Assembly (NCBI RefSeq): GCF_005503555.1
Contig: NZ_SCNG01000004.1
Location: 186,001 to 250,000 of the forward strand
Origin: Rudaea sp. 3F27F6
GTDB taxonomy: Bacteria; Pseudomonadota; Gammaproteobacteria; Xanthomonadales; Rhodanobacteraceae
Length of the DNA: 64,000 bases
Direction: 5' to 3'
The notes beneath the pieces were generated by a model. That model made no database searches. It saw nothing but the letters and a program-made list of their open reading frames with translations, and had not been told where the DNA came from. Of the stretch, positions 1-64,000 are shown piece by piece (the first letter of the stretch is position 1; each line of letters opens with the position of its first letter). The translations under genes were made by a program, and so were the position numbers.

Positions 1-468
1 GTTCTCGCTGATCACCGCGCGCTGCGGCGACAGGCCGTTGTAGTTGCCGTACTGCTGGTCGCCGAGCGGCACGCCGTCGAGCGTGTAGCCGAGCTGCTGG
101 GTCGAGAAGCCGTGAATGAACAGCAGCGTGTTCTGCTCGTTGTTGCCCCACGGATCGGCGGTCTGATAGAGCACGCCAGGCAGCGTCTGGATCGCCTTGA
201 GCGGGCTCGCACCGGGCTGGATTTTCTGGATCTCGGCGCCGCTCAACGACACGGCCGAGCGCGTCGAGTTTTTAGCGCTGACGACGACCGAATCGAGCTG
301 GTTCGCGCCGTCGGCTGAGGCCGCGGCGACGTCCGCCGCATCGGCAGGGGCGGCCGCCGTTTCGGCAGCGCCGGCCTGCATCGCGACGAGCGCGCAGAAC
401 ACGGCCGCCGACAACACGCACACTCGCTGACCTCGCGCGCTCGCGCGCGATGAATTCGTTTTCAACAT
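1..468 (-). CDS. TonB-dependent receptor, N-terminal part (gene cut by the window edge)
   Basis: Reading the minus strand from an ATG at 468 gives 156 codons open to base 1, so the gene continues outside the window. The product begins with a signal peptide (MLKTNSSRAS, then a hydrophobic stretch ending near AGAAE), an Ala-rich linker, then a TonB-box-like QLDSVVVSAKN and a plug domain (GAEIQKIQPG, QTLPGVLYQT, FIHGFSTQQLGYTLDGVPLG). That order is standard for outer-membrane TonB-dependent transporters. The plug motifs GVLYQT and LDGVPLG are clear. The ligand cannot be told from the plug alone. It is divergent from dinB, with 227 bases between the two starts. Confidence 0.88.
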   Translation of the reverse strand, partial: MLKTNSSRASARGQRVCVLSAAVFCALVAMQAGAAETAAAPADAADVAAASADGANQLDSVVVSAKNSTRSAVSLSGAEIQKIQPGASPLKAIQTLPGVLYQTADPWGNNEQNTLLFIHGFSTQQLGYTLDGVPLGDQQYGNYNGLSPQRAVISEN

Positions 469-695
469 GGAAGATTCCTCTTGGCGTAGCCGTTACGAAG
501 GCGCGCGGCAAATCCGGCATGCCGCGCCGCACCATCGGGCGAATCGTAGGCAGGCTCTGTGTCAGAGCGATTGCAGGTGCAAGGCAGATGCGGACTCGGA
601 CGAGATCGCGCACGGCGACGCGATGCCGCCGTTCGATCTTCGCCGCCGCGCTGCGCCCGTGTTCAGCGGTATGCGTCCTCGCGCAAAATAGGCGC

Positions 696-1766
696 GTGAG
701 AAAAATCGTCCACATCGACATGGACGCGTTCTATGCCTCGGTCGAACAGCGCGACGACGCAAGCCTGCGCGGCAAGCCGGTCGTCGTCGCCTGGCGCGGC
801 GCGCGTTCGGTGGTCTGCGCCGCATCGTACGAGGCGCGCAAGTTCGGCGTGCGCTCGGCGATGCCGGCGCTGCGTGCGGCGCGGCTGTGCCCGCACGCGA
901 TCTTCGTGCCACCCGATTTCAGCCGCTACCGCTCCGTCTCCAAGCAGGTGCGCGAGATTTTCTTCAAGCACACCGACCTCGTCGAACCGCTGTCGCTCGA
1001 CGAGGCGTATCTCGACGTGACCGAACCGAAAACGGATTTTTCTTCCGCGACCGCGATCGCCAAGGCGATTCGCGCGGAGATTTTCGAGACGACGCAATTG
1101 ACCGCCTCGGCCGGCGTCGCGCCGAACAAGTTTCTCGCCAAGATCGCCTCCGACTGGCGCAAGCCGAACGGCCTGTTCGTGATCAAGCCGGAACAGGCCG
1201 AAGCGTTTCTCGCGCCGCTCGACGTCGGCAAGATTCCGGGCGTCGGCAAAGTGATGAACGCGAAACTCGAATCGCTCGGCGTGCACACCTGCGCCGACTT
1301 GCGCGCGTTCGACCTGCGCGAACTCGAACGCCGCTTCGGCCGCTACGGCGTGCGCCTGCGCGAACTGAGTCTCGGCATCGACGAGCGCCGCGTGAATCCC
1401 GACCAGAGCGTGCATTCGATCTCGAGCGAAGACACGTTCGCCCACGACGTGCTGCTCAGCGAAATCGAACCGATGATCCGCGAACTCGCGGCAAGAACCT
1501 GGACGGCGACGCGCAAGACCGATCGCGTCGGTCGCACCGTCGTGCTGAAACTGAAGACCGCGGATTTCCACATCATCACGCGCAGCCATACTCCGCCCGC
1601 GCCGCCGCAAACTGAAGAGGCCTTCGTCGCACTCGCGGTCGGCCTGCGCGAACGCGTCGATCTGCCGCCGCGCACGCGCTACCGCCTGGTCGGCGTGGGC
1701 CTCGCCAATTTCCGCGACGAACACGAGTTGCCGCCGCAGGCCGAACTGTTCGACGAATCGGCATAG
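696..1766 (+). CDS. dinB: DNA polymerase IV (Y-family translesion polymerase)
   Basis: Y-family error-prone polymerase of 356 aa that extends past lesions during SOS or stress replication. The GTG at 696 is chosen because it gives the canonical N-terminus MRKIVHIDMDAFYASVEQ; the open frame reaches further upstream but that part has no family resemblance. Metal ligands D8 and the SLDEAYLD motif (D102, E103) are present, followed by a helix-hairpin-helix/thumb region (IPGVGKVMNAKLESLG) and a little-finger domain ending at ELFDESA. No LexA box was recognised just upstream, so regulation is unclear. Length and motifs match DinB. Confidence 0.95.
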   Translation: MRKIVHIDMDAFYASVEQRDDASLRGKPVVVAWRGARSVVCAASYEARKFGVRSAMPALRAARLCPHAIFVPPDFSRYRSVSKQVREIFFKHTDLVEPLSLDEAYLDVTEPKTDFSSATAIAKAIRAEIFETTQLTASAGVAPNKFLAKIASDWRKPNGLFVIKPEQAEAFLAPLDVGKIPGVGKVMNAKLESLGVHTCADLRAFDLRELERRFGRYGVRLRELSLGIDERRVNPDQSVHSISSEDTFAHDVLLSEIEPMIRELAARTWTATRKTDRVGRTVVLKLKTADFHIITRSHTPPAPPQTEEAFVALAVGLRERVDLPPRTRYRLVGVGLANFRDEHELPPQAELFDESA

Positions 1767-2085
1767 TCCGCATGCGCGCCCGTCGTGCGCCGCCATCGAG
1801 GCGCACGCAAATCGGCAATGAAACTGGACGAAGTATAAATGTGGATTCTTCGTGAATTCAGGCGATGCTAACGGCATTGCGGCCGCGAAATCGCTAGTCT
1901 GACTGCGCCGAACGACACCACCGCCGTCCCGGAGTCGCAAGGCAATCGTCGCGCCGATGCGGTAATCAGGCACCGGCCGATCGAGAGGCGGACCGGCGAG
2001 CTCGCGCCGGTCCGGCAGCACCTCGCTGTCGACCTTGCCGACGCCTCGGCGCGACGACTTCCTCCCCATTCCCGAGGTTCATATT
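1767..2085. other. Gene-free stretch with hairpins between dinB and the next gene
   Basis: No convincing ORF. It holds a hairpin after dinB (stem 1784-1791 with 1800-1807, no T tract) and a second 9-bp perfect stem (1990-1998 with 2005-2013, loop AGCTCG) about 75 bases before the next start. The second lies in what is probably the 5' leader of the downstream secreted protein gene. Confidence 0.5.
1784..1807 (+). terminator. Possible dinB terminator hairpin
   Basis: CGTGCGCC (1784-1791) pairs with GGCGCACG (1800-1807) around an 8-base loop, 17 bases after the dinB stop. There is no following T run, so termination is only suggested. Confidence 0.35.
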
Positions 2086-2664
2086 ATGAAAACAAAACTG
2101 CTCTCCCTGCCGATCGCGCTGTCCGTCGTCATGGTCGGACAAACTTCCGCACAGACCGCAACGGCGGCCGCCGTGCCCGCAGCGGTAACGACCGCGGCCA
2201 CCACCGCCCAGGCTGCCTGTACCCAGGTGCAGGCGGACGAACTGCAGCATCGGATCAATGTCACGCTCGGCAACGCCAGCGCCGTCTCCTCGTCGCAGAC
2301 GACACTCGAAGCCGACCGCGCCACGCTGCGCACCGCCGAACAGGCCCTGCACACGGCGATCCAGGCGTATCTCTCTGCGGACGAAACCACGCTGAAGAAC
2401 GCGCACACTCAGTTGCAGGACGACTTCGTCCAGCTCAAGGCCGATGTGACCGCGGGCAACAGCGGCAATCTCAGCGCCGACCAGACCAAGATCACCACCG
2501 ACGCGGCGGCGCTGCAGGCGGCCGAAGCGCAACTCGGCGCCGATCACCTCGCGCTGGCCAACGCCAATGCCCTGCCGCGTTGCGGTGGTCCCGGCGGCCC
2601 GGGCGGACCCGGCGGCTTCCACCACGGCGGCGAGCATCGCGACGGCCGCGGCGGCGGACGTTGA
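2086..2664 (+). CDS. Secreted helical protein with Gly/His-rich tail, function unknown
   Basis: 192-aa product. The ATG at 2086 is preferred over the longer frame because a clean signal peptide follows (MKTKLLSLPIALSVVMVGQTSAQ, cleavage near SAQ-T). The mature part is Ala/Thr/Gln-rich and predicted helical or coiled-coil, with regular heptad-like stretches such as DELQHRINVTLGNASAV and QTTLEADRATLRTAEQ. The last 30 residues are a Gly/Pro/His/Arg tail (CGGPGGPGGPGG, then FHHGGEHRDGRGGGR), which could bind metal or nucleic acid. Only two cysteines are present, one at the start of the mature region and one at the tail. It resembles small periplasmic coiled-coil proteins in size, but no family was recognised. 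It stands alone between convergent and divergent neighbours. Confidence 0.75.
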   Translation: MKTKLLSLPIALSVVMVGQTSAQTATAAAVPAAVTTAATTAQAACTQVQADELQHRINVTLGNASAVSSSQTTLEADRATLRTAEQALHTAIQAYLSADETTLKNAHTQLQDDFVQLKADVTAGNSGNLSADQTKITTDAAALQAAEAQLGADHLALANANALPRCGGPGGPGGPGGFHHGGEHRDGRGGGR

Positions 2665-2715
2665 AATCCGCTTGCTCTTGCATAGAACGGAGCGGGCGCA
2701 AGGCCCGCTCCGCAT

Positions 2716-3876
2716 TCATTCGATGATGTGCGGAACGAAGCGCGCGGTGTCGCGCGTGATCAGCGTCGCGTCCTCGCGGATGCCGATGCCCGACGGCCGA
2801 TCGGCCACGACCCAACTGCCGATCAGCGGATAACCGCCGGAAAAGTGCGGCAGCGGGTGCACGGCCTGGCGGATCGTCGGCGCATCGTCGTACGGACCTT
2901 CGCTTGCATCGACAGAACCGTCGGCGAGATGCAATTCGATGTTCGCGCCTTCGCGCGAGAAGTACGGCTTGCGCACCCAGCCGGCGGACAGCGGCGCGGG
3001 GGCCTCGTCCTCGAAGAATGCCGGCAACAAATTCGGATGGCCCTCGTGACGCTGCCAGAGCAAAGGCAGGATGCCCTTGTTCGACAGGATCGCCTTCCAC
3101 GGCGGCTCGATCAGATGGATGCCCGAGGTCGGCAACGCCTTGCCGAATTCTTCAGCGAACATGAATTCGAGCGGATAGAGTTTGAACAGCGTGCCGATCA
3201 CATAGTCGTCGGTGTCGGTGAAGCGCCCGTCTTCGGACAAGCCGATGTCTTCGACCGCGATCGAGTTCGTCGCGATGCCGGCCTGCTCGGCGCAATCGCG
3301 CAGATAGGTGATCGTGGCTTGGTCTTCGACCGATTCGCGCACGGCGGAAAAATAGAACGGTCGCGGCAGGCGCTTGGCGATGACGCCGAAGGCCTCGATG
3401 AGATTTTCCTGGATCAGGTTGTACTGGTCGGTGTGCGCCGGCAACACGCCGCGCTTGCGCTGTTCTTCGAACCAGTGCCACTGAAAGAACGCCGCTTCGT
3501 AGAGCGAGGTCGGCGTGTCGTAGTTGAACTCGTAGAGCTTCGCCGGGCCCGCGCCGTCGTAGGCGAGATCCATGCGGCCGTAAACATGCGGGGCGGCGCT
3601 GCGCCAGGAATCGGCGATCCAGTTCCAGTAGGGTTCGGGGATCGCAAGCCGTTTCAGCAGCGCTTCGTCGCGCACGCATTCGGCGACCAGATCCATCGCC
3701 ATCTCGTGCAGCTCGCCGGTCGGCGCTTCGAGATCGCGCTCGATTTCTTCGAGCGTGAACGCGTAGTAGGCGCGCTCGTCCCAATACGTGTCGCCGGCGA
3801 TCGTGTGGAAACGAAAGCCGAGCGCTTCGGCGCTCGCGCGCCAGTCCGGGCGCTCGGCGATCTCGACGCGGCGCAT
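2716..3876 (-). CDS. yjfC: Glutathionylspermidine synthase-like ATP-grasp protein (YjfC/YgiC type)
   Basis: 386-aa ATP-grasp enzyme of the glutathionylspermidine synthase C-terminal-like family, the family of E. coli YjfC and YgiC. It has no N-terminal amidase domain, so the true substrate is unknown; an amide bond-forming ATP-dependent ligation is inferred. Visible family landmarks are YDGAGPAKLYEFNYDTPTS, PPWKAILSNKGILPLLW, GWVRKPYFSREGANIEL and SGGYPLIGSWVVAD near the C-terminus. The start at 3876 has an upstream GGAGGCTGACCG ribosome site and lies 3 bases after the stop of the preceding DUF1190 gene. It is the last gene of a six-gene operon in the order of E. coli yjfIJKLMC. Confidence 0.9.
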   Translation of the reverse strand: MRRVEIAERPDWRASAEALGFRFHTIAGDTYWDERAYYAFTLEEIERDLEAPTGELHEMAMDLVAECVRDEALLKRLAIPEPYWNWIADSWRSAAPHVYGRMDLAYDGAGPAKLYEFNYDTPTSLYEAAFFQWHWFEEQRKRGVLPAHTDQYNLIQENLIEAFGVIAKRLPRPFYFSAVRESVEDQATITYLRDCAEQAGIATNSIAVEDIGLSEDGRFTDTDDYVIGTLFKLYPLEFMFAEEFGKALPTSGIHLIEPPWKAILSNKGILPLLWQRHEGHPNLLPAFFEDEAPAPLSAGWVRKPYFSREGANIELHLADGSVDASEGPYDDAPTIRQAVHPLPHFSGGYPLIGSWVVADRPSGIGIREDATLITRDTARFVPHIIE

Positions 3877-3879
3877 CGG

Positions 3880-4482
3880 TCAGCCTCCGGATGAACCGCC
3901 GCGCGCGCTGGTGCTCGTACCGCCCCAGCCGCTGCGCGCCGCGGCGACCGAACCGAAGCCCGAACGCGAGACGGTGACGGCGCGGTTCGGCGTGATGTCG
4001 ACCGAACGATACGAACGCGCAGTGGAGCTACCGCTCGAACCGTAGCTGCCGGAGTAACCGCCGCTGCTGCCGTAGCCGTCGCGGCGATCGTCGAACTGCG
4101 CGTACTGACCCGAGCGCAGGCGGTAGACCGGCGAGGCGTCGAAATAGCTCGGCCGTCCCGGCGAAAGCATTTGCGAAATCAGGAAGCCGGTCATCAGCGG
4201 CGACCAGAAGCCCGACTCGTTGGAGCGCTCGCGGCAGAGTTCGCCGAACTCGGCGATGCACTCTTCCTTGGTCTTGAACTTCGGCGCGTTCGCGACGTTG
4301 GCCTTCTCCGCGCCGTCGTGCGCGCGCTGGCAGACGTCGGCCGCGTTGCCGTCGGCAGTGCAGGCCGCGACGTCGGTGTAGAAGCCCTTGCGCATCTGGT
4401 CATCGGGGGTGTTGTCGCAGCCGGCGACGAGCAGCGGCGCGGGCGCCATCAAGACCAGGGTCAAGGCACGGGAACGTTTCAT
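3880..4482 (-). CDS. yjfM: DUF1190 lipoprotein-like protein (YjfM/YgiB type)
   Basis: 200-aa protein; the ATG at 4482 follows GAAGGAAGACACG, a good ribosome site, and begins MKRSRALTLVLMAPAPLLVAGC, a lipoprotein signal with a LVAGC lipobox. The DUF1190 core has conserved FYTDVAACTADG, CQRAHDGAEKANVANAP and FKTKEECIAEFGELC cysteine motifs, then SGFWSPLMTGFLISQML. The C-terminus is a Gly/Ser-rich low-complexity tail. Genes of this family sit beside the YjfC-like ATP-grasp gene in many proteobacteria, as here (3-base gap). Function is unknown; a cell-envelope location is inferred from the signal. Confidence 0.88.
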   Translation of the reverse strand: MKRSRALTLVLMAPAPLLVAGCDNTPDDQMRKGFYTDVAACTADGNAADVCQRAHDGAEKANVANAPKFKTKEECIAEFGELCRERSNESGFWSPLMTGFLISQMLSPGRPSYFDASPVYRLRSGQYAQFDDRRDGYGSSGGYSGSYGSSGSSTARSYRSVDITPNRAVTVSRSGFGSVAAARSGWGGTSTSARGGSSGG

Positions 4483-4531
4483 CGTGTCTTCCTTCAGATT
4501 GCTATGTCTAACGAGAGCGGGAGATCGAACT

Positions 4532-4606
4532 GCGCAGAACACGGCGGGAAAAACACCAGACCGGATCGCGGTCTTGGCTTTTCTGCGCGTGCCGGATGTT
4601 CTGCGC
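4532..4606. repeat. Inverted repeat in the yjfL-yjfM gap
   Basis: GCGCAGAACA (4532-4541) is the exact reverse complement of TGTTCTGCGC (4597-4606). A further partial copy TTCTGCGCG lies at 4580-4588. It is in the longest gap (151 bases) inside the operon and could form an mRNA hairpin that sets the relative output of the two halves. Confidence 0.5.
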
Positions 4607-4633
4607 GGTTCAGTCTGGTTCCGTCCGTCGTGT

Positions 4634-5047
4634 TCAGTACGTCATGCTCGCCGCGTTGAGAATGCCGACGCCGATCGACAGGCCGGCGAGGAAAATCGCG
4701 GGCGCGCGTTCGTTGTTGGTGATCTCCTCTGAGATGCGCGGCAGAAACCAGTGCACGGCGAAGAACGTCAGCGTCTGCACGACGAGCGCGACCACGCTCC
4801 AGACGAGGCAGTCGAACCAGCTCACCGACTGCGCGATGGCGGTCGCCACTGGAATGATGAAGCCGAGCAGGCCGCCGACGAATGAAATCGCGGCGGCTTC
4901 GTTGTTCTCGCGGATCAGGCGTATTTCGTCGTGCGGCGTCACGCGCAGGTAGACGAAGATGAAGACGCCAGCCATCAGGATCGCAAGACCGAAATAGGCA
5001 AGAAACGCGGGCAGCGTGCTCAGCGAGCGGAAGACATCGGACGACAT
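4634..5047 (-). CDS. yjfL: DUF350 membrane protein (YjfL type)
   Basis: 137-aa inner-membrane protein with about four hydrophobic segments (FLAYFGLAILMAGVFIFVYL, AAAISFVGGLLGFIIPVAT, CLVWSVVALVVQTLTFFAV, PAIFLAGLSIGVGILNAAS). The conserved acidic patch DEIRLIRENNEAAAISF is typical of DUF350. The start at 5047 has AAGGAG eight bases upstream and lies 11 bases after the DUF2491 stop. E. coli YjfL occupies the same operon position. Its biochemical role is not established. Confidence 0.9.
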   Translation of the reverse strand: MSSDVFRSLSTLPAFLAYFGLAILMAGVFIFVYLRVTPHDEIRLIRENNEAAAISFVGGLLGFIIPVATAIAQSVSWFDCLVWSVVALVVQTLTFFAVHWFLPRISEEITNNERAPAIFLAGLSIGVGILNAASMTY

Positions 5048-5058
5048 GACTCACTCCT

Positions 5059-5682
5059 TCAGGTGATCTCGAATTCTGCGGTCGACAACGCGATGCCGAC
5101 CGCCTGGCTGATGACGAAATCCTCGGGCCCGGAATCCTCGCCGGCGACGAGCAGCAGTTCGTTGCGCTGCATGCCCGGCAGTTCGCGCGAATAGAGCATC
5201 GAATACAGGGTCAGATCGTATTCGGGCGTGTCGAGGTCTTTCTTGTAGATGCGCTCTTCGAGCGGCACCGGCTGCGCCATGCCCTCGCCTTCGCCCCAGA
5301 CGCGCGTATAGCTGCGCTCACCGAGCGTGTAGTCGGGCAGGCGGCCCGAGGTGACCCAGCGCTCGAACGCGTCCTTGCTCGAAGGATTGATCGACTCGGC
5401 ATAGACGAACAGATTGACGTCGCCCGGCGCACCGTCGACCGTCGCGATCTGCAGAAACGCATCGTCGGTCAAATACAGGCGGTAGAGGCGACTGCCTGCG
5501 CCGAGGTCGATGTCGCCGATCGCCTCGATCGTTTGCGGACTCGACGGCCAGTCGAAATTGAACGCGTCGGCACCGAGCTTGGCGAGCAGGTCGTCGAAGC
5601 TCACCGCGCCGCGCAGGCGCGCGCCATAGGGCAAGGTCGTGCCCGGTTTCGCGCCGTTTTGTTTGTTGCCGAACCAATCCAT
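5059..5682 (-). CDS. yjfK: DUF2491 family protein (YjfK type)
   Basis: 207-aa soluble protein of the DUF2491/YjfK family. The ATG at 5682 (MDWFGNKQNG) is preferred to the GTG nine bases upstream because GAGGGTGG then sits at normal spacing. Recognisable stretches are YLTDDAFLQI, FVYAESINPSS, YTRVWGEGEG and VAGEDSGPEDFVIS. No signal peptide or membrane segment. It follows the PspA gene in the same operon, as in E. coli; function unknown. Confidence 0.87.
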   Translation of the reverse strand: MDWFGNKQNGAKPGTTLPYGARLRGAVSFDDLLAKLGADAFNFDWPSSPQTIEAIGDIDLGAGSRLYRLYLTDDAFLQIATVDGAPGDVNLFVYAESINPSSKDAFERWVTSGRLPDYTLGERSYTRVWGEGEGMAQPVPLEERIYKKDLDTPEYDLTLYSMLYSRELPGMQRNELLLVAGEDSGPEDFVISQAVGIALSTAEFEIT

Positions 5683-5718
5683 CGCAACCACCCTCGCTAT
5701 TTGTATCGACGCTCTGCG

Positions 5719-5748
5719 CCGTCATTCCCGCGCGGGCGGGAATGACGG
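5719..5748. repeat. REP-like palindrome between yjfJ and yjfK
   Basis: A 13-bp perfect stem, CCGTCATTCCCGC (5719-5731) with GCGGGAATGACGG (5736-5748), around the loop GCGG. The GTCATTCC core is the hallmark of a very common dispersed repeat in this bacterial group. Its place in an operon gap suggests an mRNA-stabilising or attenuating hairpin. Confidence 0.75.
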
Positions 5749-5770
5749 CATTATCGGTTTGCCGCAGCGA

Positions 5771-6541
5771 TCAGCTGGTTTTTACCTGCTCTGCGGGCAC
5801 GGCCTGCGCCGGCGTCGCCACGGGCGCGCCCAACTGCGCAGGCGGTTCCACCGTCGCAGTCACTTTCTGGTAGCGCGCGAGCACGTCGTCCGCACTGACG
5901 CTGCCGGAAACCAGGCCCGCCTTGGCCAGACGCGTTTCCAGGTCGCCGTCGCCGTCGCTCTTGGCGAGCGTCTCGGCCGCTTCGATCTGCGCACCGCGTT
6001 CGAGCTGCTGAGCCTTGACCCGCTCGAGCGAATCGAGCGCGGTGCGCAGCTTGGCGTTCTGACCGCTGTGGCGCGCGGCGATCGCGGACTGCGAACGCAG
6101 CACGCTTTCGTTGACCTTGACCTGATCGACCTGCTGCTGCAAGCCGGTGATGCGGCGGTCGGCGGTCTTGATCGCGACGTGCATTTTCTCGACCGCAGCG
6201 GCGAGCGAGTCGTAGTCCTTCTGCTCGCCGGCCAGTTCGCTTTCAAGTTGGGCGACCTTGGTCGCGACGTCGCGCGCGAGGTTCTGGTCGTTGGTCGCGA
6301 GCAGGCGTGCGATGTGGCCTTCGTACTCGGCCTTCTTCGCCTGCTTGGCCTGCAGCTTGTCGCCGGCGAGTTTCTGCTGGGCCATCAGGCGCGCCAGCTC
6401 ATCCTTGGCACGCACGCTTTCGTTCTGCGCATCGCGGATCTCCTGGTCGAGGATGCGCACGGCGTTCTTGTCGACAATGGATTGGCCGGCCTCGGTCGCC
6501 GCGCCGCGGAACAGGGTGAGGATTTTTTCGAGAATATTCAT
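5771..6541 (-). CDS. yjfJ: PspA/IM30 family coiled-coil protein (YjfJ type)
   Basis: 256-aa member of the PspA/IM30 (ESCRT-III-like) membrane-remodelling family. The start MNILEKILTLFRGAATEAGQ gives the usual N-terminal amphipathic helix; AAGGAAAATCCG provides the ribosome site. The body is a long Gln/Lys/Glu-rich coiled coil (roughly residues 25-200), followed by a Pro/Ala-rich tail that is longer than in classical PspA. The operon context (yjfI-J-K-L-M-C) indicates a YjfJ paralogue rather than the phage-shock PspA. A role in membrane stress together with the DUF350 protein is inferred. Confidence 0.92.
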   Translation of the reverse strand: MNILEKILTLFRGAATEAGQSIVDKNAVRILDQEIRDAQNESVRAKDELARLMAQQKLAGDKLQAKQAKKAEYEGHIARLLATNDQNLARDVATKVAQLESELAGEQKDYDSLAAAVEKMHVAIKTADRRITGLQQQVDQVKVNESVLRSQSAIAARHSGQNAKLRTALDSLERVKAQQLERGAQIEAAETLAKSDGDGDLETRLAKAGLVSGSVSADDVLARYQKVTATVEPPAQLGAPVATPAQAVPAEQVKTS

Positions 6542-6608
6542 CGGATTTTCCTTGGCTCAGCTTTTGTGAGAAGTGCGACCCGGGAGGGTCGCTTTTTGAT
6601 TTGCGCGT

Positions 6609-7178
6609 TCACGCATGAACGCTAATGTATTCCTGCAGTGCGTGCGCAGCCTGCAAGGTATTGTCGGCCAGCGTCGTCACTTCCTCGACGATGTTGGCAA
6701 TCGGCGAGCGCGTCGAGAGTTCGCCGAACACGGTGTAGACGTCTTCGCCGTCAAGGGTCTGCAGGCCGATATTCGACAAGGGATTGAGCGGATTCAAGCG
6801 CAGGCAGGCGTCGTTGAACGCGGCGCGGTCGCGCACCTGCGAGCCGAGGCACAGCGGCGTCGAGACGAACAGTTGCTGGCCGGAAGCGGCGAGGTGGATG
6901 TCGAGATCGCCGTGCTCGGGCAGCGAAATCGCGATGGTCGGCTCAGCGCCGGCTTCCAGGCGCATGTGCAGAGGCAGATGCTCACGGGCGATGTAGGCTT
7001 CGAGCGCATCGAACAAGGTCGGGGTGGTCCAAGGGTGCGTCATGGCGGCGTAATCCTTGATGGTTACGAGTGGCGGGGAAAGCGAGGGTTCGCGCAGGGC
7101 AAGCTCCAGCTGAGCCAGCACCGAGGCATGCTCGGCGCGGACGTAGACCTGGCGCGCGACAAGGCCTTTGGCCCGCAT
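6609..7178 (-). CDS. yjfI: DUF2170 family protein with N-terminal extension (YjfI type)
   Basis: 189 aa from the first normal start codon. The DUF2170 domain occupies about residues 47-189 (THPWTTPTLFDALEAY; AISLPEHGDLDIHLAASGQQ; LNPLNPLSNIGLQTLDGEDVY). The first ~45 residues (KGLVARQVYVRAEHASVLAQ) look like a small DNA-binding helix or ribbon module. The reading frame continues upstream without stop for about 110 bases and encodes a basic, plausible sequence (SAESKRQQAFRERMRAKGL), yet holds no ATG, GTG or TTG; a rare start such as ATC is possible. It is the first gene of the yjf operon and faces a palindromic operator at 7259-7277, so autoregulation is likely. Confidence 0.8.
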   Translation of the reverse strand: MRAKGLVARQVYVRAEHASVLAQLELALREPSLSPPLVTIKDYAAMTHPWTTPTLFDALEAYIAREHLPLHMRLEAGAEPTIAISLPEHGDLDIHLAASGQQLFVSTPLCLGSQVRDRAAFNDACLRLNPLNPLSNIGLQTLDGEDVYTVFGELSTRSPIANIVEEVTTLADNTLQAAHALQEYISVHA

Positions 7179-7258
7179 TCGCTCGCGGAAGGCTTGCTGG
7201 CGCTTGGATTCTGCAGAACGGGATTTGATGATCGGCTGGGTCGTGGCGATTGTTATTA

Positions 7259-7277
7259 GTAACGTTACGTGTAACGT
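7259..7277. promoter_or_regulatory. Palindromic operator upstream of the yjfI operon
   Basis: GTAACGTTAC (7259-7268) is a perfect palindrome, overlapped by a second inverted repeat ACGTTAC-GT-GTAACGT (7262-7277). It overlaps the -10 of a candidate minus-strand promoter, TTGACG (7290-7285) with 17-base spacing to TAACGT (7267-7262). The arrangement fits a repressor site; the DUF2170 protein's N-terminal module is a candidate binder. Confidence 0.6.
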
Positions 7278-7442
7278 CGGTCGCCGTCAATATGACTTCC
7301 GACCTACTCGCCGAACGTATGGGCTGTGGAATGCAGGCGCGAAGGCGGCGCAGCACACGGCACCCGCCCCCACTTCGCGTCCGCGCAATCGCGTAGCGAG
7401 TCCGGTTTCCTACAAATCCCGGAGCGCATGCGCTATTCTCGA

Positions 7443-7456
7443 TGTAATCGTTTCCA
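7443..7456. promoter_or_regulatory. LacI-type operator at the beta-glucosidase gene
   Basis: TGTAATCGTTTCCA matches the sites near lacI at 23133-23146 and 23164-23177 in 11 and 13 of 14 positions respectively. It lies 26 bases before the beta-glucosidase ATG and just downstream of a TATTCT -10-like box (7434-7439), a position suited to repression. Confidence 0.65.
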
Positions 7457-7482
7457 ACGCAGTCAACACCAAGGATGCAGGC

Positions 7483-8838
7483 ATGTCGCAACGTGTGCAG
7501 TTCCCCGCGAATTTTCTTTGGGGCGCGGCAACGAGCGCGTATCAGATAGAAGGCTCGCCGCTCGCCGACGGCGCGGGGCCGAGCATCTGGCAACGCTTCA
7601 CCCGCACGCCGGGCATGATGGCGAACGGGGATACCGGCGACGTCGCCTGCGATCACTACCACCGCTGGAAGGATGACGTCGCGCTGATGAAGCGGCTCGG
7701 GCTGCAGGCCTACCGTTTCAGCATCGCCTGGGCGCGCGTGCTGCCTGACGGGCGTGGCCGGGTCAACGACAAGGGACTGGATTTCTACAGCGGCCTCGTC
7801 GACGAATTGCTGCGCAACGACATCGTGCCGCTGCCGACCCTGTTTCACTGGGATCTGCCCGCCGCGCTCGACGATCGCGGCGGCTGGCTCAATCCCGACA
7901 TCGCCGCCTGGTTCGCCGAGTATGCGCAAGTGATGTACGCGAAGCTCGACGACCGCGTGCAGCAATGGGCGACGCTCAACGAACCCTGGGTGGTCAGCGA
8001 CGGCGGCTATCTGCACGGCGCGCTCGCGCCGGGCCATCGCAGCAAGTGCGAGGCGCCGATCGCGAGCCACAACCTGCTGCGCGCGCACGGTGCGGCGGTA
8101 CAGGCGTACCGCGCGATCGGCAAGCATCGCATCGGCGTCGTGGTCAACATCGAACCGAAGTACGCGGCGACGCAAAACCCGGCAGATCTCGCCGCGGTCA
8201 AGCGCGCCGACGCGTATATGAACCGGCAATACCTCGACCCGCTGCTGCTCGGCACCTATCCCGAGGAACTCGCCGACATCTTCGGCGAAGCGTGGCCGTC
8301 GTGGCCGGCAGAAGACATGGCGCTGATCAAGCAGCCGATCGACTGGCTCGGGGTCAACTACTACACGCGCAACGTCACCCGCTTCGACGCGGACAGCTAT
8401 CCGCTCCAGGCCACGCCGGTGAAGCAGAACGCGACCTACACCGAGACCGGCTGGGAAGTGTATGCGCAGGGACTCACCGACACGCTGACCTGGATCCAGC
8501 AGCGTTACGGAAACCCGCCGGTCTACGTCACCGAAAACGGCGCGGCGTTCTACGATCCGCCGCAGGCCGAGAACGGCGCGATCGACGATCCGTTGCGCGT
8601 GAGCTATTTCAAAAAACATCTCGCGGCGGTCTCCGACGCGATCGCGCAGGGCTGCGATATACGCGGCTACATGGCTTGGTCGCTGCTCGACAATCTCGAA
8701 TGGTCGCTCGGTTTCTCCAAGCGTTTCGGCATCGTGCACGTCGACTTCGCCACGCAGCAGCGCACGATCAAGGCCAGCGGCAAGCTCTATGCGGACGTGA
8801 TCGCGAGCAACGGCGCGGTGTTGAACGAGGCGTCATAG
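7483..8838 (+). CDS. GH1 family beta-glucosidase
   Basis: 451-aa cytoplasmic glycoside hydrolase family 1 enzyme; hydrolyses beta-linked glucosides (cellobiose, sophorose, laminaribiose type) to glucose. The ATG at 7483 gives the standard N-terminus FPANFLWGAATSAYQIEG; no signal peptide. Acid/base E167 lies in TLNEPW, and nucleophile E351 in YVTENG. The C-terminal WSLLDNLEWSLGFSKRFGIVHVD motif is complete. Length is normal for the family. It is convergent with the alpha/beta hydrolase gene (12 bases between stops) and carries a LacI-type operator in its leader, which ties it to the glucan operon on the other strand. Confidence 0.95.
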   Translation: MSQRVQFPANFLWGAATSAYQIEGSPLADGAGPSIWQRFTRTPGMMANGDTGDVACDHYHRWKDDVALMKRLGLQAYRFSIAWARVLPDGRGRVNDKGLDFYSGLVDELLRNDIVPLPTLFHWDLPAALDDRGGWLNPDIAAWFAEYAQVMYAKLDDRVQQWATLNEPWVVSDGGYLHGALAPGHRSKCEAPIASHNLLRAHGAAVQAYRAIGKHRIGVVVNIEPKYAATQNPADLAAVKRADAYMNRQYLDPLLLGTYPEELADIFGEAWPSWPAEDMALIKQPIDWLGVNYYTRNVTRFDADSYPLQATPVKQNATYTETGWEVYAQGLTDTLTWIQQRYGNPPVYVTENGAAFYDPPQAENGAIDDPLRVSYFKKHLAAVSDAIAQGCDIRGYMAWSLLDNLEWSLGFSKRFGIVHVDFATQQRTIKASGKLYADVIASNGAVLNEAS

Positions 8839-8850
8839 ACGCCCGCGGAC

Positions 8851-10050
8851 TCAAGGCAGCTTGCCCGACGCCGGCCGCTTGCCGTTGTCCACCCAATCGA
8901 CGAGCTGATCGAACGCGCGCGCGATTTCCGCCGGCTTGAACACGCAGTGGCCTTCACGGTTGACGTACTGCTGGACGAAATTGTCGCCGTAGCCTGCGCG
9001 CTGCGCGCTCAATGCGTATTCGAAGACACTCGCCGCCGGCACGAGCGGATCGCCGACGTCGTGCACGGCGAGCATCGGCCGCGTGAGTTTGCCGCTCGGC
9101 GTATACCAGCGCGCGAGCCACGCGCTCGCCTTCGGATCGGCGCGATAGCGGCGCACGCCGTCGTTGAGTGCAGCGTCGTCGCCCGAGTTCACGTAGATGA
9201 GATCGGCATTGCCGAGCGGGTTGCCGTGCGCACGCTGCTGGGCGTCGCGGAAATCGCTCAGCGTGTCGGCGATCACGTCGGGCAACGACTTGGCGTCGGC
9301 CGTCCCGTACCAACGCAGCAGTGCAGCCCGCGCCGTGGGTTTGGTTGCGAGCGCGCCCGCGATCTTGTGCGTGACGGTCTTGTCGGCAACGTAGTCGGCC
9401 GGCACCGGAACGAGCGGCGGCAGTACGCCGGGAAAGTAGAAATCGAAAGCCGCGGCAAGCGCGAATTCGCGCTGCATGAGTCTGTCACTCGGCTCGATCG
9501 CGCCGCACAGCGACAGCGCACCGGCGTAAATTTGCGGCTGGGTTTCGATCGTCAGCGCCGTCAGCGTGCCGCCCATGGACATGCCCATCACGAGAAACTG
9601 AGCCGCCTCGCCATGCTGCGCAACGAAGTGCTGGCGCAATTGCTCGGTTTCTTTCGCGGCTTCTTCTATCGCCCAGCCGCCGGCGGAATAGCCTGACTGG
9701 ATCACCGCATACTTGCGCTGCAGCAGCGGCGCGAACATCGGCGACAGCGCCTCATCGGCGCGGAAAATTACGGGCGTTTCCGACGTGCCGTGAAAGAAGA
9801 CGACGACGCGATGATTCCAGTCCGGTGGAACGTCGATGCGATACGAGGCGCCTGCGAGCGTGCCTATTTCGACGGTCTTGGTGTTTTCGCCGTGCGCCAG
9901 TGGAACGAGAAGGATCGCGACAAACACGACAAAAGCTCTGCTCGTCGTTCCAGCGAAAGCTGGAATCCAGCTTTTGTTCTTTTGCAAAAAGCAGGATGAG
10001 AAAAAACTGGATTCCAGCTTTCGCTGGAATGACGACAGGGAAAATCTCAT
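8851..10050 (-). CDS. Alpha/beta hydrolase (esterase/peptidase type) with REP-encoded N-terminus
   Basis: The frame from ATG 10050 gives 399 aa. Catalytic features are GMSMGGTLTA (nucleophile Ser), HDVGDPLVPA (Asp) and NREGHCVFKP (His), so an alpha/beta hydrolase acting on esters or peptides; substrate unknown. Residues 8-36 are simply the translation of a REP-like inverted repeat, followed by a normal signal peptide (VFVAILLVPLAHG). The original start may be the GTG at 9927, giving about 358 aa, but the ATG at 10050 overlaps the permease stop as ATGA, which favours coupled translation from there. Last gene of the glucan ABC operon; could deacylate the imported sugar. Confidence 0.82.
   Translation of the reverse strand: MRFSLSSFQRKLESSFFSSCFLQKNKSWIPAFAGTTSRAFVVFVAILLVPLAHGENTKTVEIGTLAGASYRIDVPPDWNHRVVVFFHGTSETPVIFRADEALSPMFAPLLQRKYAVIQSGYSAGGWAIEEAAKETEQLRQHFVAQHGEAAQFLVMGMSMGGTLTALTIETQPQIYAGALSLCGAIEPSDRLMQREFALAAAFDFYFPGVLPPLVPVPADYVADKTVTHKIAGALATKPTARAALLRWYGTADAKSLPDVIADTLSDFRDAQQRAHGNPLGNADLIYVNSGDDAALNDGVRRYRADPKASAWLARWYTPSGKLTRPMLAVHDVGDPLVPAASVFEYALSAQRAGYGDNFVQQYVNREGHCVFKPAEIARAFDQLVDWVDNGKRPASGKLP
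9943..10036. repeat. REP-like inverted repeat pair inside the hydrolase 5' end
   Basis: Left arm about 9943-9970 (contains TTCCAGCGAAAGCTGGAA) and right arm about 10007-10036 (contains TTCCAGCTTTCGCTGGAA) are near-perfect reverse complements separated by 36 bases. The arms are themselves palindromic and share the GGAATGACG end with the repeat at 5719-5748. They are translated as FQRKLESS and SWIPAFAGTT. Confidence 0.85.
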
Positions 10051-10886
10051 CCTTTCACGCTCCCGAGCAACAAACCTTGCAGATATTGGCGCTGCAGCAC
10101 GAGGAACAGCAGCAGCACCGGCAATACCGTCACGACCGAACCGGCCATCATGAATTCATAGTCCTGCACGTGCTCGCGCGACACGGCGAGGCTGGCGAGA
10201 CCGACCGGCGCCGTCTGCCGGGCTTGGTCGCTCAGCACGATCAAAGGCCACATGAAATCGTTCCAGCTCGCGAGAAACGTCAGCACGGCAAGCGTAGCGA
10301 TCATCGGCTTGAGCAGCGGCAGCACGATAGAGAGAAAAATTGTCCATTCGCCGGCGCCGTCGATGCGTGCCGCCTCGATCAAATCGTCGGGAATCGAACG
10401 TGCGTACTGGCGCACGAGGTAGATGCCGAGCGCAGTCGCGAGCGCCGGCGCGATCACGCCGCCGTAGCTATTGACCAAGTGCAGCCACTTCATCAGCAGG
10501 AACAGCGGAATCATCGCGATCTGCAGCGGGATCAGCAGCGCGGCGAGCACGAGTTGGAACAGACGGTCGCGGCCGGCAAAACGCAGTTTCGCGAAGGCGT
10601 AGCCCGCGCTCAAATTGAAGGCGAGCGAAAGCACGGTGACCGTGCCCGCGATCAGCAAACTATTGAGCAGGTAGCCGCCCATGCCGCCGCGCTCGAACAG
10701 ATCGCGGTAGTTGGCCAGCGTGGCCTTGGCCGGCAGCAGCGGCGGTGGATAGTGGCTCGCCTCGCCGGGCTGCATGAAGGACACCGACAGCATCCACAGC
10801 AGCGGCAGCAGGGTCAGCACGGCGCCGCCGATCAACAGCCCGTTGACGATCCATATCGCCGCGCGCGAATTCGTGCCGGCGCTCAT
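10047..10886 (-). CDS. ABC sugar transporter permease (MalG-like)
   Basis: 279-aa inner-membrane permease of the CUT1 carbohydrate ABC family with six hydrophobic segments. The EAA loop motif is EAARIDGAGEWTIFLSIVLP, where the permease contacts the ATPase. The start at 10886 overlaps the stop of the upstream permease (ATGA). Together with its partner permease and the lipoprotein at 11928-13214 it makes an importer for a glucan-derived oligosaccharide. No ATP-binding subunit is encoded nearby. Confidence 0.93.
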   Translation of the reverse strand: MSAGTNSRAAIWIVNGLLIGGAVLTLLPLLWMLSVSFMQPGEASHYPPPLLPAKATLANYRDLFERGGMGGYLLNSLLIAGTVTVLSLAFNLSAGYAFAKLRFAGRDRLFQLVLAALLIPLQIAMIPLFLLMKWLHLVNSYGGVIAPALATALGIYLVRQYARSIPDDLIEAARIDGAGEWTIFLSIVLPLLKPMIATLAVLTFLASWNDFMWPLIVLSDQARQTAPVGLASLAVSREHVQDYEFMMAGSVVTVLPVLLLFLVLQRQYLQGLLLGSVKG

Positions 10887-11764
10887 GCGGTCTCGCCCCT
10901 GGCGCGCGCGAGGCGCAGCAGCAGGCGCGTGATCGCGAAGATCAGCGCGAACAGAATGAAGGCGATCGCGCTGGCGCGGCCGAGGTTCCACCATTTGAAG
11001 CCCTCCTCGTACATGAGGTAGAGCACGCTGACCGTGGACTGCAGCGGGTCGCCACGCGTCATCACGTACGGTTCGGCGAACAACTGGAAATAGCCCGCCA
11101 TCGTGATGATCGCGACGAGCAGCAACACCGGACGCAGGCCGGGAAGAGTGATATGCCAGAACTGGCGCCGGCGCGAGGCGCCATCGATGCACGCGGCCTC
11201 GTACAAGTCCTGCGGAATCGCCTGCAAGCCGGCGAGCAGGATGATCATGTTGTAGCCGAAATTTTTCCATACCGCGAACAGCGCGAGCGCGGGCATCGCC
11301 CAATGCGGATCGCCGAGCCAGTCGATCGGGCCGATGCCGAGGAAACTCAGGCCATAGTTGATCAGGCCGTAGCGTGTATGGAACAGATAGCGCCAGATCA
11401 CCGCGACCGCAACGACCGTGGTCACCACGGGCGCGAACAACGCGGTGCGGTGGAAGCCCTTGAACCGCGCGAGCGGCGAATTGAGCAGCAGCGCCGCGCC
11501 GAGCGAGGCCGCGAGCGACAGCGGCAGCGAGAGCACGACGAACCAGACCGTATTGCCGAGCGCTTTCCAGAACAGCGGCGTGTTGAAGATATCGAGATAG
11601 TTGCCAAAGCCGACGAAGCGCATGTTGTCGAGATTCGCAAGCGCGTAGAGGTCGAAGTCCGTCAGACTCAACAGCAACGCAGCGCACACGGGCAGCACGA
11701 GGAATACGCCGAGCACGAACAGCGCGGGCGCGACGAAAGTCCAGGCGCTGCGCTGCGAGTTCAT
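10883..11764 (-). CDS. ABC sugar transporter permease (MalF-like)
   Basis: 293-aa CUT1-family permease with the N-terminal TM1-periplasmic loop pattern typical of MalF/UgpA-type subunits (FVAPALFVLGVFLVLPVCAA, then FVGFGNYLDIFNTPLFWKAL). EAA motif EAACIDGASRRRQFWHITLP. Heterodimer partner of the downstream permease, with which it shares a 4-base ATGA overlap. A gap of 163 bases, containing a dispersed repeat, separates it from the binding-protein gene. Confidence 0.93.
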   Translation of the reverse strand: MNSQRSAWTFVAPALFVLGVFLVLPVCAALLLSLTDFDLYALANLDNMRFVGFGNYLDIFNTPLFWKALGNTVWFVVLSLPLSLAASLGAALLLNSPLARFKGFHRTALFAPVVTTVVAVAVIWRYLFHTRYGLINYGLSFLGIGPIDWLGDPHWAMPALALFAVWKNFGYNMIILLAGLQAIPQDLYEAACIDGASRRRQFWHITLPGLRPVLLLVAIITMAGYFQLFAEPYVMTRGDPLQSTVSVLYLMYEEGFKWWNLGRASAIAFILFALIFAITRLLLRLARARGETA

Positions 11765-11771
11765 AGCTTTA

Positions 11772-11823
11772 TCTTCCCTTCTCCCATCGGGAGAAGGTGC
11801 CCCGAAGGGGCGGATGAGGGAAG
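11772..11823. repeat. Dispersed repeat between binding-protein and permease genes
   Basis: The sequence has two nested hairpins, TTCTCCCATCGGGAGAA and GCCCCGAAGGGGC, ending in GGATGAGGGAAG. This CCCTCTCCC/GGGTGAGGG-type unit is widely dispersed in proteobacterial genomes. A degenerate second copy (CCCTCATTCGGCGCTG) follows near 11875. It may attenuate permease expression relative to the binding protein. Confidence 0.55.
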
Positions 11824-11927
11824 AGCCTTACATAACCGAATTGAATTGAAGAAGTCCAACTCCCTCCCCTCATTCGGCGCTGTGGACATCGCAAGTTTGC
11901 TCAGCGAGAGAAGGTAGGCACGCACAC

Positions 11928-13214
11928 TCATGGCTTCGCCCCCTTCGCCAACAGCGACCGTCTCTTAGCAAGAATCACGTCGTCGATTTTCGCATCGAGC
12001 GCGCGCAACGCGCTGTCCGCGCTTTCACCGCCACGCACGACGCGCTCGGCGGCAAGCTGCATCTCGTTGGCGATGCGTTCCCACTCGGGCACCTTCGGCG
12101 TCGGCTTAACCCGTTCGAGCTGGTCGCGGAATGCGTGCGTATATTCGTCGGTTTCCAGCTCCTCGAAATCCCAGGCGCTACGCCGCGCGGGCAGGTCGCC
12201 GGTCAGCGAGTAGAAGCGCTGCTGCTGCTCCACTTCGGAAAGAAACTCGACCAGTTCCCAGGCGAGCTGTTTATGTTTCGACGCGCGGAAGATCGCGAAG
12301 CTCGATCCGCCGGCTGCGCCGCCGCCCGGTCCGTCCGCGCCGGGCAGCGGCGCCGTGCCCCAATGGCCCTGCACGTCGGTCGGCAGGCGCCGCTTGAATT
12401 CGCCGATGTTCCACGGGCCGGTGATGTAGAAGGCGAAGTAGCCTTTGCCGAATTCGTCCCAGACGTTGGCGATCTGCGTGTTGCTCATCGGCGGCGCCCA
12501 GTTCTCGCGGAACGCCTCGACATAGAAGTCGAGTGCGCGGCGGAATCCCGCGCTTTCGAAGTTGCCGCGCGTGCCGTCGTCGACCAGCAGCGGATCGGGC
12601 TGTTGGATGGCGAGATTGAGCAACGGCTCGAATTCGTTGAGCGGCAGGAAGATCGCGTACTTGTCCGCGCCCTGGCTGCGCTTGATCGCGGCCATCGCGC
12701 GGCGCCATTCATCCCAGTCGCGCGGCGGATCTTCAAAACCCGCCGCAGCGAGCAGATCTTTGCGATAGAAGAGCAGACGCGTATCGACGTACCACGACAC
12801 GCCGTAGAGGCCGCCGTCGACGACGTTCGTGTCCCAGATGCCGGCGAAATAATCGTCGCGGCGCACGACGTTCGATTTGTCCACATAGGTCTGCAACGGC
12901 TCCAACGCGCCGAGCGCGGCGAACTCGGGAATCCAGGTGTTGCCAAGCTGACACAGGTCCGGCAAGGCATCGCCGGCGAACGCGGTCAACAGCTTTTCGT
13001 GCGCGGCCGTGAGCGGCATGTTCTGCACGACCAAGTGTACGCCGGGATGCGCACGCTCGAACTCGACGAGCAGTTCGCCGACGACCTCCCCCTCGCGGCC
13101 GAACGTCCAGAACTTGAGCGTCGTTTCCTGCTTCGCGGGCGCGCATGCGCAGAGGGCGGCCAACGCCGCCCACGTCGCGATTCGCGCAAACCTCCCCGCC
13201 CCGCTTTTTGCCAC
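11928..13214 (-). CDS. Extracellular sugar-binding lipoprotein of ABC transporter
   Basis: 428-aa family 1 solute-binding protein. N-terminus ARIATWAALAALCACAPAKQ is a lipoprotein signal with cysteine at the LCAC box, so it is membrane-anchored in the periplasm. SBP-1 features: TLKFWTFGREGEVVGELL, PDLCQLGNTWIPEFAALG, YGVSWYVDTRLLFYRKDLL, GKGYFAFYITGPWNIGEF and GGSSFAIFRASKHKQLAWEL. It captures the oligosaccharide delivered by the TonB receptor. It lies 45 bases after the GH144 gene and is probably co-transcribed with it and the permeases. Confidence 0.92.
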   Translation of the reverse strand: MAKSGAGRFARIATWAALAALCACAPAKQETTLKFWTFGREGEVVGELLVEFERAHPGVHLVVQNMPLTAAHEKLLTAFAGDALPDLCQLGNTWIPEFAALGALEPLQTYVDKSNVVRRDDYFAGIWDTNVVDGGLYGVSWYVDTRLLFYRKDLLAAAGFEDPPRDWDEWRRAMAAIKRSQGADKYAIFLPLNEFEPLLNLAIQQPDPLLVDDGTRGNFESAGFRRALDFYVEAFRENWAPPMSNTQIANVWDEFGKGYFAFYITGPWNIGEFKRRLPTDVQGHWGTAPLPGADGPGGGAAGGSSFAIFRASKHKQLAWELVEFLSEVEQQQRFYSLTGDLPARRSAWDFEELETDEYTHAFRDQLERVKPTPKVPEWERIANEMQLAAERVVRGGESADSALRALDAKIDDVILAKRRSLLAKGAKP

Positions 13215-13259
13215 GACACCTCCCCAATCAACGGTTGCCGCGGATGCCGCCGCGCCCGT

Positions 13260-14759
13260 TTACTTTTTCGCCGTCTCGTCGAGCCAGCCGCCGGTGAAGC
13301 CGGCGCGCTTCAGGCCTTCGCGAATATACGGATTCTTGCGCATCGTTTTCCAGATGAAGTCGCTGCGGTAGTTCTCGATCATCGTGACGATCGGGCCCTG
13401 GTCGATGCCGATATAAAGCGTATCGAACCAGCCCTTGCCCGGCACGACGCGGCCGGTGCGCAGCGGTCGGTCGGTGAAGGTGAAACTCGGATTGAATCCA
13501 TCGACGAAACCGTACTTGGTGTACAGGTCGTCGCCGTAGCGCTTCTGCATTTCCTCGATCGCGGGGATGACGATTTCCGGCGCGAACGCGATCGAGCCGA
13601 TCGCCGCGGTCGGCGCGATCGTGCCGTCGTCGACCGAATAGCCGAGACCGGCGCCGCGCGCGATGTAGCCGTAGAACGGCTTCGGATCGTTCGCGTAGCG
13701 GTCGGGCTCGCCTTTGCGGCTGGCGCCGCGCGGGCCGTTGCCCGCGGTGAGGCCCCAGACGTTTGCGCCATAGTCTTTCCACTGCATCGGGTTATGGATG
13801 GCATATTCGCGCTGTGACAATGCGGCGCGCTTGCCGTTCTCGAAATAATCGATGCCCTTGTCACGCATGTAGTCGTCCTTGAGGCCGCGGAAATCGATCC
13901 AGGTGTGCGTGTACTGATGCCAGAACGCGGGACCGGCGCCGAGATGAGTCTGTCCTTGGAATTCGCCCCAGGTCTTGCCGTAGGTCTGCGTCCAGCGCGT
14001 CCAGGATTCCGGGCCTAGTGCGTGCGTCGGCGAGCCGAGCGCGAGGATGTACAAACCGAACGCTTCGCTGTAGCCGCGGTAGTAGTTGTAGTCGAACCCG
14101 TTTTCGGGCGTCCAGCCGCCCTGCACGAGCGGATTGCCGTCACTGAACCAGCGCCAGTCGACGCGGCGGAAAAGCTCGTCGGCCAGGCGGCGGATTTCTT
14201 CTTCGTCCTTGGTGTTGCGATCGTAGTAGGACTGCGCGAAGAGCACACCGTACATGAGCCAAGCGGTATCGACGGAAGACAGCTCGACCCAACGCGATGA
14301 ATTGAAGCGCTTGCCCGTCTCCATGTCGAGGAAGTGGTAGAAGAAGCCGTGATAGCCCGCCGCATCCGCCGCATCGCTCTGCGGCGCGTCGTGGAAGAAG
14401 CGCAACGCTGCCAAGGTGCGCTTGACCGCCTCGCCACGCTTCATCCAGCCGCGCTCGACGCCGATCCCGTACGCGGTCAGACCGAAACCGACCGAAGCGA
14501 TCGAGGCGAAGTAGTCGTTGCCCGGCACCTGCGGCCAGTGATCCGGCATGAGCCCGTTCTTCGTATTCGCGCCGTCGACGAAGTATTCGAACGTGCGCTT
14601 CTCCACATCGTCGAGCATCGCCTGCTGCGCCTTCGGCAGCGCGGCGAATCCGCTCGGCGGTGCCTTGGCGAGCGCGGCATCCTGCCAGCCCGCGGCAAGC
14701 ACTAGCAAGGCGATGAAAACGTTTACATTCAACATTCGAACGTAGTTGCTGAAGCTCAT
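13260..14759 (-). CDS. GH144-like secreted glucanase (putative glucoamylase family)
   Basis: 499-aa protein of the 'putative glucoamylase' Pfam group, whose characterised members are GH144 endo-beta-1,2-glucanases. Signal peptide is at residues 9-31 (MLNVNVFIALLVLAAGW...ALA). Family landmarks: DDVEKRTFEYFVDGANTKNG, SIASVGFGLTAYGIGVERGW, GFFYHFLDMETGKR, SSVDTAWLMYGVLFAQSYY, GRVVPGKGWFDTLYIGIDQGP. Periplasmic action on glucan is inferred. The ATG at 14759 has GAGG five bases upstream and is preferred over the one at 14735. A LacI-type operator (14714-14727) lies inside codons 11-16. Exact linkage specificity cannot be read from sequence. Confidence 0.85.
   Translation of the reverse strand: MSFSNYVRMLNVNVFIALLVLAAGWQDAALAKAPPSGFAALPKAQQAMLDDVEKRTFEYFVDGANTKNGLMPDHWPQVPGNDYFASIASVGFGLTAYGIGVERGWMKRGEAVKRTLAALRFFHDAPQSDAADAAGYHGFFYHFLDMETGKRFNSSRWVELSSVDTAWLMYGVLFAQSYYDRNTKDEEEIRRLADELFRRVDWRWFSDGNPLVQGGWTPENGFDYNYYRGYSEAFGLYILALGSPTHALGPESWTRWTQTYGKTWGEFQGQTHLGAGPAFWHQYTHTWIDFRGLKDDYMRDKGIDYFENGKRAALSQREYAIHNPMQWKDYGANVWGLTAGNGPRGASRKGEPDRYANDPKPFYGYIARGAGLGYSVDDGTIAPTAAIGSIAFAPEIVIPAIEEMQKRYGDDLYTKYGFVDGFNPSFTFTDRPLRTGRVVPGKGWFDTLYIGIDQGPIVTMIENYRSDFIWKTMRKNPYIREGLKRAGFTGGWLDETAKK
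14714..14727. promoter_or_regulatory. LacI-type operator within the glucanase 5' coding region
   Basis: TGAAAACGTTTACA, matching the reverse-palindromic sites at 23133 and 23164. It sits 33-46 bases inside the glucanase ORF, so it would act as a downstream roadblock, or the transcription start lies close to the start codon. Confidence 0.6.
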
Positions 14760-14914
14760 GCAGTCCTCAATCTCATTGGGCAGGTGGTTTTGGCGCGCGG
14801 CAACGGAAGCGGGCCGATTCGGCGATTCGACAGTACGCGCGGCGATTCGTTCCCTTATTCACGAAGATGCCCGCACTGCTCAGGTGAGTCAACTCTCACG
14901 CTCCTCGGCGACGA

Positions 14915-15862
14915 TCAATGACTGCAATACGTCTGCATCACGAGAACCGCCTTTTCGTTCGCGGCACTCAGTTGCTGCGGCGTCAGTTGCTTGCCTTGAT
15001 CGGCGAGAAACGCATCGAACTCGGAAAGTGCATCGGGATCTCCGCCCTGGGAAGATATCTTCTTTCTCAAATACTGCTGAAGGCTAAGCCGATACGCGTA
15101 TGACTGTACCGCATCGGGCACGGCCCACTGCAGCTCGTTCAAAGCGCTGCAGTCCCCTTGCGCGAGGAGGTCGGAGGCAAACTGCGCGACAAGATCGCGG
15201 CGCCTTAGTGCTTCGTCCAAGTCCGCCGGTTGCAAGCCTTGTGTGCGGTATTCGTCGTAAGCCCAATGGGTGTAGTCGCGCTTGGCCTGTGCATCGCCTG
15301 CGAGGGCAGCGCGTTCGAGCCATTGCGGCCAAGAATCGATCTGCCCGCGCTCGAGTTTTGCACAGGACTCGTCGAGGGCTTTTCTGTTTTGCATGGCTTT
15401 CGCGACATTCTTGATCTGATCATCGGAAGAAGGGCGGCCTCCCCGGTTTTTCATTGCTGCTTCAACTTGCAATTGCACATCGATTTGTGCGGTCTCGTAG
15501 TCGGCGTCGCTGCGCTTGTCGCGGCGAGCGCATGCAGCCAGCGCCTGGCCCATCTCACGCATGGCATCCGGCACTCCGCGTGACGCGTCTTCCCGCCTGG
15601 CATCGACGACATGGTCAGGCAACGAATCACCCGGCGACAAGAAAGATCGCAGCTGATTCGAATCGATCGCGCTTTGTGCGCGCTCGTGCGGAACGACAAT
15701 CGCCGCATCGAATTGTTTTGAGTTATCCACGTTCCTCGCGAGACCACTGACCGTATTTCCCGATGACCCGGACCCGCGGTGGTGAATGATCTCAACGCCA
15801 ATCAAAATTCCTCCGGCCACCACGACGGCGCCAAGGATGGATTTCCAGAATATCGATCTCAT
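14915..15862 (-). CDS. Membrane-anchored hypothetical protein
   Basis: 315 aa. An N-terminal anchor (WKSILGAVVVAGGILIGVEI) precedes a hydrophilic, mostly helical periplasmic domain with several cysteines (ALAACARR, LDESCAKLE, QGDCSALNE, MQTYCSH). The stretch WLERAALAGDAQAKRDYTHW resembles a single Sel1-type helix pair, but no full repeat array is seen. Function not recognised. It lies between the glucanase and the halogenase on the same strand, 155 and about 70-bases-plus away from its neighbours. Codon use is ordinary for the window. Confidence 0.7.
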   Translation of the reverse strand: MRSIFWKSILGAVVVAGGILIGVEIIHHRGSGSSGNTVSGLARNVDNSKQFDAAIVVPHERAQSAIDSNQLRSFLSPGDSLPDHVVDARREDASRGVPDAMREMGQALAACARRDKRSDADYETAQIDVQLQVEAAMKNRGGRPSSDDQIKNVAKAMQNRKALDESCAKLERGQIDSWPQWLERAALAGDAQAKRDYTHWAYDEYRTQGLQPADLDEALRRRDLVAQFASDLLAQGDCSALNELQWAVPDAVQSYAYRLSLQQYLRKKISSQGGDPDALSEFDAFLADQGKQLTPQQLSAANEKAVLVMQTYCSH

Positions 15863-15929
15863 AAAGCGCGAACGAATCGGCCGGGCTGCGGATGAGCTGC
15901 ACCAATGCAGCCCACCCGCAGTTGTCCAG

Positions 15930-16262
15930 CTACGGCCCTACGGTGAGGTTGTAAGCCTGAGTATTCCAATAAGAATCACCGCCAAATCCATACGGCGTCG
16001 TCGTAACGGGATAGGTGCCAGCCGGCAGGTTCACCGGTCCGGTACATGTCCAGTGCGGCGTGAGGAAGGCACCGGGCGTGGTGCAGACGAACTGTCCGCC
16101 CACGTAGACGCTGTAGTAAGACGCGCCCGGAGCAGTCCGTCCCGCCCAGATATCGAACTGGACGGCCGTTTTCGGCCCCGTGGCGACAATGTTTGCAGCG
16201 TGACCCATGCCTGTTCCGACAAGAAGCAAAGCCAACGCAGCGGCAATCTGTTTCGCTTTCAT
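15930..16262 (-). CDS. Small secreted protein, unknown function
   Basis: 110 aa. The ATG at 16262 is chosen because GGAGGTTATGAG gives a strong ribosome site and the product starts with a signal peptide (MKAKQIAAALALLLVGTGMG, cleavage near HAA-N). The mature part is beta-rich with two cysteines in VCTTPGAFLTPHWTCTGP, followed by LPAGTYPVTTTPYG. This C-x-TP ... C-T ... P-x-GTY pattern recurs in the secreted protein at 18182-18652 on the other side of the halogenase gene, hinting at a shared fold. The longer frame upstream to 16475 has no signal and is rejected. Confidence 0.7.
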   Translation of the reverse strand: MKAKQIAAALALLLVGTGMGHAANIVATGPKTAVQFDIWAGRTAPGASYYSVYVGGQFVCTTPGAFLTPHWTCTGPVNLPAGTYPVTTTPYGFGGDSYWNTQAYNLTVGP

Positions 16263-16487
16263 CTCATAACCTCCGTCGTTCTGAAACACCGCGGCAACCC
16301 TTCCCAAGATTGCAGCCGGCAAGTGAGGCTCATCGTGAAGCAGCCCCGCGAATGGCATCTCGACGCCCAGCGCCTCAATGCGAGCAGCCCGTCCGGGCTG
16401 CAAACTCAATTCTGAAAATGATCCGACTAGAAACTCTCGCCTGCGTCGAATGGATGCGCAGATGTCGCACGCCACTGCAATACCAGA

Positions 16488-18002
16488 TCATGGCGCCGGC
16501 GCCTTGCAATAGCGATCGATGAATGCCTGGTGGGGAGGCATAAGGTCGACACAGTTGGCGATCACTTTCTTGATGCCACCGACAAATTCTTCGAGTTCGG
16601 CCTGGGGCATCTGGTCGACCATCGGATGCCAGCGCTCGGGGATGATGCGTTGCCCGATCATCACTTCGACCCAACTGGGTTGGGCGAACATTTCTTCGGC
16701 GTTGCGATAGAAGCGCCCGCTATCGCGGAACAAGCGGATGTTGTCGGCCAGTTCCTTCGGTATCGACATCGTGCGGCAATAGTTCCAGAACGGCGAGTCG
16801 TCGCGTTCGGTCGCGCAGTAATGCAGGATGATGAAATCGCGAATGCGTTCGATCTCGAACGCCGCCTGCGCGTTGTAGCGATCGCGAATCACATCGCTGA
16901 AACCACGATCTGGGAACAGATTAATCAAACGAGCAATCGCCGACTGGATCAGAAAAATGCTCGTCGATTCGAGCGGCTCGAGAAAACCGCTGGCCAAGCC
17001 GATCGCGACGACGTTCTTGTCCCAGCATTTCTTGCGCTGGCCCGGCACAAAACGCAGGACGCGCGGCGACCCGAGCGCGCGGCCGTCAATCCATTTCGTC
17101 AGATTGGCCGCCGCCTCGTCATCGCTGATATATTTGCTCGAATAGACGTAGCCGTTGCCGGTGCGGTGCTGCAGCGGGATGCGCCAGGTCCAGCCTGCTT
17201 CGCGCGCCGTGCAACGCACGAACGGCGTCGGCGGCCCAACGTTCTCGCACGGCATCGCCACTGCGCGATCGCAAGGCAGCCAGTGCGACCAATCTTCGTA
17301 GCCGGCCTTCAGGGTCTGCTCGATCAGCAATCCGCGAAACCCAGAGCAATCGATGAATAGATCGCCGGAAATCCTTTCGCCGTTCTCCATCACGACCGCA
17401 TCGATATAGCCGTCGCCCGGGCGCTGGATCACCCGGGTGACCTTGCCCTCGGTACGGCGCACACCGTGCTTTTCGGCGAACGTGCGCAAAAACTTGGCAT
17501 ACAGCCCCGCGTCGAAGTGGTAAGCGTAGGCGATATTCGCGAGGGGCGAGGCTTCATTGACGTCACCCGCCGAAGTCATGAACTTGCCTTTTACCGAAGC
17601 AAGCGTATTGAGTGAATAGTCGCCGATTTCGCTGGCGTTGCCTTGCTTGTGAGCCTTGAGCCAGTACTGATGGAACGGCACTGACGCGTAGTCATGCCCG
17701 ATTTGCCCGAAGCCGTGTACGTAGGAGTCGCCGATGCGCGCCCAATCGACAAATTCGATGCCGAGCTTAAACGTGCCCTGAGTCTGCTTGATGAAATCGA
17801 CTTCGATAATGCCAAGCGTGTGGTTGTAAGCCTTCAGGTGCGGAACAGTTGCCTCACCCACGCCTATAGTCCCTATTTCCTCAGACTCGATTAGTCGGAT
17901 CGAATAATCCCTGCCCATGATCTTGGCCAATCCGGCGGCAGCCATCCATCCGGCACTACCTCCGCCGACGACAACAATGCTCTTGATGCGATTGTCAGTC
18001 AT
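16488..18002 (-). CDS. Flavin-dependent tryptophan halogenase family protein
   Basis: 504-aa FAD-dependent halogenase family member. FAD-binding GGGSAGW motif at residues 13-19, the catalytic-type lysine K79 in QGTFKLG (same number as in PrnA), and the W-x-W-x-I-P motif (AGWTWRIPLQHR) are all present, so the fold and chemistry appear intact. In Xanthomonads and Caulobacter, genes of this subfamily cluster with TonB receptors and LacI regulators in carbohydrate loci; no natural-product genes are nearby here. The substrate is unknown and may not be free tryptophan. A near-palindrome TTCACCCATTGGATGAA lies 9-25 bases before the start. Confidence 0.9.
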   Translation of the reverse strand: MTDNRIKSIVVVGGGSAGWMAAAGLAKIMGRDYSIRLIESEEIGTIGVGEATVPHLKAYNHTLGIIEVDFIKQTQGTFKLGIEFVDWARIGDSYVHGFGQIGHDYASVPFHQYWLKAHKQGNASEIGDYSLNTLASVKGKFMTSAGDVNEASPLANIAYAYHFDAGLYAKFLRTFAEKHGVRRTEGKVTRVIQRPGDGYIDAVVMENGERISGDLFIDCSGFRGLLIEQTLKAGYEDWSHWLPCDRAVAMPCENVGPPTPFVRCTAREAGWTWRIPLQHRTGNGYVYSSKYISDDEAAANLTKWIDGRALGSPRVLRFVPGQRKKCWDKNVVAIGLASGFLEPLESTSIFLIQSAIARLINLFPDRGFSDVIRDRYNAQAAFEIERIRDFIILHYCATERDDSPFWNYCRTMSIPKELADNIRLFRDSGRFYRNAEEMFAQPSWVEVMIGQRIIPERWHPMVDQMPQAELEEFVGGIKKVIANCVDLMPPHQAFIDRYCKAPAP

Positions 18003-18010
18003 GCTTTGTT

Positions 18011-18027
18011 TTCACCCATTGGATGAA
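18011..18027. promoter_or_regulatory. Near-palindrome in the halogenase leader
   Basis: TTCACCCATTGGATGAA: TTCACCCA and TGGATGAA are reverse complements at 7 of 8 positions. It differs from the LacI-type operator of the locus, so it suggests a second regulator or a chance match. Confidence 0.3.
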
Positions 18028-18181
18028 ACGAGTGCGGATTCGTGAAAATCCACCCAGATCATCCTTTATGAAATTTTCATTAAAAATCGCATAAATCTTC
18101 TTGCCTGCTATAGACTGAATATGCCGTGACAAAAGACAGCAATATTTTTAATACATCCGTTTATTTCATGGAGTCATGCAG

Positions 18182-18652
18182 ATGAAAAAAACTTTTTCGA
18201 GTTTCATACTCTTCGCATTATCTATAACGAATGCCACGGCGGCAGCGATTTGCCTATCAGGCGAAGGCGCTTATTATTTCGTTGCCCCGTGCGCTCATGA
18301 TGGCTATCGAACTTCGTACATGTATTTTCATGTCTCAGGAAGTCAAATCGGCTGGTGGGGTGGATCGGAAGCCTATTCCGCTCCGGTTGCAGCTGTAGGC
18401 TACAAAATAGAAGGAGATGAAGCATCTTTTGACTGGAGTACCCTGCGACAATTTATCCACGATAAAGATATCAATCAAGATAACATTTATATTTGTGTAA
18501 CCCCTCAGATTCAAACTACACCAGTTGCGCTATGTACTCCGCAAAATAACGTGCCTCCAGGTACGTATATAATTGAAGCCCGTCCGCAAGGAACAGATAT
18601 TAACGTAAGTTTTAGTGTTGGCGTAGCCACATTTCCTTTGCCGTCCGGCTAA
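18182..18652 (+). CDS. Small secreted protein from an AT-rich patch, unknown function
   Basis: 156 aa. The ATG at 18182 is preferred to the one at 18176 because GGAG at 18170-18173 then has 8-base spacing. Signal peptide MKKTFSSFILFALSITNATA, then a Cys/Gly/Tyr-rich, probably beta-sandwich domain (ICLSGEGAYYF, SYMYFHVSGSQIGWWGG, IYICVTPQ, ALCTPQNN, VPPGTYIIEARPQG). Codon use is much more AT-rich than the neighbours (many AAA, ATT, TAT), a sign of recent transfer. It is divergent from the halogenase gene. The C-x-TP...CT...P-x-GTY pattern is shared with the protein at 15930-16262. Confidence 0.7.
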   Translation: MKKTFSSFILFALSITNATAAAICLSGEGAYYFVAPCAHDGYRTSYMYFHVSGSQIGWWGGSEAYSAPVAAVGYKIEGDEASFDWSTLRQFIHDKDINQDNIYICVTPQIQTTPVALCTPQNNVPPGTYIIEARPQGTDINVSFSVGVATFPLPSG

Positions 18653-18702
18653 ACCTCGAAGACGAAATCAGAGTTCGGCGCAATACCTGAAAAATCAGAA
18701 CT

Positions 18703-18727
18703 GGGGCGATGGCACGTCCATCGCCCC
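18703..18727 (+). terminator. Hairpin after the small secreted protein gene
   Basis: GGGGCGATGG and CCATCGCCCC form a 10-bp perfect stem around CACGT, 50 bases after the stop at 18652. No T tract follows. Confidence 0.45.
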
Positions 18728-18915
18728 CTCTACCCCAACGGACACGTGCCGGGCCACATCCAGACCAGAAGTTCGAGCATTTGAGGTTGCAGGCGTACCT
18801 CGAATGAACGATGTTGCTTATAGCAACCCCCGACCTCGAACATCTTCGGCACTTGAGGCTATGTTCTTCCCTAGATAAGGAAATAGCTTTCACCTCAATC
18901 CAGGTGACGCCCTAA

Positions 18916-18943
18916 GACAAAGCCCGCCGAAGCGGGCTTTGTC
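18916..18943 (-). terminator. Terminator-like hairpin after the TonB receptor gene
   Basis: GACAAAGCCCGC and GCGGGCTTTGTC form a 12-bp perfect stem with loop CGAA, 21 bases past the receptor stop. The stem contains the AAA/TTT run; it can act in both directions between the convergent genes. Confidence 0.7.
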
Positions 18944-18964
18944 TCGAAACAGACGAGCGCATCG

Positions 18965-21900
18965 TCAGAAGCGGAAACCTGCGGTCAGCTTGACCGTGCG
19001 TACAGGAGTCCACGTGTCCCCATTGGTGTTGAAGAGTGCGATGGGGTGATACACACCGTTGCTGCCCCAGTTGATCAGGTAGTCCTTGTAGTTGATGAAG
19101 TTGAAAATATTGATCGCGTCGAGACGGACATAGAACGTCATACCGCGGGTCAAATCGAAATTCTTGTTCACCGAAAGATCGATCTGGCGCACGCCGAAGA
19201 TCGGCCCTCCGACCAAGAAACTCTTTCCCGGCGGATTGACTGCCGCATAGAACCGAGCAGGGATTCCGTTGGGCGGCCCGCCAATATCCCCCTGACTTTT
19301 GACATCGTTATATGGAGAGGTCGTCTCCAACGTCAACTTGCCGGTAAAAGTCATGTCCCACCAGCCATCGTAGGTGCCAGTTGCCACGAAGCGGTGCTTG
19401 GGCACCGCTGCAAGCGGAATAAATGGGTAATCGTGGATCGTCGCTCCGTCGAACGCGTAGTGTTCGTCGCCGCCACGATTACCTCTTGCGTGCGAGTAGG
19501 TATACGCAAAGGTGGCGCCCCAGCCCGAATCTCTGGTGTACGGCTTTTCAGCCGACAGCAACAGCTGAGCCGTCTTGGTTTCAATGCCGTTGTCACCCAG
19601 GATCAGCGCACCCAGGCCGGGAGGAGAGTTACCCCACGGCTGGCCGCCGTCCTTGAAGAACGAACCGTCCGGGTAGCGATTACCAAGAGTGAATGCGAAC
19701 CCGTCCTTGCTATGGAGATACGCCAGCGTGGCGCTCGTGTTCCAGTCACCAACTTTGTTGCGCATGCCAATGCTGAACTGATCCGTGTACGGCACTTTTA
19801 GGTTGTTGTTGAGCAGATCAACTTCCGAATTGCGCCCTTTCGCCGTAACCAAAGACGCCAAGGCGCCCATACCGCCGAGATACTTCGGATCCCAATTCAC
19901 ACAGGTATTAGACGGGTTGCATCCGGCCACGGGATTGAAGAAAACATCGGTCTCGGTCAACGCACCTTTGACCGGCTCCAGCCCCATGTAGTCGAACAAG
20001 TTGCGATCGTAGCTTCGTCCAGCGCCGCCGTAGATCACATGTTCCTGGTCACCATTGAGGTCGTAGGAGAAGCCCAGGCGAGGAGCAAACGAATCCTTCG
20101 GCGTCTTGCGGTTGTGGCCGTTGCTGATGTAGTCGTTGATGTTGATGCCGCCCTTGGCCAACGACTGTGCGTAGGTCTGACCTGCCGGCGCGTTGGGATC
20201 CTGCGCATTGAATGCCGCGATCGCTTCCGGGAAAGTGACGAAGTTTTCGTACGAGGGAATTTTCTCGTAGTCCCAGCGCACGCCGAGATTGAGCTGAAGT
20301 TTGTCGTTGACGTCCCAGTCATCTTGGATGTACAGGCCGTACTGCTTGTTCTTGGAAGTTATGATCGGCGACGTGCCGGGGAATGGGGTGCTGAACTTGA
20401 CCAAGTACGGCGGCAAGTTGGCCGGAAAGTTTGGGCCGATGGCGTAGAAGAACTGCGGATTGATCGCCGCATTCTCCGACTGGGTCAGCTCGACCTGCTT
20501 GATCTTGAAGCCCATCTTGATGGTGTGGTCGCCCATCCAGTTGAGGTTGTTGAAGGTCAGGTCGTCCTGGATTGCTGGGCCCTTCTGTCCCTTGTCTTGG
20601 ATCGACAGGCCCGAGGTCGCGTCGGTCCGCAACACCAGTTTGTTCTGGTCAGTGCCGTTGGTGTAGTTGTTCTGATTACCGAAGGTGTAGGCCGTCGGAT
20701 TGTAGAACGCGCTTTCATAGGTGAGCTTCAGGTCGTTGTACCAAGAGTCAGCCGTGTGCTCCCAACGCAGGTCGTAGCGTTTGTCATTGTTGGCCAGCTT
20801 CTTCGATGCCGATGCCGCCGTTTGATCGCCTACGTCGTCGCGGCCAGCCTCGTTGCGATATTTCGCGCTCACCTCGATGCGGTCCCGATCACCGATCTCC
20901 CAGTCGATCTTGCCGAAATAGAGATCCTCGAAGAACGGTTTGTTGGTCGGGCCCAACTGTGCGCGTGCCGCGGGCGGGAGGTATTGATCGAGGCCGACCA
21001 GGTCGCCCGGCTTCACCGTTTGTGGTGTGGAGAAATTTTTTCCTTCATAGGAGAAGAAAAAATGCATCTTGTCCTGGATGATCGGGCCGCCGATGGCAAA
21101 GCCGAACTCGTCCGTATAGGTGGGAACCTTACCGTTGGCATTGGCCTCGGCTGGTGTGCGCGCACGCCAATCTTGATCGCTGTGCGTGCCGAAGACTTCA
21201 CCGTGAAACTCATTCGTTCCCGACTTGGTCTGCGCAACGATCGCCGCGCTGCCGATCTGATCGAACTCAGCCTTGTAGTTCGAGGTGATAACCTTGTATT
21301 CGCCGATCGCAAGCTGCGGAAACGGATTACCTTGGCTCTGATCCTGGCCTGACACGCCGCCGGTCAGCACGTAGCCCTTCTGGCCGACGCCATCGATGTA
21401 AACATTGATCGCACTCGTCGTCTGAGCACCTCCGCGCAACTGCGTATGACCGTCGCTGTCGACCTGGAATTTCATGCCGGGGACGGTGTCGGCGAATTCG
21501 AGGAAGTTGCGCGTGATCTGCGGAATCCGGCGAATCTGCTCAAGCGATACGTTGGTCCCAATTTCCGAGGTCTTCACTTCGGTTAACGCCGTCCCTGTAA
21601 CGGTAATGCCTTCGAGCGTCGCCGCCCCGGTAGAAGGTGCGGTCGCTCCCGTCGGCGCAGCAAAGTCGAGCGTGCCCGTGGTCGCCACGGCGAGGATGAC
21701 GACTTTTTCCGTACCGGGACCGGCGTCGACTTGATATCGGCCAGGCGGTAGGCCGACCAGGGCATAGCTGCCGTCGGCAGCGCTCGTCGTAGTGCGGCGT
21801 AAGCCGGTGTCGAGATTTTTCGCGGTGACCTGCATCTGCGGCGGCGCCTTGCCGCGTAAACCGGCATCCGACGATTGCGCCCAACTCATCGCCGGCATCG

Positions 21901-21973
21901 CCACAGTGGCAATGACGGCGCTGCGAATCAGTGAGGCGAGGATTTTCTTCTTAAAGGGCAGTGGCTTTCTCAT
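18965..21973 (-). CDS. TonB-dependent receptor, Oar-like
   Basis: 1002-aa outer-membrane receptor. The ATG at 21973 follows GGGAGGAGAACTC and starts a signal peptide (MRKPLPFKKK ... AMSWAQ). Order: a carboxypeptidase-regulatory-like domain at about residues 40-100 (TTTSAADGSYALVGLPPGRY), a TonB-box-like stretch (LEGITVTGTALTE), plug (IRRIPQITRNFLEFADTVPG; INVYIDGVGQKGYV), then a large beta-barrel ending in VKLTAGFRF with terminal Phe. The barrel pattern (EFGFAIGGPIIQDKMHFFFS) is that of Oar-like receptors. It lies directly after a LacI gene on the same strand (86 bases), so a carbohydrate, most likely a glucan, is the expected ligand. Confidence 0.93.
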   Translation of the reverse strand: MRKPLPFKKKILASLIRSAVIATVAMPAMSWAQSSDAGLRGKAPPQMQVTAKNLDTGLRRTTTSAADGSYALVGLPPGRYQVDAGPGTEKVVILAVATTGTLDFAAPTGATAPSTGAATLEGITVTGTALTEVKTSEIGTNVSLEQIRRIPQITRNFLEFADTVPGMKFQVDSDGHTQLRGGAQTTSAINVYIDGVGQKGYVLTGGVSGQDQSQGNPFPQLAIGEYKVITSNYKAEFDQIGSAAIVAQTKSGTNEFHGEVFGTHSDQDWRARTPAEANANGKVPTYTDEFGFAIGGPIIQDKMHFFFSYEGKNFSTPQTVKPGDLVGLDQYLPPAARAQLGPTNKPFFEDLYFGKIDWEIGDRDRIEVSAKYRNEAGRDDVGDQTAASASKKLANNDKRYDLRWEHTADSWYNDLKLTYESAFYNPTAYTFGNQNNYTNGTDQNKLVLRTDATSGLSIQDKGQKGPAIQDDLTFNNLNWMGDHTIKMGFKIKQVELTQSENAAINPQFFYAIGPNFPANLPPYLVKFSTPFPGTSPIITSKNKQYGLYIQDDWDVNDKLQLNLGVRWDYEKIPSYENFVTFPEAIAAFNAQDPNAPAGQTYAQSLAKGGININDYISNGHNRKTPKDSFAPRLGFSYDLNGDQEHVIYGGAGRSYDRNLFDYMGLEPVKGALTETDVFFNPVAGCNPSNTCVNWDPKYLGGMGALASLVTAKGRNSEVDLLNNNLKVPYTDQFSIGMRNKVGDWNTSATLAYLHSKDGFAFTLGNRYPDGSFFKDGGQPWGNSPPGLGALILGDNGIETKTAQLLLSAEKPYTRDSGWGATFAYTYSHARGNRGGDEHYAFDGATIHDYPFIPLAAVPKHRFVATGTYDGWWDMTFTGKLTLETTSPYNDVKSQGDIGGPPNGIPARFYAAVNPPGKSFLVGGPIFGVRQIDLSVNKNFDLTRGMTFYVRLDAINIFNFINYKDYLINWGSNGVYHPIALFNTNGDTWTPVRTVKLTAGFRF

Positions 21974-22059
21974 GAGTTCTCCTCCCAAGGCGAACATTTC
22001 TAAGTGGCTGTGTTACTACGTTTCTTGATTGCGGCGATGTTGCGATTCTTCTCCCGGTT

Positions 22060-23058
22060 TCAGTGGCCGCCGGAGCTGGCACGCACAACGACCTCGCAGG
22101 CCAGGGTCGGTGCGGCACGGCGTTGTTGATTCGGCTTCTCGATCGCGATGGCGACGCGTTCGAGTGCATTGCGACCAAGATCGGCGATGCGTACGCGCAC
22201 GGTGGTCAGAGCCGGCGTGACGTAGCGCGCGATCGGGATGTCGTCAAAGCCCGCGAGCGCGACGTCCTGCGGCACAGAAAGGCCGGCCTCGGTGAATGCA
22301 CGCAGGCAACCGACGGCCATCATGTCGTTCGCCGCGAATACGGCGCGCGGCGACTTGCCGCCTTTCGCGAGTGCGCGGCCGGCGGCATAGCCGGAGTCTT
22401 CGCTGAAATCGCCTTTCACGACTTTCACGGCGGCCTTCGGCGCGAATGCGGTCATCGCTTCGCGATAGCCGCGCTCGCGCTGCTGCGCGTCGAAGTTGTC
22501 TTCGGGGCCGCTGATGAAGGCGACGCTCGTGTGGCCCGCATCGAGCAGATGCCGGGTCATCGCGTGTGCGCCGCCGTAGTTGTCGATATTGAGCACGTCG
22601 AACTGCGGGCTCTTGAGCGCGGAGTTGAGCAGCACGGCGGGCGTGGATTCCGGCAGGTTCGCGCGCAGAAACGCAGCGTCGACGTGCGGGGAGAGGATCA
22701 GCATGCCGTCGACGCGGCCCTGCATCGCGCGCAGCGCGGTAGCGGCCTCGTCGGTATCGCCATGCGAAGAGGAGACGAGCAGGTGCAGACCTCGCGCGCG
22801 CGCGGCGAGATCGATGCCGCGAATCAGCTCGGAGAAGAATTCGCCGTACAGGTCAGGCAGCAGCGCGCCGATCGTCTGCGTGCGCTTGGTGATCAGGCTG
22901 CGCGCGGCGCTGTGGGGCACGTAGCGCAGGCGCGCGGCGATACTGGTGATGCGCTGGCGCGTCTCGTCGGTGACGGAGGTGTGGCCGTTGAGTGCGCGCG
23001 ACACCGAAGCCACGGACACCCGTGCCTCGCGCGCGACATCACGTATGGTTACCGCCAT
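22060..23058 (-). CDS. LacI family transcriptional repressor
   Basis: 332 aa. N-terminal helix-turn-helix TIRDVAREARVSVASVSRAL (residues 4-23) and hinge helix, then a periplasmic-binding-protein-like sensor domain (DLYGEFFSELIRGIDLAARA; VDGMLILSPH; VAFISGPEDNFDAQQRERGY; AGFDDIPIARYVTPALTTVR). Such regulators bind palindromes centred on CG. Two near-identical sites of that kind lie 75-119 bases before its own start, and others at the beta-glucosidase and glucanase genes, so it probably autoregulates and controls this locus. The effector is likely a mono- or disaccharide released by the glucanase. Confidence 0.94.
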   Translation of the reverse strand: MAVTIRDVAREARVSVASVSRALNGHTSVTDETRQRITSIAARLRYVPHSAARSLITKRTQTIGALLPDLYGEFFSELIRGIDLAARARGLHLLVSSSHGDTDEAATALRAMQGRVDGMLILSPHVDAAFLRANLPESTPAVLLNSALKSPQFDVLNIDNYGGAHAMTRHLLDAGHTSVAFISGPEDNFDAQQRERGYREAMTAFAPKAAVKVVKGDFSEDSGYAAGRALAKGGKSPRAVFAANDMMAVGCLRAFTEAGLSVPQDVALAGFDDIPIARYVTPALTTVRVRIADLGRNALERVAIAIEKPNQQRRAAPTLACEVVVRASSGGH

Positions 23059-23132
23059 GCCTTCCGCCCTCCCGCGTAGTGCATATGACGTTGTTTACGG
23101 CTCGTGCCAGCAAGCTTGCCTATCGTTATTTC

Positions 23133-23146
23133 TGCAAACGTTTACA
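23133..23146. promoter_or_regulatory. LacI-type operator O1 upstream of lacI
   Basis: TGCAAACGTTTACA, nearly perfect palindrome around CG. Its centre is 31 bases from that of the second site, about three helical turns, suited to cooperative binding. Confidence 0.75.
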
Positions 23147-23163
23147 CGACACGCGGTGCGCAA

Positions 23164-23177
23164 TGTAAACGTTTCCA
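23164..23177. promoter_or_regulatory. LacI-type operator O2 upstream of lacI
   Basis: TGTAAACGTTTCCA, the same palindrome as the site at 23133-23146 with two changes. It has the same right half (CGTTTCCA) as the operator before the beta-glucosidase gene. Confidence 0.75.
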
Positions 23178-23363
23178 AGGGATATTGCAAAGGCGGTGCA
23201 ACAAACTGCACTGCCGGCGGGAATTTCGCTTGCCGAGAGCGCTTGGCGGCGAGTTCTTGTCGATGAGGTGCGGACGGATGCGTCGAATGGCACGGCCGCA
23301 CAGTTCGAAACGACGGCCGTACGAGAGGCCGAGAAACCCTGCTCAAAAGAAAGTGGCGTCATC

Positions 23364-23395
23364 GGATTGCGGCGCCCGTGCCAGCACCGCAATCC
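23364..23395 (-). terminator. Hairpin downstream of msrA
   Basis: GGATTGCGG pairs with CCGCAATCC (9 bp, 14-base loop). On the minus strand it follows msrA by about 75 bases; no strong T run. Confidence 0.35.
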
Positions 23396-23469
23396 CGAGA
23401 AATAAACCGGCTCACTTCGCGCACGTACCGTCGTCGCGTTGCGCGACATGGGTGCGTGCGCCAACGCAC

Positions 23470-24084
23470 TTACTTCAGCAAATCGTGAAACTTCTTGCGG
23501 AACTTCGCCACCTTCGGTGCAACGACGAGCTGGCAGTAGGGCTGTTCGCCGTGCAACTTGAAGTATTCCTGGTGATAGTTTTCGGCCTTGTAGAACACAG
23601 TGAACGGCACGACTTCGGTGACGATGGTGCCGCTCCATTCGTGGCTGTCGGCCGTCTCCTTGATCGCCTTCTCGATCGCCGCCTTCTGCGCGTCGTTGCG
23701 GTAGAACGCGACCGAGCGGTATTGCGGGCCGACGTCGTTGCCCTGGCGATTGAGCGTGGTCGGATCGTGAATAGTGAAGTAGGCACGCAGGATCGTATCG
23801 AGCGTCACCACGTTCGGATCGAAGCTGATCTGCACGACTTCGGCGTGGCCGGTGTTGCCGTCGGACACTTGCGCATAAGTCGGATTGGCGACATGGCCGC
23901 CGGCGTAGCCGGACTCGACCTTGGTCACGCCTTTCAGTTCGGTGAACACGGCCTCGAGGCACCAGAAGCAGCCGCCGCCGAGGGTGACCGTATCGGCAGC
24001 AGCATCGGTTTTGGCCGGCGCAGCGCCGACGGCAATCGCAGTAGTCATGATCGCTCCAAGCAATAGCGAGAACAAACGTAGCAT
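23470..24084 (-). CDS. msrA: Peptide methionine sulfoxide reductase A, exported form
   Basis: 204 aa; reduces methionine-S-sulfoxide in oxidised proteins. The MsrA signature GCFWC holds the catalytic Cys39, and the conserved GYAGG, GHAEVVQI, FYRNDAQKAAIE and HQEYF stretches follow. The ATG at 24084 is used because it starts a signal peptide (MLRLFSLLLGAIMTTAIAVG, cleavage near GAA-P), so the enzyme acts in the periplasm; the frame upstream of it has no family similarity. Monocistronic as far as visible. Confidence 0.94.
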   Translation of the reverse strand: MLRLFSLLLGAIMTTAIAVGAAPAKTDAAADTVTLGGGCFWCLEAVFTELKGVTKVESGYAGGHVANPTYAQVSDGNTGHAEVVQISFDPNVVTLDTILRAYFTIHDPTTLNRQGNDVGPQYRSVAFYRNDAQKAAIEKAIKETADSHEWSGTIVTEVVPFTVFYKAENYHQEYFKLHGEQPYCQLVVAPKVAKFRKKFHDLLK

Positions 24085-24273
24085 GGCGTTTTTTTCCAGA
24101 GGGGGATGCTGGATTGGATCGCGCATCGGCGCGAAACCTTACGCCACGACGAGGCCGGGCTTGGATAAATGAGGCTGCGCCCCGCCGGTGGCAAGCCTCG
24201 CGCGGGCGCGGGCGCGGGCAACCGGGCGCAGCGGGGCGAGCTGCGTCACGCAGCCCGCCCATCATTGCGACGA

Positions 24274-26079
24274 TTACGGCAGCAACTGGACCGTCGAGCC
24301 GAACGTCTTCGATGCCGCCTGCGCGAAGAGATCGCGCCACGGCAGGATGTTGACTCCGGCCACGCAGCCGGTTCCATCCTGCCAGCCGGTGAGCATGCGG
24401 TTCTGCGAGAAAATCTGCCGGCTGTAGCAGGCGCCGTACGGATTGGAGTAAGCGTACAACTGGGTCGACGATGCCGGCGCGCTGGTCAGCGCGTGGCTCG
24501 CATCGTAGTTGCGCGTCACCGTCGACAGCACGTGGTTGTCGCGCCAGGCCGTCGCCGGAATTCCCCACTGCGTCGGCGCGGTGAGGCTTTGCGCGAACTC
24601 CTGATCGGCATAGGTAAACAGTGTGAAGCTGCCGTCACCCGCCGCGGTCGGCACCTGCTCCTGCTTGAAGGTCAGCGGGTAGCTGCGCTGCTCGTGCACG
24701 ACCAGCGTATTGTCGCCGTCGTTGCGCGTGGTCGTCAGATCGATCTGGGTGTTCTGCAGCGTGCCCTGCTTGAACGTCGTGCTTGTCTGCAGCAGGGTCT
24801 GGTTGCTCGAGAAAGCGATGTTCGCGGCAACCTGGGTCGTCACCGTGCCGTGCGACGTGTTCGCCGTGCCGGAAATCGCGTAGCTGCGATTCGACGTCAC
24901 CAGAACCGTGCCCGAACCGCTCGAGCCGTCCGCCGACACGTTGACGTTTTCGGTCACAGTCACCGGCGGCAGCGCGACGAGATTGTTCGCGGTCACGGCA
25001 CCGGTCACCTGCGTGCCGCCGTGGTCGAGATAGAGCAGCAGGTTGCCGGCGACGTTGAAGTAGCTGGTCGAGTTGTACACGCTCAGCGCAAGCGCATGCG
25101 GCTTGCCGTTGCTCAGCACGCCGACGAACGGAGTCAGGTCGACGCGATACGCCTCGAACGCCAGCGTCTGCACGCCCGGCGTCGGCCGCCAGAGGATCGG
25201 ATCGGCGCCGCCGGTGAACACCCACGGGAAAATCGGCGCGATGCCGGCCGGCTGGCCGTCGATCGTCACCAGAGTTTCGCGCAGGGCCGTGCCGGTGTTG
25301 TCGCCGAACACGCCGGCGATGTCGTCCGGCAGATTGAAGAACCAGAACTCGTCGCTGCTCTGCCCCTGCGCATAGACGTCGAGGAAGGCGCGCTCGATGT
25401 TCGTCGGCAGCGCGGCGAAGTTGGCGACGTATTGATCGCCAGGCTTGTTCAACGTACCCGTGCCGGCGGTCGCCGTGGCATTGAGCGACAGCACTGAGTC
25501 CGGCCGCGGCGCAGGCGATCCCTCGCGTACGCCGCCGACCATCGGGTAGAAATTCAGCGTCGCCGTGCCGGTGATGACGCCGTCGTAAGTAACGCCGCTG
25601 TCGACGCCGACGAAGTTGCCGAGGTCCGCATGGCCGACCTGGCTCGCGCCGAACAGCGCGCTGTAGTCGGTCAGATCGCGCTCGATGTGCCACGACGTGG
25701 CCGCGGGCGGGGCGATCGACGGTTCCTGCGTCGTACCGAAATAGATGATCGCGCCGCCGAGCCAGATTTCCGCCGTGCGATCGTACTGGCGCGTGCCGAC
25801 GATGTTGTAGTCGATGCTCAGCACGACCTTCTGCCACGGACCCGCGCACCCGCTCGGCGGCGTGTAGCTGATCGGCTTCGCGTTGTAATCGACGAACTGC
25901 TGGTCCGAAAACAGGGTGACGGTGCACGGCGCAGTCGGCGGACGCGGCACAAGCGGATCGGCCACCGCAACGTCTCTCGATCCCACGGTCAACGTCTGCG
26001 CTTGAACCGCCGCGCCCGAAGCGAGCGATGCGGCCAAAAAGACAAAGCAAGCCCCGAGCCTACTGCGTTTGGAAAACAT
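24274..26079 (-). CDS. Secreted PNGase A-like amidase
   Basis: 601 aa, similar to peptide-N4-(N-acetyl-beta-glucosaminyl)asparagine amidase A, the plant-type PNGase A that removes N-glycans from glycopeptides. The ATG at 26079 follows a GGGGGCATT ribosome site and gives a signal peptide (SRLGACFVFLAASLASGAAVQAQ). Family-like stretches: CTVTLFSDQQFVDYN, WQKVVLSIDYNIVGTRQYDR, EIWLGGAIIYFGTTQEP, WHIERDLTDYSALF, LDVYAQGQSSDEFWFFNLP, FEAYRVDLTPFVGVLSNGKP. Length fits the family. Activity on plant or fungal glycoproteins is inferred. It lies alone, with 221 gene-free bases upstream before the thioredoxin gene. Confidence 0.85.
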   Translation of the reverse strand: MFSKRSRLGACFVFLAASLASGAAVQAQTLTVGSRDVAVADPLVPRPPTAPCTVTLFSDQQFVDYNAKPISYTPPSGCAGPWQKVVLSIDYNIVGTRQYDRTAEIWLGGAIIYFGTTQEPSIAPPAATSWHIERDLTDYSALFGASQVGHADLGNFVGVDSGVTYDGVITGTATLNFYPMVGGVREGSPAPRPDSVLSLNATATAGTGTLNKPGDQYVANFAALPTNIERAFLDVYAQGQSSDEFWFFNLPDDIAGVFGDNTGTALRETLVTIDGQPAGIAPIFPWVFTGGADPILWRPTPGVQTLAFEAYRVDLTPFVGVLSNGKPHALALSVYNSTSYFNVAGNLLLYLDHGGTQVTGAVTANNLVALPPVTVTENVNVSADGSSGSGTVLVTSNRSYAISGTANTSHGTVTTQVAANIAFSSNQTLLQTSTTFKQGTLQNTQIDLTTTRNDGDNTLVVHEQRSYPLTFKQEQVPTAAGDGSFTLFTYADQEFAQSLTAPTQWGIPATAWRDNHVLSTVTRNYDASHALTSAPASSTQLYAYSNPYGACYSRQIFSQNRMLTGWQDGTGCVAGVNILPWRDLFAQAASKTFGSTVQLLP

Positions 26080-26301
26080 AATGCCCCCAATGCGATTGGT
26101 TTCCCTCTGTGCAACGAGGTTTAACAGAGAAACCGTAAGATTCCCTGAAATTTGAATCGATGCAACGCAGCAAAAACGCAGCCTACGTCGCACTGTTCGC
26201 GACATGCCAAATAGCGCGCAATTTCGGGGCTACGGAGATACCGATCGAGATGAGGCGAAAGGAGCGGCAACCGCCCTGGCGGCGGTGCCAGGAACGGACT
26301 G

Positions 26302-26625
26302 TTACAGCACCTGCTCGACCATCTGCACGAGCTGGGACTTCGATACCGAGCCAATCCGGGTCGACGCGACAGTGCCGTTCTTGAACAGAAGCAGGGTCGG
26401 CGCCGAGCGCACGCGCCAGGTGATCGCGGTGCGCTGGTTCTTGTCCACGTCGACTTTCACGACTTTCACCCTGCCCGCGTAGTCACGCGCCACGTCTTCA
26501 AGCATCGGTGCGATCATCTTGCACGACGCACACCATTCGCCCCAGAAATCGACGAGCACGGGTACGCCGGACTGCAATACTTGCGCGGCGAAGTCCGCAT
26601 CGGTGGCATGGGCGACGGAAGTCAT
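26302..26625 (-). CDS. Thioredoxin with WCASC active site
   Basis: 107-aa single-domain thioredoxin. The fold landmarks VPVLVDFWGEWC, KMIAPMLEDVARDY, VVKVDVDKN and the cis-proline RSAPTLLLFKNG are in place. The active site is W31-C32-A33-S34-C35 rather than WCGPC; the missing proline should shift the redox potential. It starts 23 bases after the NrdJb stop, so the two genes are probably one operon, and the protein is a natural candidate for the electron donor of the class II ribonucleotide reductase. No signal peptide: cytoplasmic. Confidence 0.92.
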   Translation of the reverse strand: MTSVAHATDADFAAQVLQSGVPVLVDFWGEWCASCKMIAPMLEDVARDYAGRVKVVKVDVDKNQRTAITWRVRSAPTLLLFKNGTVASTRIGSVSKSQLVQMVEQVL

Positions 26626-26648
26626 GGCAGGGAGGCCTCAACCGTGCG

Positions 26649-27494
26649 TTAGCCGCACTTCGAGTAGCCGCAATTGAGGCAAGTCGCGCAGCCGTCCATA
26701 AGGATCACCGCTTGCGTGTTGCACTTGTTGCACAGGGTCGCGCCGGCCGGGAAGCCGCTCGCGGTAGGTTCGACGAGTTCGATCTCGGCAGTCTTGCGCG
26801 CGGATTCGCCGCCGACGCCGGCGAGATCGGCGCTCAGATCCTGCGGGGCGGCGGGCTTTGCCTCGGCCTTGCTTTCGACGCTTAGTTCAGGCTTTTTTTT
26901 TGCGTCGTTGCCGGCCGCACGCGCTTCGTACGCGGCGCGCTTCTCGGCGATCAGACGGCGCTGCTCGGGGTCGAGTTCGGGATCGTGCAGCAGGCCGATC
27001 ATCTTGAGGTGCTGCTCGACGATCGCGCCAAGCTCGGCGACGATCGAAGGCATGTAGACGCCGCCGGCCTTGAAGTAGCCGCCGCGCGGATCGAACACGG
27101 CCTTCAATTCTTCGACGATGAAGGTGACGTCGCCGCCCTTGCGGAACACGGCGGACATGATGCGCGTCAACGCCACGATCCACTGGAAGTGGTCCATGTT
27201 CTTCGAGTTGATGAAGATCTCGAACGGGCGGCGCAGCTCGTGCTCGGTGCCCTCGTTGAGCACGATGTCGTTGATCGTCACGTAGAGCGCGTGCTCGAAC
27301 AACGGCGATTTGATCTTGTAGGTGGAGCCGACCAGCATGTCCGGCCGCTCGACCTTCTCGTGCATCTGGATCACTTCGGCCTTCGGCGGCACCTCGATCG
27401 CATCGCGCGGATCGGGGCCGACGGTGGGGATCGTGCCGTCGTCGGGCTTGCCTACGCTGTAGCCTTTGATTTTCTTCGTGATCTTGATTGCCAT
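26649..27494 (-). CDS. nrdJb: B12-dependent ribonucleotide reductase, small/C-terminal component (NrdJb)
   Basis: 281 aa. It carries the TSCPD domain of class II reductases at about residues 55-165 (GSTYKIKSPLFEHALYVTIN; RRPFEIFINSKNMDHFQWIV; FDPRGGYFKAGGVYMPSIVA), a charged linker, and a C-terminal six-cysteine tail with CNKC, CATC and CGYSKC, probably a zinc ribbon or redox tail. In Pseudomonas aeruginosa the reductase is split into NrdJa and NrdJb encoded side by side; here the NrdJa gene is at 47655-49802. The linker is encoded by a run of nine A residues (26901-26893 on the coding strand). Co-transcribed with the downstream thioredoxin. Confidence 0.9.
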   Translation of the reverse strand: MAIKITKKIKGYSVGKPDDGTIPTVGPDPRDAIEVPPKAEVIQMHEKVERPDMLVGSTYKIKSPLFEHALYVTINDIVLNEGTEHELRRPFEIFINSKNMDHFQWIVALTRIMSAVFRKGGDVTFIVEELKAVFDPRGGYFKAGGVYMPSIVAELGAIVEQHLKMIGLLHDPELDPEQRRLIAEKRAAYEARAAGNDAKKKPELSVESKAEAKPAAPQDLSADLAGVGGESARKTAEIELVEPTASGFPAGATLCNKCNTQAVILMDGCATCLNCGYSKCG

Positions 27495-27594
27495 GATGAT
27501 CCGGCTCTTTCCTGTGAGGTCGTCATCGACCGATTTCTGTTCCCGTTACTACCCAGCAAACGGCGAAGCCGCGTGACGGCCCCGCCGTCTGCGC

Positions 27595-28140
27595 TCAGCG
27601 CTTCTTCGCCTTCTTCGCGACTTTCTTCGGCGCCTTCTTGGCGACTTTCTTTGCTACCTTCTTGGCCGCTTTCTTCGGCACTGCCTTCTTCACGGCGCGA
27701 CGGATCGCCTTCTTGCCCGCCGCAACCTTCTTCGCGACTTTCTTTGCGACTTTCTTGGCCGCCTTCTTGACCTTGGCCTTGTCGGCAACGGCCTTCTTCG
27801 CGACTTTCTTCTCGACCTTCTTGACCGTCTTCTTGGCCTTCGCCTTGTCGGCCGAGGCTCTCTTGGCGACTTTCTTCGCGGCAGCCTTGACCGTCTTCGC
27901 AGCGGCGGCGGCCTTCTTCGCCACGGCCTTCTTCACTGCGACGGCTTTCTTCACGACCGCATCTTTCGCCGCAACCGCGGTGTTGCCCGCAGCCGTTGCC
28001 GTGTTGACCACAGCGGTTTTCACTTCGGCCATGACCGCGCCGGTCTTCTCGACCGCAGCCTGACCGACTTCCTGCGCTTTCTCTACGACGACGCCGACCG
28101 CATTGCTCGCGGCCTCGCCGATGGACTCAACGCTCTGCAT
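27595..28140 (-). CDS. Lys/Ala-rich histone H1-like DNA-binding protein
   Basis: 181 aa. The first ~60 residues are helical and Ala/Val-rich (ESIGEAASNAVGVVVEKAQE), the rest is tandem Lys-Ala-Val units (KKVAKKVAKK, KKAAKKVAKK), as in bacterial histone H1-like proteins such as AlgP or HctB. It should bind DNA nonspecifically through the basic tail. ATG 28140 is the first start; a weak GGAGGGATATTT site precedes it. The repeats encode internal length variation by recombination. 100 bases upstream of nrdJb on the same strand. Confidence 0.85.
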   Translation of the reverse strand: MQSVESIGEAASNAVGVVVEKAQEVGQAAVEKTGAVMAEVKTAVVNTATAAGNTAVAAKDAVVKKAVAVKKAVAKKAAAAAKTVKAAAKKVAKRASADKAKAKKTVKKVEKKVAKKAVADKAKVKKAAKKVAKKVAKKVAAGKKAIRRAVKKAVPKKAAKKVAKKVAKKAPKKVAKKAKKR

Positions 28141-28564
28141 AAATATCCCTCCGGTTCTCTAAGGCAATAGATCAAAATTCCTGACGGCAACAACCCCGAA
28201 CGGCGAGACGCGATTCGGTGTTGCGAATTTACCCTTTGCGCAGCGCCGCGCAAGTGCTTTTTCTTGGTTACCGCGAAGAGGCAGAACATCGCCCGATGTT
28301 TGCCGCGATTCACCGGCGCGAAGTGCGCCGTCGATCTCGAAAATTGCCTTAGTTTCTCCTCCGGATCGCGCTCATCGCGCCTGTGTACCACGACACAAAA
28401 TATGGCACATTTCCGAGAACAAAACCACTACCTATTGTGATTGAGGCCGACCACGCCCTGTAGACCCGAGGCAATCGTCCGGACTGCCCGAAAACGCCGT
28501 CACGAGACGGTATATTTGTATAAAAATAAATTAGTGGACGCGCCTTGTGAAGCGGTCCTGCGCT
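28141..28564. other. Gene-free stretch between czcD and the histone-like gene
   Basis: No gene supported. The part 28500-28540 is AT-rich (TATATTTGTATAAAAATAAATTAG). The hairpin GTGAAGCG/CGCTTCAC at 28547-28568 overlaps the czcD stop and is followed on the minus strand by that AT-rich run. Confidence 0.4.
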
Positions 28565-28568
28565 TCAC
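28547..28568 (-). terminator. Terminator-like hairpin at the end of the czc operon
   Basis: 8-bp stem GTGAAGCG (28547-28554) with CGCTTCAC (28561-28568), loop GTCCTG, on the czcD stop codon; a TTTATTTTTATAC run lies about 20 bases beyond on the minus strand. Confidence 0.4.
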
Positions 28569-29458
28569 GCATGCGCATGATCGTCGCCGCACGGCGAAGA
28601 TTCGATCTGCAAGGTCGCGTGATCCACATCGAAACGCCGCGCCAGCATTTCCGCCAGCGCGCGGCGTACCTGATCGGCATCCGCACCCGCCTGCAGCACG
28701 ACATGAGCGGTCAGCAGAGACTGGCGCGAACCGAGCGTCCAGGCATGCAGATCGTGCACCTGCTCCACGCCCGCCGTCGCGAGCATCTCGCGTCGCACTG
28801 CCGCAATGTCCATGCCTTCCGGCACGCCTTCCATAAGGACGTGGCCCGCCTGACGCAGCAGAGTCCAGGTACGCGGCAATATCCACAGGCCGATCAGCAC
28901 GGCGATGATCGGATCGACCAGGGTCCAACCGGTGAACTGGATCACCACGGCGGCGACGATCACGCCGACCGAGCCGAGCATGTCGCTCCACACTTCGAGA
29001 TAGGCGCCGCGCACGTTGAGGCTGGTGCCGCTGCCGGCACTGAGCAGGCGCATCGAGATCAGATTGACGACGAGGCCGAGCACGGCGATGACGAGCATGC
29101 CGGTCGAGGCGACTTCGGCGACTTGTCGAAAGCGGCCGGCCGCCTCCCACAGGATATAGCCGGCGACGAGAAACAGCAGGCCGCCGTTGACCAGCGCGCC
29201 GATCGCTTCCATGCGCGCGTAGCCGTAGCTGCGCCGCGCATCGGCAGGCCGCCGGCCGAGACGCACGGCAACGAGCGAGATCGCCAGCGCGATCACGTCG
29301 GTCAGCATATGCGCCGCGTCCGAGAGCAACGCCAGACTGTTGGTCATGATGCCGCCGACCACCTCGGCGACCAGGAACGTCGCCGTCAACCCGAACGCCC
29401 ACCACAGCGGCCGCTCGTGCCGGATCTCGCCGGCACCATGATCGTGTCCTGCACTCAT
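28565..29458 (-). CDS. czcD: Cation diffusion facilitator (CzcD-type zinc/cadmium/cobalt exporter)
   Basis: 297-aa inner-membrane CDF antiporter exporting divalent metals from the cytoplasm in exchange for protons. Six hydrophobic segments; the metal-site motifs SLALLSDAAHMLTD (TM2, HxxxD) and YLEVWSDMLGSVG (TM5) are present. A His-rich N-terminus (HDHGAG) and the C-terminal cytoplasmic metal domain (VHDLHAWTLGSRQSLLTAHV; DDHAHA) complete the family pattern. It starts 44 bases after the P-II-like gene and ends the czc operon. Confidence 0.94.
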   Translation of the reverse strand: MSAGHDHGAGEIRHERPLWWAFGLTATFLVAEVVGGIMTNSLALLSDAAHMLTDVIALAISLVAVRLGRRPADARRSYGYARMEAIGALVNGGLLFLVAGYILWEAAGRFRQVAEVASTGMLVIAVLGLVVNLISMRLLSAGSGTSLNVRGAYLEVWSDMLGSVGVIVAAVVIQFTGWTLVDPIIAVLIGLWILPRTWTLLRQAGHVLMEGVPEGMDIAAVRREMLATAGVEQVHDLHAWTLGSRQSLLTAHVVLQAGADADQVRRALAEMLARRFDVDHATLQIESSPCGDDHAHA

Positions 29459-29502
29459 CGCTCGTCTCCTGAACTCGTGATCGCGTGGCGCCCGGCGTGC
29501 GC

Positions 29503-29823
29503 CTACAGGTTATCGCCGACGGCAAAGGTCTGCTCGATCGGGCTGACGTAAATCCAGCCCGCATCGGCATGCCCGGTTCGCGCGACGCGGCGGACGATCT
29601 CCACCGCGCGCGACACTTCGCCATCGTCGCAGCACACCTCGACCTGGACTTCGTTGATGACCTTGCCGCCGAGATCGACCGAATAGTCCTGCTCGCGTGC
29701 GCGCAGCGCATGCAGGAAACCTTTGACCTCGAACAGGCTGATCCGGTGGAAGTCGGCTTCCTCCAGAGCGCGGACCAGATCGCCGACGCGGTTGTGGTGC
29801 ACGAATGCCTTGATCTGCTTCAT
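29503..29823 (-). CDS. P-II-like signalling protein of the czc operon
   Basis: 106 aa. N-terminus MKQIKAFVHHNRVGDLVRAL and core EVCCDDGEVSRAVEIVRRVARTG fit the P-II/CutA-like ferredoxin-fold proteins that accompany CzcABC-type efflux genes. The ATG at 29823 overlaps the czcA stop as ATGA and has AAGGAGAAACGCC before it. It may sense metal or nucleotide and tune the pump. The typical uridylylated T-loop tyrosine is not evident. Confidence 0.88.
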   Translation of the reverse strand: MKQIKAFVHHNRVGDLVRALEEADFHRISLFEVKGFLHALRAREQDYSVDLGGKVINEVQVEVCCDDGEVSRAVEIVRRVARTGHADAGWIYVSPIEQTFAVGDNL

Positions 29824-32800
29824 GGCGTTTCTCCTTGCGTGTTGCGTTCGGCCCGCAGTTCGAGCCATTCGTAGAGCACCGGCAGCAAGATCAGGGTCAG
29901 CAGAGTCGAACTGATCAGGCCGCCGACGACAACCGTGGCGAGCGGGCGCTGGGTTTCCGCACCGACGCCGCTCGACAGCAGCATCGGCACTAGGCCGAGG
30001 ATCGCCACGCTCGCGGTCATCAGCACCGGACGCAGGCGCAGCGCCGTGCCCTGCACGACGGCATCGCGCACCGACAGGCCCTTGTCGCGCAGTTCGTTGA
30101 GGAAGCTCACCAGCACGATGCCGTTGAGCATGGCCACGCCGAACACGGCGATGAAGCCGATCGCCGAAGGCACCGACAGATACTGCCCGGTCACGAACAG
30201 CGCGATCAGGCCGCCGATGGTCGCGAACGGCACGTTGGCGATGATCAAGGTCGCGTACTTCACCGAATTGAACGCGGTGTAGAGCAGCACGAAGATGAAG
30301 AAGATCGTGATCGGCACGATCACCGCCAATTTGGCCAAGGCGCGCTGCTGATTCTCGAACGCGCCGCCCCACTCGACCCAATAACCCGGCGGCAGCTTGA
30401 CCTGCTGGGCGATGGCCGCGTCGGCCTCCTTGACGAAGCCGTCCACGTCGCGGCCGCGCACGTCCATCTGCACCACGGCATAGCGCTGCAACTGCTCGCG
30501 GCGCACGAAGGAAAATCCCTCGGCGACGCTGACTTCGGCCACTTCTGCCAGGGTCACGATCGCGCCGCCCGACGTGCGCAGCGGTATGCGGCGCAGAGCT
30601 TCGACCGAATCACGCGTGGCCTCGTCGAGACGCACCGCGATATCGAAGCGCTTGACCCCGTCGAGCAGGACGCTGACCGGCTCGCCGCCGAGGCCGTTGC
30701 GCACCAGGGTCAGCACGTCTTCGGCATTCATGCCGTGCCGCGCCAGTTCCTCGCGATTCACCGCGATGCGAATCTGCGGCTTGCCGACGTTGGCTTCGAG
30801 CGACAAATCGGCCACGCCGGGCACCTTGCCGAGCGCGGCCTTGATCTGCGCGCTGAGCTTGTCCAACTGGGCGAGGTCTTCGCCGTAGAGTTTCAGCGCG
30901 AGAGTGGCGCGCACGCCGGAAATCAGCTCCTCCACGCGCATCTGGATCGGCTGCGTATAGCTCGGCACCACGTTCGGCACGACGCGTTCGAGCGTCTCCT
31001 GCATGTCGCTCTCGAGTTTCTTGAGGCTGCGGCCGCTGGTCCACTCGGCTTCGGGCTTGAGCGCGGTGTAGATCTCCATGTAGTTGACGTCTGCGGTCTC
31101 GCCTTTTTCGGCGCGGCCGATCATCGCCAGCGTGGTTTCCACTTCGGGGAACTGCTTGAACGCCTGCGCGATGACGTTGCTCGTGCGGATCGACTCGTTG
31201 AGCGACGTCGACGGAATGCCGGTCACGCGCCACATGATCGAGCCTTCCTGCAACTGCGGCATGAACTCCTTGCCGAGGAACGGAAAGATCGCCAGGCTCG
31301 CCACGAGCGCAGCGATCGCGCTGACCACGACCGTCTTCTTTTTCGCCAGTGCCTTGTCGAGCAGCGGCCGGTAGACGCGCTTCACGCGTGCGACGAGCCA
31401 GGTGTCGCGCTCTTCCTTCGGCTTGAGGATCAACGAGGCCAGCACCGGTATCAGGGTCAGGCTCAGGATCAGCGAACCGGCCATGGCGAAGGCGATGTTG
31501 AACGCCATCGGCTTGAACATCTTGCCTTCGAGGCCCTCCAGCGAGAACAGCGGCAGGAACACGACGATGATGATGATGATCGCGAAAGCGATCGGGTTGG
31601 CGACTTCCTTCGCCGCAGCGAGCACCGCGGCGGTGCGGTCGACCTTTTCGCCGTGTTCGAGTCGTTCGGCCATGATGCGGAAAGCGTTCTCCACCATGAC
31701 CACAGCACCGTCGACCATCATGCCGATGCCGATAGCAAGGCCCGCGAGCGACATCAGGTTCGCCGAGAGGCCGAACTCGCCCATACCGATGAAGGCGATC
31801 AGCATCGCCAGCGGCAAGGTCACAATGACGACGACGGCCGAGCGCACTTCGCCGAGGAACAGAAACAGAATCACGGCAACGAGGATCGAGCCTTCGATCA
31901 ACGCACGCACCGCGGTTCCAACCGCCTTGTTGACCAGATCGGTGCGCTCGTAGATCGGCTTGAGCACCATCGTGTTCGGCAAGGCAGCCCGCACCGTGTC
32001 GAGCTTGCTCTTCACCGCCTCGACCACGCTCTTCGCGTTTTCGCCGATGCGCGCGAGCGCCTGACCCATGACGACTTCCTCGCCGTCGCGAGTCACCGCG
32101 CCGAAGCGCGGCGCCGGTGCTTCGGTCACCGTTGCCACGTCGCGCACATAGACCGGCGCACCGTCTTCGGACTTGAGCACGATCGCGCCGATGTCCTGCG
32201 CCGACTTCAGCAGACCCAGGCCGCGGACAAGAAACTGTTCGCGGCCCACGTCCATGACGTTGCCGCCGACCTGACCGTTGTTCGCCGGAATCGCGCTGAT
32301 GACATCGTCGAAGCCGAGGCCGCGCGCGTACAGGCGCTGCGGATCGATGCGCACCTGGAACTGGCGCTCGCCGCCGCCCCATGAAGTCACGTCGTCGACG
32401 CCCGGCGCGGTGCGCAGGATCAGGCGGATCGTCCATTCCTGCCAGGTGCGCAGGTCCATGTCGGTGACCTGCTCCTTGCTTACACCCGGCGCGCGTTCCA
32501 CCGTGTACCAATAAACCTGGCCGAGGCCGGACGTGTTCGGGCCCATGCCCGGCTTGCCGTAGCCCTGCGGCAGGCGGTCGCCGATTTCCTGCAGGCGCTC
32601 GTTGACCAGCTGCCGGGCGAAGTAGATGTTCATGTCGTCCTCGAAATAGACCGACACGTACGACAGACCGAACAAGCTGACCGAGCGGATCTCCTGCACT
32701 TTCGGCAAGCCGGCGAGAGCCGATTCGACTGGCGTGGTCAGCAGCCGCTCCACGTCTTCGGCCGCGAGTCCTGCCGACTCGGTATAGACGTTGACCTGGA

Positions 32801-32933
32801 CCGGCGTCACGTCCGGGAACGCATCGATCGGCACGGTGTGCACGGCGCGGAAGCCGAGGAAGGCGACGACCGCGAAGGCGATCACCACGAGAAATTTGTA
32901 GCGCAACGAAAGTTCGACCAGGCGGTTCAGCAT
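29820..32933 (-). CDS. czcA: Heavy-metal efflux RND transporter, inner-membrane pump (CzcA/CusA type)
   Basis: 1037-aa proton-driven RND pump exporting metal cations from periplasm or cytoplasm. N-terminus MLNRLVELSLRYKFLVVIAF, pore-domain motifs (VPIDAFPDVTPVQVNVYTES), TM4 proton-relay stretch GIGMMVDGAVVMVENAFRIM and a second RND half (TIGGLIALFVTGQYLSVPSA) are complete. DFG-like acidic residues of the heavy-metal branch are in TM4. Twelve hydrophobic segments in two sets are apparent. It lies between czcB (27 bases upstream) and the P-II-like gene (overlap). Confidence 0.95.
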   Translation of the reverse strand: MLNRLVELSLRYKFLVVIAFAVVAFLGFRAVHTVPIDAFPDVTPVQVNVYTESAGLAAEDVERLLTTPVESALAGLPKVQEIRSVSLFGLSYVSVYFEDDMNIYFARQLVNERLQEIGDRLPQGYGKPGMGPNTSGLGQVYWYTVERAPGVSKEQVTDMDLRTWQEWTIRLILRTAPGVDDVTSWGGGERQFQVRIDPQRLYARGLGFDDVISAIPANNGQVGGNVMDVGREQFLVRGLGLLKSAQDIGAIVLKSEDGAPVYVRDVATVTEAPAPRFGAVTRDGEEVVMGQALARIGENAKSVVEAVKSKLDTVRAALPNTMVLKPIYERTDLVNKAVGTAVRALIEGSILVAVILFLFLGEVRSAVVVIVTLPLAMLIAFIGMGEFGLSANLMSLAGLAIGIGMMVDGAVVMVENAFRIMAERLEHGEKVDRTAAVLAAAKEVANPIAFAIIIIIVVFLPLFSLEGLEGKMFKPMAFNIAFAMAGSLILSLTLIPVLASLILKPKEERDTWLVARVKRVYRPLLDKALAKKKTVVVSAIAALVASLAIFPFLGKEFMPQLQEGSIMWRVTGIPSTSLNESIRTSNVIAQAFKQFPEVETTLAMIGRAEKGETADVNYMEIYTALKPEAEWTSGRSLKKLESDMQETLERVVPNVVPSYTQPIQMRVEELISGVRATLALKLYGEDLAQLDKLSAQIKAALGKVPGVADLSLEANVGKPQIRIAVNREELARHGMNAEDVLTLVRNGLGGEPVSVLLDGVKRFDIAVRLDEATRDSVEALRRIPLRTSGGAIVTLAEVAEVSVAEGFSFVRREQLQRYAVVQMDVRGRDVDGFVKEADAAIAQQVKLPPGYWVEWGGAFENQQRALAKLAVIVPITIFFIFVLLYTAFNSVKYATLIIANVPFATIGGLIALFVTGQYLSVPSAIGFIAVFGVAMLNGIVLVSFLNELRDKGLSVRDAVVQGTALRLRPVLMTASVAILGLVPMLLSSGVGAETQRPLATVVVGGLISSTLLTLILLPVLYEWLELRAERNTQGETP

Positions 32934-32960
32934 GACGCACCTCCACGGCGACGGCGGTTG

Positions 32961-34142
32961 TCAGTGACCATCGCCTTCTCCCAGTTGTGCCTTGAGCAAC
33001 TGCGCCTTCAGCGCGAACGCGCCCGCGACAACGACCGCGTCGCCAGGACTGATGCCTTCGGCGACGATCGTGGTGTCGCCGATCACCGCACCGGTGCGCA
33101 CCGGCACCGCCTCGATGACACCGCCGGCGTTCTTGCGGAACACCACGCTGTCGCCCTGAAACTGCACGAGCGCGGCAGTCGGCACCGCAAGCGCGCCGCG
33201 CGAGCCGGCGCCGGCTTCCGCGTCCAGATAGACGTCGACGAAATCGCCGCCGTGCAGGCGGTCGTCGGGATTCGGCACTTCGATGCGCACCACTGCGTTG
33301 CGCGTGGCTTCGGAAGTGCGATGCGCGGTGCGCAACACCTTGCCGCTGATGCGCCGGTCGCCGATCACGATCGTCGCCGGGCTGCCGACGACGATGCGCG
33401 GCGCGGCGCCCGCCGGCAGCTTGGCGTCGACCCAGACGATCGACTCATCGACCAAGCGATAGAGCGTGCGGCCCGGTTCGATGCGCTCGCCGACAACGAA
33501 ATTGTCCTCGGTGATGCGGCCTTCGTGCGGGGCGCTCAAAGTGAACTGGCCGTTGACCGTGCCGGCCGAAGCGCCCGGCAGGCCGTACGCCTGCGCCTTG
33601 GCGCGTGCGCGGTCGAGCGCCACTTTGGCCTCGCCGATGCGGCGGCCGGACACGGCCTCGGGGCCGAGTTCGGAAACGCGCCGCCATTCCTGTTCGGCAA
33701 CACGCAACTCGGCCTGTGCGTCGGAAACCGCCACGCTGGCCAGAGTGACCAGCGGCGTGCCGGCGCGCACTTCGTCGCCGAGCTTGGCTTCGCGGCGCAC
33801 GACGAGCGCCTCCACGCGCGGAGTGATCAGCGTGGTGCCGTAGGCGTTGTCGAGCACTTCGCCCGGCGCGCGCAATTGCTCGCCGGCAACCGAAGGCTGT
33901 ACGACGGCGACGCGGATTCCGGCCGCGTCGAGCGCCGCGTCGCTCATCTTTACGCTGCGCGCATTTTCATTTTCCTCATGTGCCTCGCCTTTGCCCGCCT
34001 GCTCGGCAGTTTTACCGTTGCTCGCCGCAGCAGGTTGGGCGGAAGAGTTTTGCGGCGCCTTGGAACAAGCACCGAGGGCGAGCAGCGCGGCCGCGGTCAG
34101 CGGCCGCCATATCGATCGGGAATTCATCGTCGGGGTTCTCAT
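32961..34142 (-). CDS. czcB: RND efflux periplasmic adaptor (CzcB type)
   Basis: 393-aa membrane-fusion protein linking CzcA and CzcC. Lipoprotein signal with LALGAC box; a low-complexity His/Glu linker (GEAHEENENARS) follows. Adaptor landmarks: barrel-sandwich halves (GEVLDNAYGTTLITPRVEAL; GQFTLSAPHEGRITEDNFVV), short helical hairpin, beta-barrel (GDFVDVYLDAEAG; LAVPTAALVQFQGDSVVFRK). The ATG at 34142 overlaps the czcC stop (ATGA); an internal ATG at 34127 is the alternative. Confidence 0.92.
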   Translation of the reverse strand: MRTPTMNSRSIWRPLTAAALLALGACSKAPQNSSAQPAAASNGKTAEQAGKGEAHEENENARSVKMSDAALDAAGIRVAVVQPSVAGEQLRAPGEVLDNAYGTTLITPRVEALVVRREAKLGDEVRAGTPLVTLASVAVSDAQAELRVAEQEWRRVSELGPEAVSGRRIGEAKVALDRARAKAQAYGLPGASAGTVNGQFTLSAPHEGRITEDNFVVGERIEPGRTLYRLVDESIVWVDAKLPAGAAPRIVVGSPATIVIGDRRISGKVLRTAHRTSEATRNAVVRIEVPNPDDRLHGGDFVDVYLDAEAGAGSRGALAVPTAALVQFQGDSVVFRKNAGGVIEAVPVRTGAVIGDTTIVAEGISPGDAVVVAGAFALKAQLLKAQLGEGDGH

Positions 34143-35413
34143 AGGTTGCGCTCCAGTCCGGCCCACTCTTCGAGCTGGCCGGTCGCGGACAGATAGTCGG
34201 TATAGGTGCGCCAGAGCCGCGCCTGCAGCTTGGCGCCGGCCAATTGCGTGTCGAGGGTCTGCTTCAGCTGCAGCAGGTAGTCGGTCGTCGACAATTCGCC
34301 CTGGCGCCAGGAACGTTCGAGAAGATCGGCGCGGCGCGTCACGTCGGTGCCGCGGCTGCGCTGCCAGCCGGACCAGGCGCCGCGCGCTGCAGCGTAGCTG
34401 TCGACCGCGCGGCGGCGCTCGGCCTCCAGTTCCAACCGCACGCGCTGCAATTCGGCTTGGGCGGCGTCGGCCTCGGCTTGCGCGGCAACGACTTCGGCGC
34501 GGTAGGAATTGCGCACGAACAGCGGAATCGTCAGCGTCACTCCGTACACCCGGTCGGCCGGACCGCCCGCGCGATATTCCTTGCGCCCGCCGTACACGCC
34601 GACGGTGGGATCGGCGACGCGGTTGCGCCGCGCGACTTCGACTTCGCGGTCGCTTGCTGTTGCCATCGCCTGCGCAACCTGCCAGTCCGGCAGAGTCTGC
34701 AGATCGTCCGTCGCGGGTTGCGCCGGCGGAAATCCGTCGGCGGCCATATCGGACGATACGACCTCTTCGGCGACACCGCCGACGCTGCGGAACTTCGCCT
34801 CGGCTTCGGCCTGGTCGGCGAGCAACTGCGCCTGTTCGGCCTGCGCTTCGTCGCGGGCCAATAGAGCAAGATCGCGTTCCAGTCCGGAGATATCGCCGGC
34901 GGTGAACTGCTTTTCGGCCAAGGTCGAGAAGCGTGTGATCAAGGCGAGCCGGCGGTCCCCCGTGGCGACTTGCTGCTGCGCAGCCTGCAGATCGGCCCAG
35001 CCGGTCAGCCATTGCCTGGCGAAGTCGCGCCGACGCACGTGCGCTTCCGCGCTGGCGAGATCGAGCTTGGCGTTTGCCGCATCGCTGCGCACGCGCCGCT
35101 TGCCACTCAAATCCAAAGTCAGGTTCAAGCCTGCGCTGAGCGTTTTCTCTTCGCCGCCGTTGTCGCGGGTCAGTTGCAGTTCGGGGTTGTAGAGCGGTTG
35201 GCCGGCGGCGTCGAGCCGCGCGCGCGCGGCGGCGATTTGCGCTTCGGTCGCGCGGTAGCTCGGGTGTTGCTGCCATGCGCCGCGCAGGGCTTGGCGCAGC
35301 GGCGCCATGACACTGGCTTCAGCAGCGAACGCCGCCTGCGCAGCAAAGGTGAAGACCGCCACGGCCATGGCGGATCGCGCGACGAGGCGTCGCGCCAGTA
35401 AAAACAGGAACAT
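34139..35413 (-). CDS. czcC: Outer-membrane efflux protein (CzcC, TolC family)
   Basis: 424-aa TolC-like channel. The ATG at 35413 follows AGAGGATTTTTCC; it begins a signal peptide (LVARSAMAVAVFTFAAQAAFA). The two OEP repeats of long helices are visible: ARLDAAGQPLYNPELQLTRD with DLASAEAHVRRRDFARQWLT, and the second half TVGVYGGRKEYRAGGPADRV with QAELQRVRLELEAERRRAVD. First pump gene of the operon, after a small Cys-rich protein gene. Confidence 0.92.
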   Translation of the reverse strand: MFLFLLARRLVARSAMAVAVFTFAAQAAFAAEASVMAPLRQALRGAWQQHPSYRATEAQIAAARARLDAAGQPLYNPELQLTRDNGGEEKTLSAGLNLTLDLSGKRRVRSDAANAKLDLASAEAHVRRRDFARQWLTGWADLQAAQQQVATGDRRLALITRFSTLAEKQFTAGDISGLERDLALLARDEAQAEQAQLLADQAEAEAKFRSVGGVAEEVVSSDMAADGFPPAQPATDDLQTLPDWQVAQAMATASDREVEVARRNRVADPTVGVYGGRKEYRAGGPADRVYGVTLTIPLFVRNSYRAEVVAAQAEADAAQAELQRVRLELEAERRRAVDSYAAARGAWSGWQRSRGTDVTRRADLLERSWRQGELSTTDYLLQLKQTLDTQLAGAKLQARLWRTYTDYLSATGQLEEWAGLERNL

Positions 35414-35476
35414 GGAAAAATCCTCTGAGTCGACCAAGACCTTCCGCTCAGAGCGGAAGGCGCCTGCAGTGCGACG

Positions 35477-35863
35477 TCAGACGATTGGAGGGCGCAGTAC
35501 GGATTCGCGCGGTGAGAGCGGCGGCGAGGCTGCCGTCATCGGCAAGGCAACGCCGGAGAAAACCAGCGACGGCAGCGCCACGACCGGCGTGGACAAGGCG
35601 GACCCGTGCAGGCATCCACAATGACAGCCGCCGGAATTCGCATGCCAGCAGGCGGCGCCAACGGCGTCGTCGCCGCTATCGGCGACGGCCACGCTGACGG
35701 TGGCGGTCGCATTCGGCTTTGCACCGGCGTCCATCTGGCTACCGTCGCTCAAGCACGCCATCGCCACGCCGACCTTGAACAGGATCGCGACCACGCCGAA
35801 CCACGCCACCGCGAAAAGGCGGCGGCGCAGGCGCGTAATCAGCGGCGGCAGGGAGCGATCCAT
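35477..35863 (-). CDS. Small Cys/His-rich membrane protein upstream of czcC (CzcI-like position)
   Basis: 128 aa. The ATG at 35863 gives a basic N-terminus and one membrane segment (FAVAWFGVVAILFKVGVAMA). The following periplasmic part has a dense metal-binding-like motif, CWHANSGGCHCGCLHG, at about residues 74-89. Position directly before czcC (63 bases) equals that of the Cupriavidus regulator CzcI, but the sequence similarity is only in size and Cys/His content. A role in periplasmic metal binding or sensing is inferred. Confidence 0.7.
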   Translation of the reverse strand: MDRSLPPLITRLRRRLFAVAWFGVVAILFKVGVAMACLSDGSQMDAGAKPNATATVSVAVADSGDDAVGAACWHANSGGCHCGCLHGSALSTPVVALPSLVFSGVALPMTAASPPLSPRESVLRPPIV

Positions 35864-36034
35864 GCGGCGCACTCTAGCCGCTGCACGCAGGGTTATACAA
35901 TTTCAAAGCACGGACAAACTTGCGTTGCCGCACATTCTTGGCGGCGTGCGCAGCGTGCATCCATGCCTTTCGGCCTATATGCCGGCTTGGCGGCGGGCAT
36001 AGAATCGGCGCCACTTCATTGCCGGAGCGCCGCC

Positions 36035-38053
36035 ATGTCGATACGACCGAAAGTGCTGTTCCTTGCCTGTGCCGCGTTCTCGGTATCGGCTTATGCGCAG
36101 CACGGTATCGATGCGGGTGACATCAATCGCAACGGCGCGGCGTGCAACGATTTCTTCGACTACGCCAACGGCGCCTGGCGCACCGCGCATCCGATCCCCG
36201 ACTACATGGACCGCTGGAGCCGGCGTTGGGAATCGGGCGAAATCAACAAGGAGCACGTGCGCGACATCCTTACCGACGTGTCGAAGAAGACCGATTGGTC
36301 CAAGGGCAGCGCGGAGCAGTTGTCGGGCGACTTTTATGCCGCGTGCATGGACGACGCGCGCATCGATGCACTCGGCGCCAAGCCGGTGCAGCCGCTGCTC
36401 GACGAAGTGCGCGCGTTGAAGACGCCGGCCGATGTGCAGCGCACGATCGCTCATCTGCACGACATCGGCATCGCCGTGCCGTTCGGCCTGATGCCGGCGC
36501 AGGATTTGCACGATCCGACCCAGATGATCGCCCACCTGACCGCGGGCGGCCTCGGCCTGCCCGATCGCGACTATTACCTGAAGCCGGAAAAGCGTTTCGC
36601 CGAAGCGCGCGAGAAATATCTCGTGCACGTGGCGAAGATGTTCGAACTCGCCGGCGAAAAACCCGCGGCAGCGAAATCAGATGCGGCGACCGTGTTCGCG
36701 TTCGAGAAGCGCCTCGCCGAAGCCTCGCTCGACAATGTTGCCCTGCGCGACCCGACGCAGCAGGATCACAAGACCCGCTTCGCCGATCTCGGCAGACTCG
36801 CGCCGAGTTTCGACTGGGCCGCGTACTTCGACGCGGGCAAGCTGGCGCATGCGGACCTCAATGTCACCCAGCCGAAGTTTCTGCAGCAGTTCGACAAAGA
36901 GCTGAAATCGACGCCGGTCGCGCAATGGCGCAGCTATCTCGAATGGCAGGTGCTCAACGCCGCGGCCGATTCGCTGTCGGCAGCGTTCGTCGAGCAGAAT
37001 TTCGCCTTCAACGGCAAATATCTCAGCGGTGCGAAGGAGATGAAGCCGCGCTGGAAGCGCTGCGCCGAATCCGCCGACAACCAGCTCGGCGAGGCGCTCG
37101 GCAAGAAATACGTCGAGAAATATTTCCCGCCCGAAGCCAAGGCGCGCACGCAGGAGATGACGAAGTACATCCTGCTCGCGATGGGCGACGTGATCCGCGA
37201 TCTCGACTGGATGAGCGCGGAGACCAAGAAGAAGGCGCAGGAGAAACTCGCCTCATTCACCGTTAAGGTCGGCTATCCCGACAAGTGGAAAGACTACGCC
37301 GGCGTGCAAATTTCGCGCGGCTCGTACTGGGACGACGTGGTCGCCGCGTCGCGCTGGAACGTGGACGACGGCCGCGGCCAGATCGGCAAGCCAGTCGACC
37401 GCGCGCGCTGGGGCATGACGCCGCCAACCTCGAACGCGTACTACAACCCGCTGCTCAACGAGATCGTTTTCCCGGCCGGCATTCTGCAACCGCCCGCGTT
37501 CGACGTGAAGGCGAACGACGCGGTGAACTATGGCGCGATCGGCGTGGTGATCGGCCACGAGATCACCCACGGCTTCGACGATGAAGGTTCGCAGTTCGAC
37601 GCGAAGGGCGCGCTGAGCAACTGGTGGACGCCGCAGGACAAAGAAAAATTCAACGCGCGCGCGCAGTGCGTGGTGAAGCAGTTCGACGGTTACTTTATCG
37701 AGCCGAACATCCACCACAACGGCAAGCTCGTGCTCGGCGAATCGATCGCCGATCTCGGCGGCGCCAAGCTCGCCTTCCTCGCTTACAAGAAATCGCGCGA
37801 AGGTAAAGCGCCGGAGCCGACCCTCGACGGCTTCACCCCGGAACAGCAGTTCTTTATCGCTTGGGGCCAGTGGCGCGGCGACGAGATCCGTCCCGAAGCG
37901 CAGCGCAAGATGGTGCAAGGCGACCCGCATCCGATCGCCAAGTACCGCGTGAACGGTCCGCTGTCGAACCTGCCCGCGTTCAAGGACACCTTCCAGTGCA
38001 AGGCCGACGCGGCCATGGTTCGCCCCGCGGCCGATCGCTGCGAGGTCTGGTAA
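36035..38053 (+). CDS. M13 family zinc metallopeptidase (neprilysin/PepO type)
   Basis: 672-aa exported endopeptidase. The ATG at 36035 gives a signal peptide (MSIRPKVLFLACAAFSVSAYA). The M13 N-domain starts with ACNDFFDYANGAWRTAHPIP. Zinc site: H508-E509-x-x-H512 in IGHEITHGFDDEGSQFD, with the third ligand in GESIADLGGAKLAFLAY. The terminal FKCK/W-type end (ADRCEVW) is complete. It degrades peptides in the periplasm or outside. Divergent from the czc operon; no operon partner. Confidence 0.95.
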   Translation: MSIRPKVLFLACAAFSVSAYAQHGIDAGDINRNGAACNDFFDYANGAWRTAHPIPDYMDRWSRRWESGEINKEHVRDILTDVSKKTDWSKGSAEQLSGDFYAACMDDARIDALGAKPVQPLLDEVRALKTPADVQRTIAHLHDIGIAVPFGLMPAQDLHDPTQMIAHLTAGGLGLPDRDYYLKPEKRFAEAREKYLVHVAKMFELAGEKPAAAKSDAATVFAFEKRLAEASLDNVALRDPTQQDHKTRFADLGRLAPSFDWAAYFDAGKLAHADLNVTQPKFLQQFDKELKSTPVAQWRSYLEWQVLNAAADSLSAAFVEQNFAFNGKYLSGAKEMKPRWKRCAESADNQLGEALGKKYVEKYFPPEAKARTQEMTKYILLAMGDVIRDLDWMSAETKKKAQEKLASFTVKVGYPDKWKDYAGVQISRGSYWDDVVAASRWNVDDGRGQIGKPVDRARWGMTPPTSNAYYNPLLNEIVFPAGILQPPAFDVKANDAVNYGAIGVVIGHEITHGFDDEGSQFDAKGALSNWWTPQDKEKFNARAQCVVKQFDGYFIEPNIHHNGKLVLGESIADLGGAKLAFLAYKKSREGKAPEPTLDGFTPEQQFFIAWGQWRGDEIRPEAQRKMVQGDPHPIAKYRVNGPLSNLPAFKDTFQCKADAAMVRPAADRCEVW

Positions 38054-38113
38054 CGCACTGCATCGCCGCCGCCCGCCTGGGAATGATTCACCGGCGGGCG
38101 GTGTGGATGCCGC

Positions 38114-39490
38114 TCAGGAAAACACGCTCAGATTTTTCGCGATGTCCTTGCCGGCATACGGCGGGAACACGTCGAGTTCGAGATCGGGATTGCCGATCAG
38201 CATCGCCTTGGTATTGCTCAGCGCGTCGAATCCCGCTTTGCCGTAGTACTTGCCCATGCCGCTGTAGCCGACGCCGCCGAACGGCAGGCTGTCGATCCAG
38301 CAATGCAGGTTGGTCTGATTGACGCAGCCGCCGCCGAACGAGAGGCTGCCGAGCACGTAGTCGATGTTCGCCTGATTCTTGCTGAAGACATAGGCGGCGA
38401 GCGATTTCGGCTTGCGCTTGATGATGCCGACGATGTCCTTGAGATCGCGGTAGGCCATCACCGGCAGCACCGGGCCGAATACTTCCTGCTGCAGCGCCGG
38501 ATCGCTCCATTCCGACGGATACAGCACGGTCGGCTCGACATAGCGCGCCTCGATGTCGCAGCGTCCGCCATGCACCACCTTGTGCGGCAGGATGTATCCG
38601 GCGACGCGCTCGGCGTCGTGTTTGCTGATCATGCGCGCGAAGTCGGGGCTCTGCTGCGGGTCCTCGCCGTACATCTTGACGATGGCCGCCTTGAGCTTGC
38701 GGATGAATTCATCGGCGACGCTCTCGTGCACGTAGACGTAGCCCGGCGCGATGCACCATTGCCCCGAGATGGCGTTGTGGCCCCAGGCGATGCGGTCCGC
38801 GGCGATGTCGAGATTCGCCGTCTCGTCGACGATGGTCGGATTCTGCCCGCCGAGTTCGAGCAGGACCGGCGTGAGATTTTCCGCGGCCGCGCGCATGACG
38901 ATCTTGCCAACCGCGGAACTGCCGGTGAAGAAGATGAAGTCGAACGGCAGTTGCAGCAGCTCGGCGATTTCCTCGCGGCCGCCCGTCACCACGGCGACGT
39001 TCTCGGGGGCGAAGTACTGCGGAATGATTTTCTCGAACAACGCCGCCGTCGCCGGCGTGGTGTTCGCCGGCTTGAGGATCACCGTGTTGCCGGCCGCGAG
39101 CGCGGCGATGGCCGGATCGAGCAGCAACAGGATCGGCGCGTTGAACGGACCGATCACGAGGGTGACGCCGTACGGTTCCTTGTAGATGACGCCGCGATTG
39201 CCGGTGGCTTCGAGCCCGGCCGGGATCGGCACCGGCTGCGGCGTCATCAGTTCCTTGAGATGTTCGCGGTAATAGCGGATCACGCCGGTCGGCACGGTGA
39301 TCTCGAACAACTGCTCGAACGGCGGCTTGCCGAAGTCCTGATACAGCGCGGCGCAGAATTCGTCCTGATGTTCGCGCAGCATGCGTTCCATGCGTTCGAG
39401 CTGGTCGATGCGCCACGCGTACGGCTTCGTCGCGTCGCTGAGGAAATGCTCGCGCTGCGCATCGAGCAGCGCCTGGAATCGGTTCGCCAT
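38114..39490 (-). CDS. Aldehyde dehydrogenase (class 3-like)
   Basis: 458-aa NAD(P)-dependent aldehyde dehydrogenase; the short length and C-terminus are those of ALDH class 3/coniferyl-aldehyde type. The ATG at 39490 (MANRFQALLDAQREHFLSDA) is chosen. Motifs: PFNAPILLLLDPAIAALAAG (Rossmann), general base Glu in LLELGGQNPTIVD, catalytic Cys in SGQWCIAPGYVYV. Substrate unknown. It lies 14 bases after an SDR gene; the pair could oxidise an alcohol in two steps. Confidence 0.93.
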   Translation of the reverse strand: MANRFQALLDAQREHFLSDATKPYAWRIDQLERMERMLREHQDEFCAALYQDFGKPPFEQLFEITVPTGVIRYYREHLKELMTPQPVPIPAGLEATGNRGVIYKEPYGVTLVIGPFNAPILLLLDPAIAALAAGNTVILKPANTTPATAALFEKIIPQYFAPENVAVVTGGREEIAELLQLPFDFIFFTGSSAVGKIVMRAAAENLTPVLLELGGQNPTIVDETANLDIAADRIAWGHNAISGQWCIAPGYVYVHESVADEFIRKLKAAIVKMYGEDPQQSPDFARMISKHDAERVAGYILPHKVVHGGRCDIEARYVEPTVLYPSEWSDPALQQEVFGPVLPVMAYRDLKDIVGIIKRKPKSLAAYVFSKNQANIDYVLGSLSFGGGCVNQTNLHCWIDSLPFGGVGYSGMGKYYGKAGFDALSNTKAMLIGNPDLELDVFPPYAGKDIAKNLSVFS

Positions 39491-39504
39491 GACCCGCGCT
39501 CCCG

Positions 39505-40278
39505 CTACTTGGTCGTGTAGCCGCCGTTGATCAGGATCGTCTGCCCGGTGATCCACCAGCCGTCCGAAACTAGGAAACGGATGAACGGCACGACGTCCTG
39601 GATATCGGTCAGGCCGGTCTTGGAAAACTTCGACAGCGCCGCGGCCGTCTTGTGGTAAGCCACCGCATCGGCGCCTTCGGCCGGATAGAAGAACGGCGTG
39701 TCCATCGGGCCCGGGCCGACCGCGGTCACCGAAATACCGCGCTCGCCAAACTCCTTCGACGCGGCGCGCGTGAAGTGCTCTACCGGCGCCTTGGTGCCTT
39801 CGTAAGCCGCGTAGAACGGTGTGTACGCGCCGAGCAGCGAAGTCACCAGGGTGACGACCTTGCCGTTGTCGTTGACGTGCTTGCCGGCTTCCTTGAGAAA
39901 GAAGAACGCCGACTTCGAATTCACCGCGGTCATCTCGTCGTACTCGGCTTCGCTGATTTCGACCATCGGCTTCTTCAGCACCTTGCCGACCGTATTGATC
40001 GCGATGTCGGGCCGGCCGACCGCGGCAACCGTGTCGGCAAACAACTTTTCGACCGCGGCCGCGCTGGTCAGATCGGCCTGGAACGCCACGGCCTTGGCGC
40101 CGGCGGCCTGGATGGCGGCGACGGTCGCTTCGGCTTCAGCCTTCGACGACGCGCTGTTGTAGTGCACCGCGATCGCCTTCACGCCGTTCGCGGCGAGGTC
40201 GCGCGCGATAAGGCCGCCGAGGTTTTTCGCGCCGCCCGCGATCAGCGCGACTTTGCCCTTGATGGAATGGTCTGCCAT
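39505..40278 (-). CDS. Short-chain dehydrogenase/reductase
   Basis: 257-aa classical SDR. Cofactor loop GGAKNLGG (residues 15-22), NTVG replacing the usual NNAG, and catalytic Ser in TLVTSLLGAY with Y-x-x-x-K in YEGTK are present. The C-terminal DGWWITGQTILINGGYTTK is a typical SDR end. NAD(P) preference is not certain. First gene of a two-gene operon with the aldehyde dehydrogenase; ribosome site ACGGAGATTCTC. Confidence 0.93.
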   Translation of the reverse strand: MADHSIKGKVALIAGGAKNLGGLIARDLAANGVKAIAVHYNSASSKAEAEATVAAIQAAGAKAVAFQADLTSAAAVEKLFADTVAAVGRPDIAINTVGKVLKKPMVEISEAEYDEMTAVNSKSAFFFLKEAGKHVNDNGKVVTLVTSLLGAYTPFYAAYEGTKAPVEHFTRAASKEFGERGISVTAVGPGPMDTPFFYPAEGADAVAYHKTAAALSKFSKTGLTDIQDVVPFIRFLVSDGWWITGQTILINGGYTTK

Positions 40279-40619
40279 GAGAATCTCCGTTCGATGGGTG
40301 GGAACGTGATTCTAGGCAAGGCGCGCACGCGGATTGGACAGCGCGGCCTGGATGGATTGTCCAGAATATCCGCCCAATCCCGTATGTCGCGCAGGCGAAA
40401 CTTTCGCTACGGGCTACTTATCGATGGGGCGCAAACTAGTATTCATTCGTTCGGACTGAGCGTAGCGCTGAAGACATGGAGGCGAAGCCTCCTGCATAAA
40501 CCCGTTCGGGCTGAGCGTAGCGCCGAAGGCGCGGAGTCGAAGCCCGTCGCGACGGCACTTCGACTTCGCCGCTGCGCGGCTACGCTCAGTGCGAACGGTT
40601 AAAACCTCATCGCATCGAG
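40279..40619. other. Gene-free stretch with a REP-like cluster
   Basis: The region upstream of the SDR gene and downstream of the DUF885 gene holds no ORF of note. It is dominated by the three repeat copies at 40448-40599. Confidence 0.6.
40448..40599. repeat. Two direct copies and one inverted copy of a 42-bp repeat
   Basis: Copy 1 at 40448-40489 and copy 2 at 40503-40544 match in 36 of 42 positions (common core CGTTCGG-CTGAGCGTAGCG, then GAAG and CGAAGCC). Copy 3, inverted and partly rearranged, lies at about 40554-40599 (CTACGCTCAG core). Arms can pair, giving long hairpins behind the DUF885 gene. This CTGAGCGTAGC unit is a common dispersed REP-like family. Confidence 0.8.
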
Positions 40620-42434
40620 TCAACAGGCAGACGCCGCGGATGCGGATGCGGATGCGGAAGCGCGCATCGTGTCGGACAGTCTGCGCAGGCGCGCATCGAG
40701 CACCGGAAACGGCACGATGCCGGCCGAGAGCACCGCGTCGTGATAGCGGCGCACGTCGAAGTCGCGGCCGACTGCAGCTTGCGTACTCCGGCGCAGATGC
40801 TTGAACTCCTCGCCGCCGCCCCAGTAACACGCGGCCAAGCCCGGGAAATCCGCGGCATAGGCCAGGGCCAAGCGCCGGCGCAGTTGCGGCCGCGTGATCG
40901 CGTCGCGCGCGAAGTATTGCTCGGCCCGGTCAAGCGTCCAGCGCTTCACATGCATGCCGGTGTCGACCACGGTACTGATCGCCATACGCCGGTCCATCAG
41001 GCGGTGAGCGTAGAGACCGAGCGCATCGTCGTCGTAGACGCCGGCTTCGACGGCGAGGCTGCGCGCGTACTCCGCCCAGCCTTCCGGATAGCCGGAGATG
41101 ATGAAAGCCTTGCGATAAGGCGACAGCGCGGCGTTCGCCTGGATGCTGTCGATCTGCAAGTGATGGCCCGGCACGAGTTCGTGGTAGATCAGCGGCGACG
41201 CCCAAAACCAGGACGCGTCCTTGAGATTGCCGCCGTTGAAGAAGTAGGTACCGCGCGGCGTGGTCTCGCTGGCCGGGCCGTAGTAGCCGTTGACCATGAG
41301 CGCTTCGAGTTCCGGCGCTTCGGGCGCCACGTCGTACGGCTTCGACGGCGGGCGCAGAAAGAAGCGCGACAGATGCGGCTCGAACCGCGCGAGCGCAGCG
41401 CGGAAGCGCGCGGCGACCTCGTCGGTGTTCGCGGCTTTCCAGCGCGCGCCGTCGAGCAGTTCCTGGTGGAAGGCCTGCGCCGATCCGCTGAAGCCGAGTT
41501 TGCGCCGCATTCCGGCCAGCTCGCTGTCGATCTCGGCGACGGTCTGCAGGGCGCGTTCGTGCACTTCTTTCGGATCGTGCTGCCGAGACAGGCGCACGCC
41601 GCAGAGAAAACGGTAGTACTCCGGTCCGTCGGCGAATTGCCAGAGCCCAACCGCCGGTTTCGCCTTCGGCAGATAGCTTTGCTTGAGTGTCGCAGCCAGT
41701 TGCTGCAATGCCGGGACGACACGGCGGTCCAGGGTTTTTCCGGCACGTGCGCTGAAATCGTCGGCACGCGCGCCAGCAACGTCTTTCAGGCGTGCGCGCG
41801 CCGGCACAAAAGTCGCGGCCGGCTGGCCGAGAAGCTCGTCGAGGTAGCGCACGATGCCGACGACTTCCTCGCGCGGATAGACAATGCCGCGCGCGATCTG
41901 ACCGCGCAGCTTCGCGTCGATCTGGCCGATGTAGGCCGGCGAGGCGTCGAGCAGGGCCAGGTAGCGGTCCTGTGCTTCGTTCGTCGCCAGTGACGCCGCG
42001 GCGAGGCGATCGGTCAACACGGACAACACCGACGTATACGGACCGAGCGGAAAGTCGAGCCAGTAGTAGCGATGCCAGCCGAGGCTCGCTTCGAGATCCC
42101 AGCGCAAGACGTCGGCCGTTTCGCGATCGTCGTCGCTCAGCGCCGTGGCACGTAACCGCTCCAGGCGTACTAGCCAGGCCTCGGTTCTGCGCGCGGATGC
42201 CTGCGAATAGTCGAATGACAAATCGGGCAGCGGCGCATCGGCATGTGCGTAGGGCAACCAGCCCGAGGCATTCGGCCGTGGTTGGCGCGCAGTCTCGTCG
42301 AGGATCGCGTCGAGCGTGTCGCGCGCGGGCGCAGCCGTTGGTGCGGCCGCCACCGCAGTGAACGAAGGCATCGCGCCGGCGATGCCGGCCGCAGTTAGGC
42401 TGCGCAGGAACTCGCGGCGGTTGAACACGGGCAT
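40620..42434 (-). CDS. DUF885 metallohydrolase-like protein, exported
   Basis: 604 aa from ATG 42434. The N-terminus FNRREFLRSLTAAGIAGAMP is a Tat-like signal (RR-x-F-L). The DUF885 core has HELVPGHHLQ (probable zinc site, H-E-x-x-x-x-H) and GYPEGWAEYARSLAVEAGVY (EGW.EY). Similarity to carboxypeptidase-like metallopeptidases (gluzincin-type) suggests peptidase activity, unproven. The last residues are Ala-Ser repeats from a GCGGAT hexamer. Monocistronic, divergent from the kinase gene. Confidence 0.9.
   Translation of the reverse strand: MPVFNRREFLRSLTAAGIAGAMPSFTAVAAAPTAAPARDTLDAILDETARQPRPNASGWLPYAHADAPLPDLSFDYSQASARRTEAWLVRLERLRATALSDDDRETADVLRWDLEASLGWHRYYWLDFPLGPYTSVLSVLTDRLAAASLATNEAQDRYLALLDASPAYIGQIDAKLRGQIARGIVYPREEVVGIVRYLDELLGQPAATFVPARARLKDVAGARADDFSARAGKTLDRRVVPALQQLAATLKQSYLPKAKPAVGLWQFADGPEYYRFLCGVRLSRQHDPKEVHERALQTVAEIDSELAGMRRKLGFSGSAQAFHQELLDGARWKAANTDEVAARFRAALARFEPHLSRFFLRPPSKPYDVAPEAPELEALMVNGYYGPASETTPRGTYFFNGGNLKDASWFWASPLIYHELVPGHHLQIDSIQANAALSPYRKAFIISGYPEGWAEYARSLAVEAGVYDDDALGLYAHRLMDRRMAISTVVDTGMHVKRWTLDRAEQYFARDAITRPQLRRRLALAYAADFPGLAACYWGGGEEFKHLRRSTQAAVGRDFDVRRYHDAVLSAGIVPFPVLDARLRRLSDTMRASASASASAASAC
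40636..40659. repeat. Hexanucleotide repeat at the DUF885 3' end
   Basis: GCGGAT three times (40636-40653) followed by GCGGAA; encodes the Ala-Ser tail of the DUF885 protein and may vary in length. Confidence 0.6.
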
Positions 42435-42472
42435 GATCGATACTCCCCTGATTGATCTTGATTGAGCGGAAA

Positions 42473-42553
42473 AGCCGCGCGCGGATCGCCCCGACTCCAT
42501 CGACGCCTTAACCGGCGTTCTGCGAACGAGGTCGGGCGATCCGGCTTTTTTTT
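42473..42553 (+). terminator. Intrinsic terminator with no visible upstream gene
   Basis: GGATCGCCCCGAC (42483-42495) pairs with GTCGGGCGATCC (42531-42542) with a one-base bulge; a further AAAAGCC (about 42473) pairs with GGCTTTT. The loop holds a smaller hairpin (GACGCC/GGCGTT). TTTTTTTT follows at 42546-42553. On the plus strand no gene ends here; it lies 320 bases before the kinase gene. Confidence 0.7.
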
Positions 42554-42653
42554 ATTGTTCGACGCTTGCCGGACTCCTCCTCTTCCAGTCTATCCAAGAG
42601 CCGAGGCACGAACTGTGCAGCGAGTATGAACGGGGCGGTTGCACCCTGCTAAA

Positions 42654-42678
42654 CCGGCGGCCGAATCGCCGGATTTTT
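42654..42678 (+). terminator. Second hairpin with T5 before the kinase gene
   Basis: CCGGCG (42654-42659) and CGCCGG (42667-42672) followed by ATTTTT. Weak; may be part of a leader attenuation structure. Confidence 0.35.
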
Positions 42679-42875
42679 GCGGGCTGCCCGACAGCGACCT
42701 CCCGGTTAGGCCCACACAATCTCATCGGCGGCGTCGGCGCGTTGCCGCAAGCGTTATCGATTTCATTGACGGAGAGCACAAAACTTCGCACAGTTATGCC
42801 AAAGCGCTCGTGCGGATCGGTTTGCATCGAACGGCGCCCGTGAGTTCGCCATTCCGAAACCAAAGGGTATCCCGC

Positions 42876-45497
42876 ATGGGCAGCCGTCAACCGAACGCCA
42901 TCGCCGATCCCGTCGGCGGCTGGGCGTCGATTCGTCGATTCCTGTTCGATCACAGCGTGGTGCTGCTTGCGGTGCTGCTCGCCGCGATGCTGGCCGTCGC
43001 ATTCTGGTACCTGCGCACCCAGCAGGAGGTCATGGTCTCCAGCCTTACCGAGGAAGGCACGCGGCTGCAGGCGGAAACCTTGGAAACGGTGCGCTCCCTC
43101 TACACCGCCGAGGTCGTCGAAAAAATCCGGGATCACGGCGTCGTCGTCACCCACGATCACCTCGACAAGGAAAACGCAATCCCGCTGCCGGCCACGCTGA
43201 CGATCGAACTCGGCGAGCGCCTGAGCAAACGCAATTCGGGACTGCACGTTCGGCTGTATAGCGATTATCCGTTCCCCTGGCGCAAGGACGGAGGCGCGCG
43301 CGACGCGTTCGAACGCGAGGCGCTCACCGAACTGACGCGCTCACCCGACAAGCCGTTCTTCCGCTTCGAAGAACAGCAAGGCCAACGCGTGCTGCGTTAC
43401 GCGGTCGCCGACGTCATGCAGCCGGCCTGCATCGGCTGCCACAACACGCATCCGTCGAGCCCGAAGACCGACTGGAAAGTCGGCGACGTCCGCGGCGTGC
43501 TCGAAATCACGCGTTCGATCACGCCCTCGGCTTTTGTCGCGCAGGCGGAACAGACGCGCGCGCTCGCCGCGATCGGCGGCATGGGCTTGCTGAGCCTGAT
43601 CGGCCTCGGCCTGGTACTCGGCAAGCAGCGTCGGGACGCCGACATGATGCGCCAGGTGGCCGCCAACCTGTCGGCGATGGACGACGCTTCGCCGGTCGGC
43701 ACCTTCGTCACCGACGCGCAGGGTTACTGCACGCACCTCAACCAGGAATCCTTGCGCATCACCGGCTATACGTCCGAGACGCAGACGAGAACGCTGTGGA
43801 GCGCGGGCGTCCATGCCGACGACCGCGAGCGCGTCGAAAGCGAGTGGCGCGACGCCGTGCAGCGCCGCGAGAACTTCGCCGCGGAATGCCGTTTCCAGCG
43901 CGGCGACGGCGCGATCACCTGGGTGAGCTGCAAGGCCGCACCGATGGTCAGCGGCGGCCGTCTGATCGGCTATGCGGGCACGCTCGAAGACATCGCGAAC
44001 CGCAAACAAGTGGAGCAGATGAAGAACGAATTCGTCTCCACCGTCAGCCACGAATTGCGCACGCCGCTGACTTCGATCATGGGCGCGCTCGGGTTGCTCG
44101 CCGGCGGCGTCGGCGGCTCGCTGTCCACCGAATCGAAAACGCTCGTGGACATCGCGCACAAGAACAGCGAGCGCCTGGTTCGTCTCATCAACGACATCCT
44201 CGACATCGAAAAGATCGAATCCGGGCGCATGCATTTCGATCTGCGTCCGGTCGAATTGTCGCCGCTGGTCGAGCAGGCGATCGCCGCGAATCAGGTGTAT
44301 GCGAAGCAGCTCGGCGTGACGTTCGCCTTCGACACGCAGTATCCGCATGCACGCGCCAACATCGATTCGGACCGGCTCATGCAGGTGCTGACCAATCTGA
44401 TGGGCAATGCGGCCAAGTTTTCGTCGCAGGGAAGCTCCGTGGAGATTCGGCTCTCCAAAGAACAGAACATGGTGCGCTTCGAGATCACCGACCACGGGTC
44501 GGGCATTCCCGAATCGTTCCGCGACAAGATCTTTTCCAAGTTCTCGCAGGCGGATTCCTCGGACGCGCGCCAGAAAGGCGGCACCGGGCTCGGCCTGTCG
44601 ATTTCCAAGGCGATCATCGAGGCGATGGGCGGCTCGATCGGCTTCAGCTCGCAGCAAGGTAAGGGCACCACGTTCTACTTCCGCCTGCCCGAGTGGACCG
44701 AAAGCGAGGCGGCAGAGCAACCCGCGGTGCCGATCTCCGACCAACGTCCGCGCATCCTCGTCGTCGAGGACGATCGCGACATCGCGACTCTGTTGACGAT
44801 GATGTTGGAGCGCGCCGGCTACGCAGTCGTGTCGGCCTACAACGCCGCTTCGGCGCGGAAGCATCTCGCCGAGGGCGGCTTCGCCGCGATGACCCTCGAC
44901 CTCAAGCTGCCCGATCTGGACGGCCGCGCCTTCCTCCAGGAAATCCGCGCGAATCCGATGACGCGCGATCTCGCCGTCGTCGTGGTCTCCGGTCAGCTCG
45001 GCCAGTCCCGCCAGGCCGACGGCAGCGAAACGAACTTGGTCCTCGACTGGATTGCCAAACCGATCGACGAGAACCGCCTGCTCGACGCGATGAAGCGCGG
45101 CATTCATACCGAAGCCAACGGCCGGGCACGCGTACTGCACGTCGAGGACGACGCCGATCTGCGCCACGTCGTCAGCTCGCTCTGCCGCGACGTTGCCGAC
45201 TTCGATTTCGCTTCGACGTTCGAGGAAGCCGCCGGCCTGCTCTCGGCGCAGAGGTACGGTCTGGTCATTCTCGATCTGGAGTTGCCCGATCGTTCCGGCT
45301 GGGACTTGCTGCCGTTCGTCGACCGGCAAACGCCGCGGCCGGCCGTGCTCGTTTTCTCGGGGACTGAACTATCCGGCGAGGATTTGAGTCGAGTAACCGC
45401 GGCGCTGGTGAAGTCGCATGTATCCAATCTCGAATTGTTTGAAGCCGTGCGCGCGCTGACCGGACGCGTCAAACCGGATGGACCGGAAACCACTTAA
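42876..45497 (+). CDS. Hybrid histidine kinase with periplasmic CxxCH haem domain
   Basis: 873 aa from ATG 42876. Domains in order: membrane segment (about 22-46), periplasmic DUF3365/Tll0287-like domain with c-type haem motif C185-I-G-C188-H189, second membrane segment (about 233-252), PAS (about 265-380; RITGYTSETQTRTLWSAGVH), HisKA with H392 in STVSHELRTPLTS, HATPase (NLMGNAAKFSSQG; GTGLGLSISKAIIEAMGG), receiver 1 with D675 and receiver 2 with D800. It probably senses redox state or a haem-bound gas. The upstream frame lacks homology, so the short start is chosen. The stop is followed by an AAGGAGG for the next gene, so co-transcription is likely. Confidence 0.92.
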   Translation: MGSRQPNAIADPVGGWASIRRFLFDHSVVLLAVLLAAMLAVAFWYLRTQQEVMVSSLTEEGTRLQAETLETVRSLYTAEVVEKIRDHGVVVTHDHLDKENAIPLPATLTIELGERLSKRNSGLHVRLYSDYPFPWRKDGGARDAFEREALTELTRSPDKPFFRFEEQQGQRVLRYAVADVMQPACIGCHNTHPSSPKTDWKVGDVRGVLEITRSITPSAFVAQAEQTRALAAIGGMGLLSLIGLGLVLGKQRRDADMMRQVAANLSAMDDASPVGTFVTDAQGYCTHLNQESLRITGYTSETQTRTLWSAGVHADDRERVESEWRDAVQRRENFAAECRFQRGDGAITWVSCKAAPMVSGGRLIGYAGTLEDIANRKQVEQMKNEFVSTVSHELRTPLTSIMGALGLLAGGVGGSLSTESKTLVDIAHKNSERLVRLINDILDIEKIESGRMHFDLRPVELSPLVEQAIAANQVYAKQLGVTFAFDTQYPHARANIDSDRLMQVLTNLMGNAAKFSSQGSSVEIRLSKEQNMVRFEITDHGSGIPESFRDKIFSKFSQADSSDARQKGGTGLGLSISKAIIEAMGGSIGFSSQQGKGTTFYFRLPEWTESEAAEQPAVPISDQRPRILVVEDDRDIATLLTMMLERAGYAVVSAYNAASARKHLAEGGFAAMTLDLKLPDLDGRAFLQEIRANPMTRDLAVVVVSGQLGQSRQADGSETNLVLDWIAKPIDENRLLDAMKRGIHTEANGRARVLHVEDDADLRHVVSSLCRDVADFDFASTFEEAAGLLSAQRYGLVILDLELPDRSGWDLLPFVDRQTPRPAVLVFSGTELSGEDLSRVTAALVKSHVSNLELFEAVRALTGRVKPDGPETT

Positions 45498-45507
45498 GGA
45501 GGAAATC

Positions 45508-45903
45508 ATGACCAAGAAGTCTCTTCAACGCATACTCTGCGTGGAAGACGAGGTCGACATTCAATCGATCGTGCGCATCGCCCTGGAAACCATCGGAGGC
45601 TTTGACGTCATGATCTTCGGCTCGGGCCACGACGCGCTGCGCGCCGGCCCCGCCTTTCGCCCCGACCTGATTCTGCTCGATGTGATGATGCCCGGCATCG
45701 ACGGTCCCGCGACGCTCGCAGCGATGCGCGCGACCGCGGACTTCAAGGACACGCCGGTCGTCTTCATGACGGCCAAGGTTCAGGCGCACGAGATCGACCT
45801 CTATCGAAAAATGGGCGTGATGGAAGTCATCGCCAAGCCGTTCGATCCGATGACGCTGTCGGAAACGCTGCGCAAATTCTGGGCCGCACACGAAGAAGCC
45901 TAG
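45508..45903 (+). CDS. Single-domain response regulator (CheY-like)
   Basis: 131 aa, one receiver domain and nothing else. The ATG at 45508 has a perfect AAGGAGG eight bases upstream. Phosphoacceptor D58 in LILLDVMMPG, acidic pair in CVEDEVD, T in VFMTAK and K in IAKPFDP. It lacks an output domain and is likely a phosphate shuttle between the hybrid kinase and the following HPt/GGDEF protein. 10 bases after the kinase, 1 base before the next gene. Confidence 0.93.
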   Translation: MTKKSLQRILCVEDEVDIQSIVRIALETIGGFDVMIFGSGHDALRAGPAFRPDLILLDVMMPGIDGPATLAAMRATADFKDTPVVFMTAKVQAHEIDLYRKMGVMEVIAKPFDPMTLSETLRKFWAAHEEA

Positions 45904-45904
45904 A

Positions 45905-47524
45905 GTGAGCAAATCGATCAACATCGAAGAACGTCTGCGTCTGGTGCGTTCCCAGTATGCGGTGCAGCTTCCGCATAAGTTGGCGAGCCTGCGCAGCGCG
46001 TTCGAGAAGTGCGACGACAGCGAAGTTCTACGCTCGCTGCGATTCCAGGCGCACGGGCTCGCCGGCTCGGGCGCCACGTTCGGATTTCCGCGCGTATCCG
46101 AACTCGCGCGGCAGCTCGAAGCGCTGTTCTCCGAAGCGCTCGAACAGGATCGGCTCCTGCTCGAACAGGAGCAGAAGGCGGCCACATCCTTGCTTGCGGC
46201 GCTCGATCGGGCGGCGCAGAACTCCACTGCGGCCGTACCGATTCTCGCGCCGCTGCCGTCTTCCTCGCGCAGAGTCGTGTACCTGGTGGACGACGACACG
46301 GCCTCGGCGGAAGACCTCGCCAGGCAGCTCGGCTATTTCGGCTATCAGGTGAAAACCTTCGCGACGACGCGGGCTTTTTCGGAGACCGTCGCCGACCCCG
46401 CACTCGTCGCCGTGCTGATGGACGTCATGTTCTCGGAAGGCGATCTGGCCGGCACCGACGTTATCGCCGAAATGGTTGCCGCCAAGCGCTTGCGCGTCCC
46501 CGTCGTCTTCATATCGGCGCGCGGCGATCTGACCGCACGGCTCGCCGCCGCGCGCGCCGGCTGCGCCGCCTATCTCGAAAAGCCGGTCGACGTGCGCACC
46601 ATGGTTGGCACGCTCGACCATCTGCTGCCTGCCACGTCGGAGCCCGAGCGCGTGCTCATCGTCGACGACACCGAAGAACTGGCCCAGCACTACGCTTACA
46701 CGCTGCAGTCGGTCGGCTTGATGACGGACGTCGTGACCCATCCGACCGACGTCCTGTCGCACCTCGCCAACTTCCGTCCCGACCTCGTGCTGATGGACAT
46801 GTACATGCCCGGCTGCACGGGTGCAGAACTCGCGAGTGTGATCCGCCAGTTCGAGGGATATCTCTCGGTGCCGATCGTGTTCCTTTCGACCGAGCGCGAC
46901 ACCAGCCGGCAGCTCAACGCGATCAAACTCGGCGGCGACGATTTCCTGACCAAGCCGATATCGCCCGAGCATCTGATCGCCTCCGTGCAATCGCGCCTCT
47001 CGCGCTACCGCGCGATGCGCATGTACATGACCAAGGACGGTCTGACCGGGGTGCTCAACCACACCGCCGTACGCGAGCGCCTCGAAGTCGAGATCGCGCG
47101 CGCGATCCGCGCGCTTCAGCCGCTTTGCTTCGCCATCATCGACCTCGACCGGTTCAAGTCGGTCAACGATACCTACGGCCACCAGACCGGCGACCGCGTC
47201 CTGCGCACGCTGACCAATCTGCTTCGGCAACGACTGCGCAAGACCGATGTGATCGGCCGGCTCGGCGGTGACGAATTCGGCGTGATCCTGCCGAACACGC
47301 AGGCGGACGAGGCGATCCGCATCTTGAACGAAGTCAGCGACGCGTTCTCCAACGTGCGCCAATATGCGGGAACGAGATATTTTTCCACGTGCTTCAGTTG
47401 CGGAATTGCGCAGTACGAGATCGGCACGACGGTCGAAGATCTGATCGAGGTGGCCGATCGCGCGCTCTATCGCGCCAAGACGGCGGGACGCGCGCGCGTG
47501 ATGCCGAGCTCGGGGCACAACTGA
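45905..47524 (+). CDS. HPt-REC-REC-GGDEF diguanylate cyclase response protein
   Basis: 539 aa with GTG start at 45905. HPt domain first (residues 1-95; RFQAHGLAGSGATFGFPRVS, phosphoryl His about 50), receiver 1 (about 120-235; VDDDTASAEDLARQLGYFGY, DVMFSEGD, EKPVD), receiver 2 (about 245-360; VLMDMYMPGCTG, TKPIS), then GGDEF (about 375-535; DLDRFKSVNDTYGHQTGDRV, RLGGDEFGVIL). The signature is intact, so c-di-GMP synthesis is expected. The acidic N-terminal HPt makes this an unusual relay endpoint. Ends the kinase operon. Confidence 0.93.
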   Translation: MSKSINIEERLRLVRSQYAVQLPHKLASLRSAFEKCDDSEVLRSLRFQAHGLAGSGATFGFPRVSELARQLEALFSEALEQDRLLLEQEQKAATSLLAALDRAAQNSTAAVPILAPLPSSSRRVVYLVDDDTASAEDLARQLGYFGYQVKTFATTRAFSETVADPALVAVLMDVMFSEGDLAGTDVIAEMVAAKRLRVPVVFISARGDLTARLAAARAGCAAYLEKPVDVRTMVGTLDHLLPATSEPERVLIVDDTEELAQHYAYTLQSVGLMTDVVTHPTDVLSHLANFRPDLVLMDMYMPGCTGAELASVIRQFEGYLSVPIVFLSTERDTSRQLNAIKLGGDDFLTKPISPEHLIASVQSRLSRYRAMRMYMTKDGLTGVLNHTAVRERLEVEIARAIRALQPLCFAIIDLDRFKSVNDTYGHQTGDRVLRTLTNLLRQRLRKTDVIGRLGGDEFGVILPNTQADEAIRILNEVSDAFSNVRQYAGTRYFSTCFSCGIAQYEIGTTVEDLIEVADRALYRAKTAGRARVMPSSGHN

Positions 47525-47551
47525 AACATCCGCCTTGGCGCTCAAACGAAA

Positions 47552-47594
47552 ATGCCCGGCCCGGCGAGAGAAGATTTCTCGCCGGGCCGGGCAT
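47552..47594 (+). terminator. 18-bp perfect hairpin between convergent genes
   Basis: Left arm 47552-47569 and right arm 47577-47594 (ATGCCCGGCCCGG ... CCGGGCCGGGCAT) with loop GAAGATT. It lies 27 bases after the diguanylate cyclase stop and 60 bases after the NrdJa stop, and can stop both transcripts. No T tract. Confidence 0.7.
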
Positions 47595-47654
47595 CAAGAC
47601 CGATACGAATTTCTGCGATGGATCGGAAGCGCGAGCTAATCCGATCCGAGCGCA

Positions 47655-49802
47655 TCAGAACTTGCCGTAGTAACCCTCTTTCAGCGCATCGAACAGATTG
47701 GCGGCGGTGTGGGTCTCGCCGTCGTATTCGATCTCTTCGTTGCCCTTCGCTTCGACCACCGTGCCGTCGTCGAGCTCGAAACGGTACAACGTGTTTTCGA
47801 GGTCCGACTCTTTCACGAGCACGCCCTGGAACGCGGCCGGGTTGAAGCGGAAGGTCGTGCAGCCCTTCAAACCCTGCTTGTGCGCGTAGCGGTAGATGTC
47901 CTTGAAATCCTCGTAGGGATAATCGGTCGGCACGTTCGCCGTCTTCGAGATCGAGGAATCGACCCAACGCTGCGCGGCGGCCTGGATGTCGACATGCTCG
48001 GTCGGCGTCACTTGGTCCGCGGCGATGAAGTAGTCCGGCAGCTTGGCCTCCGCGTCGTCGGTGAACGGCATCGCCTTCGCGTTGATCAGCTCGCGGTAGG
48101 CGAGCAGCTCATAGCTGTAGACCTCGACCTTCTCCTTGCTCTTCTTGCCTTCGCGGATCACGTTGCGGCTGTAGTGATGGGCGAAGCTCGGCTCGATGCC
48201 GTTGCTCGCATTGTTTGCCAGCGACAACGAGATCGTGCCGGTCGGCGCGATCGAAGAATGGTGGGTGAAACGCGCACCGGTTTCAGCCAGTTCATTGACC
48301 AGTTCGGGCGCCACTTCGGCGACGCGCTGCATGTAGTGGCTGTACTTCGCATGCAGCACGCGGCCCGGGATTTTGTCGCCGGCCTTGTAGCCGTCGCGCA
48401 CCATTTCCGGACGCTGGCGCAGCATCTTCGCCGTGACCTCGAACTCCCGCGTCATGATCGGCGCCGGGCCTTTTTCCTTGGCCAATGAAGCCGCGACTTC
48501 CCAACCGGCAATCGCCATGTCACGCGCGATCTGTTCGGTGAACTCACACGACTCCTTCGAGCCGTACTTCATCTTGAGCATCGTGATCGTCGAACCGAGG
48601 CCGAGGAAGCCCATGCCGTGACGGCGCTTCGACAGAATCTCTTCGCGCTGCTGAGCAAGCGGCAGGCCGTTGATCTCGACGACGTTGTCGAGCATGCGCG
48701 TGAACACGCGCACGACTTCCTTGTACTCGTCCCAGTCGAAACGCGCCTTCGGCCCGAACGGATCGCGCACGAAACTGGTGAGGTTGACCGAACCGAGCAG
48801 GCACGAGCCGTACGGCGGCAACGGCTGCTCGCCGCACGGATTGGTCGCGCGGATGTTCTCGCACCACCAGTTGTTGTTCATCTCGTTGACGCGGTCGATC
48901 AGGATGAAGCCCGGCTCGGCGTAGTCGTACGTCGAGGTCATGATCATGTCCCACAGATGCTTCGCGCGGATATGACCGTAAATCTTGCATGCGACCTGAC
49001 CGTCCTCGCGCGTGATGTAGTTGCGCGTCGTCGGCCAGTCGCGCCAAACCACCTTGGCCGGATCGTTCAGATCGATCTCGTCCTTTTCCTTGATGTTGAC
49101 CGGAAACACGAGCGGCCAATCGGCGTCGCTCTCGACCGCCTGCATGAAGCCATCGGTGATCAGCAGCGAGAGGTTGAACTGGCGCAGGCGGCCGTCCTCG
49201 CGCTTGGCGCGGACGAAATCCTTGACGTCGGGATGGCCGATCTCGAACGTGCCCATCTGCGCACCGCGACGACCGCCGGCCGAAGACACGGTGAAGCACA
49301 TCTTGTCGTAGATATCCATGAAGGACATCGGACCCGAGGTGTACGCGCCCGCGCCCGACACGTACGCGCCACGCGGGCGCAGAGTCGAGAATTCATAGCC
49401 GATACCGCAGCCGGCCTTGAGGGTCAGGCCCGCTTCGTGGACTTTTTCGAGGATGCCATCCATCGAATCCTCGATCGTGCCCGAGACGGTGCAGTTGATC
49501 GTGGACGTCGCCGGCTTGTGCTCGAGCGCGCCCGCGTTGGAGGTAACGCGCCCGGCCGGAATCGCACCGCGGCGCAGCGCCCAGAGGAAGCGCTCGTACC
49601 AGTATTTCTGTTTTTCGGGATTCGCTTCCGGCTCGGCCAGCGCACGCGCGACACGTTGATAGGTGCCGTCGATGCTCGCGTCCACCGCTTCGCCCTTCTT
49701 GGACTTCAGGCGGTATTTCTTGTCCCAGATATCGTAGGAAGCCGGTTGCAGCGGGATCGTCGCTTCGCCGCGATCCAAGGCTTCAACACGTACGGTGCTC
49801 AT
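47655..49802 (-). CDS. nrdJa: B12-dependent ribonucleoside-diphosphate reductase, catalytic component (NrdJa)
   Basis: 715-aa adenosylcobalamin-dependent class II ribonucleotide reductase subunit; makes dNTP precursors with or without oxygen. Active-site motifs: STINCTVSGTIEDSMDGILE (first redox Cys), NPCGEQPLPPYGSC (Asn-x-Cys-x-Glu, thiyl cysteine), GMGFLGLGSTITMLKMKYGS and SIAPTGTISLSLANNASNGI. The C-terminal TSCPD domain and cysteine tail of single-chain NrdJ are absent here; they occur as NrdJb at 26649-27494, so this is a split enzyme. No cobalamin riboswitch was recognised in its leader. Confidence 0.93.
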   Translation of the reverse strand: MSTVRVEALDRGEATIPLQPASYDIWDKKYRLKSKKGEAVDASIDGTYQRVARALAEPEANPEKQKYWYERFLWALRRGAIPAGRVTSNAGALEHKPATSTINCTVSGTIEDSMDGILEKVHEAGLTLKAGCGIGYEFSTLRPRGAYVSGAGAYTSGPMSFMDIYDKMCFTVSSAGGRRGAQMGTFEIGHPDVKDFVRAKREDGRLRQFNLSLLITDGFMQAVESDADWPLVFPVNIKEKDEIDLNDPAKVVWRDWPTTRNYITREDGQVACKIYGHIRAKHLWDMIMTSTYDYAEPGFILIDRVNEMNNNWWCENIRATNPCGEQPLPPYGSCLLGSVNLTSFVRDPFGPKARFDWDEYKEVVRVFTRMLDNVVEINGLPLAQQREEILSKRRHGMGFLGLGSTITMLKMKYGSKESCEFTEQIARDMAIAGWEVAASLAKEKGPAPIMTREFEVTAKMLRQRPEMVRDGYKAGDKIPGRVLHAKYSHYMQRVAEVAPELVNELAETGARFTHHSSIAPTGTISLSLANNASNGIEPSFAHHYSRNVIREGKKSKEKVEVYSYELLAYRELINAKAMPFTDDAEAKLPDYFIAADQVTPTEHVDIQAAAQRWVDSSISKTANVPTDYPYEDFKDIYRYAHKQGLKGCTTFRFNPAAFQGVLVKESDLENTLYRFELDDGTVVEAKGNEEIEYDGETHTAANLFDALKEGYYGKF

Positions 49803-50740
49803 CGTTCGTTCTCTCCCAGCTTTTTATGGTTGCGGCATCCTGCGTGGCGGCGATTGTTCTACAACTTATACGGACCGCACCGCCACGCTTTCATTGCCAA
49901 ACTTCTGAGGAAAACTCCCCCTACGGCGCCTTTCCGGTCGTCCCGGCCAGGCACTCAGTTTCACTCGTTTGAATTGTCGCGTCTGTTGCCCCGTCCAGCG
50001 CCCGATGCGCTGTCTTACACTTTCGTTTCCGCCATCTCGAACCCAAGCTCTTGGGGATACTTTGCTCAAAAGTACACAAGATGTTGTGGGCCGCGAGATG
50101 AATGCAACCGTACGCCTTCACATTTTGCTTGTCAAAGGATTTTTTTAATCCCGATTAATCAATAATTTATAGCGCTCAATTGTGACAAAACACGAGCTTG
50201 ATTCCGGACCGCGCGGAAACTGCGAAGGAGTTGATGTCCGCGCCCATCTCCGCGCCGCGAAAATGGCCGCTGTCAAGTTTTTTTCTGCAATGCCGACGCG
50301 CGAAAAAACTCAAACTACACAAAGAATTAAACGCGATTGCAGCGCGAGCGCCGTTGGCGCTCACTGAGTCGGAAGGTCAATGAGGCGATACGAAGTTGGA
50401 CTAGAGAGCCGTCCGACGGACGCCGATCCGTTTGCAACTTGGAGCTAGACCGTTTCAGAACGACATCCACTTGACCAGGAATCGTCGCCCCACAGGTCAT
50501 ATCGGGTTGAGTGGTAGGTCGTCGGTTGTTGGCTCCTGCAAGACCTACACCAGCTCTCCGCATCCGCTTTCGTCACACGCCGGGCAGCTCGTCGGCCACG
50601 AGATGCCCGGCTTGAACCTGGCGGCCTGGGCTTGGGAGGCGTGGCGCGTCCGGCGAGGCGACCGATATTTACCCGGATAATATTGATTACTCATTTTGAC
50701 CCGGGTAAAATTTGCATGGACTCATCACTCCTACCCCGTC
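49803..50740. other. Long gene-poor, partly AT-rich stretch before a DUF2239 operon
   Basis: 938 bases. 50100-50340 is clearly richer in A+T than its surroundings (AATCAATAATTTATAGC). Several short overlapping ORFs of ~60 codons occur at 50182-50383; one, from ATG 50234, has GAAGGAG only 3-4 bases before it and encodes 49 aa rich in basic residues. None has family similarity, so no gene is called. The promoter of the downstream operon lies at 50668-50711. Confidence 0.45.
50668..50711 (+). promoter_or_regulatory. Promoter and inverted-repeat operator before the DUF2239 operon
   Basis: TTGATT (50683-50688) and TAAAAT (50706-50711) are spaced by 17 bases, a normal sigma-70 layout. TTTACCCGG (50668-50676) and its exact complement CCGGGTAAA (50701-50709) flank the -35 and overlap the -10, as for a TetR-like repressor. 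No regulator gene is in the window. Confidence 0.65.
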
Positions 50741-51373
50741 ATGCAGGTTGCAAGCTCCAGCTCGTACACGACTTTCGATGGCCCTCGGCGCATTGCAACG
50801 GGGTCTCTGCAGGCGAATGCTTTGGCCGCCAAGAAAGCGCTTGAAGGCACGTCGGCCGGCCCTGTTCTGATCTTCGATGACGCGACCGGCCGCTGTGTCG
50901 ATGTGGATACGCGGGGAACGCACGACGAAGTCGCCGCACGCTTCGCTGCCGAAGCGCGCGCCGCGGCAGAGCCTGCTGGCGGAAATGAGGCTCTTGAAGC
51001 GGCCAGTCCGAAGGGCCGGGGTCGCCCCAAGTTGGGAGTGGTTCCGCGCGAAGTGACCCTGCTTCCCCGACATTGGGAATGGCTCGCCACGCAGCCCGGG
51101 GGCGCCTCGGTGGCCCTCAGGAAACTGGTCGAGGAAGCCCGCCGCATCGGCGCCGACAAAGACAGGCGCCGCCTGGCGCATGAGCGGGCCTATCACTTCA
51201 TGCAGGCGATCGGCGGCGATCTGCCCGGCTTCGAGGAAGCCACTCGGGCGCTATTCGCCAACGACGCAAACCGGGTCGACGAGCTTCTTGCCGTTTGGCC
51301 TCGCGATGTGCGCGATCAGGTCATGCGGCTTGCATTCGATGACGAGAGTCCGAGCCTTTCTTCCGACATCTGA
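50741..51373 (+). CDS. DUF2239 family protein
   Basis: 210 aa from ATG 50741. DUF2239 landmarks: TTFDGPRRIATGSLQANALA, VLIFDDATGRCVDVDTRG, then RGRPKLGVVPREVTLLPRHW, followed by QPGGASVALRKLVEEARR. The central Arg-Gly-Arg-Pro-Lys motif resembles an AT-hook, so DNA association is possible. Function unknown. First gene of an operon with a DUF1330-like protein and an alpha/beta hydrolase, behind a strong operator-promoter. Confidence 0.88.
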   Translation: MQVASSSSYTTFDGPRRIATGSLQANALAAKKALEGTSAGPVLIFDDATGRCVDVDTRGTHDEVAARFAAEARAAAEPAGGNEALEAASPKGRGRPKLGVVPREVTLLPRHWEWLATQPGGASVALRKLVEEARRIGADKDRRRLAHERAYHFMQAIGGDLPGFEEATRALFANDANRVDELLAVWPRDVRDQVMRLAFDDESPSLSSDI

Positions 51374-51394
51374 TCGAACAGGAAAATTTTGAAG

Positions 51395-51838
51395 ATGACA
51401 TCGACCACGCAATTCGTTCGCTACCTGGAACCCACGCAGCAATCCGGCCGCGCATTCGTCATGAGAAGAATGCAGGGCAAGGTCGTCATGCTGAACCTGC
51501 TGCGCTTGCGCGAGACCGCCGACTATTCCGGGAATCCGGAGTTGGCGCCGGAAAACCCCATCAGCGGCGCAGAAGCATTCGATCGCTATATCCAGCACAC
51601 GCTGCCGTTTCTGCGTGAAAGCGGAGGAGACCTCCTGTTCCTCGGCTCAGGAGGCCCGCTTTTGATCGGCCCCGAAAACGAGCGGTGGGATCTCGCGATG
51701 ATGGTCGAGCAAAGCAGCGCCGATTCCTTCCTCGCTTTTGCCGACAACGCGGAGTATCTCGCCGGCATCGGCCATAGAACGGCGGCAATTGAAGACGCGC
51801 GCCTGCTTCCGCTGACCCAAATCGAAGCGGCGGGCTGA
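51395..51838 (+). CDS. DUF1330-like small protein
   Basis: 147 aa from ATG 51395 (an in-frame TTG lies 6 bases earlier). The sequence VVMLNLLRLRETADYSGNPE, the AFDRYIQHTLPFLRESGGDL stretch and the late FADNAEYLAGIGHRTAAIED resemble the DUF1330/ferredoxin-like alpha-beta barrel family. Catalysis is unproven; such proteins often dimerise and bind small aromatic or quinone-type ligands. It starts 21 bases after the DUF2239 stop and 9 bases before the hydrolase ATG. Confidence 0.8.
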   Translation: MTSTTQFVRYLEPTQQSGRAFVMRRMQGKVVMLNLLRLRETADYSGNPELAPENPISGAEAFDRYIQHTLPFLRESGGDLLFLGSGGPLLIGPENERWDLAMMVEQSSADSFLAFADNAEYLAGIGHRTAAIEDARLLPLTQIEAAG

Positions 51839-51847
51839 AGAGAAAAA

Positions 51848-52780
51848 ATGAAATTTCTGAAAGCCAACGGCATCCACATCGGCTACGACAGCTTAGGCAA
51901 CGAAAACGACGAGGCCATCCTGCTCATTTCGGGTCTTGGCGCCCAGATGATCCGCTGGACCACACCGTTCTGCGAAAGCCTGGCGGATGAAGGTTTTCGC
52001 GTCGTCCGCTTCGACAATCGGGACGCGGGCCTGTCGACGCATTTCACGGACTCGCCCGTGCCGGATTTTTCCGCCTTGGCTAACGCCGTTGCGGCTGGGC
52101 GCAGGCCGGATGTGCCTTACACGCTCGATGACATGGCGGCAGATGCGATAGGACTGCTGGATGCCTTGTCCATCGATCGGGCGCACGTGGTCGGGCGGTC
52201 GATGGGCGGCATGATCGCGCAATTGATGGCGAGCGATTACCCGCAGCGCGTATTGTCGCTGACGTCGATCATGTCCAGCACGGGCAATCCCGATCTGCCT
52301 TCTGCCGCGCCCGATGTCATGGCAATGCTGACGAAGCGCGCGCCCGATCCCATCGAAGACGAAAACGGATTCGTCGCGCACGGCCTTGCGTTTGCAAAGC
52401 GCATTGCCGGTCATGGCTTCGGCTTTGACGAAGAAGCGCATCGGGCCATCGTTTTGCAAGAACTCCGCCGCGCTTACGACCCGGCCGGTTTCGCCCGGCA
52501 GATCGGCGCCATCGCCGCGACCGGCGACATCCGGTCGCGATTGGCCCACATCCTTGCGCCGACCTTGGTCGTGCATGGCGCGGATGATCCATTGATACTC
52601 CCGGCATGCGGCAAGGACACGGCAGCATCCATCCGAGGTGCGGAATTTCTGCTTATCGACGGCATGGGCCATGATTTGCCGATTGCGCTCTATCCGACGC
52701 TCGTGAAGGCGATCTGCCGGAACATGAGCCGGCAGAGCCGCGAAAGTGTCGGCACCGGCGGAATTCGCCCAAGTCCTTGA
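51848..52780 (+). CDS. Alpha/beta hydrolase
   Basis: 310 aa. Nucleophile Ser in VVGRSMGGMIAQ, acid Asp in VVHGADDPLI and His in DGMGHDLPIA; the oxyanion loop is SGLGAQMIRW. The pattern FDNRDAGLSTHF is common in the subfamily near aclacinomycin methylesterase. An ester or epoxide substrate is expected but unknown. Last gene of the DUF2239-DUF1330 operon, nine bases after the DUF1330 stop. Confidence 0.9.
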   Translation: MKFLKANGIHIGYDSLGNENDEAILLISGLGAQMIRWTTPFCESLADEGFRVVRFDNRDAGLSTHFTDSPVPDFSALANAVAAGRRPDVPYTLDDMAADAIGLLDALSIDRAHVVGRSMGGMIAQLMASDYPQRVLSLTSIMSSTGNPDLPSAAPDVMAMLTKRAPDPIEDENGFVAHGLAFAKRIAGHGFGFDEEAHRAIVLQELRRAYDPAGFARQIGAIAATGDIRSRLAHILAPTLVVHGADDPLILPACGKDTAASIRGAEFLLIDGMGHDLPIALYPTLVKAICRNMSRQSRESVGTGGIRPSP

Positions 52781-52851
52781 TAAAATTGCTGTATCGAACC
52801 TCGGCACAGTACAGCCAAGTTCGGTCCCGGAATCATCGTGAAATGAAAAAA

Positions 52852-52879
52852 GGAACGCGCGGTTAAGTTTGCGGTCTGT
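52852..52879 (+). promoter_or_regulatory. Possible ECF (RpoE-like) promoter for the DegP/Q gene
   Basis: GGAACGC (52852-52858), 16 bases, then TCTGT (52875-52879), close to the RpoE pattern GGAACTT-N16-TCTGA. It lies about 90 bases before the protease ATG; deg genes are classical RpoE targets. Confidence 0.35.
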
Positions 52880-52901
52880 CAAGCCGCTCGATAATTGAAA
52901 A

Positions 52902-52928
52902 ACGCGGCTACCCGGACCGCAGCCGCGT
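52902..52928 (+). terminator. Hairpin before the protease gene
   Basis: ACGCGGCT and AGCCGCGT form an 8-bp stem around an 11-base loop, 40 bases before the protease start. May end the hydrolase operon or lie in the protease leader. Confidence 0.35.
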
Positions 52929-52968
52929 CATCCCGCGATCAACGACGAACGCCAGCACGAAGGAAACC

Positions 52969-54363
<1,395 letters not shown>

Positions 54364-54427
54364 TGCATCGTTCGCGAAACTTGGGCGATAATGCGCACCT
54401 GTTCCCGAATCCGCAGATAGCCGCAAA

Positions 54428-55555
54428 GTGAAAAACGCACATAAATATACTTTCACCGTTCTTGCCTGCGCTCTCGGCGTAGCCCTCGGTTTCGGCATTG
54501 CCTCGCCCGCCGCGGCCCAGGCTCCAGCCGCGGCGAAGCCTGCGGCCAAGCCGGCAGCGAAGAAGGCCGCTCCGGTCGCGGCCAAGGCCAAGGCGCCTCC
54601 GGGCATCATCTGGCGCGGCGACCGCGCGACCGAACGCGGCTTCGTCGCCGACCTCGCCAAGCAGTACGAGCTGTCGCGGCTCGGCAAGGTGACGATGCAG
54701 CCGTTCAGCACGATCTCGGGCATCGACGCGGTCAACGACGGCACCGCCGACGTCGCCGGCAGCGCCCGTCCGGCCATGCCGGGGCGCGCCGAGGAAACGA
54801 ATCTCACGTTCTACCCGGTTGCCTGGGAAGCGATGGTGCCGATCACCTCGCCGAAGAATCCGACCGACAGCGTCACCCTCAAGCAGCTTTACGACATCTA
54901 TCTCGGCCAGGTGAAGAACTGGAAGGACCTCGGCGGACCGGACTCCGAGATCAATCTCTACGCGATCGCCGCGCCGCTCGACGGCGTCGATTACGTGCTG
55001 CGCAAATACATCTACAACAAGGGCGACCAGGCAATCGCAGCACCGCGCGTGTACATGAACACGATGAAGCTCGAAGAAGGCGTGACCATCGACCCGCGCG
55101 GCCTCGGCTTCACCACGTTGTCATCGGTCTACGGCAATCCGAAGATCAAGGTGCTCAAGGTCGAAGGCGTGCCGGCGACCTCGGCGACGATCAAGGACGG
55201 CAGCTATCCGCTGTATGCGCCGCTGTATCTGGCCCTGCGCAAGGACAGCAAGAATTTCGAAGCGGCCGAGAAGTTCGTCAATTACGCGAGCTCGGATGCG
55301 GGCAAGGCGATCATTCGCAAGCATCAGCTCGTGCCGATCGACGACGCGCCGGCACTGACGGCCGAACTCGACAAGAACTCGGTCTGGGTCGCCGAGCGCG
55401 CCCAAGGCAAGGGTGAAGCGCGGCCGGTATCGGCGCCCGTCGCGACGGCCGACTATCTCATACGCACCCAGCCGAACTCGGTCGAGGCGCAGGAAGCCAA
55501 GCAGCGCGCGGCCGAAGCGCTGGCGCAGAAGAAGGCTGCGGCGAGCAAGCCGTAA
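54428..55555 (+). CDS. Periplasmic phosphate-binding-like (PstS-type) protein
   Basis: 375 aa from GTG 54428. Signal peptide (VLACALGVALGFGIASPAAA), a low-complexity Ala/Lys/Pro linker to about residue 58, then a PBP-2 domain: TERGFVADLAKQYE, SGIDAVNDGTADVAGSARPA, YDIYLGQVKNWKDLGGPDSE, DPRGLGFTTLSSVYGNPKIK. These are PstS-like. The expected phosphate-loop residues are not all clear, and no pstCAB genes follow, so it may be a stand-alone binding protein. 64 bases after the protease gene. Confidence 0.83.
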   Translation: MKNAHKYTFTVLACALGVALGFGIASPAAAQAPAAAKPAAKPAAKKAAPVAAKAKAPPGIIWRGDRATERGFVADLAKQYELSRLGKVTMQPFSTISGIDAVNDGTADVAGSARPAMPGRAEETNLTFYPVAWEAMVPITSPKNPTDSVTLKQLYDIYLGQVKNWKDLGGPDSEINLYAIAAPLDGVDYVLRKYIYNKGDQAIAAPRVYMNTMKLEEGVTIDPRGLGFTTLSSVYGNPKIKVLKVEGVPATSATIKDGSYPLYAPLYLALRKDSKNFEAAEKFVNYASSDAGKAIIRKHQLVPIDDAPALTAELDKNSVWVAERAQGKGEARPVSAPVATADYLIRTQPNSVEAQEAKQRAAEALAQKKAAASKP

Positions 55556-55571
55556 GGCCTCGGGCACTCGC

Positions 55572-56291
55572 ATGCGCATCCGCGCGATTACGTTCGATCT
55601 CGACGATACGCTCTGGCCGATCGAGCCTGTGATGCTGCGCGCCGAGCGGCAGCTCGACGCATGGCTGCGGACGAACTGCCCGCGCACCGCGGCGGCCTAT
55701 CCGGTCGAGGCGATGCGCGCATTGCGCAACCGCGTCGCCGACGAGAACCCGCAGATCGCGCATGATTTCAGCGCGCAGCGCCGCTTGTCGCTGCGCGCGG
55801 CGCTGCTGCCACACGGCTACTGCGACGATCACGTCGATGCCGCCTTCGCCGCGTTCTACGCCGAGCGCAACCGCGTCGAGTGCTATACCGACGCGCTACC
55901 CGCGCTCACGCAGCTCGGCACGCGCTATCCGCTCGCGGTGATCACCAACGGCAACGCCGACCTCGGTGCGATCGGTCTCGCGGCGCATTTCCGCTTCACC
56001 CTGCATGCGAGCGCGTTCGGCACGGCCAAACCGGCCGCGGATATTTTCCACGCCGCCTGCGAACGGCTCGAACTCGCTCCCGACGAAGTGCTGCACGTCG
56101 GCGACGACGCCGAACTCGACGTGATCGGCGCACATCGTGCCGGACTGCGCAGCGTATGGCTGCATCGCGGCGCAACGAGCTGGACCGAGGCGTCGCGGCA
56201 GTCCGAAGTTCATCCCGACCTGATCGTGCGCAATCTAGCCGAACTCGTCGATGCGCTCGAAGAGCCGGTGGTACGCGCTGCCGCGAGATAA
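55572..56291 (+). CDS. HAD family phosphatase (YigB/YjjG-like)
   Basis: 239 aa from ATG 55572. HAD motif I is FDLDDTLW (D9, D11), motif II is the VITNGN stretch, motif III Lys is in FGTAKPAADIF, motif IV is HVGDDAELDVIGAH. A helical cap lies between. Similar enzymes remove phosphate from small metabolites such as flavin precursors or nucleotides; substrate not assignable. Starts 16 bases after the PstS-like stop; the preceding ATG-less frame is not coding. Confidence 0.9.
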   Translation: MRIRAITFDLDDTLWPIEPVMLRAERQLDAWLRTNCPRTAAAYPVEAMRALRNRVADENPQIAHDFSAQRRLSLRAALLPHGYCDDHVDAAFAAFYAERNRVECYTDALPALTQLGTRYPLAVITNGNADLGAIGLAAHFRFTLHASAFGTAKPAADIFHAACERLELAPDEVLHVGDDAELDVIGAHRAGLRSVWLHRGATSWTEASRQSEVHPDLIVRNLAELVDALEEPVVRAAAR

Positions 56292-56306
56292 GCCGGCAGC
56301 GGCAAG

Positions 56307-58478
56307 CTACTTCTTCGTCGTCTTGGCCGGCGCCGGCAGTTGGTCGAGCATGAATGCGTAGGCTTCGGCCGTCTCGCGCCAGTGCGTATAGCGGCCGCTC
56401 TTGCCACCATGGCCGGCCTCCATGTTGATCTTGAACAACAGCGGATTTTTGTCCGTCTTCGTCGCGCGCAGCTTCGCCACCCATTTGCTCGGCTCGTAGT
56501 ACTGCACCTGCGAATCGTTGAGGCCCGTGGTGACGAGCATCGCCGGGTAGTTCTGCGCCTTGACGTTGTCGTACGGCGAATACGCGAGCATGTACTCGTA
56601 GAACTTCGTGTCCTGCGGATTGCCCCACTCGTCGTATTCGTTCGTCGTCAGCGGAATCGAATCGTCGAGCATGGTCGTGACCACGTCGACGAAAGGCACC
56701 TGAGTGAAGATGCCGCGATAGTCCTGCGGCGCCATGTTCGCGATCGCGCCCATAAGCAAGCCGCCCGCGCTGCGACCGAAGGCGAACACCTTGTCCTTCG
56801 CCGCGTATTTTTGCGCGACGAGATATTCGGTCGTGTCGATGAAGTCGGTAAACGTGTTCTTCTTCTTCAGCAGCTTGCCGTCTTCGTACCAACTGCGGCC
56901 GAGTTCGCCGCCGCCGCGGATATGCGCGAGCGAGACGACGAAGCCGCGATCGAGCAGAGACACGTAAGCGGGGCTGAAACGCGGATCGTTCTGCGCGCCG
57001 TAAGAGCCGTAGCCGATCTGCAGCATCGGCGCGCTGCCGTCGCGTTTCAGGTCTTTGCGCCAAGCCACCGACACCGGCACCTTGACGCCGTCGCGCGCGA
57101 CGGCCCAGACGCGCTCAGTCGTGTAGTTCGCCGCGTCATAGCCGACCACGGCTTCGCGCTTTCTCTCTTCGCGCTTGCCGGTGCGCATGTCGAGGTCGTA
57201 GACCGTGTTCGGCGTGACCAGCGAGGTGACGTTGTAGCGCAGCACGTCGGTGTTCGGCTCCCGGTTGTCGCCGATAGTCGCCGCATAATCGGCTTCGGCC
57301 ACGTCGACGAGACGCGACGCACCTTCGCGCCACGGTTTGATGCGCACGCGTGCGAGGCCTTCGCTGTGCTCGCCGATGACGAGGTAGTCGCGGAACAGGG
57401 CGATGCGGTCGACCGTCGCGTCATTGCGCGCCGGCACGATCTCGCGCCAGCGCTTCTTGTCGCCGGCCTGGGCGTCGTCGACCTGCATCACGCGATAGTT
57501 CTTCGCTTGCCAGTTGGTGCGGATCACCCAGCGCCGATCGATGTGCTCGGCGTGGTATTCGAGATCGTGCTCGCGCGGAGCGAGCACTTTGAAGCGCGCC
57601 TTGGGCTGGCTCGCCGGGATAAAGCGGATTTCGCTCGACAGCGTCGACTGCGATTCGATCGCGATGAACTTGTCGTCGCCCGTGCGCGCGATGTCGAGGT
57701 AGTAGCTGTGGTCGCGCTCCTCGTAGACGACGGTGTCCTTCTTCGGGTCGGTGCCGAGCGTATGTTTTTTCACGCGCACGGTGAGCAGGGTGATCGGATC
57801 GTTCTCGACGTAGAACAGCGTGCGGTTGTCGTCGGCCCAGGCCATTGCACCGGGCGTGTTTTTCAATTCGTCGGGTAGAATCTTGCCGCTGACCAGATCC
57901 TTGATGCGGATCGTGAACTGCTGACGCCCCGCGGTATCCTCGGCGTAGGCAGCCAGCTTCTCGTTCGGGCTGATTTCGTATTGGCCGATCTGGAAAAAGT
58001 CGTGGCCCTTGGCGAGCACGGGTCCGTCGAGCATCACTTCCTCGTGCCCATCCGGCTTGCCGCAGCGACGCAGATAGACCGGGTATTCCGCACCCTGCGC
58101 GTAGCGCGTCTGGTACCAGCAATGACGGTACTTCACCGGCACGCTGGCGTCGTCGGGCGCGAGACGCGCGGCGATTTCCTTGTACAGCGTCTCCTGCAGC
58201 GCCTGCGTATGCTGGGTCATCTGCGCGTAATAAGCGTTTTCGGCCTTGAGGTAATTGAGTACCTCGGGCTTGCTGCGCGTGTCGTCACGCAGCCAGTAAT
58301 AGTTGTCGATGCGCGTGCCGCTCGGCGAAGACACCGGATACGGATGCACCGCGGCGACCGGCGGCTGCGGCACCGGCTGCACCGGCTCGCGCGGCTGGGT
58401 CGCGCAGCCGGCAAACAGCAATCCCGCCAGCAGCGGCGCGGCGCGCAGACGAAGTCGGAAGAAGACAGGCACTGACAT
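56307..58478 (-). CDS. ptrB: Oligopeptidase B, S9A serine peptidase, lipoprotein form
   Basis: 723 aa. The ATG at 58478 opens with a lipoprotein signal ending in FAGCATQ. The N-terminal beta-propeller (IDNYYWLRDDTRSKPEVLNY) precedes the catalytic domain with LQIGYGSYGAQNDPRFSPAY, nucleophile Ser in FGRSAGGLLMG and His in MEAGHGGKSGRY. It cleaves after basic residues in short peptides. The lipoprotein anchor is unlike the cytoplasmic E. coli form and places it in the envelope. Convergent with the HAD gene (15 bases between stops). Confidence 0.93.
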   Translation of the reverse strand: MSVPVFFRLRLRAAPLLAGLLFAGCATQPREPVQPVPQPPVAAVHPYPVSSPSGTRIDNYYWLRDDTRSKPEVLNYLKAENAYYAQMTQHTQALQETLYKEIAARLAPDDASVPVKYRHCWYQTRYAQGAEYPVYLRRCGKPDGHEEVMLDGPVLAKGHDFFQIGQYEISPNEKLAAYAEDTAGRQQFTIRIKDLVSGKILPDELKNTPGAMAWADDNRTLFYVENDPITLLTVRVKKHTLGTDPKKDTVVYEERDHSYYLDIARTGDDKFIAIESQSTLSSEIRFIPASQPKARFKVLAPREHDLEYHAEHIDRRWVIRTNWQAKNYRVMQVDDAQAGDKKRWREIVPARNDATVDRIALFRDYLVIGEHSEGLARVRIKPWREGASRLVDVAEADYAATIGDNREPNTDVLRYNVTSLVTPNTVYDLDMRTGKREERKREAVVGYDAANYTTERVWAVARDGVKVPVSVAWRKDLKRDGSAPMLQIGYGSYGAQNDPRFSPAYVSLLDRGFVVSLAHIRGGGELGRSWYEDGKLLKKKNTFTDFIDTTEYLVAQKYAAKDKVFAFGRSAGGLLMGAIANMAPQDYRGIFTQVPFVDVVTTMLDDSIPLTTNEYDEWGNPQDTKFYEYMLAYSPYDNVKAQNYPAMLVTTGLNDSQVQYYEPSKWVAKLRATKTDKNPLLFKINMEAGHGGKSGRYTHWRETAEAYAFMLDQLPAPAKTTKK

Positions 58479-58618
58479 TTCCGGTATCCCGATTGCTATG
58501 CGATGCGCGATGGTAGACAGGCCGGGCGGACGAAACAATCCGACCGCGGCCTCATAACGGAATACAAACATTCGGCGGCTACAATCGGCGGCCTTTGGGT
58601 CGTATTACGGGGTAGTCC

Positions 58619-59242
58619 ATGTCATCGAATTCGCCGCAGCGAGGTATGCCGCCGCTGCCATTGCTGATCTTCTCCTCGCGCTGGCTGCAGCTGCCGCTCT
58701 ACCTCGGCCTGATCGTCGCGCAAGCCGTCTACGTCGTGCTGTTCGTCAAGGAGTTGCTGCACCTGATCAAGGGCGCGATGAACTTCAGCGAGCAGGAAAT
58801 CATGCTGATCGTGCTCGGCCTGATCGACGTGGTGATGATCTCCAACTTGCTCGTCATGGTCATCGTCGGCGGCTACGAGACCTTCGTCTCGCGCTTGCGC
58901 CTGGAAAACCATCCCGACCAGCCCGAGTGGCTCAGTCACGTCAACGCCTCGGTGCTCAAGGTCAAACTGGCGATGGCGATCATCGGCATCTCCTCGATCC
59001 ATCTGCTCAAGACCTTTATCGCCGCAGGCACGCTGGACGGCCTGCCGATGTGTACCGCCGACGACTACATACTGATCAAGGCCACCGACGTGGCCGCGCC
59101 GCGCTGCAATACCCTAACGCCGACCGGCGTGATGTGGCAGACCATCATCCACTGCGTCTTCATTCTTTCCGCGATCGGCATCGCTTACACCGACCGCATC
59201 ATGAATGAAGTGGCGGCACGCAAGGCAGCGAACGGACACTGA
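58619..59242 (+). CDS. UPF0114/YqhA family membrane protein
   Basis: 207 aa with four hydrophobic segments ([80 protein letters not shown]). The [11 protein letters not shown] motif and the overall layout match UPF0114 (E. coli YqhA). It is an inner-membrane protein of unknown function. The ATG at 58619 directly follows a short gap of 140 bases after the divergent oligopeptidase gene. Confidence 0.93.
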
Positions 59243-59296
59243 CGCGCCGCACGAGCAGCGGTACTTCCATGCGAGCGGGCTGCGCGGTACCGCCCG

Positions 59297-59980
59297 CTAC
59301 AGATGCAGTTCGAGATTGCGCGGCGTCTTGGACAAATCCTCTTTCGCCTTTGGCACGTCGGCCGCCGTCGCCGGCGTGCTCGCGTCGACGACTTCGAGGC
59401 GGAACGCTGCGGCCTTGACCTTGCCTTCGCCGGCCAGCAGATAGCCGAACTGGATCACGGCGCTTTCCACGGGAATATCGAGGACTACGTCGTATCCGGT
59501 CCACGACGTCGTGCCATTGACCGGGCGCGAACCCATGTCGTCGAACTTCAGCACTTTGCCGTTCTCGCCATCGACACGCATCCATAGTCCGGCCTGCCCA
59601 ACGACCTCGACAGAGCTGAGCTGCGCGGAGAAGCGCACGCGCTTGCCGCGATAATCCTGCGCCGAAATGGCCTGCATCACAGTGGCGAACTGATTCGCCG
59701 GGACATCCGGCGAACGAAGGTGTGTTCCGGTCGAAGAATGCCACATCGCCTCGATGATCGAACAGCGACCGCCACCCGACAGGCCTTGCGCGATGTCCGT
59801 CCAGGTGCGGTAACGATTTACCGCATTGCCACCGAACGTCCAATCCTTAGGCGGCCCCACCATCGAGGTAGTCGAACTGCTGATATTGAAGCTCGAGGTA
59901 TCCTGGGCGGACACTCCATGGCAGAACAAGGCCATCGTGAGAGCCAGTGAGATCGCACTAATACTCGGTAATCGCCACAT
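59297..59980 (-). CDS. Secreted beta-sandwich-like protein in an ECF sigma operon
   Basis: 227 aa. The ATG at 59980 is used because GGAGG lies eight bases upstream; a signal peptide follows (ISAISLALTMALFCHGVSAQ). The mature part has the pattern YRGKRVRFSAQLSSVEVVGQ, AGLWMRVDGENGKVLKFDDM, GTTSWTGYDVVLDIPVESAV and FGYLLAGEGKVKAAAFRLEV, which is found in small secreted or regulator-linked domains and looks like a carbohydrate-binding-type jelly roll. No catalytic residues can be named. It begins 19 bases after the anti-sigma stop, so it is part of the sigma operon and may be its sensor or output. Confidence 0.8.
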   Translation of the reverse strand: MWRLPSISAISLALTMALFCHGVSAQDTSSFNISSSTTSMVGPPKDWTFGGNAVNRYRTWTDIAQGLSGGGRCSIIEAMWHSSTGTHLRSPDVPANQFATVMQAISAQDYRGKRVRFSAQLSSVEVVGQAGLWMRVDGENGKVLKFDDMGSRPVNGTTSWTGYDVVLDIPVESAVIQFGYLLAGEGKVKAAAFRLEVVDASTPATAADVPKAKEDLSKTPRNLELHL

Positions 59981-59999
59981 TGCGTGGTCCTCCATCAAA

Positions 60000-60374
60000 T
60001 CAGGGAACATCGTTTGCCTCGGCATCCGAAGCGGATGGGGGGGTCGAATCGAGCAGAAAATCCGCCACCGTGGACCGTGCAGTCGACCGCGGCTGCAGGC
60101 GCATCAATTCCGCCGTCACCCGATCGGCGCCGCTCGCTACCTGCACGCGCGACGCCTCGGACACGGACATTCCGTGCATGCGCTGAGCGGACACCACGAC
60201 CAAGGCCAGCGACGCCGCAGCAGCCAGCGAAACTAGATAACGCCCATAGCGCCGCCGCGATGCTTGTATCCTAGCCTCACGCAGAATTCGCTCATCGATC
60301 GCGGGCGCAGGCCGTTCGTCGACCGCGGCAAGGTATGCCTTAAGCAAAGCGGTATCGAATTCCTCGCGGCTCAT
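60000..60374 (-). CDS. Putative anti-sigma factor
   Basis: 124 aa. A short cytoplasmic N-terminal helical part (EEFDTALLKAYLAAVDERPA), one membrane segment (YLVSLAAAASLALVVVSAQR) and a periplasmic tail. No ZAS zinc-binding HxxxCxxC motif is present, so it is a divergent, non-zinc anti-sigma, assigned by position. ATG 60374 overlaps the sigma stop as ATGA, which indicates translational coupling in 1:1 ratio. Confidence 0.75.
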   Translation of the reverse strand: MSREEFDTALLKAYLAAVDERPAPAIDERILREARIQASRRRYGRYLVSLAAAASLALVVVSAQRMHGMSVSEASRVQVASGADRVTAELMRLQPRSTARSTVADFLLDSTPPSASDAEANDVP

Positions 60375-60925
60375 CGGGCTTCCTCCAGATCACGGCGCAG
60401 GCGCGCGTACGCGTAGCGCAGTCGACTCTTTACCGTCTCGCGCCCGGTCTGCGTCGCTTCGGCGATTTCTTCGAGCGTCATTCCGCTTTCAGCTTGCATG
60501 AGGAAGGCTTCGCGCTGCATCAGCGGCAATCTCGACACCGCGGCATTCATCGCGTCGCGATGCTCGACGCGCAAGGCGATTTCCAGTGGCTGCTGCGAGA
60601 CCTCGTCCGCGATCCGCTCCAGGTTCTCGTCGGCCACGGAATCTTCCCAACGCCGCCCTCGGCGACGCAGGGAATCGATCATGCGCCGATGCGCGATGGA
60701 GAACAGATAGGTGACGAAACTCGCCGTCGGGCGATAACGGACGCGACCGTGAACCACCGCAAGCCACACTTCCTGAAAAATTTCGTCCGCCTCGGCCGGA
60801 CTGGCGGCAAGGCGCAAGGCGTAGCGATACAGTCGGTCGCGGTGACGCAGATACAAGGACCGGAATGCCTCGGCGTCGCCGTTGCCGAAGCGCTGCATCA
60901 GCTGCGCATCGGAAACCCCGTCCAT
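60371..60925 (-). CDS. ECF-family RNA polymerase sigma factor
   Basis: 184 aa from ATG 60925 (start not certain; ATG 61012 and an earlier one at 61084 are in frame). Region 2 is DAEAFRSLYLRHRDRLYRYA with FQEVWLAVVHGRV; region 4 is LPLMQREAFLMQAESGMTLE, EEIAEATQTGRETVKSRLRY. This is the sigma-70 ECF pattern. Downstream genes encode a membrane protein and a secreted protein in the same operon, typical of an envelope-stress circuit. Confidence 0.9.
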   Translation of the reverse strand: MDGVSDAQLMQRFGNGDAEAFRSLYLRHRDRLYRYALRLAASPAEADEIFQEVWLAVVHGRVRYRPTASFVTYLFSIAHRRMIDSLRRRGRRWEDSVADENLERIADEVSQQPLEIALRVEHRDAMNAAVSRLPLMQREAFLMQAESGMTLEEIAEATQTGRETVKSRLRYAYARLRRDLEEAR

Positions 60926-61105
60926 GCCACCGGCTCGCGCTTCGCCGATATCCTGCGGCGGCGCGGAGCCGTGCAAAGTCCCATCATAAAAAGACGCCGC
61001 CCATGCCGTCATGCCTGCACCCGTCGCGCTGTTGTCCAGCTCATTGATCGCCACCGCGGGGCGAATGGGGTTAACGCGTATCAATCCGCGTCTAGCGCAG
61101 AGAAC

Positions 61106-61570
61106 TTATCCGATAACTTTTTGATAACGCCAGGCGTCCGCGCCGTCTTCGTAGAAGCCGTGCTTCTCGCCGAAACGCTGGAAGCCGAGGCGTTCGTACA
61201 GCGCAATCGCCGCAGCATTGTCTTTGCGCACTTCCAGACGCAGGCGCGAGCAATCGCGTTGGTGTGCCGCCGTTTCGACCGCAGCGAGCAACGACTTGGC
61301 GATGCCGCGCCCGCGCGCGCGTTCCGCTACGGCGATCGAATAAAGACGTGCGATATCGCTGCCCTGGCGATAGAACACCACGGCTTTTCCGAGCAGTCCG
61401 TCTGCGTCGACTGCGGCGAGTACCGTCGCCGTCGCGCTATGCAGGTGCTGCCGGTATTGCCTCAGCGACAAGTGGTCGGTCGTGAACGAGGCACGTTCGA
61501 GCGCAAGCAGCGCGCCGAGATCGGCGTCGACGGCGGGGCGGATCGAAATATCGGTGTGTGAGGAGGACAT
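61106..61570 (-). CDS. GNAT family N-acetyltransferase (RimI-like)
   Basis: 154-aa GNAT; transfers acetyl from acetyl-CoA to an amine. Motif A R-x-x-G-x-G/A is RARGRGIAKSLL, preceded by RLYSIAVAE, and motif B is NAAAIALYERLGFQRFGEKH, as in RimI-type enzymes. The target may be a protein N-terminus or small amine. It is divergent from a RimK-like ATP-grasp gene (240 bases between), an association seen elsewhere. Confidence 0.88.
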   Translation of the reverse strand: MSSSHTDISIRPAVDADLGALLALERASFTTDHLSLRQYRQHLHSATATVLAAVDADGLLGKAVVFYRQGSDIARLYSIAVAERARGRGIAKSLLAAVETAAHQRDCSRLRLEVRKDNAAAIALYERLGFQRFGEKHGFYEDGADAWRYQKVIG

Positions 61571-61810
61571 GCGCGACGCCTAAACCAAGGCCACAGGCCG
61601 CGACAACGAAGCCGCGGACCCGACGTGAATTTCAAGTGAATTGTTGGATTTCGCTGAATCCCGAGCGGCGCAATTGTGTCAAACTGCGCGCCTCGTAACT
61701 ACGGCGCAGGCCGCCATGTCCGAACCCCCGTCCATATTCTCGGGTGCTCTCCTCTCCGTTTCAGAGCGGCCGGCGCAATTGCATTCTTCGATTCCGCGCG
61801 CTGACCACGC

Positions 61811-63295
61811 ATGAGCAGACTGGTCATCGTCGTGGAAAAAGCCTCGGACTGGGGCTCGTACTATCCCTCGGATAACGTCGTCGCGGCTCAGGATTATTTG
61901 AAGGAGTCGATCGACGTCGACGACGAGCGCGTGCAGGTCATCAATCTTTGCCGCAGCTACAAATATCTCGGCATCGGCTACTACGTTTCTCTGCTCGCCG
62001 AGGCACGCGGGCACAAGGTCATTCCCTCGGTGCGCACGATCAACGATCTGCGCAAGCGCGCGCTGTACGGCCTCGACATCGAAGATCTCAACCAGAAGCT
62101 GATCAAGTTCCTGCCCGAAGGCGGGCGCGACACAACCGATTTCGGCGTACTCGTGTATTTCGGCGAGACCAGCTACGCGGCCCTGTCCGATCTCGCGCGT
62201 CAGGTCTTCGAGAGTTTCCCGTGCCCGATCCTGCGCCTGGAATTCGAGCGCGAGAAGGTCTGGCAGATCAGCGCGATCAAACCGGCCGGTCTGCATACGC
62301 TGACCGACCAGCAGGAAGACTCTTTCGCCGCCGCGCTCGACAAATTCTCGAAGAAGCTCTGGCGCAAGCCGCGTGCGCGCAAGGCCTACCGTTACGACAT
62401 CGCGATGCTCGCCGACCCGAACGAGGCGATGCCGCCGTCGAACAAGCGCGCGCTGAAGTCCTTTATCGAAGCCGGCAAGGAGATCGGCATCGAGGTCGAG
62501 ATCATCGGCAAGAACGACTACACGCGTCTGGCCGAATACGACGGCCTGTTCATCCGCGAGACCACCGCGCTCGACAACCACACCTACCGCTTCGCCAACA
62601 AGGCGGAGAAGGAAGGCATGGTGGTGATCGACGATCCGGGCTCGATCCTCAAGTGCACGAACAAGATCTATCTGCACGATCTGCTTAAGTCGCGCAAACT
62701 GGCTACGCCGAAAACCGAAATCCTCTACCGCGACGACGCGAAAAAGCTCGCCGAGCTACCCGACTTGCTCGGCTTTCCGATCGTGCTGAAGATCCCGGAC
62801 GGCTCGTTCTCGCGCGGTATCGTCAAGGTGGAGACGCCCGAGCAGCTCAAGACCGCAGCCGACGATCTGTTTCAGCACACCGCCCTCGTGCTCGCTCAGG
62901 AATTCATGTTCACCGAATTCGACTGGCGCATCGGCGTGCTCGACGGCCAGGCGCTGTACGCGTGCCAGTACTTTATGTCGCGCGGGCATTGGCAGATTTA
63001 CAACCATGGCGCGAACGCGTCGCAGAAGTCCGGTGGCTTCAAGACCTTGCCCGTGCGCGACGCACCGAGCGACGTCGTCAAGCTCGCCCTGAAAGCGACC
63101 TCCTCGATCGGCGACGGCCTCTACGGCGTCGACTTGAAGCAGAACGGCGACCGCATCGTCGTCATCGAAGTCAACGACAACCCTTCGATCGACGCCGGCG
63201 TCGAGGACGATTACCTCGGCGAAGACCTTTATCGCCGCATCATGGAAGAATTCCTGCGCCGGCTCGAACGCAAGCGGCTCGGCATCACCGATTGA
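61811..63295 (+). CDS. RimK-like ATP-grasp ligase with RLAN N-terminal domain
   Basis: 494 aa. The N-terminal ~170 residues (LVIVVEKASDWGSYYPSDNV; QVINLCRSYKYLGIGYYVSL) fit the RimK-like ATP-grasp N-terminal domain, then a full ATP-grasp domain: SILKCTNKIYLHDLLKSRKL, FPIVLKIPDGSFSRGIVKVE, VLAQEFMFTEFDWRIGVLDG, VDLKQNGDRIVVIEVNDNPS (Mg-binding E/N). It should ligate an amino acid or peptide to a carboxylate using ATP. Substrate not known. Divergent GNAT neighbour suggests a shared modification pathway. Confidence 0.9.
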   Translation: MSRLVIVVEKASDWGSYYPSDNVVAAQDYLKESIDVDDERVQVINLCRSYKYLGIGYYVSLLAEARGHKVIPSVRTINDLRKRALYGLDIEDLNQKLIKFLPEGGRDTTDFGVLVYFGETSYAALSDLARQVFESFPCPILRLEFEREKVWQISAIKPAGLHTLTDQQEDSFAAALDKFSKKLWRKPRARKAYRYDIAMLADPNEAMPPSNKRALKSFIEAGKEIGIEVEIIGKNDYTRLAEYDGLFIRETTALDNHTYRFANKAEKEGMVVIDDPGSILKCTNKIYLHDLLKSRKLATPKTEILYRDDAKKLAELPDLLGFPIVLKIPDGSFSRGIVKVETPEQLKTAADDLFQHTALVLAQEFMFTEFDWRIGVLDGQALYACQYFMSRGHWQIYNHGANASQKSGGFKTLPVRDAPSDVVKLALKATSSIGDGLYGVDLKQNGDRIVVIEVNDNPSIDAGVEDDYLGEDLYRRIMEEFLRRLERKRLGITD

Positions 63296-63346
63296 GCGGA
63301 GCGCTCCGCGTCTCGAAATAAGTCTCTTCGGCGCACGTGCCCGCTC

Positions 63347-63721
63347 TTACCTGAGAAGCAACGCGGCCAGCAAGGCGCTGCTGCGACTCTCGGCACGCGC
63401 TCGCCGCCGCACGGCAGGCTTGCGCGAACGATGTGCGCGGCGCGAAGCGGGTTTTGCGCCGTGACGATGCAGCCGCGCCCAGGCCGAGTGCGACGCAGCG
63501 AACAGCGCGCGCCAACGCAGGATCAGCAACTGTGCCGCAGGCACGACCACGAGCCAGAGCGGCAGCCAGCCGATCCATTCGCTGCGACCGCGCAATGCCG
63601 GCAAGCACAACAGCGCAAGGCAGCCGAGCGCCAGCCAAGCCTGCGCGATGCGCACGGCGATTGCCGGTTCTTTCACGCCCATCGAGGGAATCGCACTTGA
63701 ATACAAGAACGTCGCACGCAT
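63347..63721 (-). CDS. Small membrane protein with Arg-rich tail, unknown
   Basis: 124 aa. ATG 63721 has GAGGAGTAGATC just upstream. Two hydrophobic segments (WLALGCLALLCLPALRG and WIGWLPLWLVVVPAAQLLIL), then a strongly basic tail with about twenty Arg. No family recognised. The alternative ATG at 63682 lacks a ribosome site. Lies 51 bases after the ligase gene, convergent. Confidence 0.6.
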   Translation of the reverse strand: MRATFLYSSAIPSMGVKEPAIAVRIAQAWLALGCLALLCLPALRGRSEWIGWLPLWLVVVPAAQLLILRWRALFAASHSAWARLHRHGAKPASRRAHRSRKPAVRRRARAESRSSALLAALLLR

Positions 63722-63879
63722 GATCTACTCCTCGCCAGATTGCGGACGAGCTTGCCGCGCGACCATCTCAGCGCCTGAGATTGCGCGGGCTCGCATCCGT
63801 AGCGTCGACGCGGCGCGTCAAATTCCGCGGCACCGGCACATTCGGTGTCTATAATGCAGACAGGACTCGAGGACTCGTG

Positions 63880-64000
63880 ATGGAAGGTTCGCACTTCCTT
63901 CAGTACATGGTGATGTTTCTCGCCGCAGCGGTGATCGCGGTGGCGTTGTCGAAACGTGCGGGGCTCGGCGCCGTACTCGGTTATCTCGGCGCGGGCGCGC
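63880..64000 (+). CDS. KefB/KefC-type monovalent cation:proton antiporter, 5' end (gene cut by window edge)
   Basis: 40 codons are visible from ATG 63880 (GAGG eight bases upstream; a GTG lies three bases earlier). The protein reads MEGSHFLQYMVMFLAAAVIA, then VALSKRAGLGAVLGYLGAGA, typical of the first two helices of CPA2 antiporters with the GYLxAG motif. It continues beyond the window. Potassium/proton exchange is inferred. Confidence 0.75.
   Translation, partial: MEGSHFLQYMVMFLAAAVIAVALSKRAGLGAVLGYLGAGA

Follow-up and report, generated by a model that had tools for sequence, protein, structure and literature searches.

Whether a single LacI-type regulator controls both the import and the degradation of a glucan is the question raised by this locus of Rudaea sp. 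3F27F6, which lies within the 64,000 nucleotides of DNA that were analyzed (hereafter the window). On the minus strand the locus begins with lacI (22060-23058), encoding a LacI/GalR-family regulator of 332 amino acids with the domain layout of the family, an N-terminal helix-turn-helix (PF00356, 4e-14) and a periplasmic-binding-protein-like core (PF13377, Peripla_BP_3, 1.6e-35); no NCBIfam equivalog reaches its cut-off with this protein. The ORF of a TonB-dependent receptor with a CarboxypepD_reg N-terminus (18965-21997; PF25183, PF00593 and PF13620) begins 62 bp past the end of lacI and is probably co-transcribed with it. A flavoenzyme of the tryptophan halogenase family (16488-18002; PF04820, E 1.5e-196) follows, split from the receptor by an inserted ORF and a terminator-like hairpin on the same strand (18703-18727; 10 pairs, 8 of them G-C), the latter being a consensus match only in a region that holds 13 terminators versus 10.4 in shuffles, which is no clear excess. 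Still on the minus strand we found a GH144-type endo-beta-1,2-glucanase with a signal peptide recognized by eye (13260-14759; PF10091) and an ABC importer composed of a sugar-binding protein (11928-13214; SBP_bac_1), a malF-like permease (10883-11764; defined by its ORF and translation), whose orthologue adjoins the glucanase in many of the relatives listed, and a malG-like permease (10047-10886; BPD_transp_1 in ORF 10047-11687, start taken from the translation). These are followed by an alpha/beta hydrolase (8851-10050, minus strand; weak matches to PF00326 and PF02230), present in or near the cluster in some of the relatives listed. A GH1 beta-glucosidase (PF00232, E 2.7e-158; NCBIfam TIGR03356 above cut-off) is encoded on the plus strand (7483-8838) and has no signal peptide evident by eye.

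The likely substrate can be defined more closely. The glucanase shows full-length likeness to a characterized GH144 member, XcSGL of Xanthomonas campestris (XCC2207, 8xul; residues 47-494, E 4e-180), and its E232, F279 and Y365 align with the XcSGL clan residues E239, F286 and Y367 when the numbering is shifted by 14, as deduced from the letters; with this shift the crystallized XcSGL chain has Q at 239. XcSGL hydrolyses beta-1,2-glucan, as stated in the accessible text of PMC12102758. The sugar-binding protein is related to 3uor (E 2.7e-164) and to Lin1841 (5ysb, E 2.4e-62), which binds Sop3-5, and in Streptomyces a GH1 enzyme encoded beside an ABC importer acts on beta-1,2-gluco-oligosaccharides. 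Because of the homology of the glucanase and the sugar-binding protein, the unspecified glucan can be narrowed to what is probably beta-1,2-glucan.

An earlier note on this DNA had reported four 14-mers sharing one palindrome centred on CG, at 7443, 14714, 23133 and 23164, and all four were found at these positions. Two precede lacI on the minus strand: operator 1 (23164-23177; coding strand TGGAAACGTTTACA) lies 105 bp upstream of the start codon and, 31 bp away, operator 2 (23133-23146; coding strand TGTAAACGTTTGCA) lies 74 bp from the start. The third (7443-7456, plus strand; TGTAATCGTTTCCA) is 26 bp before the GH1 start codon. The fourth (14714-14727, minus strand; coding strand TGTAAACGTTTTCA) had been placed at the glucanase in the same way, but in fact it is located inside the ORF, 33-46 nt in. 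When the window was scanned for TGWAAWCGTTTMCA with up to 2 mismatches, we obtained 9 strand-hits at 5 places, the fifth being a weaker one-strand hit at 451; 0.95 hits were expected and none of 100 shuffles reached 9, so that the enrichment of the palindrome is real. The same scan revealed no site directly before the receptor or the halogenase, in agreement with the note, and a sigma-70 scan of the region recognized no promoter near the operators. We then counted exact matches to TGNAANCGTTTNCA in the whole 5.70-Mb genome; this pattern was generalized from the four window sites, making the count partly circular. It occurs at 11 places, of which 4 are the window sites, grouped within 15.7 kb where 0.03 would be expected (P ~2e-8). 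Some of the 7 places outside the locus adjoin genes that need not be members of the regulon (a GH39 gene, an inositol-type cluster and genes of unknown kind). In R. cellulosilytica, 4 of the 6 exact places fall within its own locus. Allowing one mismatch gave 68 strand-hits genome-wide versus 54 for the backward pattern; since this excess is small, only near-exact sites are informative. In all, chance as the source of the four sites is ruled out by the window shuffles, the genome clustering and reversed controls in relatives.

For these relatives, the comparison set was made of the best 80 of 532 loci ranked by glucanase similarity, 12 added loci and the window (93 in total). Eleven of the 12 added loci were fetched because they carry an operator in the plug of the receptor, and proportions of second operators are given for the similarity-ranked loci only. 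Removal of repeats (L157=L088, L164=L071 and L168=L134) left 90 loci. In these, 69 of 72 loci have a site no farther than 200 bp upstream of lacI, and 41 of 49 GH1 orthologues have one upstream (71/74 and 43/51 with repeats kept), against 0/72 and 0/49 in the reversed control, which has no site upstream in any gene class. The importer genes have no upstream site (0/77 for the sugar-binding protein, 0/80 for malF and 0/78 for malG, 0/235 altogether), and the total number of sites is 185 versus 6 in the reversed control. Within the best 80 of 532 loci, the operator stands just before lacI in 59/62 to 60/63 of the loci bearing LacI and upstream of GH1 in 37/45; in the 63 LacI-bearing loci of this group the receptor starts within 400 nt after lacI in 61 (full-data recount) and a halogenase orthologue is found in 24. 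The pair of operators 31 bp apart also occurs in L063 and in R. cellulosilytica (L169), its second member being weaker there. The GH1 site and LacI occur together in 41 cases and are both missing in 4, with 4 cases of LacI only and 1 of site only; in this last genome (L134) a lacI gene, 87% identical, lies just outside the fetched stretch. One genome has a lone glucanase gene that retains the operator, its LacI being encoded elsewhere.

The operator of the glucanase coincides with signal-peptide codons, AAT GTA AAC GTT TTC ATC (VNVF), and in an ungapped comparison of five glucanase genes it is the only 14-nt stretch within their first 120 nt that is conserved at 14/14 positions. We considered a glucanase start downstream of the operator and rejected it, as L061 has no later in-frame ATG, GTG or TTG in its signal peptide; the operator codons form the core of that signal peptide. 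No comparable site is present at the 5' end of C16, a second glucanase of the genome that is 71% identical. As with lac O2, an operator within the coding sequence of the putatively regulated unit is found at 14714-14727, and such operators also occur in receptors of relatives. There, second operators sit in the codons of a VNV[YF] motif of the plug and of an SKRLL motif of the signal peptide. Counted over the 63 LacI-bearing loci among the best 80 of 532, at least 16 have an intragenic operator, and in 38 no near-consensus second operator was found downstream of lacI; lowering the threshold brings up mostly ordinary-codon matches at VNV[YF] and VNDY in the loci that lack a second site. The VNDY look-alike, located around +1850 in some receptors, seems to reflect the protein sequence; it was excluded from the counts.

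At the plug site, a perfect operator is spelled by 7 of 27 receptors that have the VNV[YF] motif (among the best 80 of 532), whereas codon usage predicts 0.0026; the repeats L157, L164 and L168 were removed for the comparisons with codon usage and for the clade count below. The plug codons GTA and GTT are coupled (11 with both, 1 with GTA only, 0 with GTT only and 34 with neither; Fisher 9e-10, kinship uncorrected). The signal-peptide site uses the codon TTA, seen 0-3 times per 290-310 Leu codons counted. Judged by the observed and predicted operator counts, the operator in the receptor plug of relatives is kept by selection on synonymous codons, beyond the protein sequence. In a Dyella-type clade of ten loci (nine from the best 80 of 532, the tenth fetched because of its plug site), each receptor bears a single operator, in the signal peptide in 7 and in the plug in 3. 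On a quick tree that includes the plug-selected loci, the parsimony minimum for the plug site is 7 changes. The VNV[YF] plug site is present in two receptor types that are only 40% identical, and the SKRLL site is read in another reading frame. We find it somewhat probable that the regulon of Rhodanobacteraceae often retains a second operator for LacI, one that moves repeatedly among mostly coding places, including the receptor plug, the receptor signal peptide, the glucanase signal peptide and intergenic gaps, protein motifs close to an operator serving as landing places through few synonymous changes. Searches on intragenic or internal LacI-family operators, on Rudaea or Dyella LacI and on X. 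citri MalE retrieved nothing on relocating intragenic operators, which does not prove their absence from print.

In our opinion the locus is very likely a local, self-regulated LacI-family regulon for uptake and degradation of beta-1,2-glucan or its oligosaccharides, in which lacI, the receptor, GH1 and a glucanase-importer unit would be repressed through the four sites and released by sugar. In the absence of substrate, a LacI dimer would occupy the TGWAAWCGTTTWCA palindromes. The two operators before lacI would then shut off lacI and the receptor behind it; because the receptor starts so close behind lacI, these operators probably serve it as well. The single operator before GH1 would repress the beta-glucosidase, and the one in the first glucanase codons would either block the promoter of glucanase and importer or halt polymerase just after the start. 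A sophoro-oligosaccharide or a breakdown product would free the repressor. A DNA loop of the Lac type is less likely, because the 332-residue protein seems to be without the tetramer end of the Lac repressor. Conservation before lacI and GH1 gives strong support to the proposal of a joint regulator for import and degradation, amended in that the glucanase site is intragenic and the receptor can do without a separate site.

Many proteins of the LacI family use palindromes of this kind, and the sites might be bound by a LacI-family paralogue or a CcpA-type global regulator, with the adjacent lacI product not being the main binder. The genome has 8 LacI-family genes, the same palindrome occurs before the GH39 gene and near the inositol-type cluster, and when four Rudaea genomes were searched, the GH39 site turned up again in two others. 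We nevertheless judge this improbable: the lacI of the window is the sole one of the 8 genes with a 3-kb locus that contains the palindrome, the GH1 site is absent in 4/4 loci whose fetched stretch does not contain this LacI (L134 and L168 left out), and 4 of the 11 exact genome places are in this locus. It is more improbable still that the glucanase and receptor sites are functionless accidents of VNVF, VNVY, SKRLL and codon choice. VNV[YF] is indeed a conserved receptor motif whose ordinary codons already match 11 of 14 positions, and some receptors have the VNDY look-alike; such accidents would however leave aside the 7 perfect operators in 27 receptors, the GTA/GTT coupling with its kinship uncorrected, the rare TTA codon and the sole 14/14 window at the glucanase 5' end in five genes.

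A rather unlikely alternative, although a stronger one than these two, is that the operators are genuine but the receptor and the halogenase are under separate control, as the note had suggested. It fits the lack, in the window, of a site immediately upstream of the receptor or the halogenase, the hairpin and inserted ORF between them and the presence of a receptor's own site directly before it in three relatives (L092, L094 and L111). For the receptor it is opposed by the 62 bp that separate it from lacI and its operators, by the spacing within 400 nt in 61/63 LacI-bearing loci and by the operators before lacI in 60/63 (both among the best 80 of 532). The suggestion may hold for the halogenase, for which the window scan found no operator of its own.

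These results supply a candidate regulator, operators and a likely substrate for a beta-1,2-glucan locus with enzymes that have only recently begun to be described. In addition, dozens of relatives form a natural series for comparing intragenic operators, selection being read from the choice of codons, and the function and origin of such operators become testable by synonymous mutations alone. In the gal operon, OI lies inside galE. The present system resembles E. coli lac (O2 in lacZ), gal and PurR/purB in having a LacI/GalR-family protein as putative repressor, palindromic operators and an operator within a coding sequence of the presumed regulated unit. In contrast to them, the regulator here is the first gene of the presumed regulated unit and the intragenic operator is found in a different gene or place according to lineage; unlike in lac, LacI seems too short for the tetramer end. 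According to the main text of a survey of LacI-family regulons, less than 1% of sites are in coding regions, with lacZ and purB named (PMC4052901). The same text describes the Caulobacterales BglR1-3 and GluR, LacI-family regulators of beta-glucoside operons with local regulation, which differ in belonging to Alphaproteobacteria, and does not contain the words Xanthomonadales, Xanthomonas, Stenotrophomonas or Rhodanobacter. In X. campestris, the homologous glucanase XCC2207 (XcSGL) and the TonB receptor XCC2208 have adjacent locus tags, suggesting a receptor next to the glucanase as in the window; the accessible text of these reports describes no regulator or operator (PMC12102758, PMC1790865), and the best 80 of 532 loci compared here include none from Xanthomonas. 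The beta-1,2-glucan cluster lin1838-1843 of Listeria innocua is alike in its LacI-family gene beside an ABC importer with a homologous binding protein (Lin1841), and regulation by LacI was proposed there, operators not being described in the accessible text (PMC3960220); it differs in being from a Gram-positive bacterium and in having the phosphorylase Lin1839 and a GH3 enzyme instead of GH144 and GH1. As read from its sequence, the presumed regulon is new while its kind is known, and its intragenic operators are probably unusually mobile.

Checking the window sequence confirmed the four 14-mers listed earlier as LacI-type operators at 7443, 14714, 23133 and 23164. Nine strand-matches with at most two mismatches were found in the window, against 0.95 expected, and none of 100 shuffles reached nine. 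The exact pattern TGNAANCGTTTNCA occurs at 11 places in the 5.70 Mb genome, of which four fall within the 15.7 kb of the locus (0.03 expected, P ~2e-8); random occurrence at similar density elsewhere, raised in the earlier note as the opposing outcome, was thus not what the exact scan returned. When one mismatch was allowed the genome-wide excess was almost gone (68 strand-matches versus 54 for the backward pattern). Among the seven exact places outside the locus, one (TGAAAACGTTTACA, G000:C8:829913-829926, L141:7914) lies 44 bp upstream of a GH39 (beta-xylosidase-like) gene and was found again at that gene in two of four other Rudaea genomes searched (L180, L194); it is possibly a distant regulon member or the target of a LacI paralogue. 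Another (TGTAATCGTTTTCA, G000:C9:924985-924998, L144:6986) has a Pirin gene on one side and a FemAB/GNAT-like gene on the other, and keeps these neighbours in two of the four genomes (L184, L196). Two more were located near an inositol-type cluster (C9:542969) and near a gene of unknown kind (C12:455079).

On the minus strand the locus comprises lacI (22060-23058), a TonB receptor gene (18965-21997), a tryptophan-halogenase-family gene (16488-18002), two ORFs with no Pfam family (15930-16475 and 14915-15862), the glucanase gene (PF10091, 13260-14759) and the sugar-binding protein gene (11928-13214), followed by two permease genes and an alpha/beta hydrolase ORF (8851-10050). The GH1 beta-glucosidase gene (7483-8838, plus strand) faces them. 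The N-terminus of the hydrolase ORF (SFQRKLES...WIPAFAGTT) resembles what we take to be a translated intergenic repeat, so the true start may be further in. A PNGase-A family protein (PF12222) is encoded near the regulon, at 24274-26205.

Among solved structures the glucanase is closest to XCC2207 (8xul, E 4e-180), described in PMC12102758 as XcSGL, a GH144 enzyme with narrow action on beta-1,2-glucan; our alignment, in which the numbering offset is inferred, retains all three clan residues that the paper names. The sugar-binding protein resembles Lin1841, whose ligands are Sop3-5, and in Streptomyces griseus a GH1 enzyme adjoining an ABC importer handles beta-1,2-gluco sugars (both from PMC12369401). 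The LacI gene lin1838 is the proposed regulator of the Listeria cluster (PMC3960220). Homology thus makes this probably a beta-1,2-glucan locus. The binding protein is nearer still to 3uor, presumably X. citri MalE, and its kinship to Lin1841 raises the possibility that the ligands of 3uor are beta-1,2-gluco-oligosaccharides and not maltose.

We compared 93 loci: the window, a core set of 80 and 12 added loci, three of which duplicate core genomes. The core loci are the best 80 of 532 by glucanase similarity, the nearest of them coming from Rudaea, other Rhodanobacteraceae and MAGs. With duplicates excluded, a site of at least 12/14 matches within 200 bp upstream was present at 69/72 lacI and 41/49 GH1 genes, at 5/56 glucanase, 2/67 receptor and 1/29 halogenase genes, and at no importer or hydrolase gene (binding protein 0/77, malF 0/80, malG 0/78, hydrolase 0/4); the same search of reversed sequence gave 0 in every gene class. 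Totals over 1.72 Mb of loci were 185 sites versus 6 in the reversed control. Where core loci have LacI (49-89% identical), an operator lies within 260 bp before lacI in 60/63. GH1 site and LacI were both present in 41 loci and both absent in four, with LacI only in four and the site only in one; in this exception (L134, R. cellulosilytica) the lacI (87% identical) is found just outside the stretch, on its upstream side, and likewise has an operator. Because operators are conserved at lacI and GH1, and GH1 sites co-occur with LacI, the proposal of one LacI-type regulon for import and degradation stands, strongly supported by this conservation. In R. cellulosilytica (L179:6583-11500) the locus contains additional genes: one for another halogenase, one on the opposite strand that is distantly GH144-like (27% identity), and a PhyH oxygenase gene preceded by a perfect operator, TGTAAACGTTTACA.

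As the earlier note had it, no comparable site lies directly upstream of the receptor or halogenase gene in the window. Its suggestion that their control may differ may hold for the halogenase, which is set apart, but probably not for the receptor: the receptor ORF starts 62 bp past the end of lacI, and a receptor follows lacI within 400 nt in 61/63 core loci with LacI, which makes it probable that this gene is also under the two lacI operators. The 31-bp-spaced operator pair also occurs in L063 and in R. cellulosilytica. The 962-bp receptor-halogenase gap holds a terminator-like hairpin and an opposite-strand low-GC ORF (18176-18652; signal-peptide-like start, no Pfam family) that looks like an insertion. 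A tryptophan-halogenase-family enzyme is found, as in the window, in 24/63 core loci with LacI, in a glycan-uptake setting.

Sites had been assigned to the beta-glucosidase, the glucanase and, twice, the region before lacI; these places are right, but the glucanase site (14714-14727) lies inside the reading frame, at nt 33-46, in codons AAT GTA AAC GTT TTC ATC (MSFSNYVRMLNVNVFIALLVL). Over the first 120 nt of five glucanase genes (window, L060, L061, L063, L134; ungapped) the operator is the only 14-base window conserved at 14/14, non-overlapping windows having 0-8 conserved bases. L061 retains it though neither lacI nor receptor lies within 10 kb, pointing to the glucanase gene itself as the target of the site; elsewhere the L061 genome has a full locus with a LacI (70% identical, site upstream) and a second glucanase (60% identical) lacking such an intragenic site. 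L062 encodes VNV in ordinary codons with no operator, and none is present at this place in L059 or in the other glucanase that the window's genome encodes. In Dyella lutea (L101:9898) a weaker palindrome, GGTAAACGTTTTCG, near the glucanase start, by eye again VNVF, was left out of the counts.

A second operator downstream of lacI was found in 25/63 core loci with LacI (receptor plug 7, receptor signal peptide 7, in glucanase 2, before glucanase 6, lacI-receptor gap 3) and, at the threshold used, in none of the other 38. The plug site, some 580-610 nt from the start of the receptor gene, occurs in seven core loci (four Rhodanobacter, two Dyella, one MAG) and nine added loci, spelled T GTA AAC GTT T[AT]C in the motif VNV[YF]IDG (TTT at the end in added locus L167), and is common to two receptor types just 40% identical. 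A survey of 147 family genomes gave 46 such motifs in as many genomes: 11 use GTA with GTT, one GTA alone, none GTT alone and 34 neither (Fisher 9e-10, uncorrected for kinship). Among core receptors with the plug motif 7/27 spell the operator, against 0.0026 predicted from locus codon usage. In all nine plug-site genomes from the stricter pattern, and in two from the broader motif survey, the operator sits in the glucanase locus. In seven Dyella loci the operator is instead [AC]GTAAACGTTTACT, located in the signal-peptide codons of the receptor and read in a different frame (SKRLL or RKRLL); it includes a TTA codon, which is seen 0-3 times per 290-310 leucines counted per locus. On a quick tree of 70 loci, which includes loci selected for the plug site, parsimony minima were seven changes for the plug site, two for the signal-peptide site, four for glucanase sites and two for the lacI-receptor gap. 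One ten-locus clade has the signal-peptide site in seven loci, the plug site in three and both in none.

We favour simple repression, in which LacI would close the lacI-receptor and GH1 promoters and the intragenic operator would close or block the glucanase-importer unit close to where it starts. Looping of the Lac type is less probable, since the 332-aa LacI seems to be missing the additional C-terminal segment that Lac repressor has. A sigma-70 scan recognised no promoters near the operators.

From its sequence conservation the regulon is, in our reading, real and well conserved, and its intragenic operators deserve a test. A literature search found no description of repeated relocation of intragenic operators within one conserved regulon, which is weak evidence. 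LacI-family operators in coding regions are known but rare, at less than 1% of sites in a large survey that names lacZ and purB (PMC4052901); here at least 16/63 core loci have an intragenic operator.
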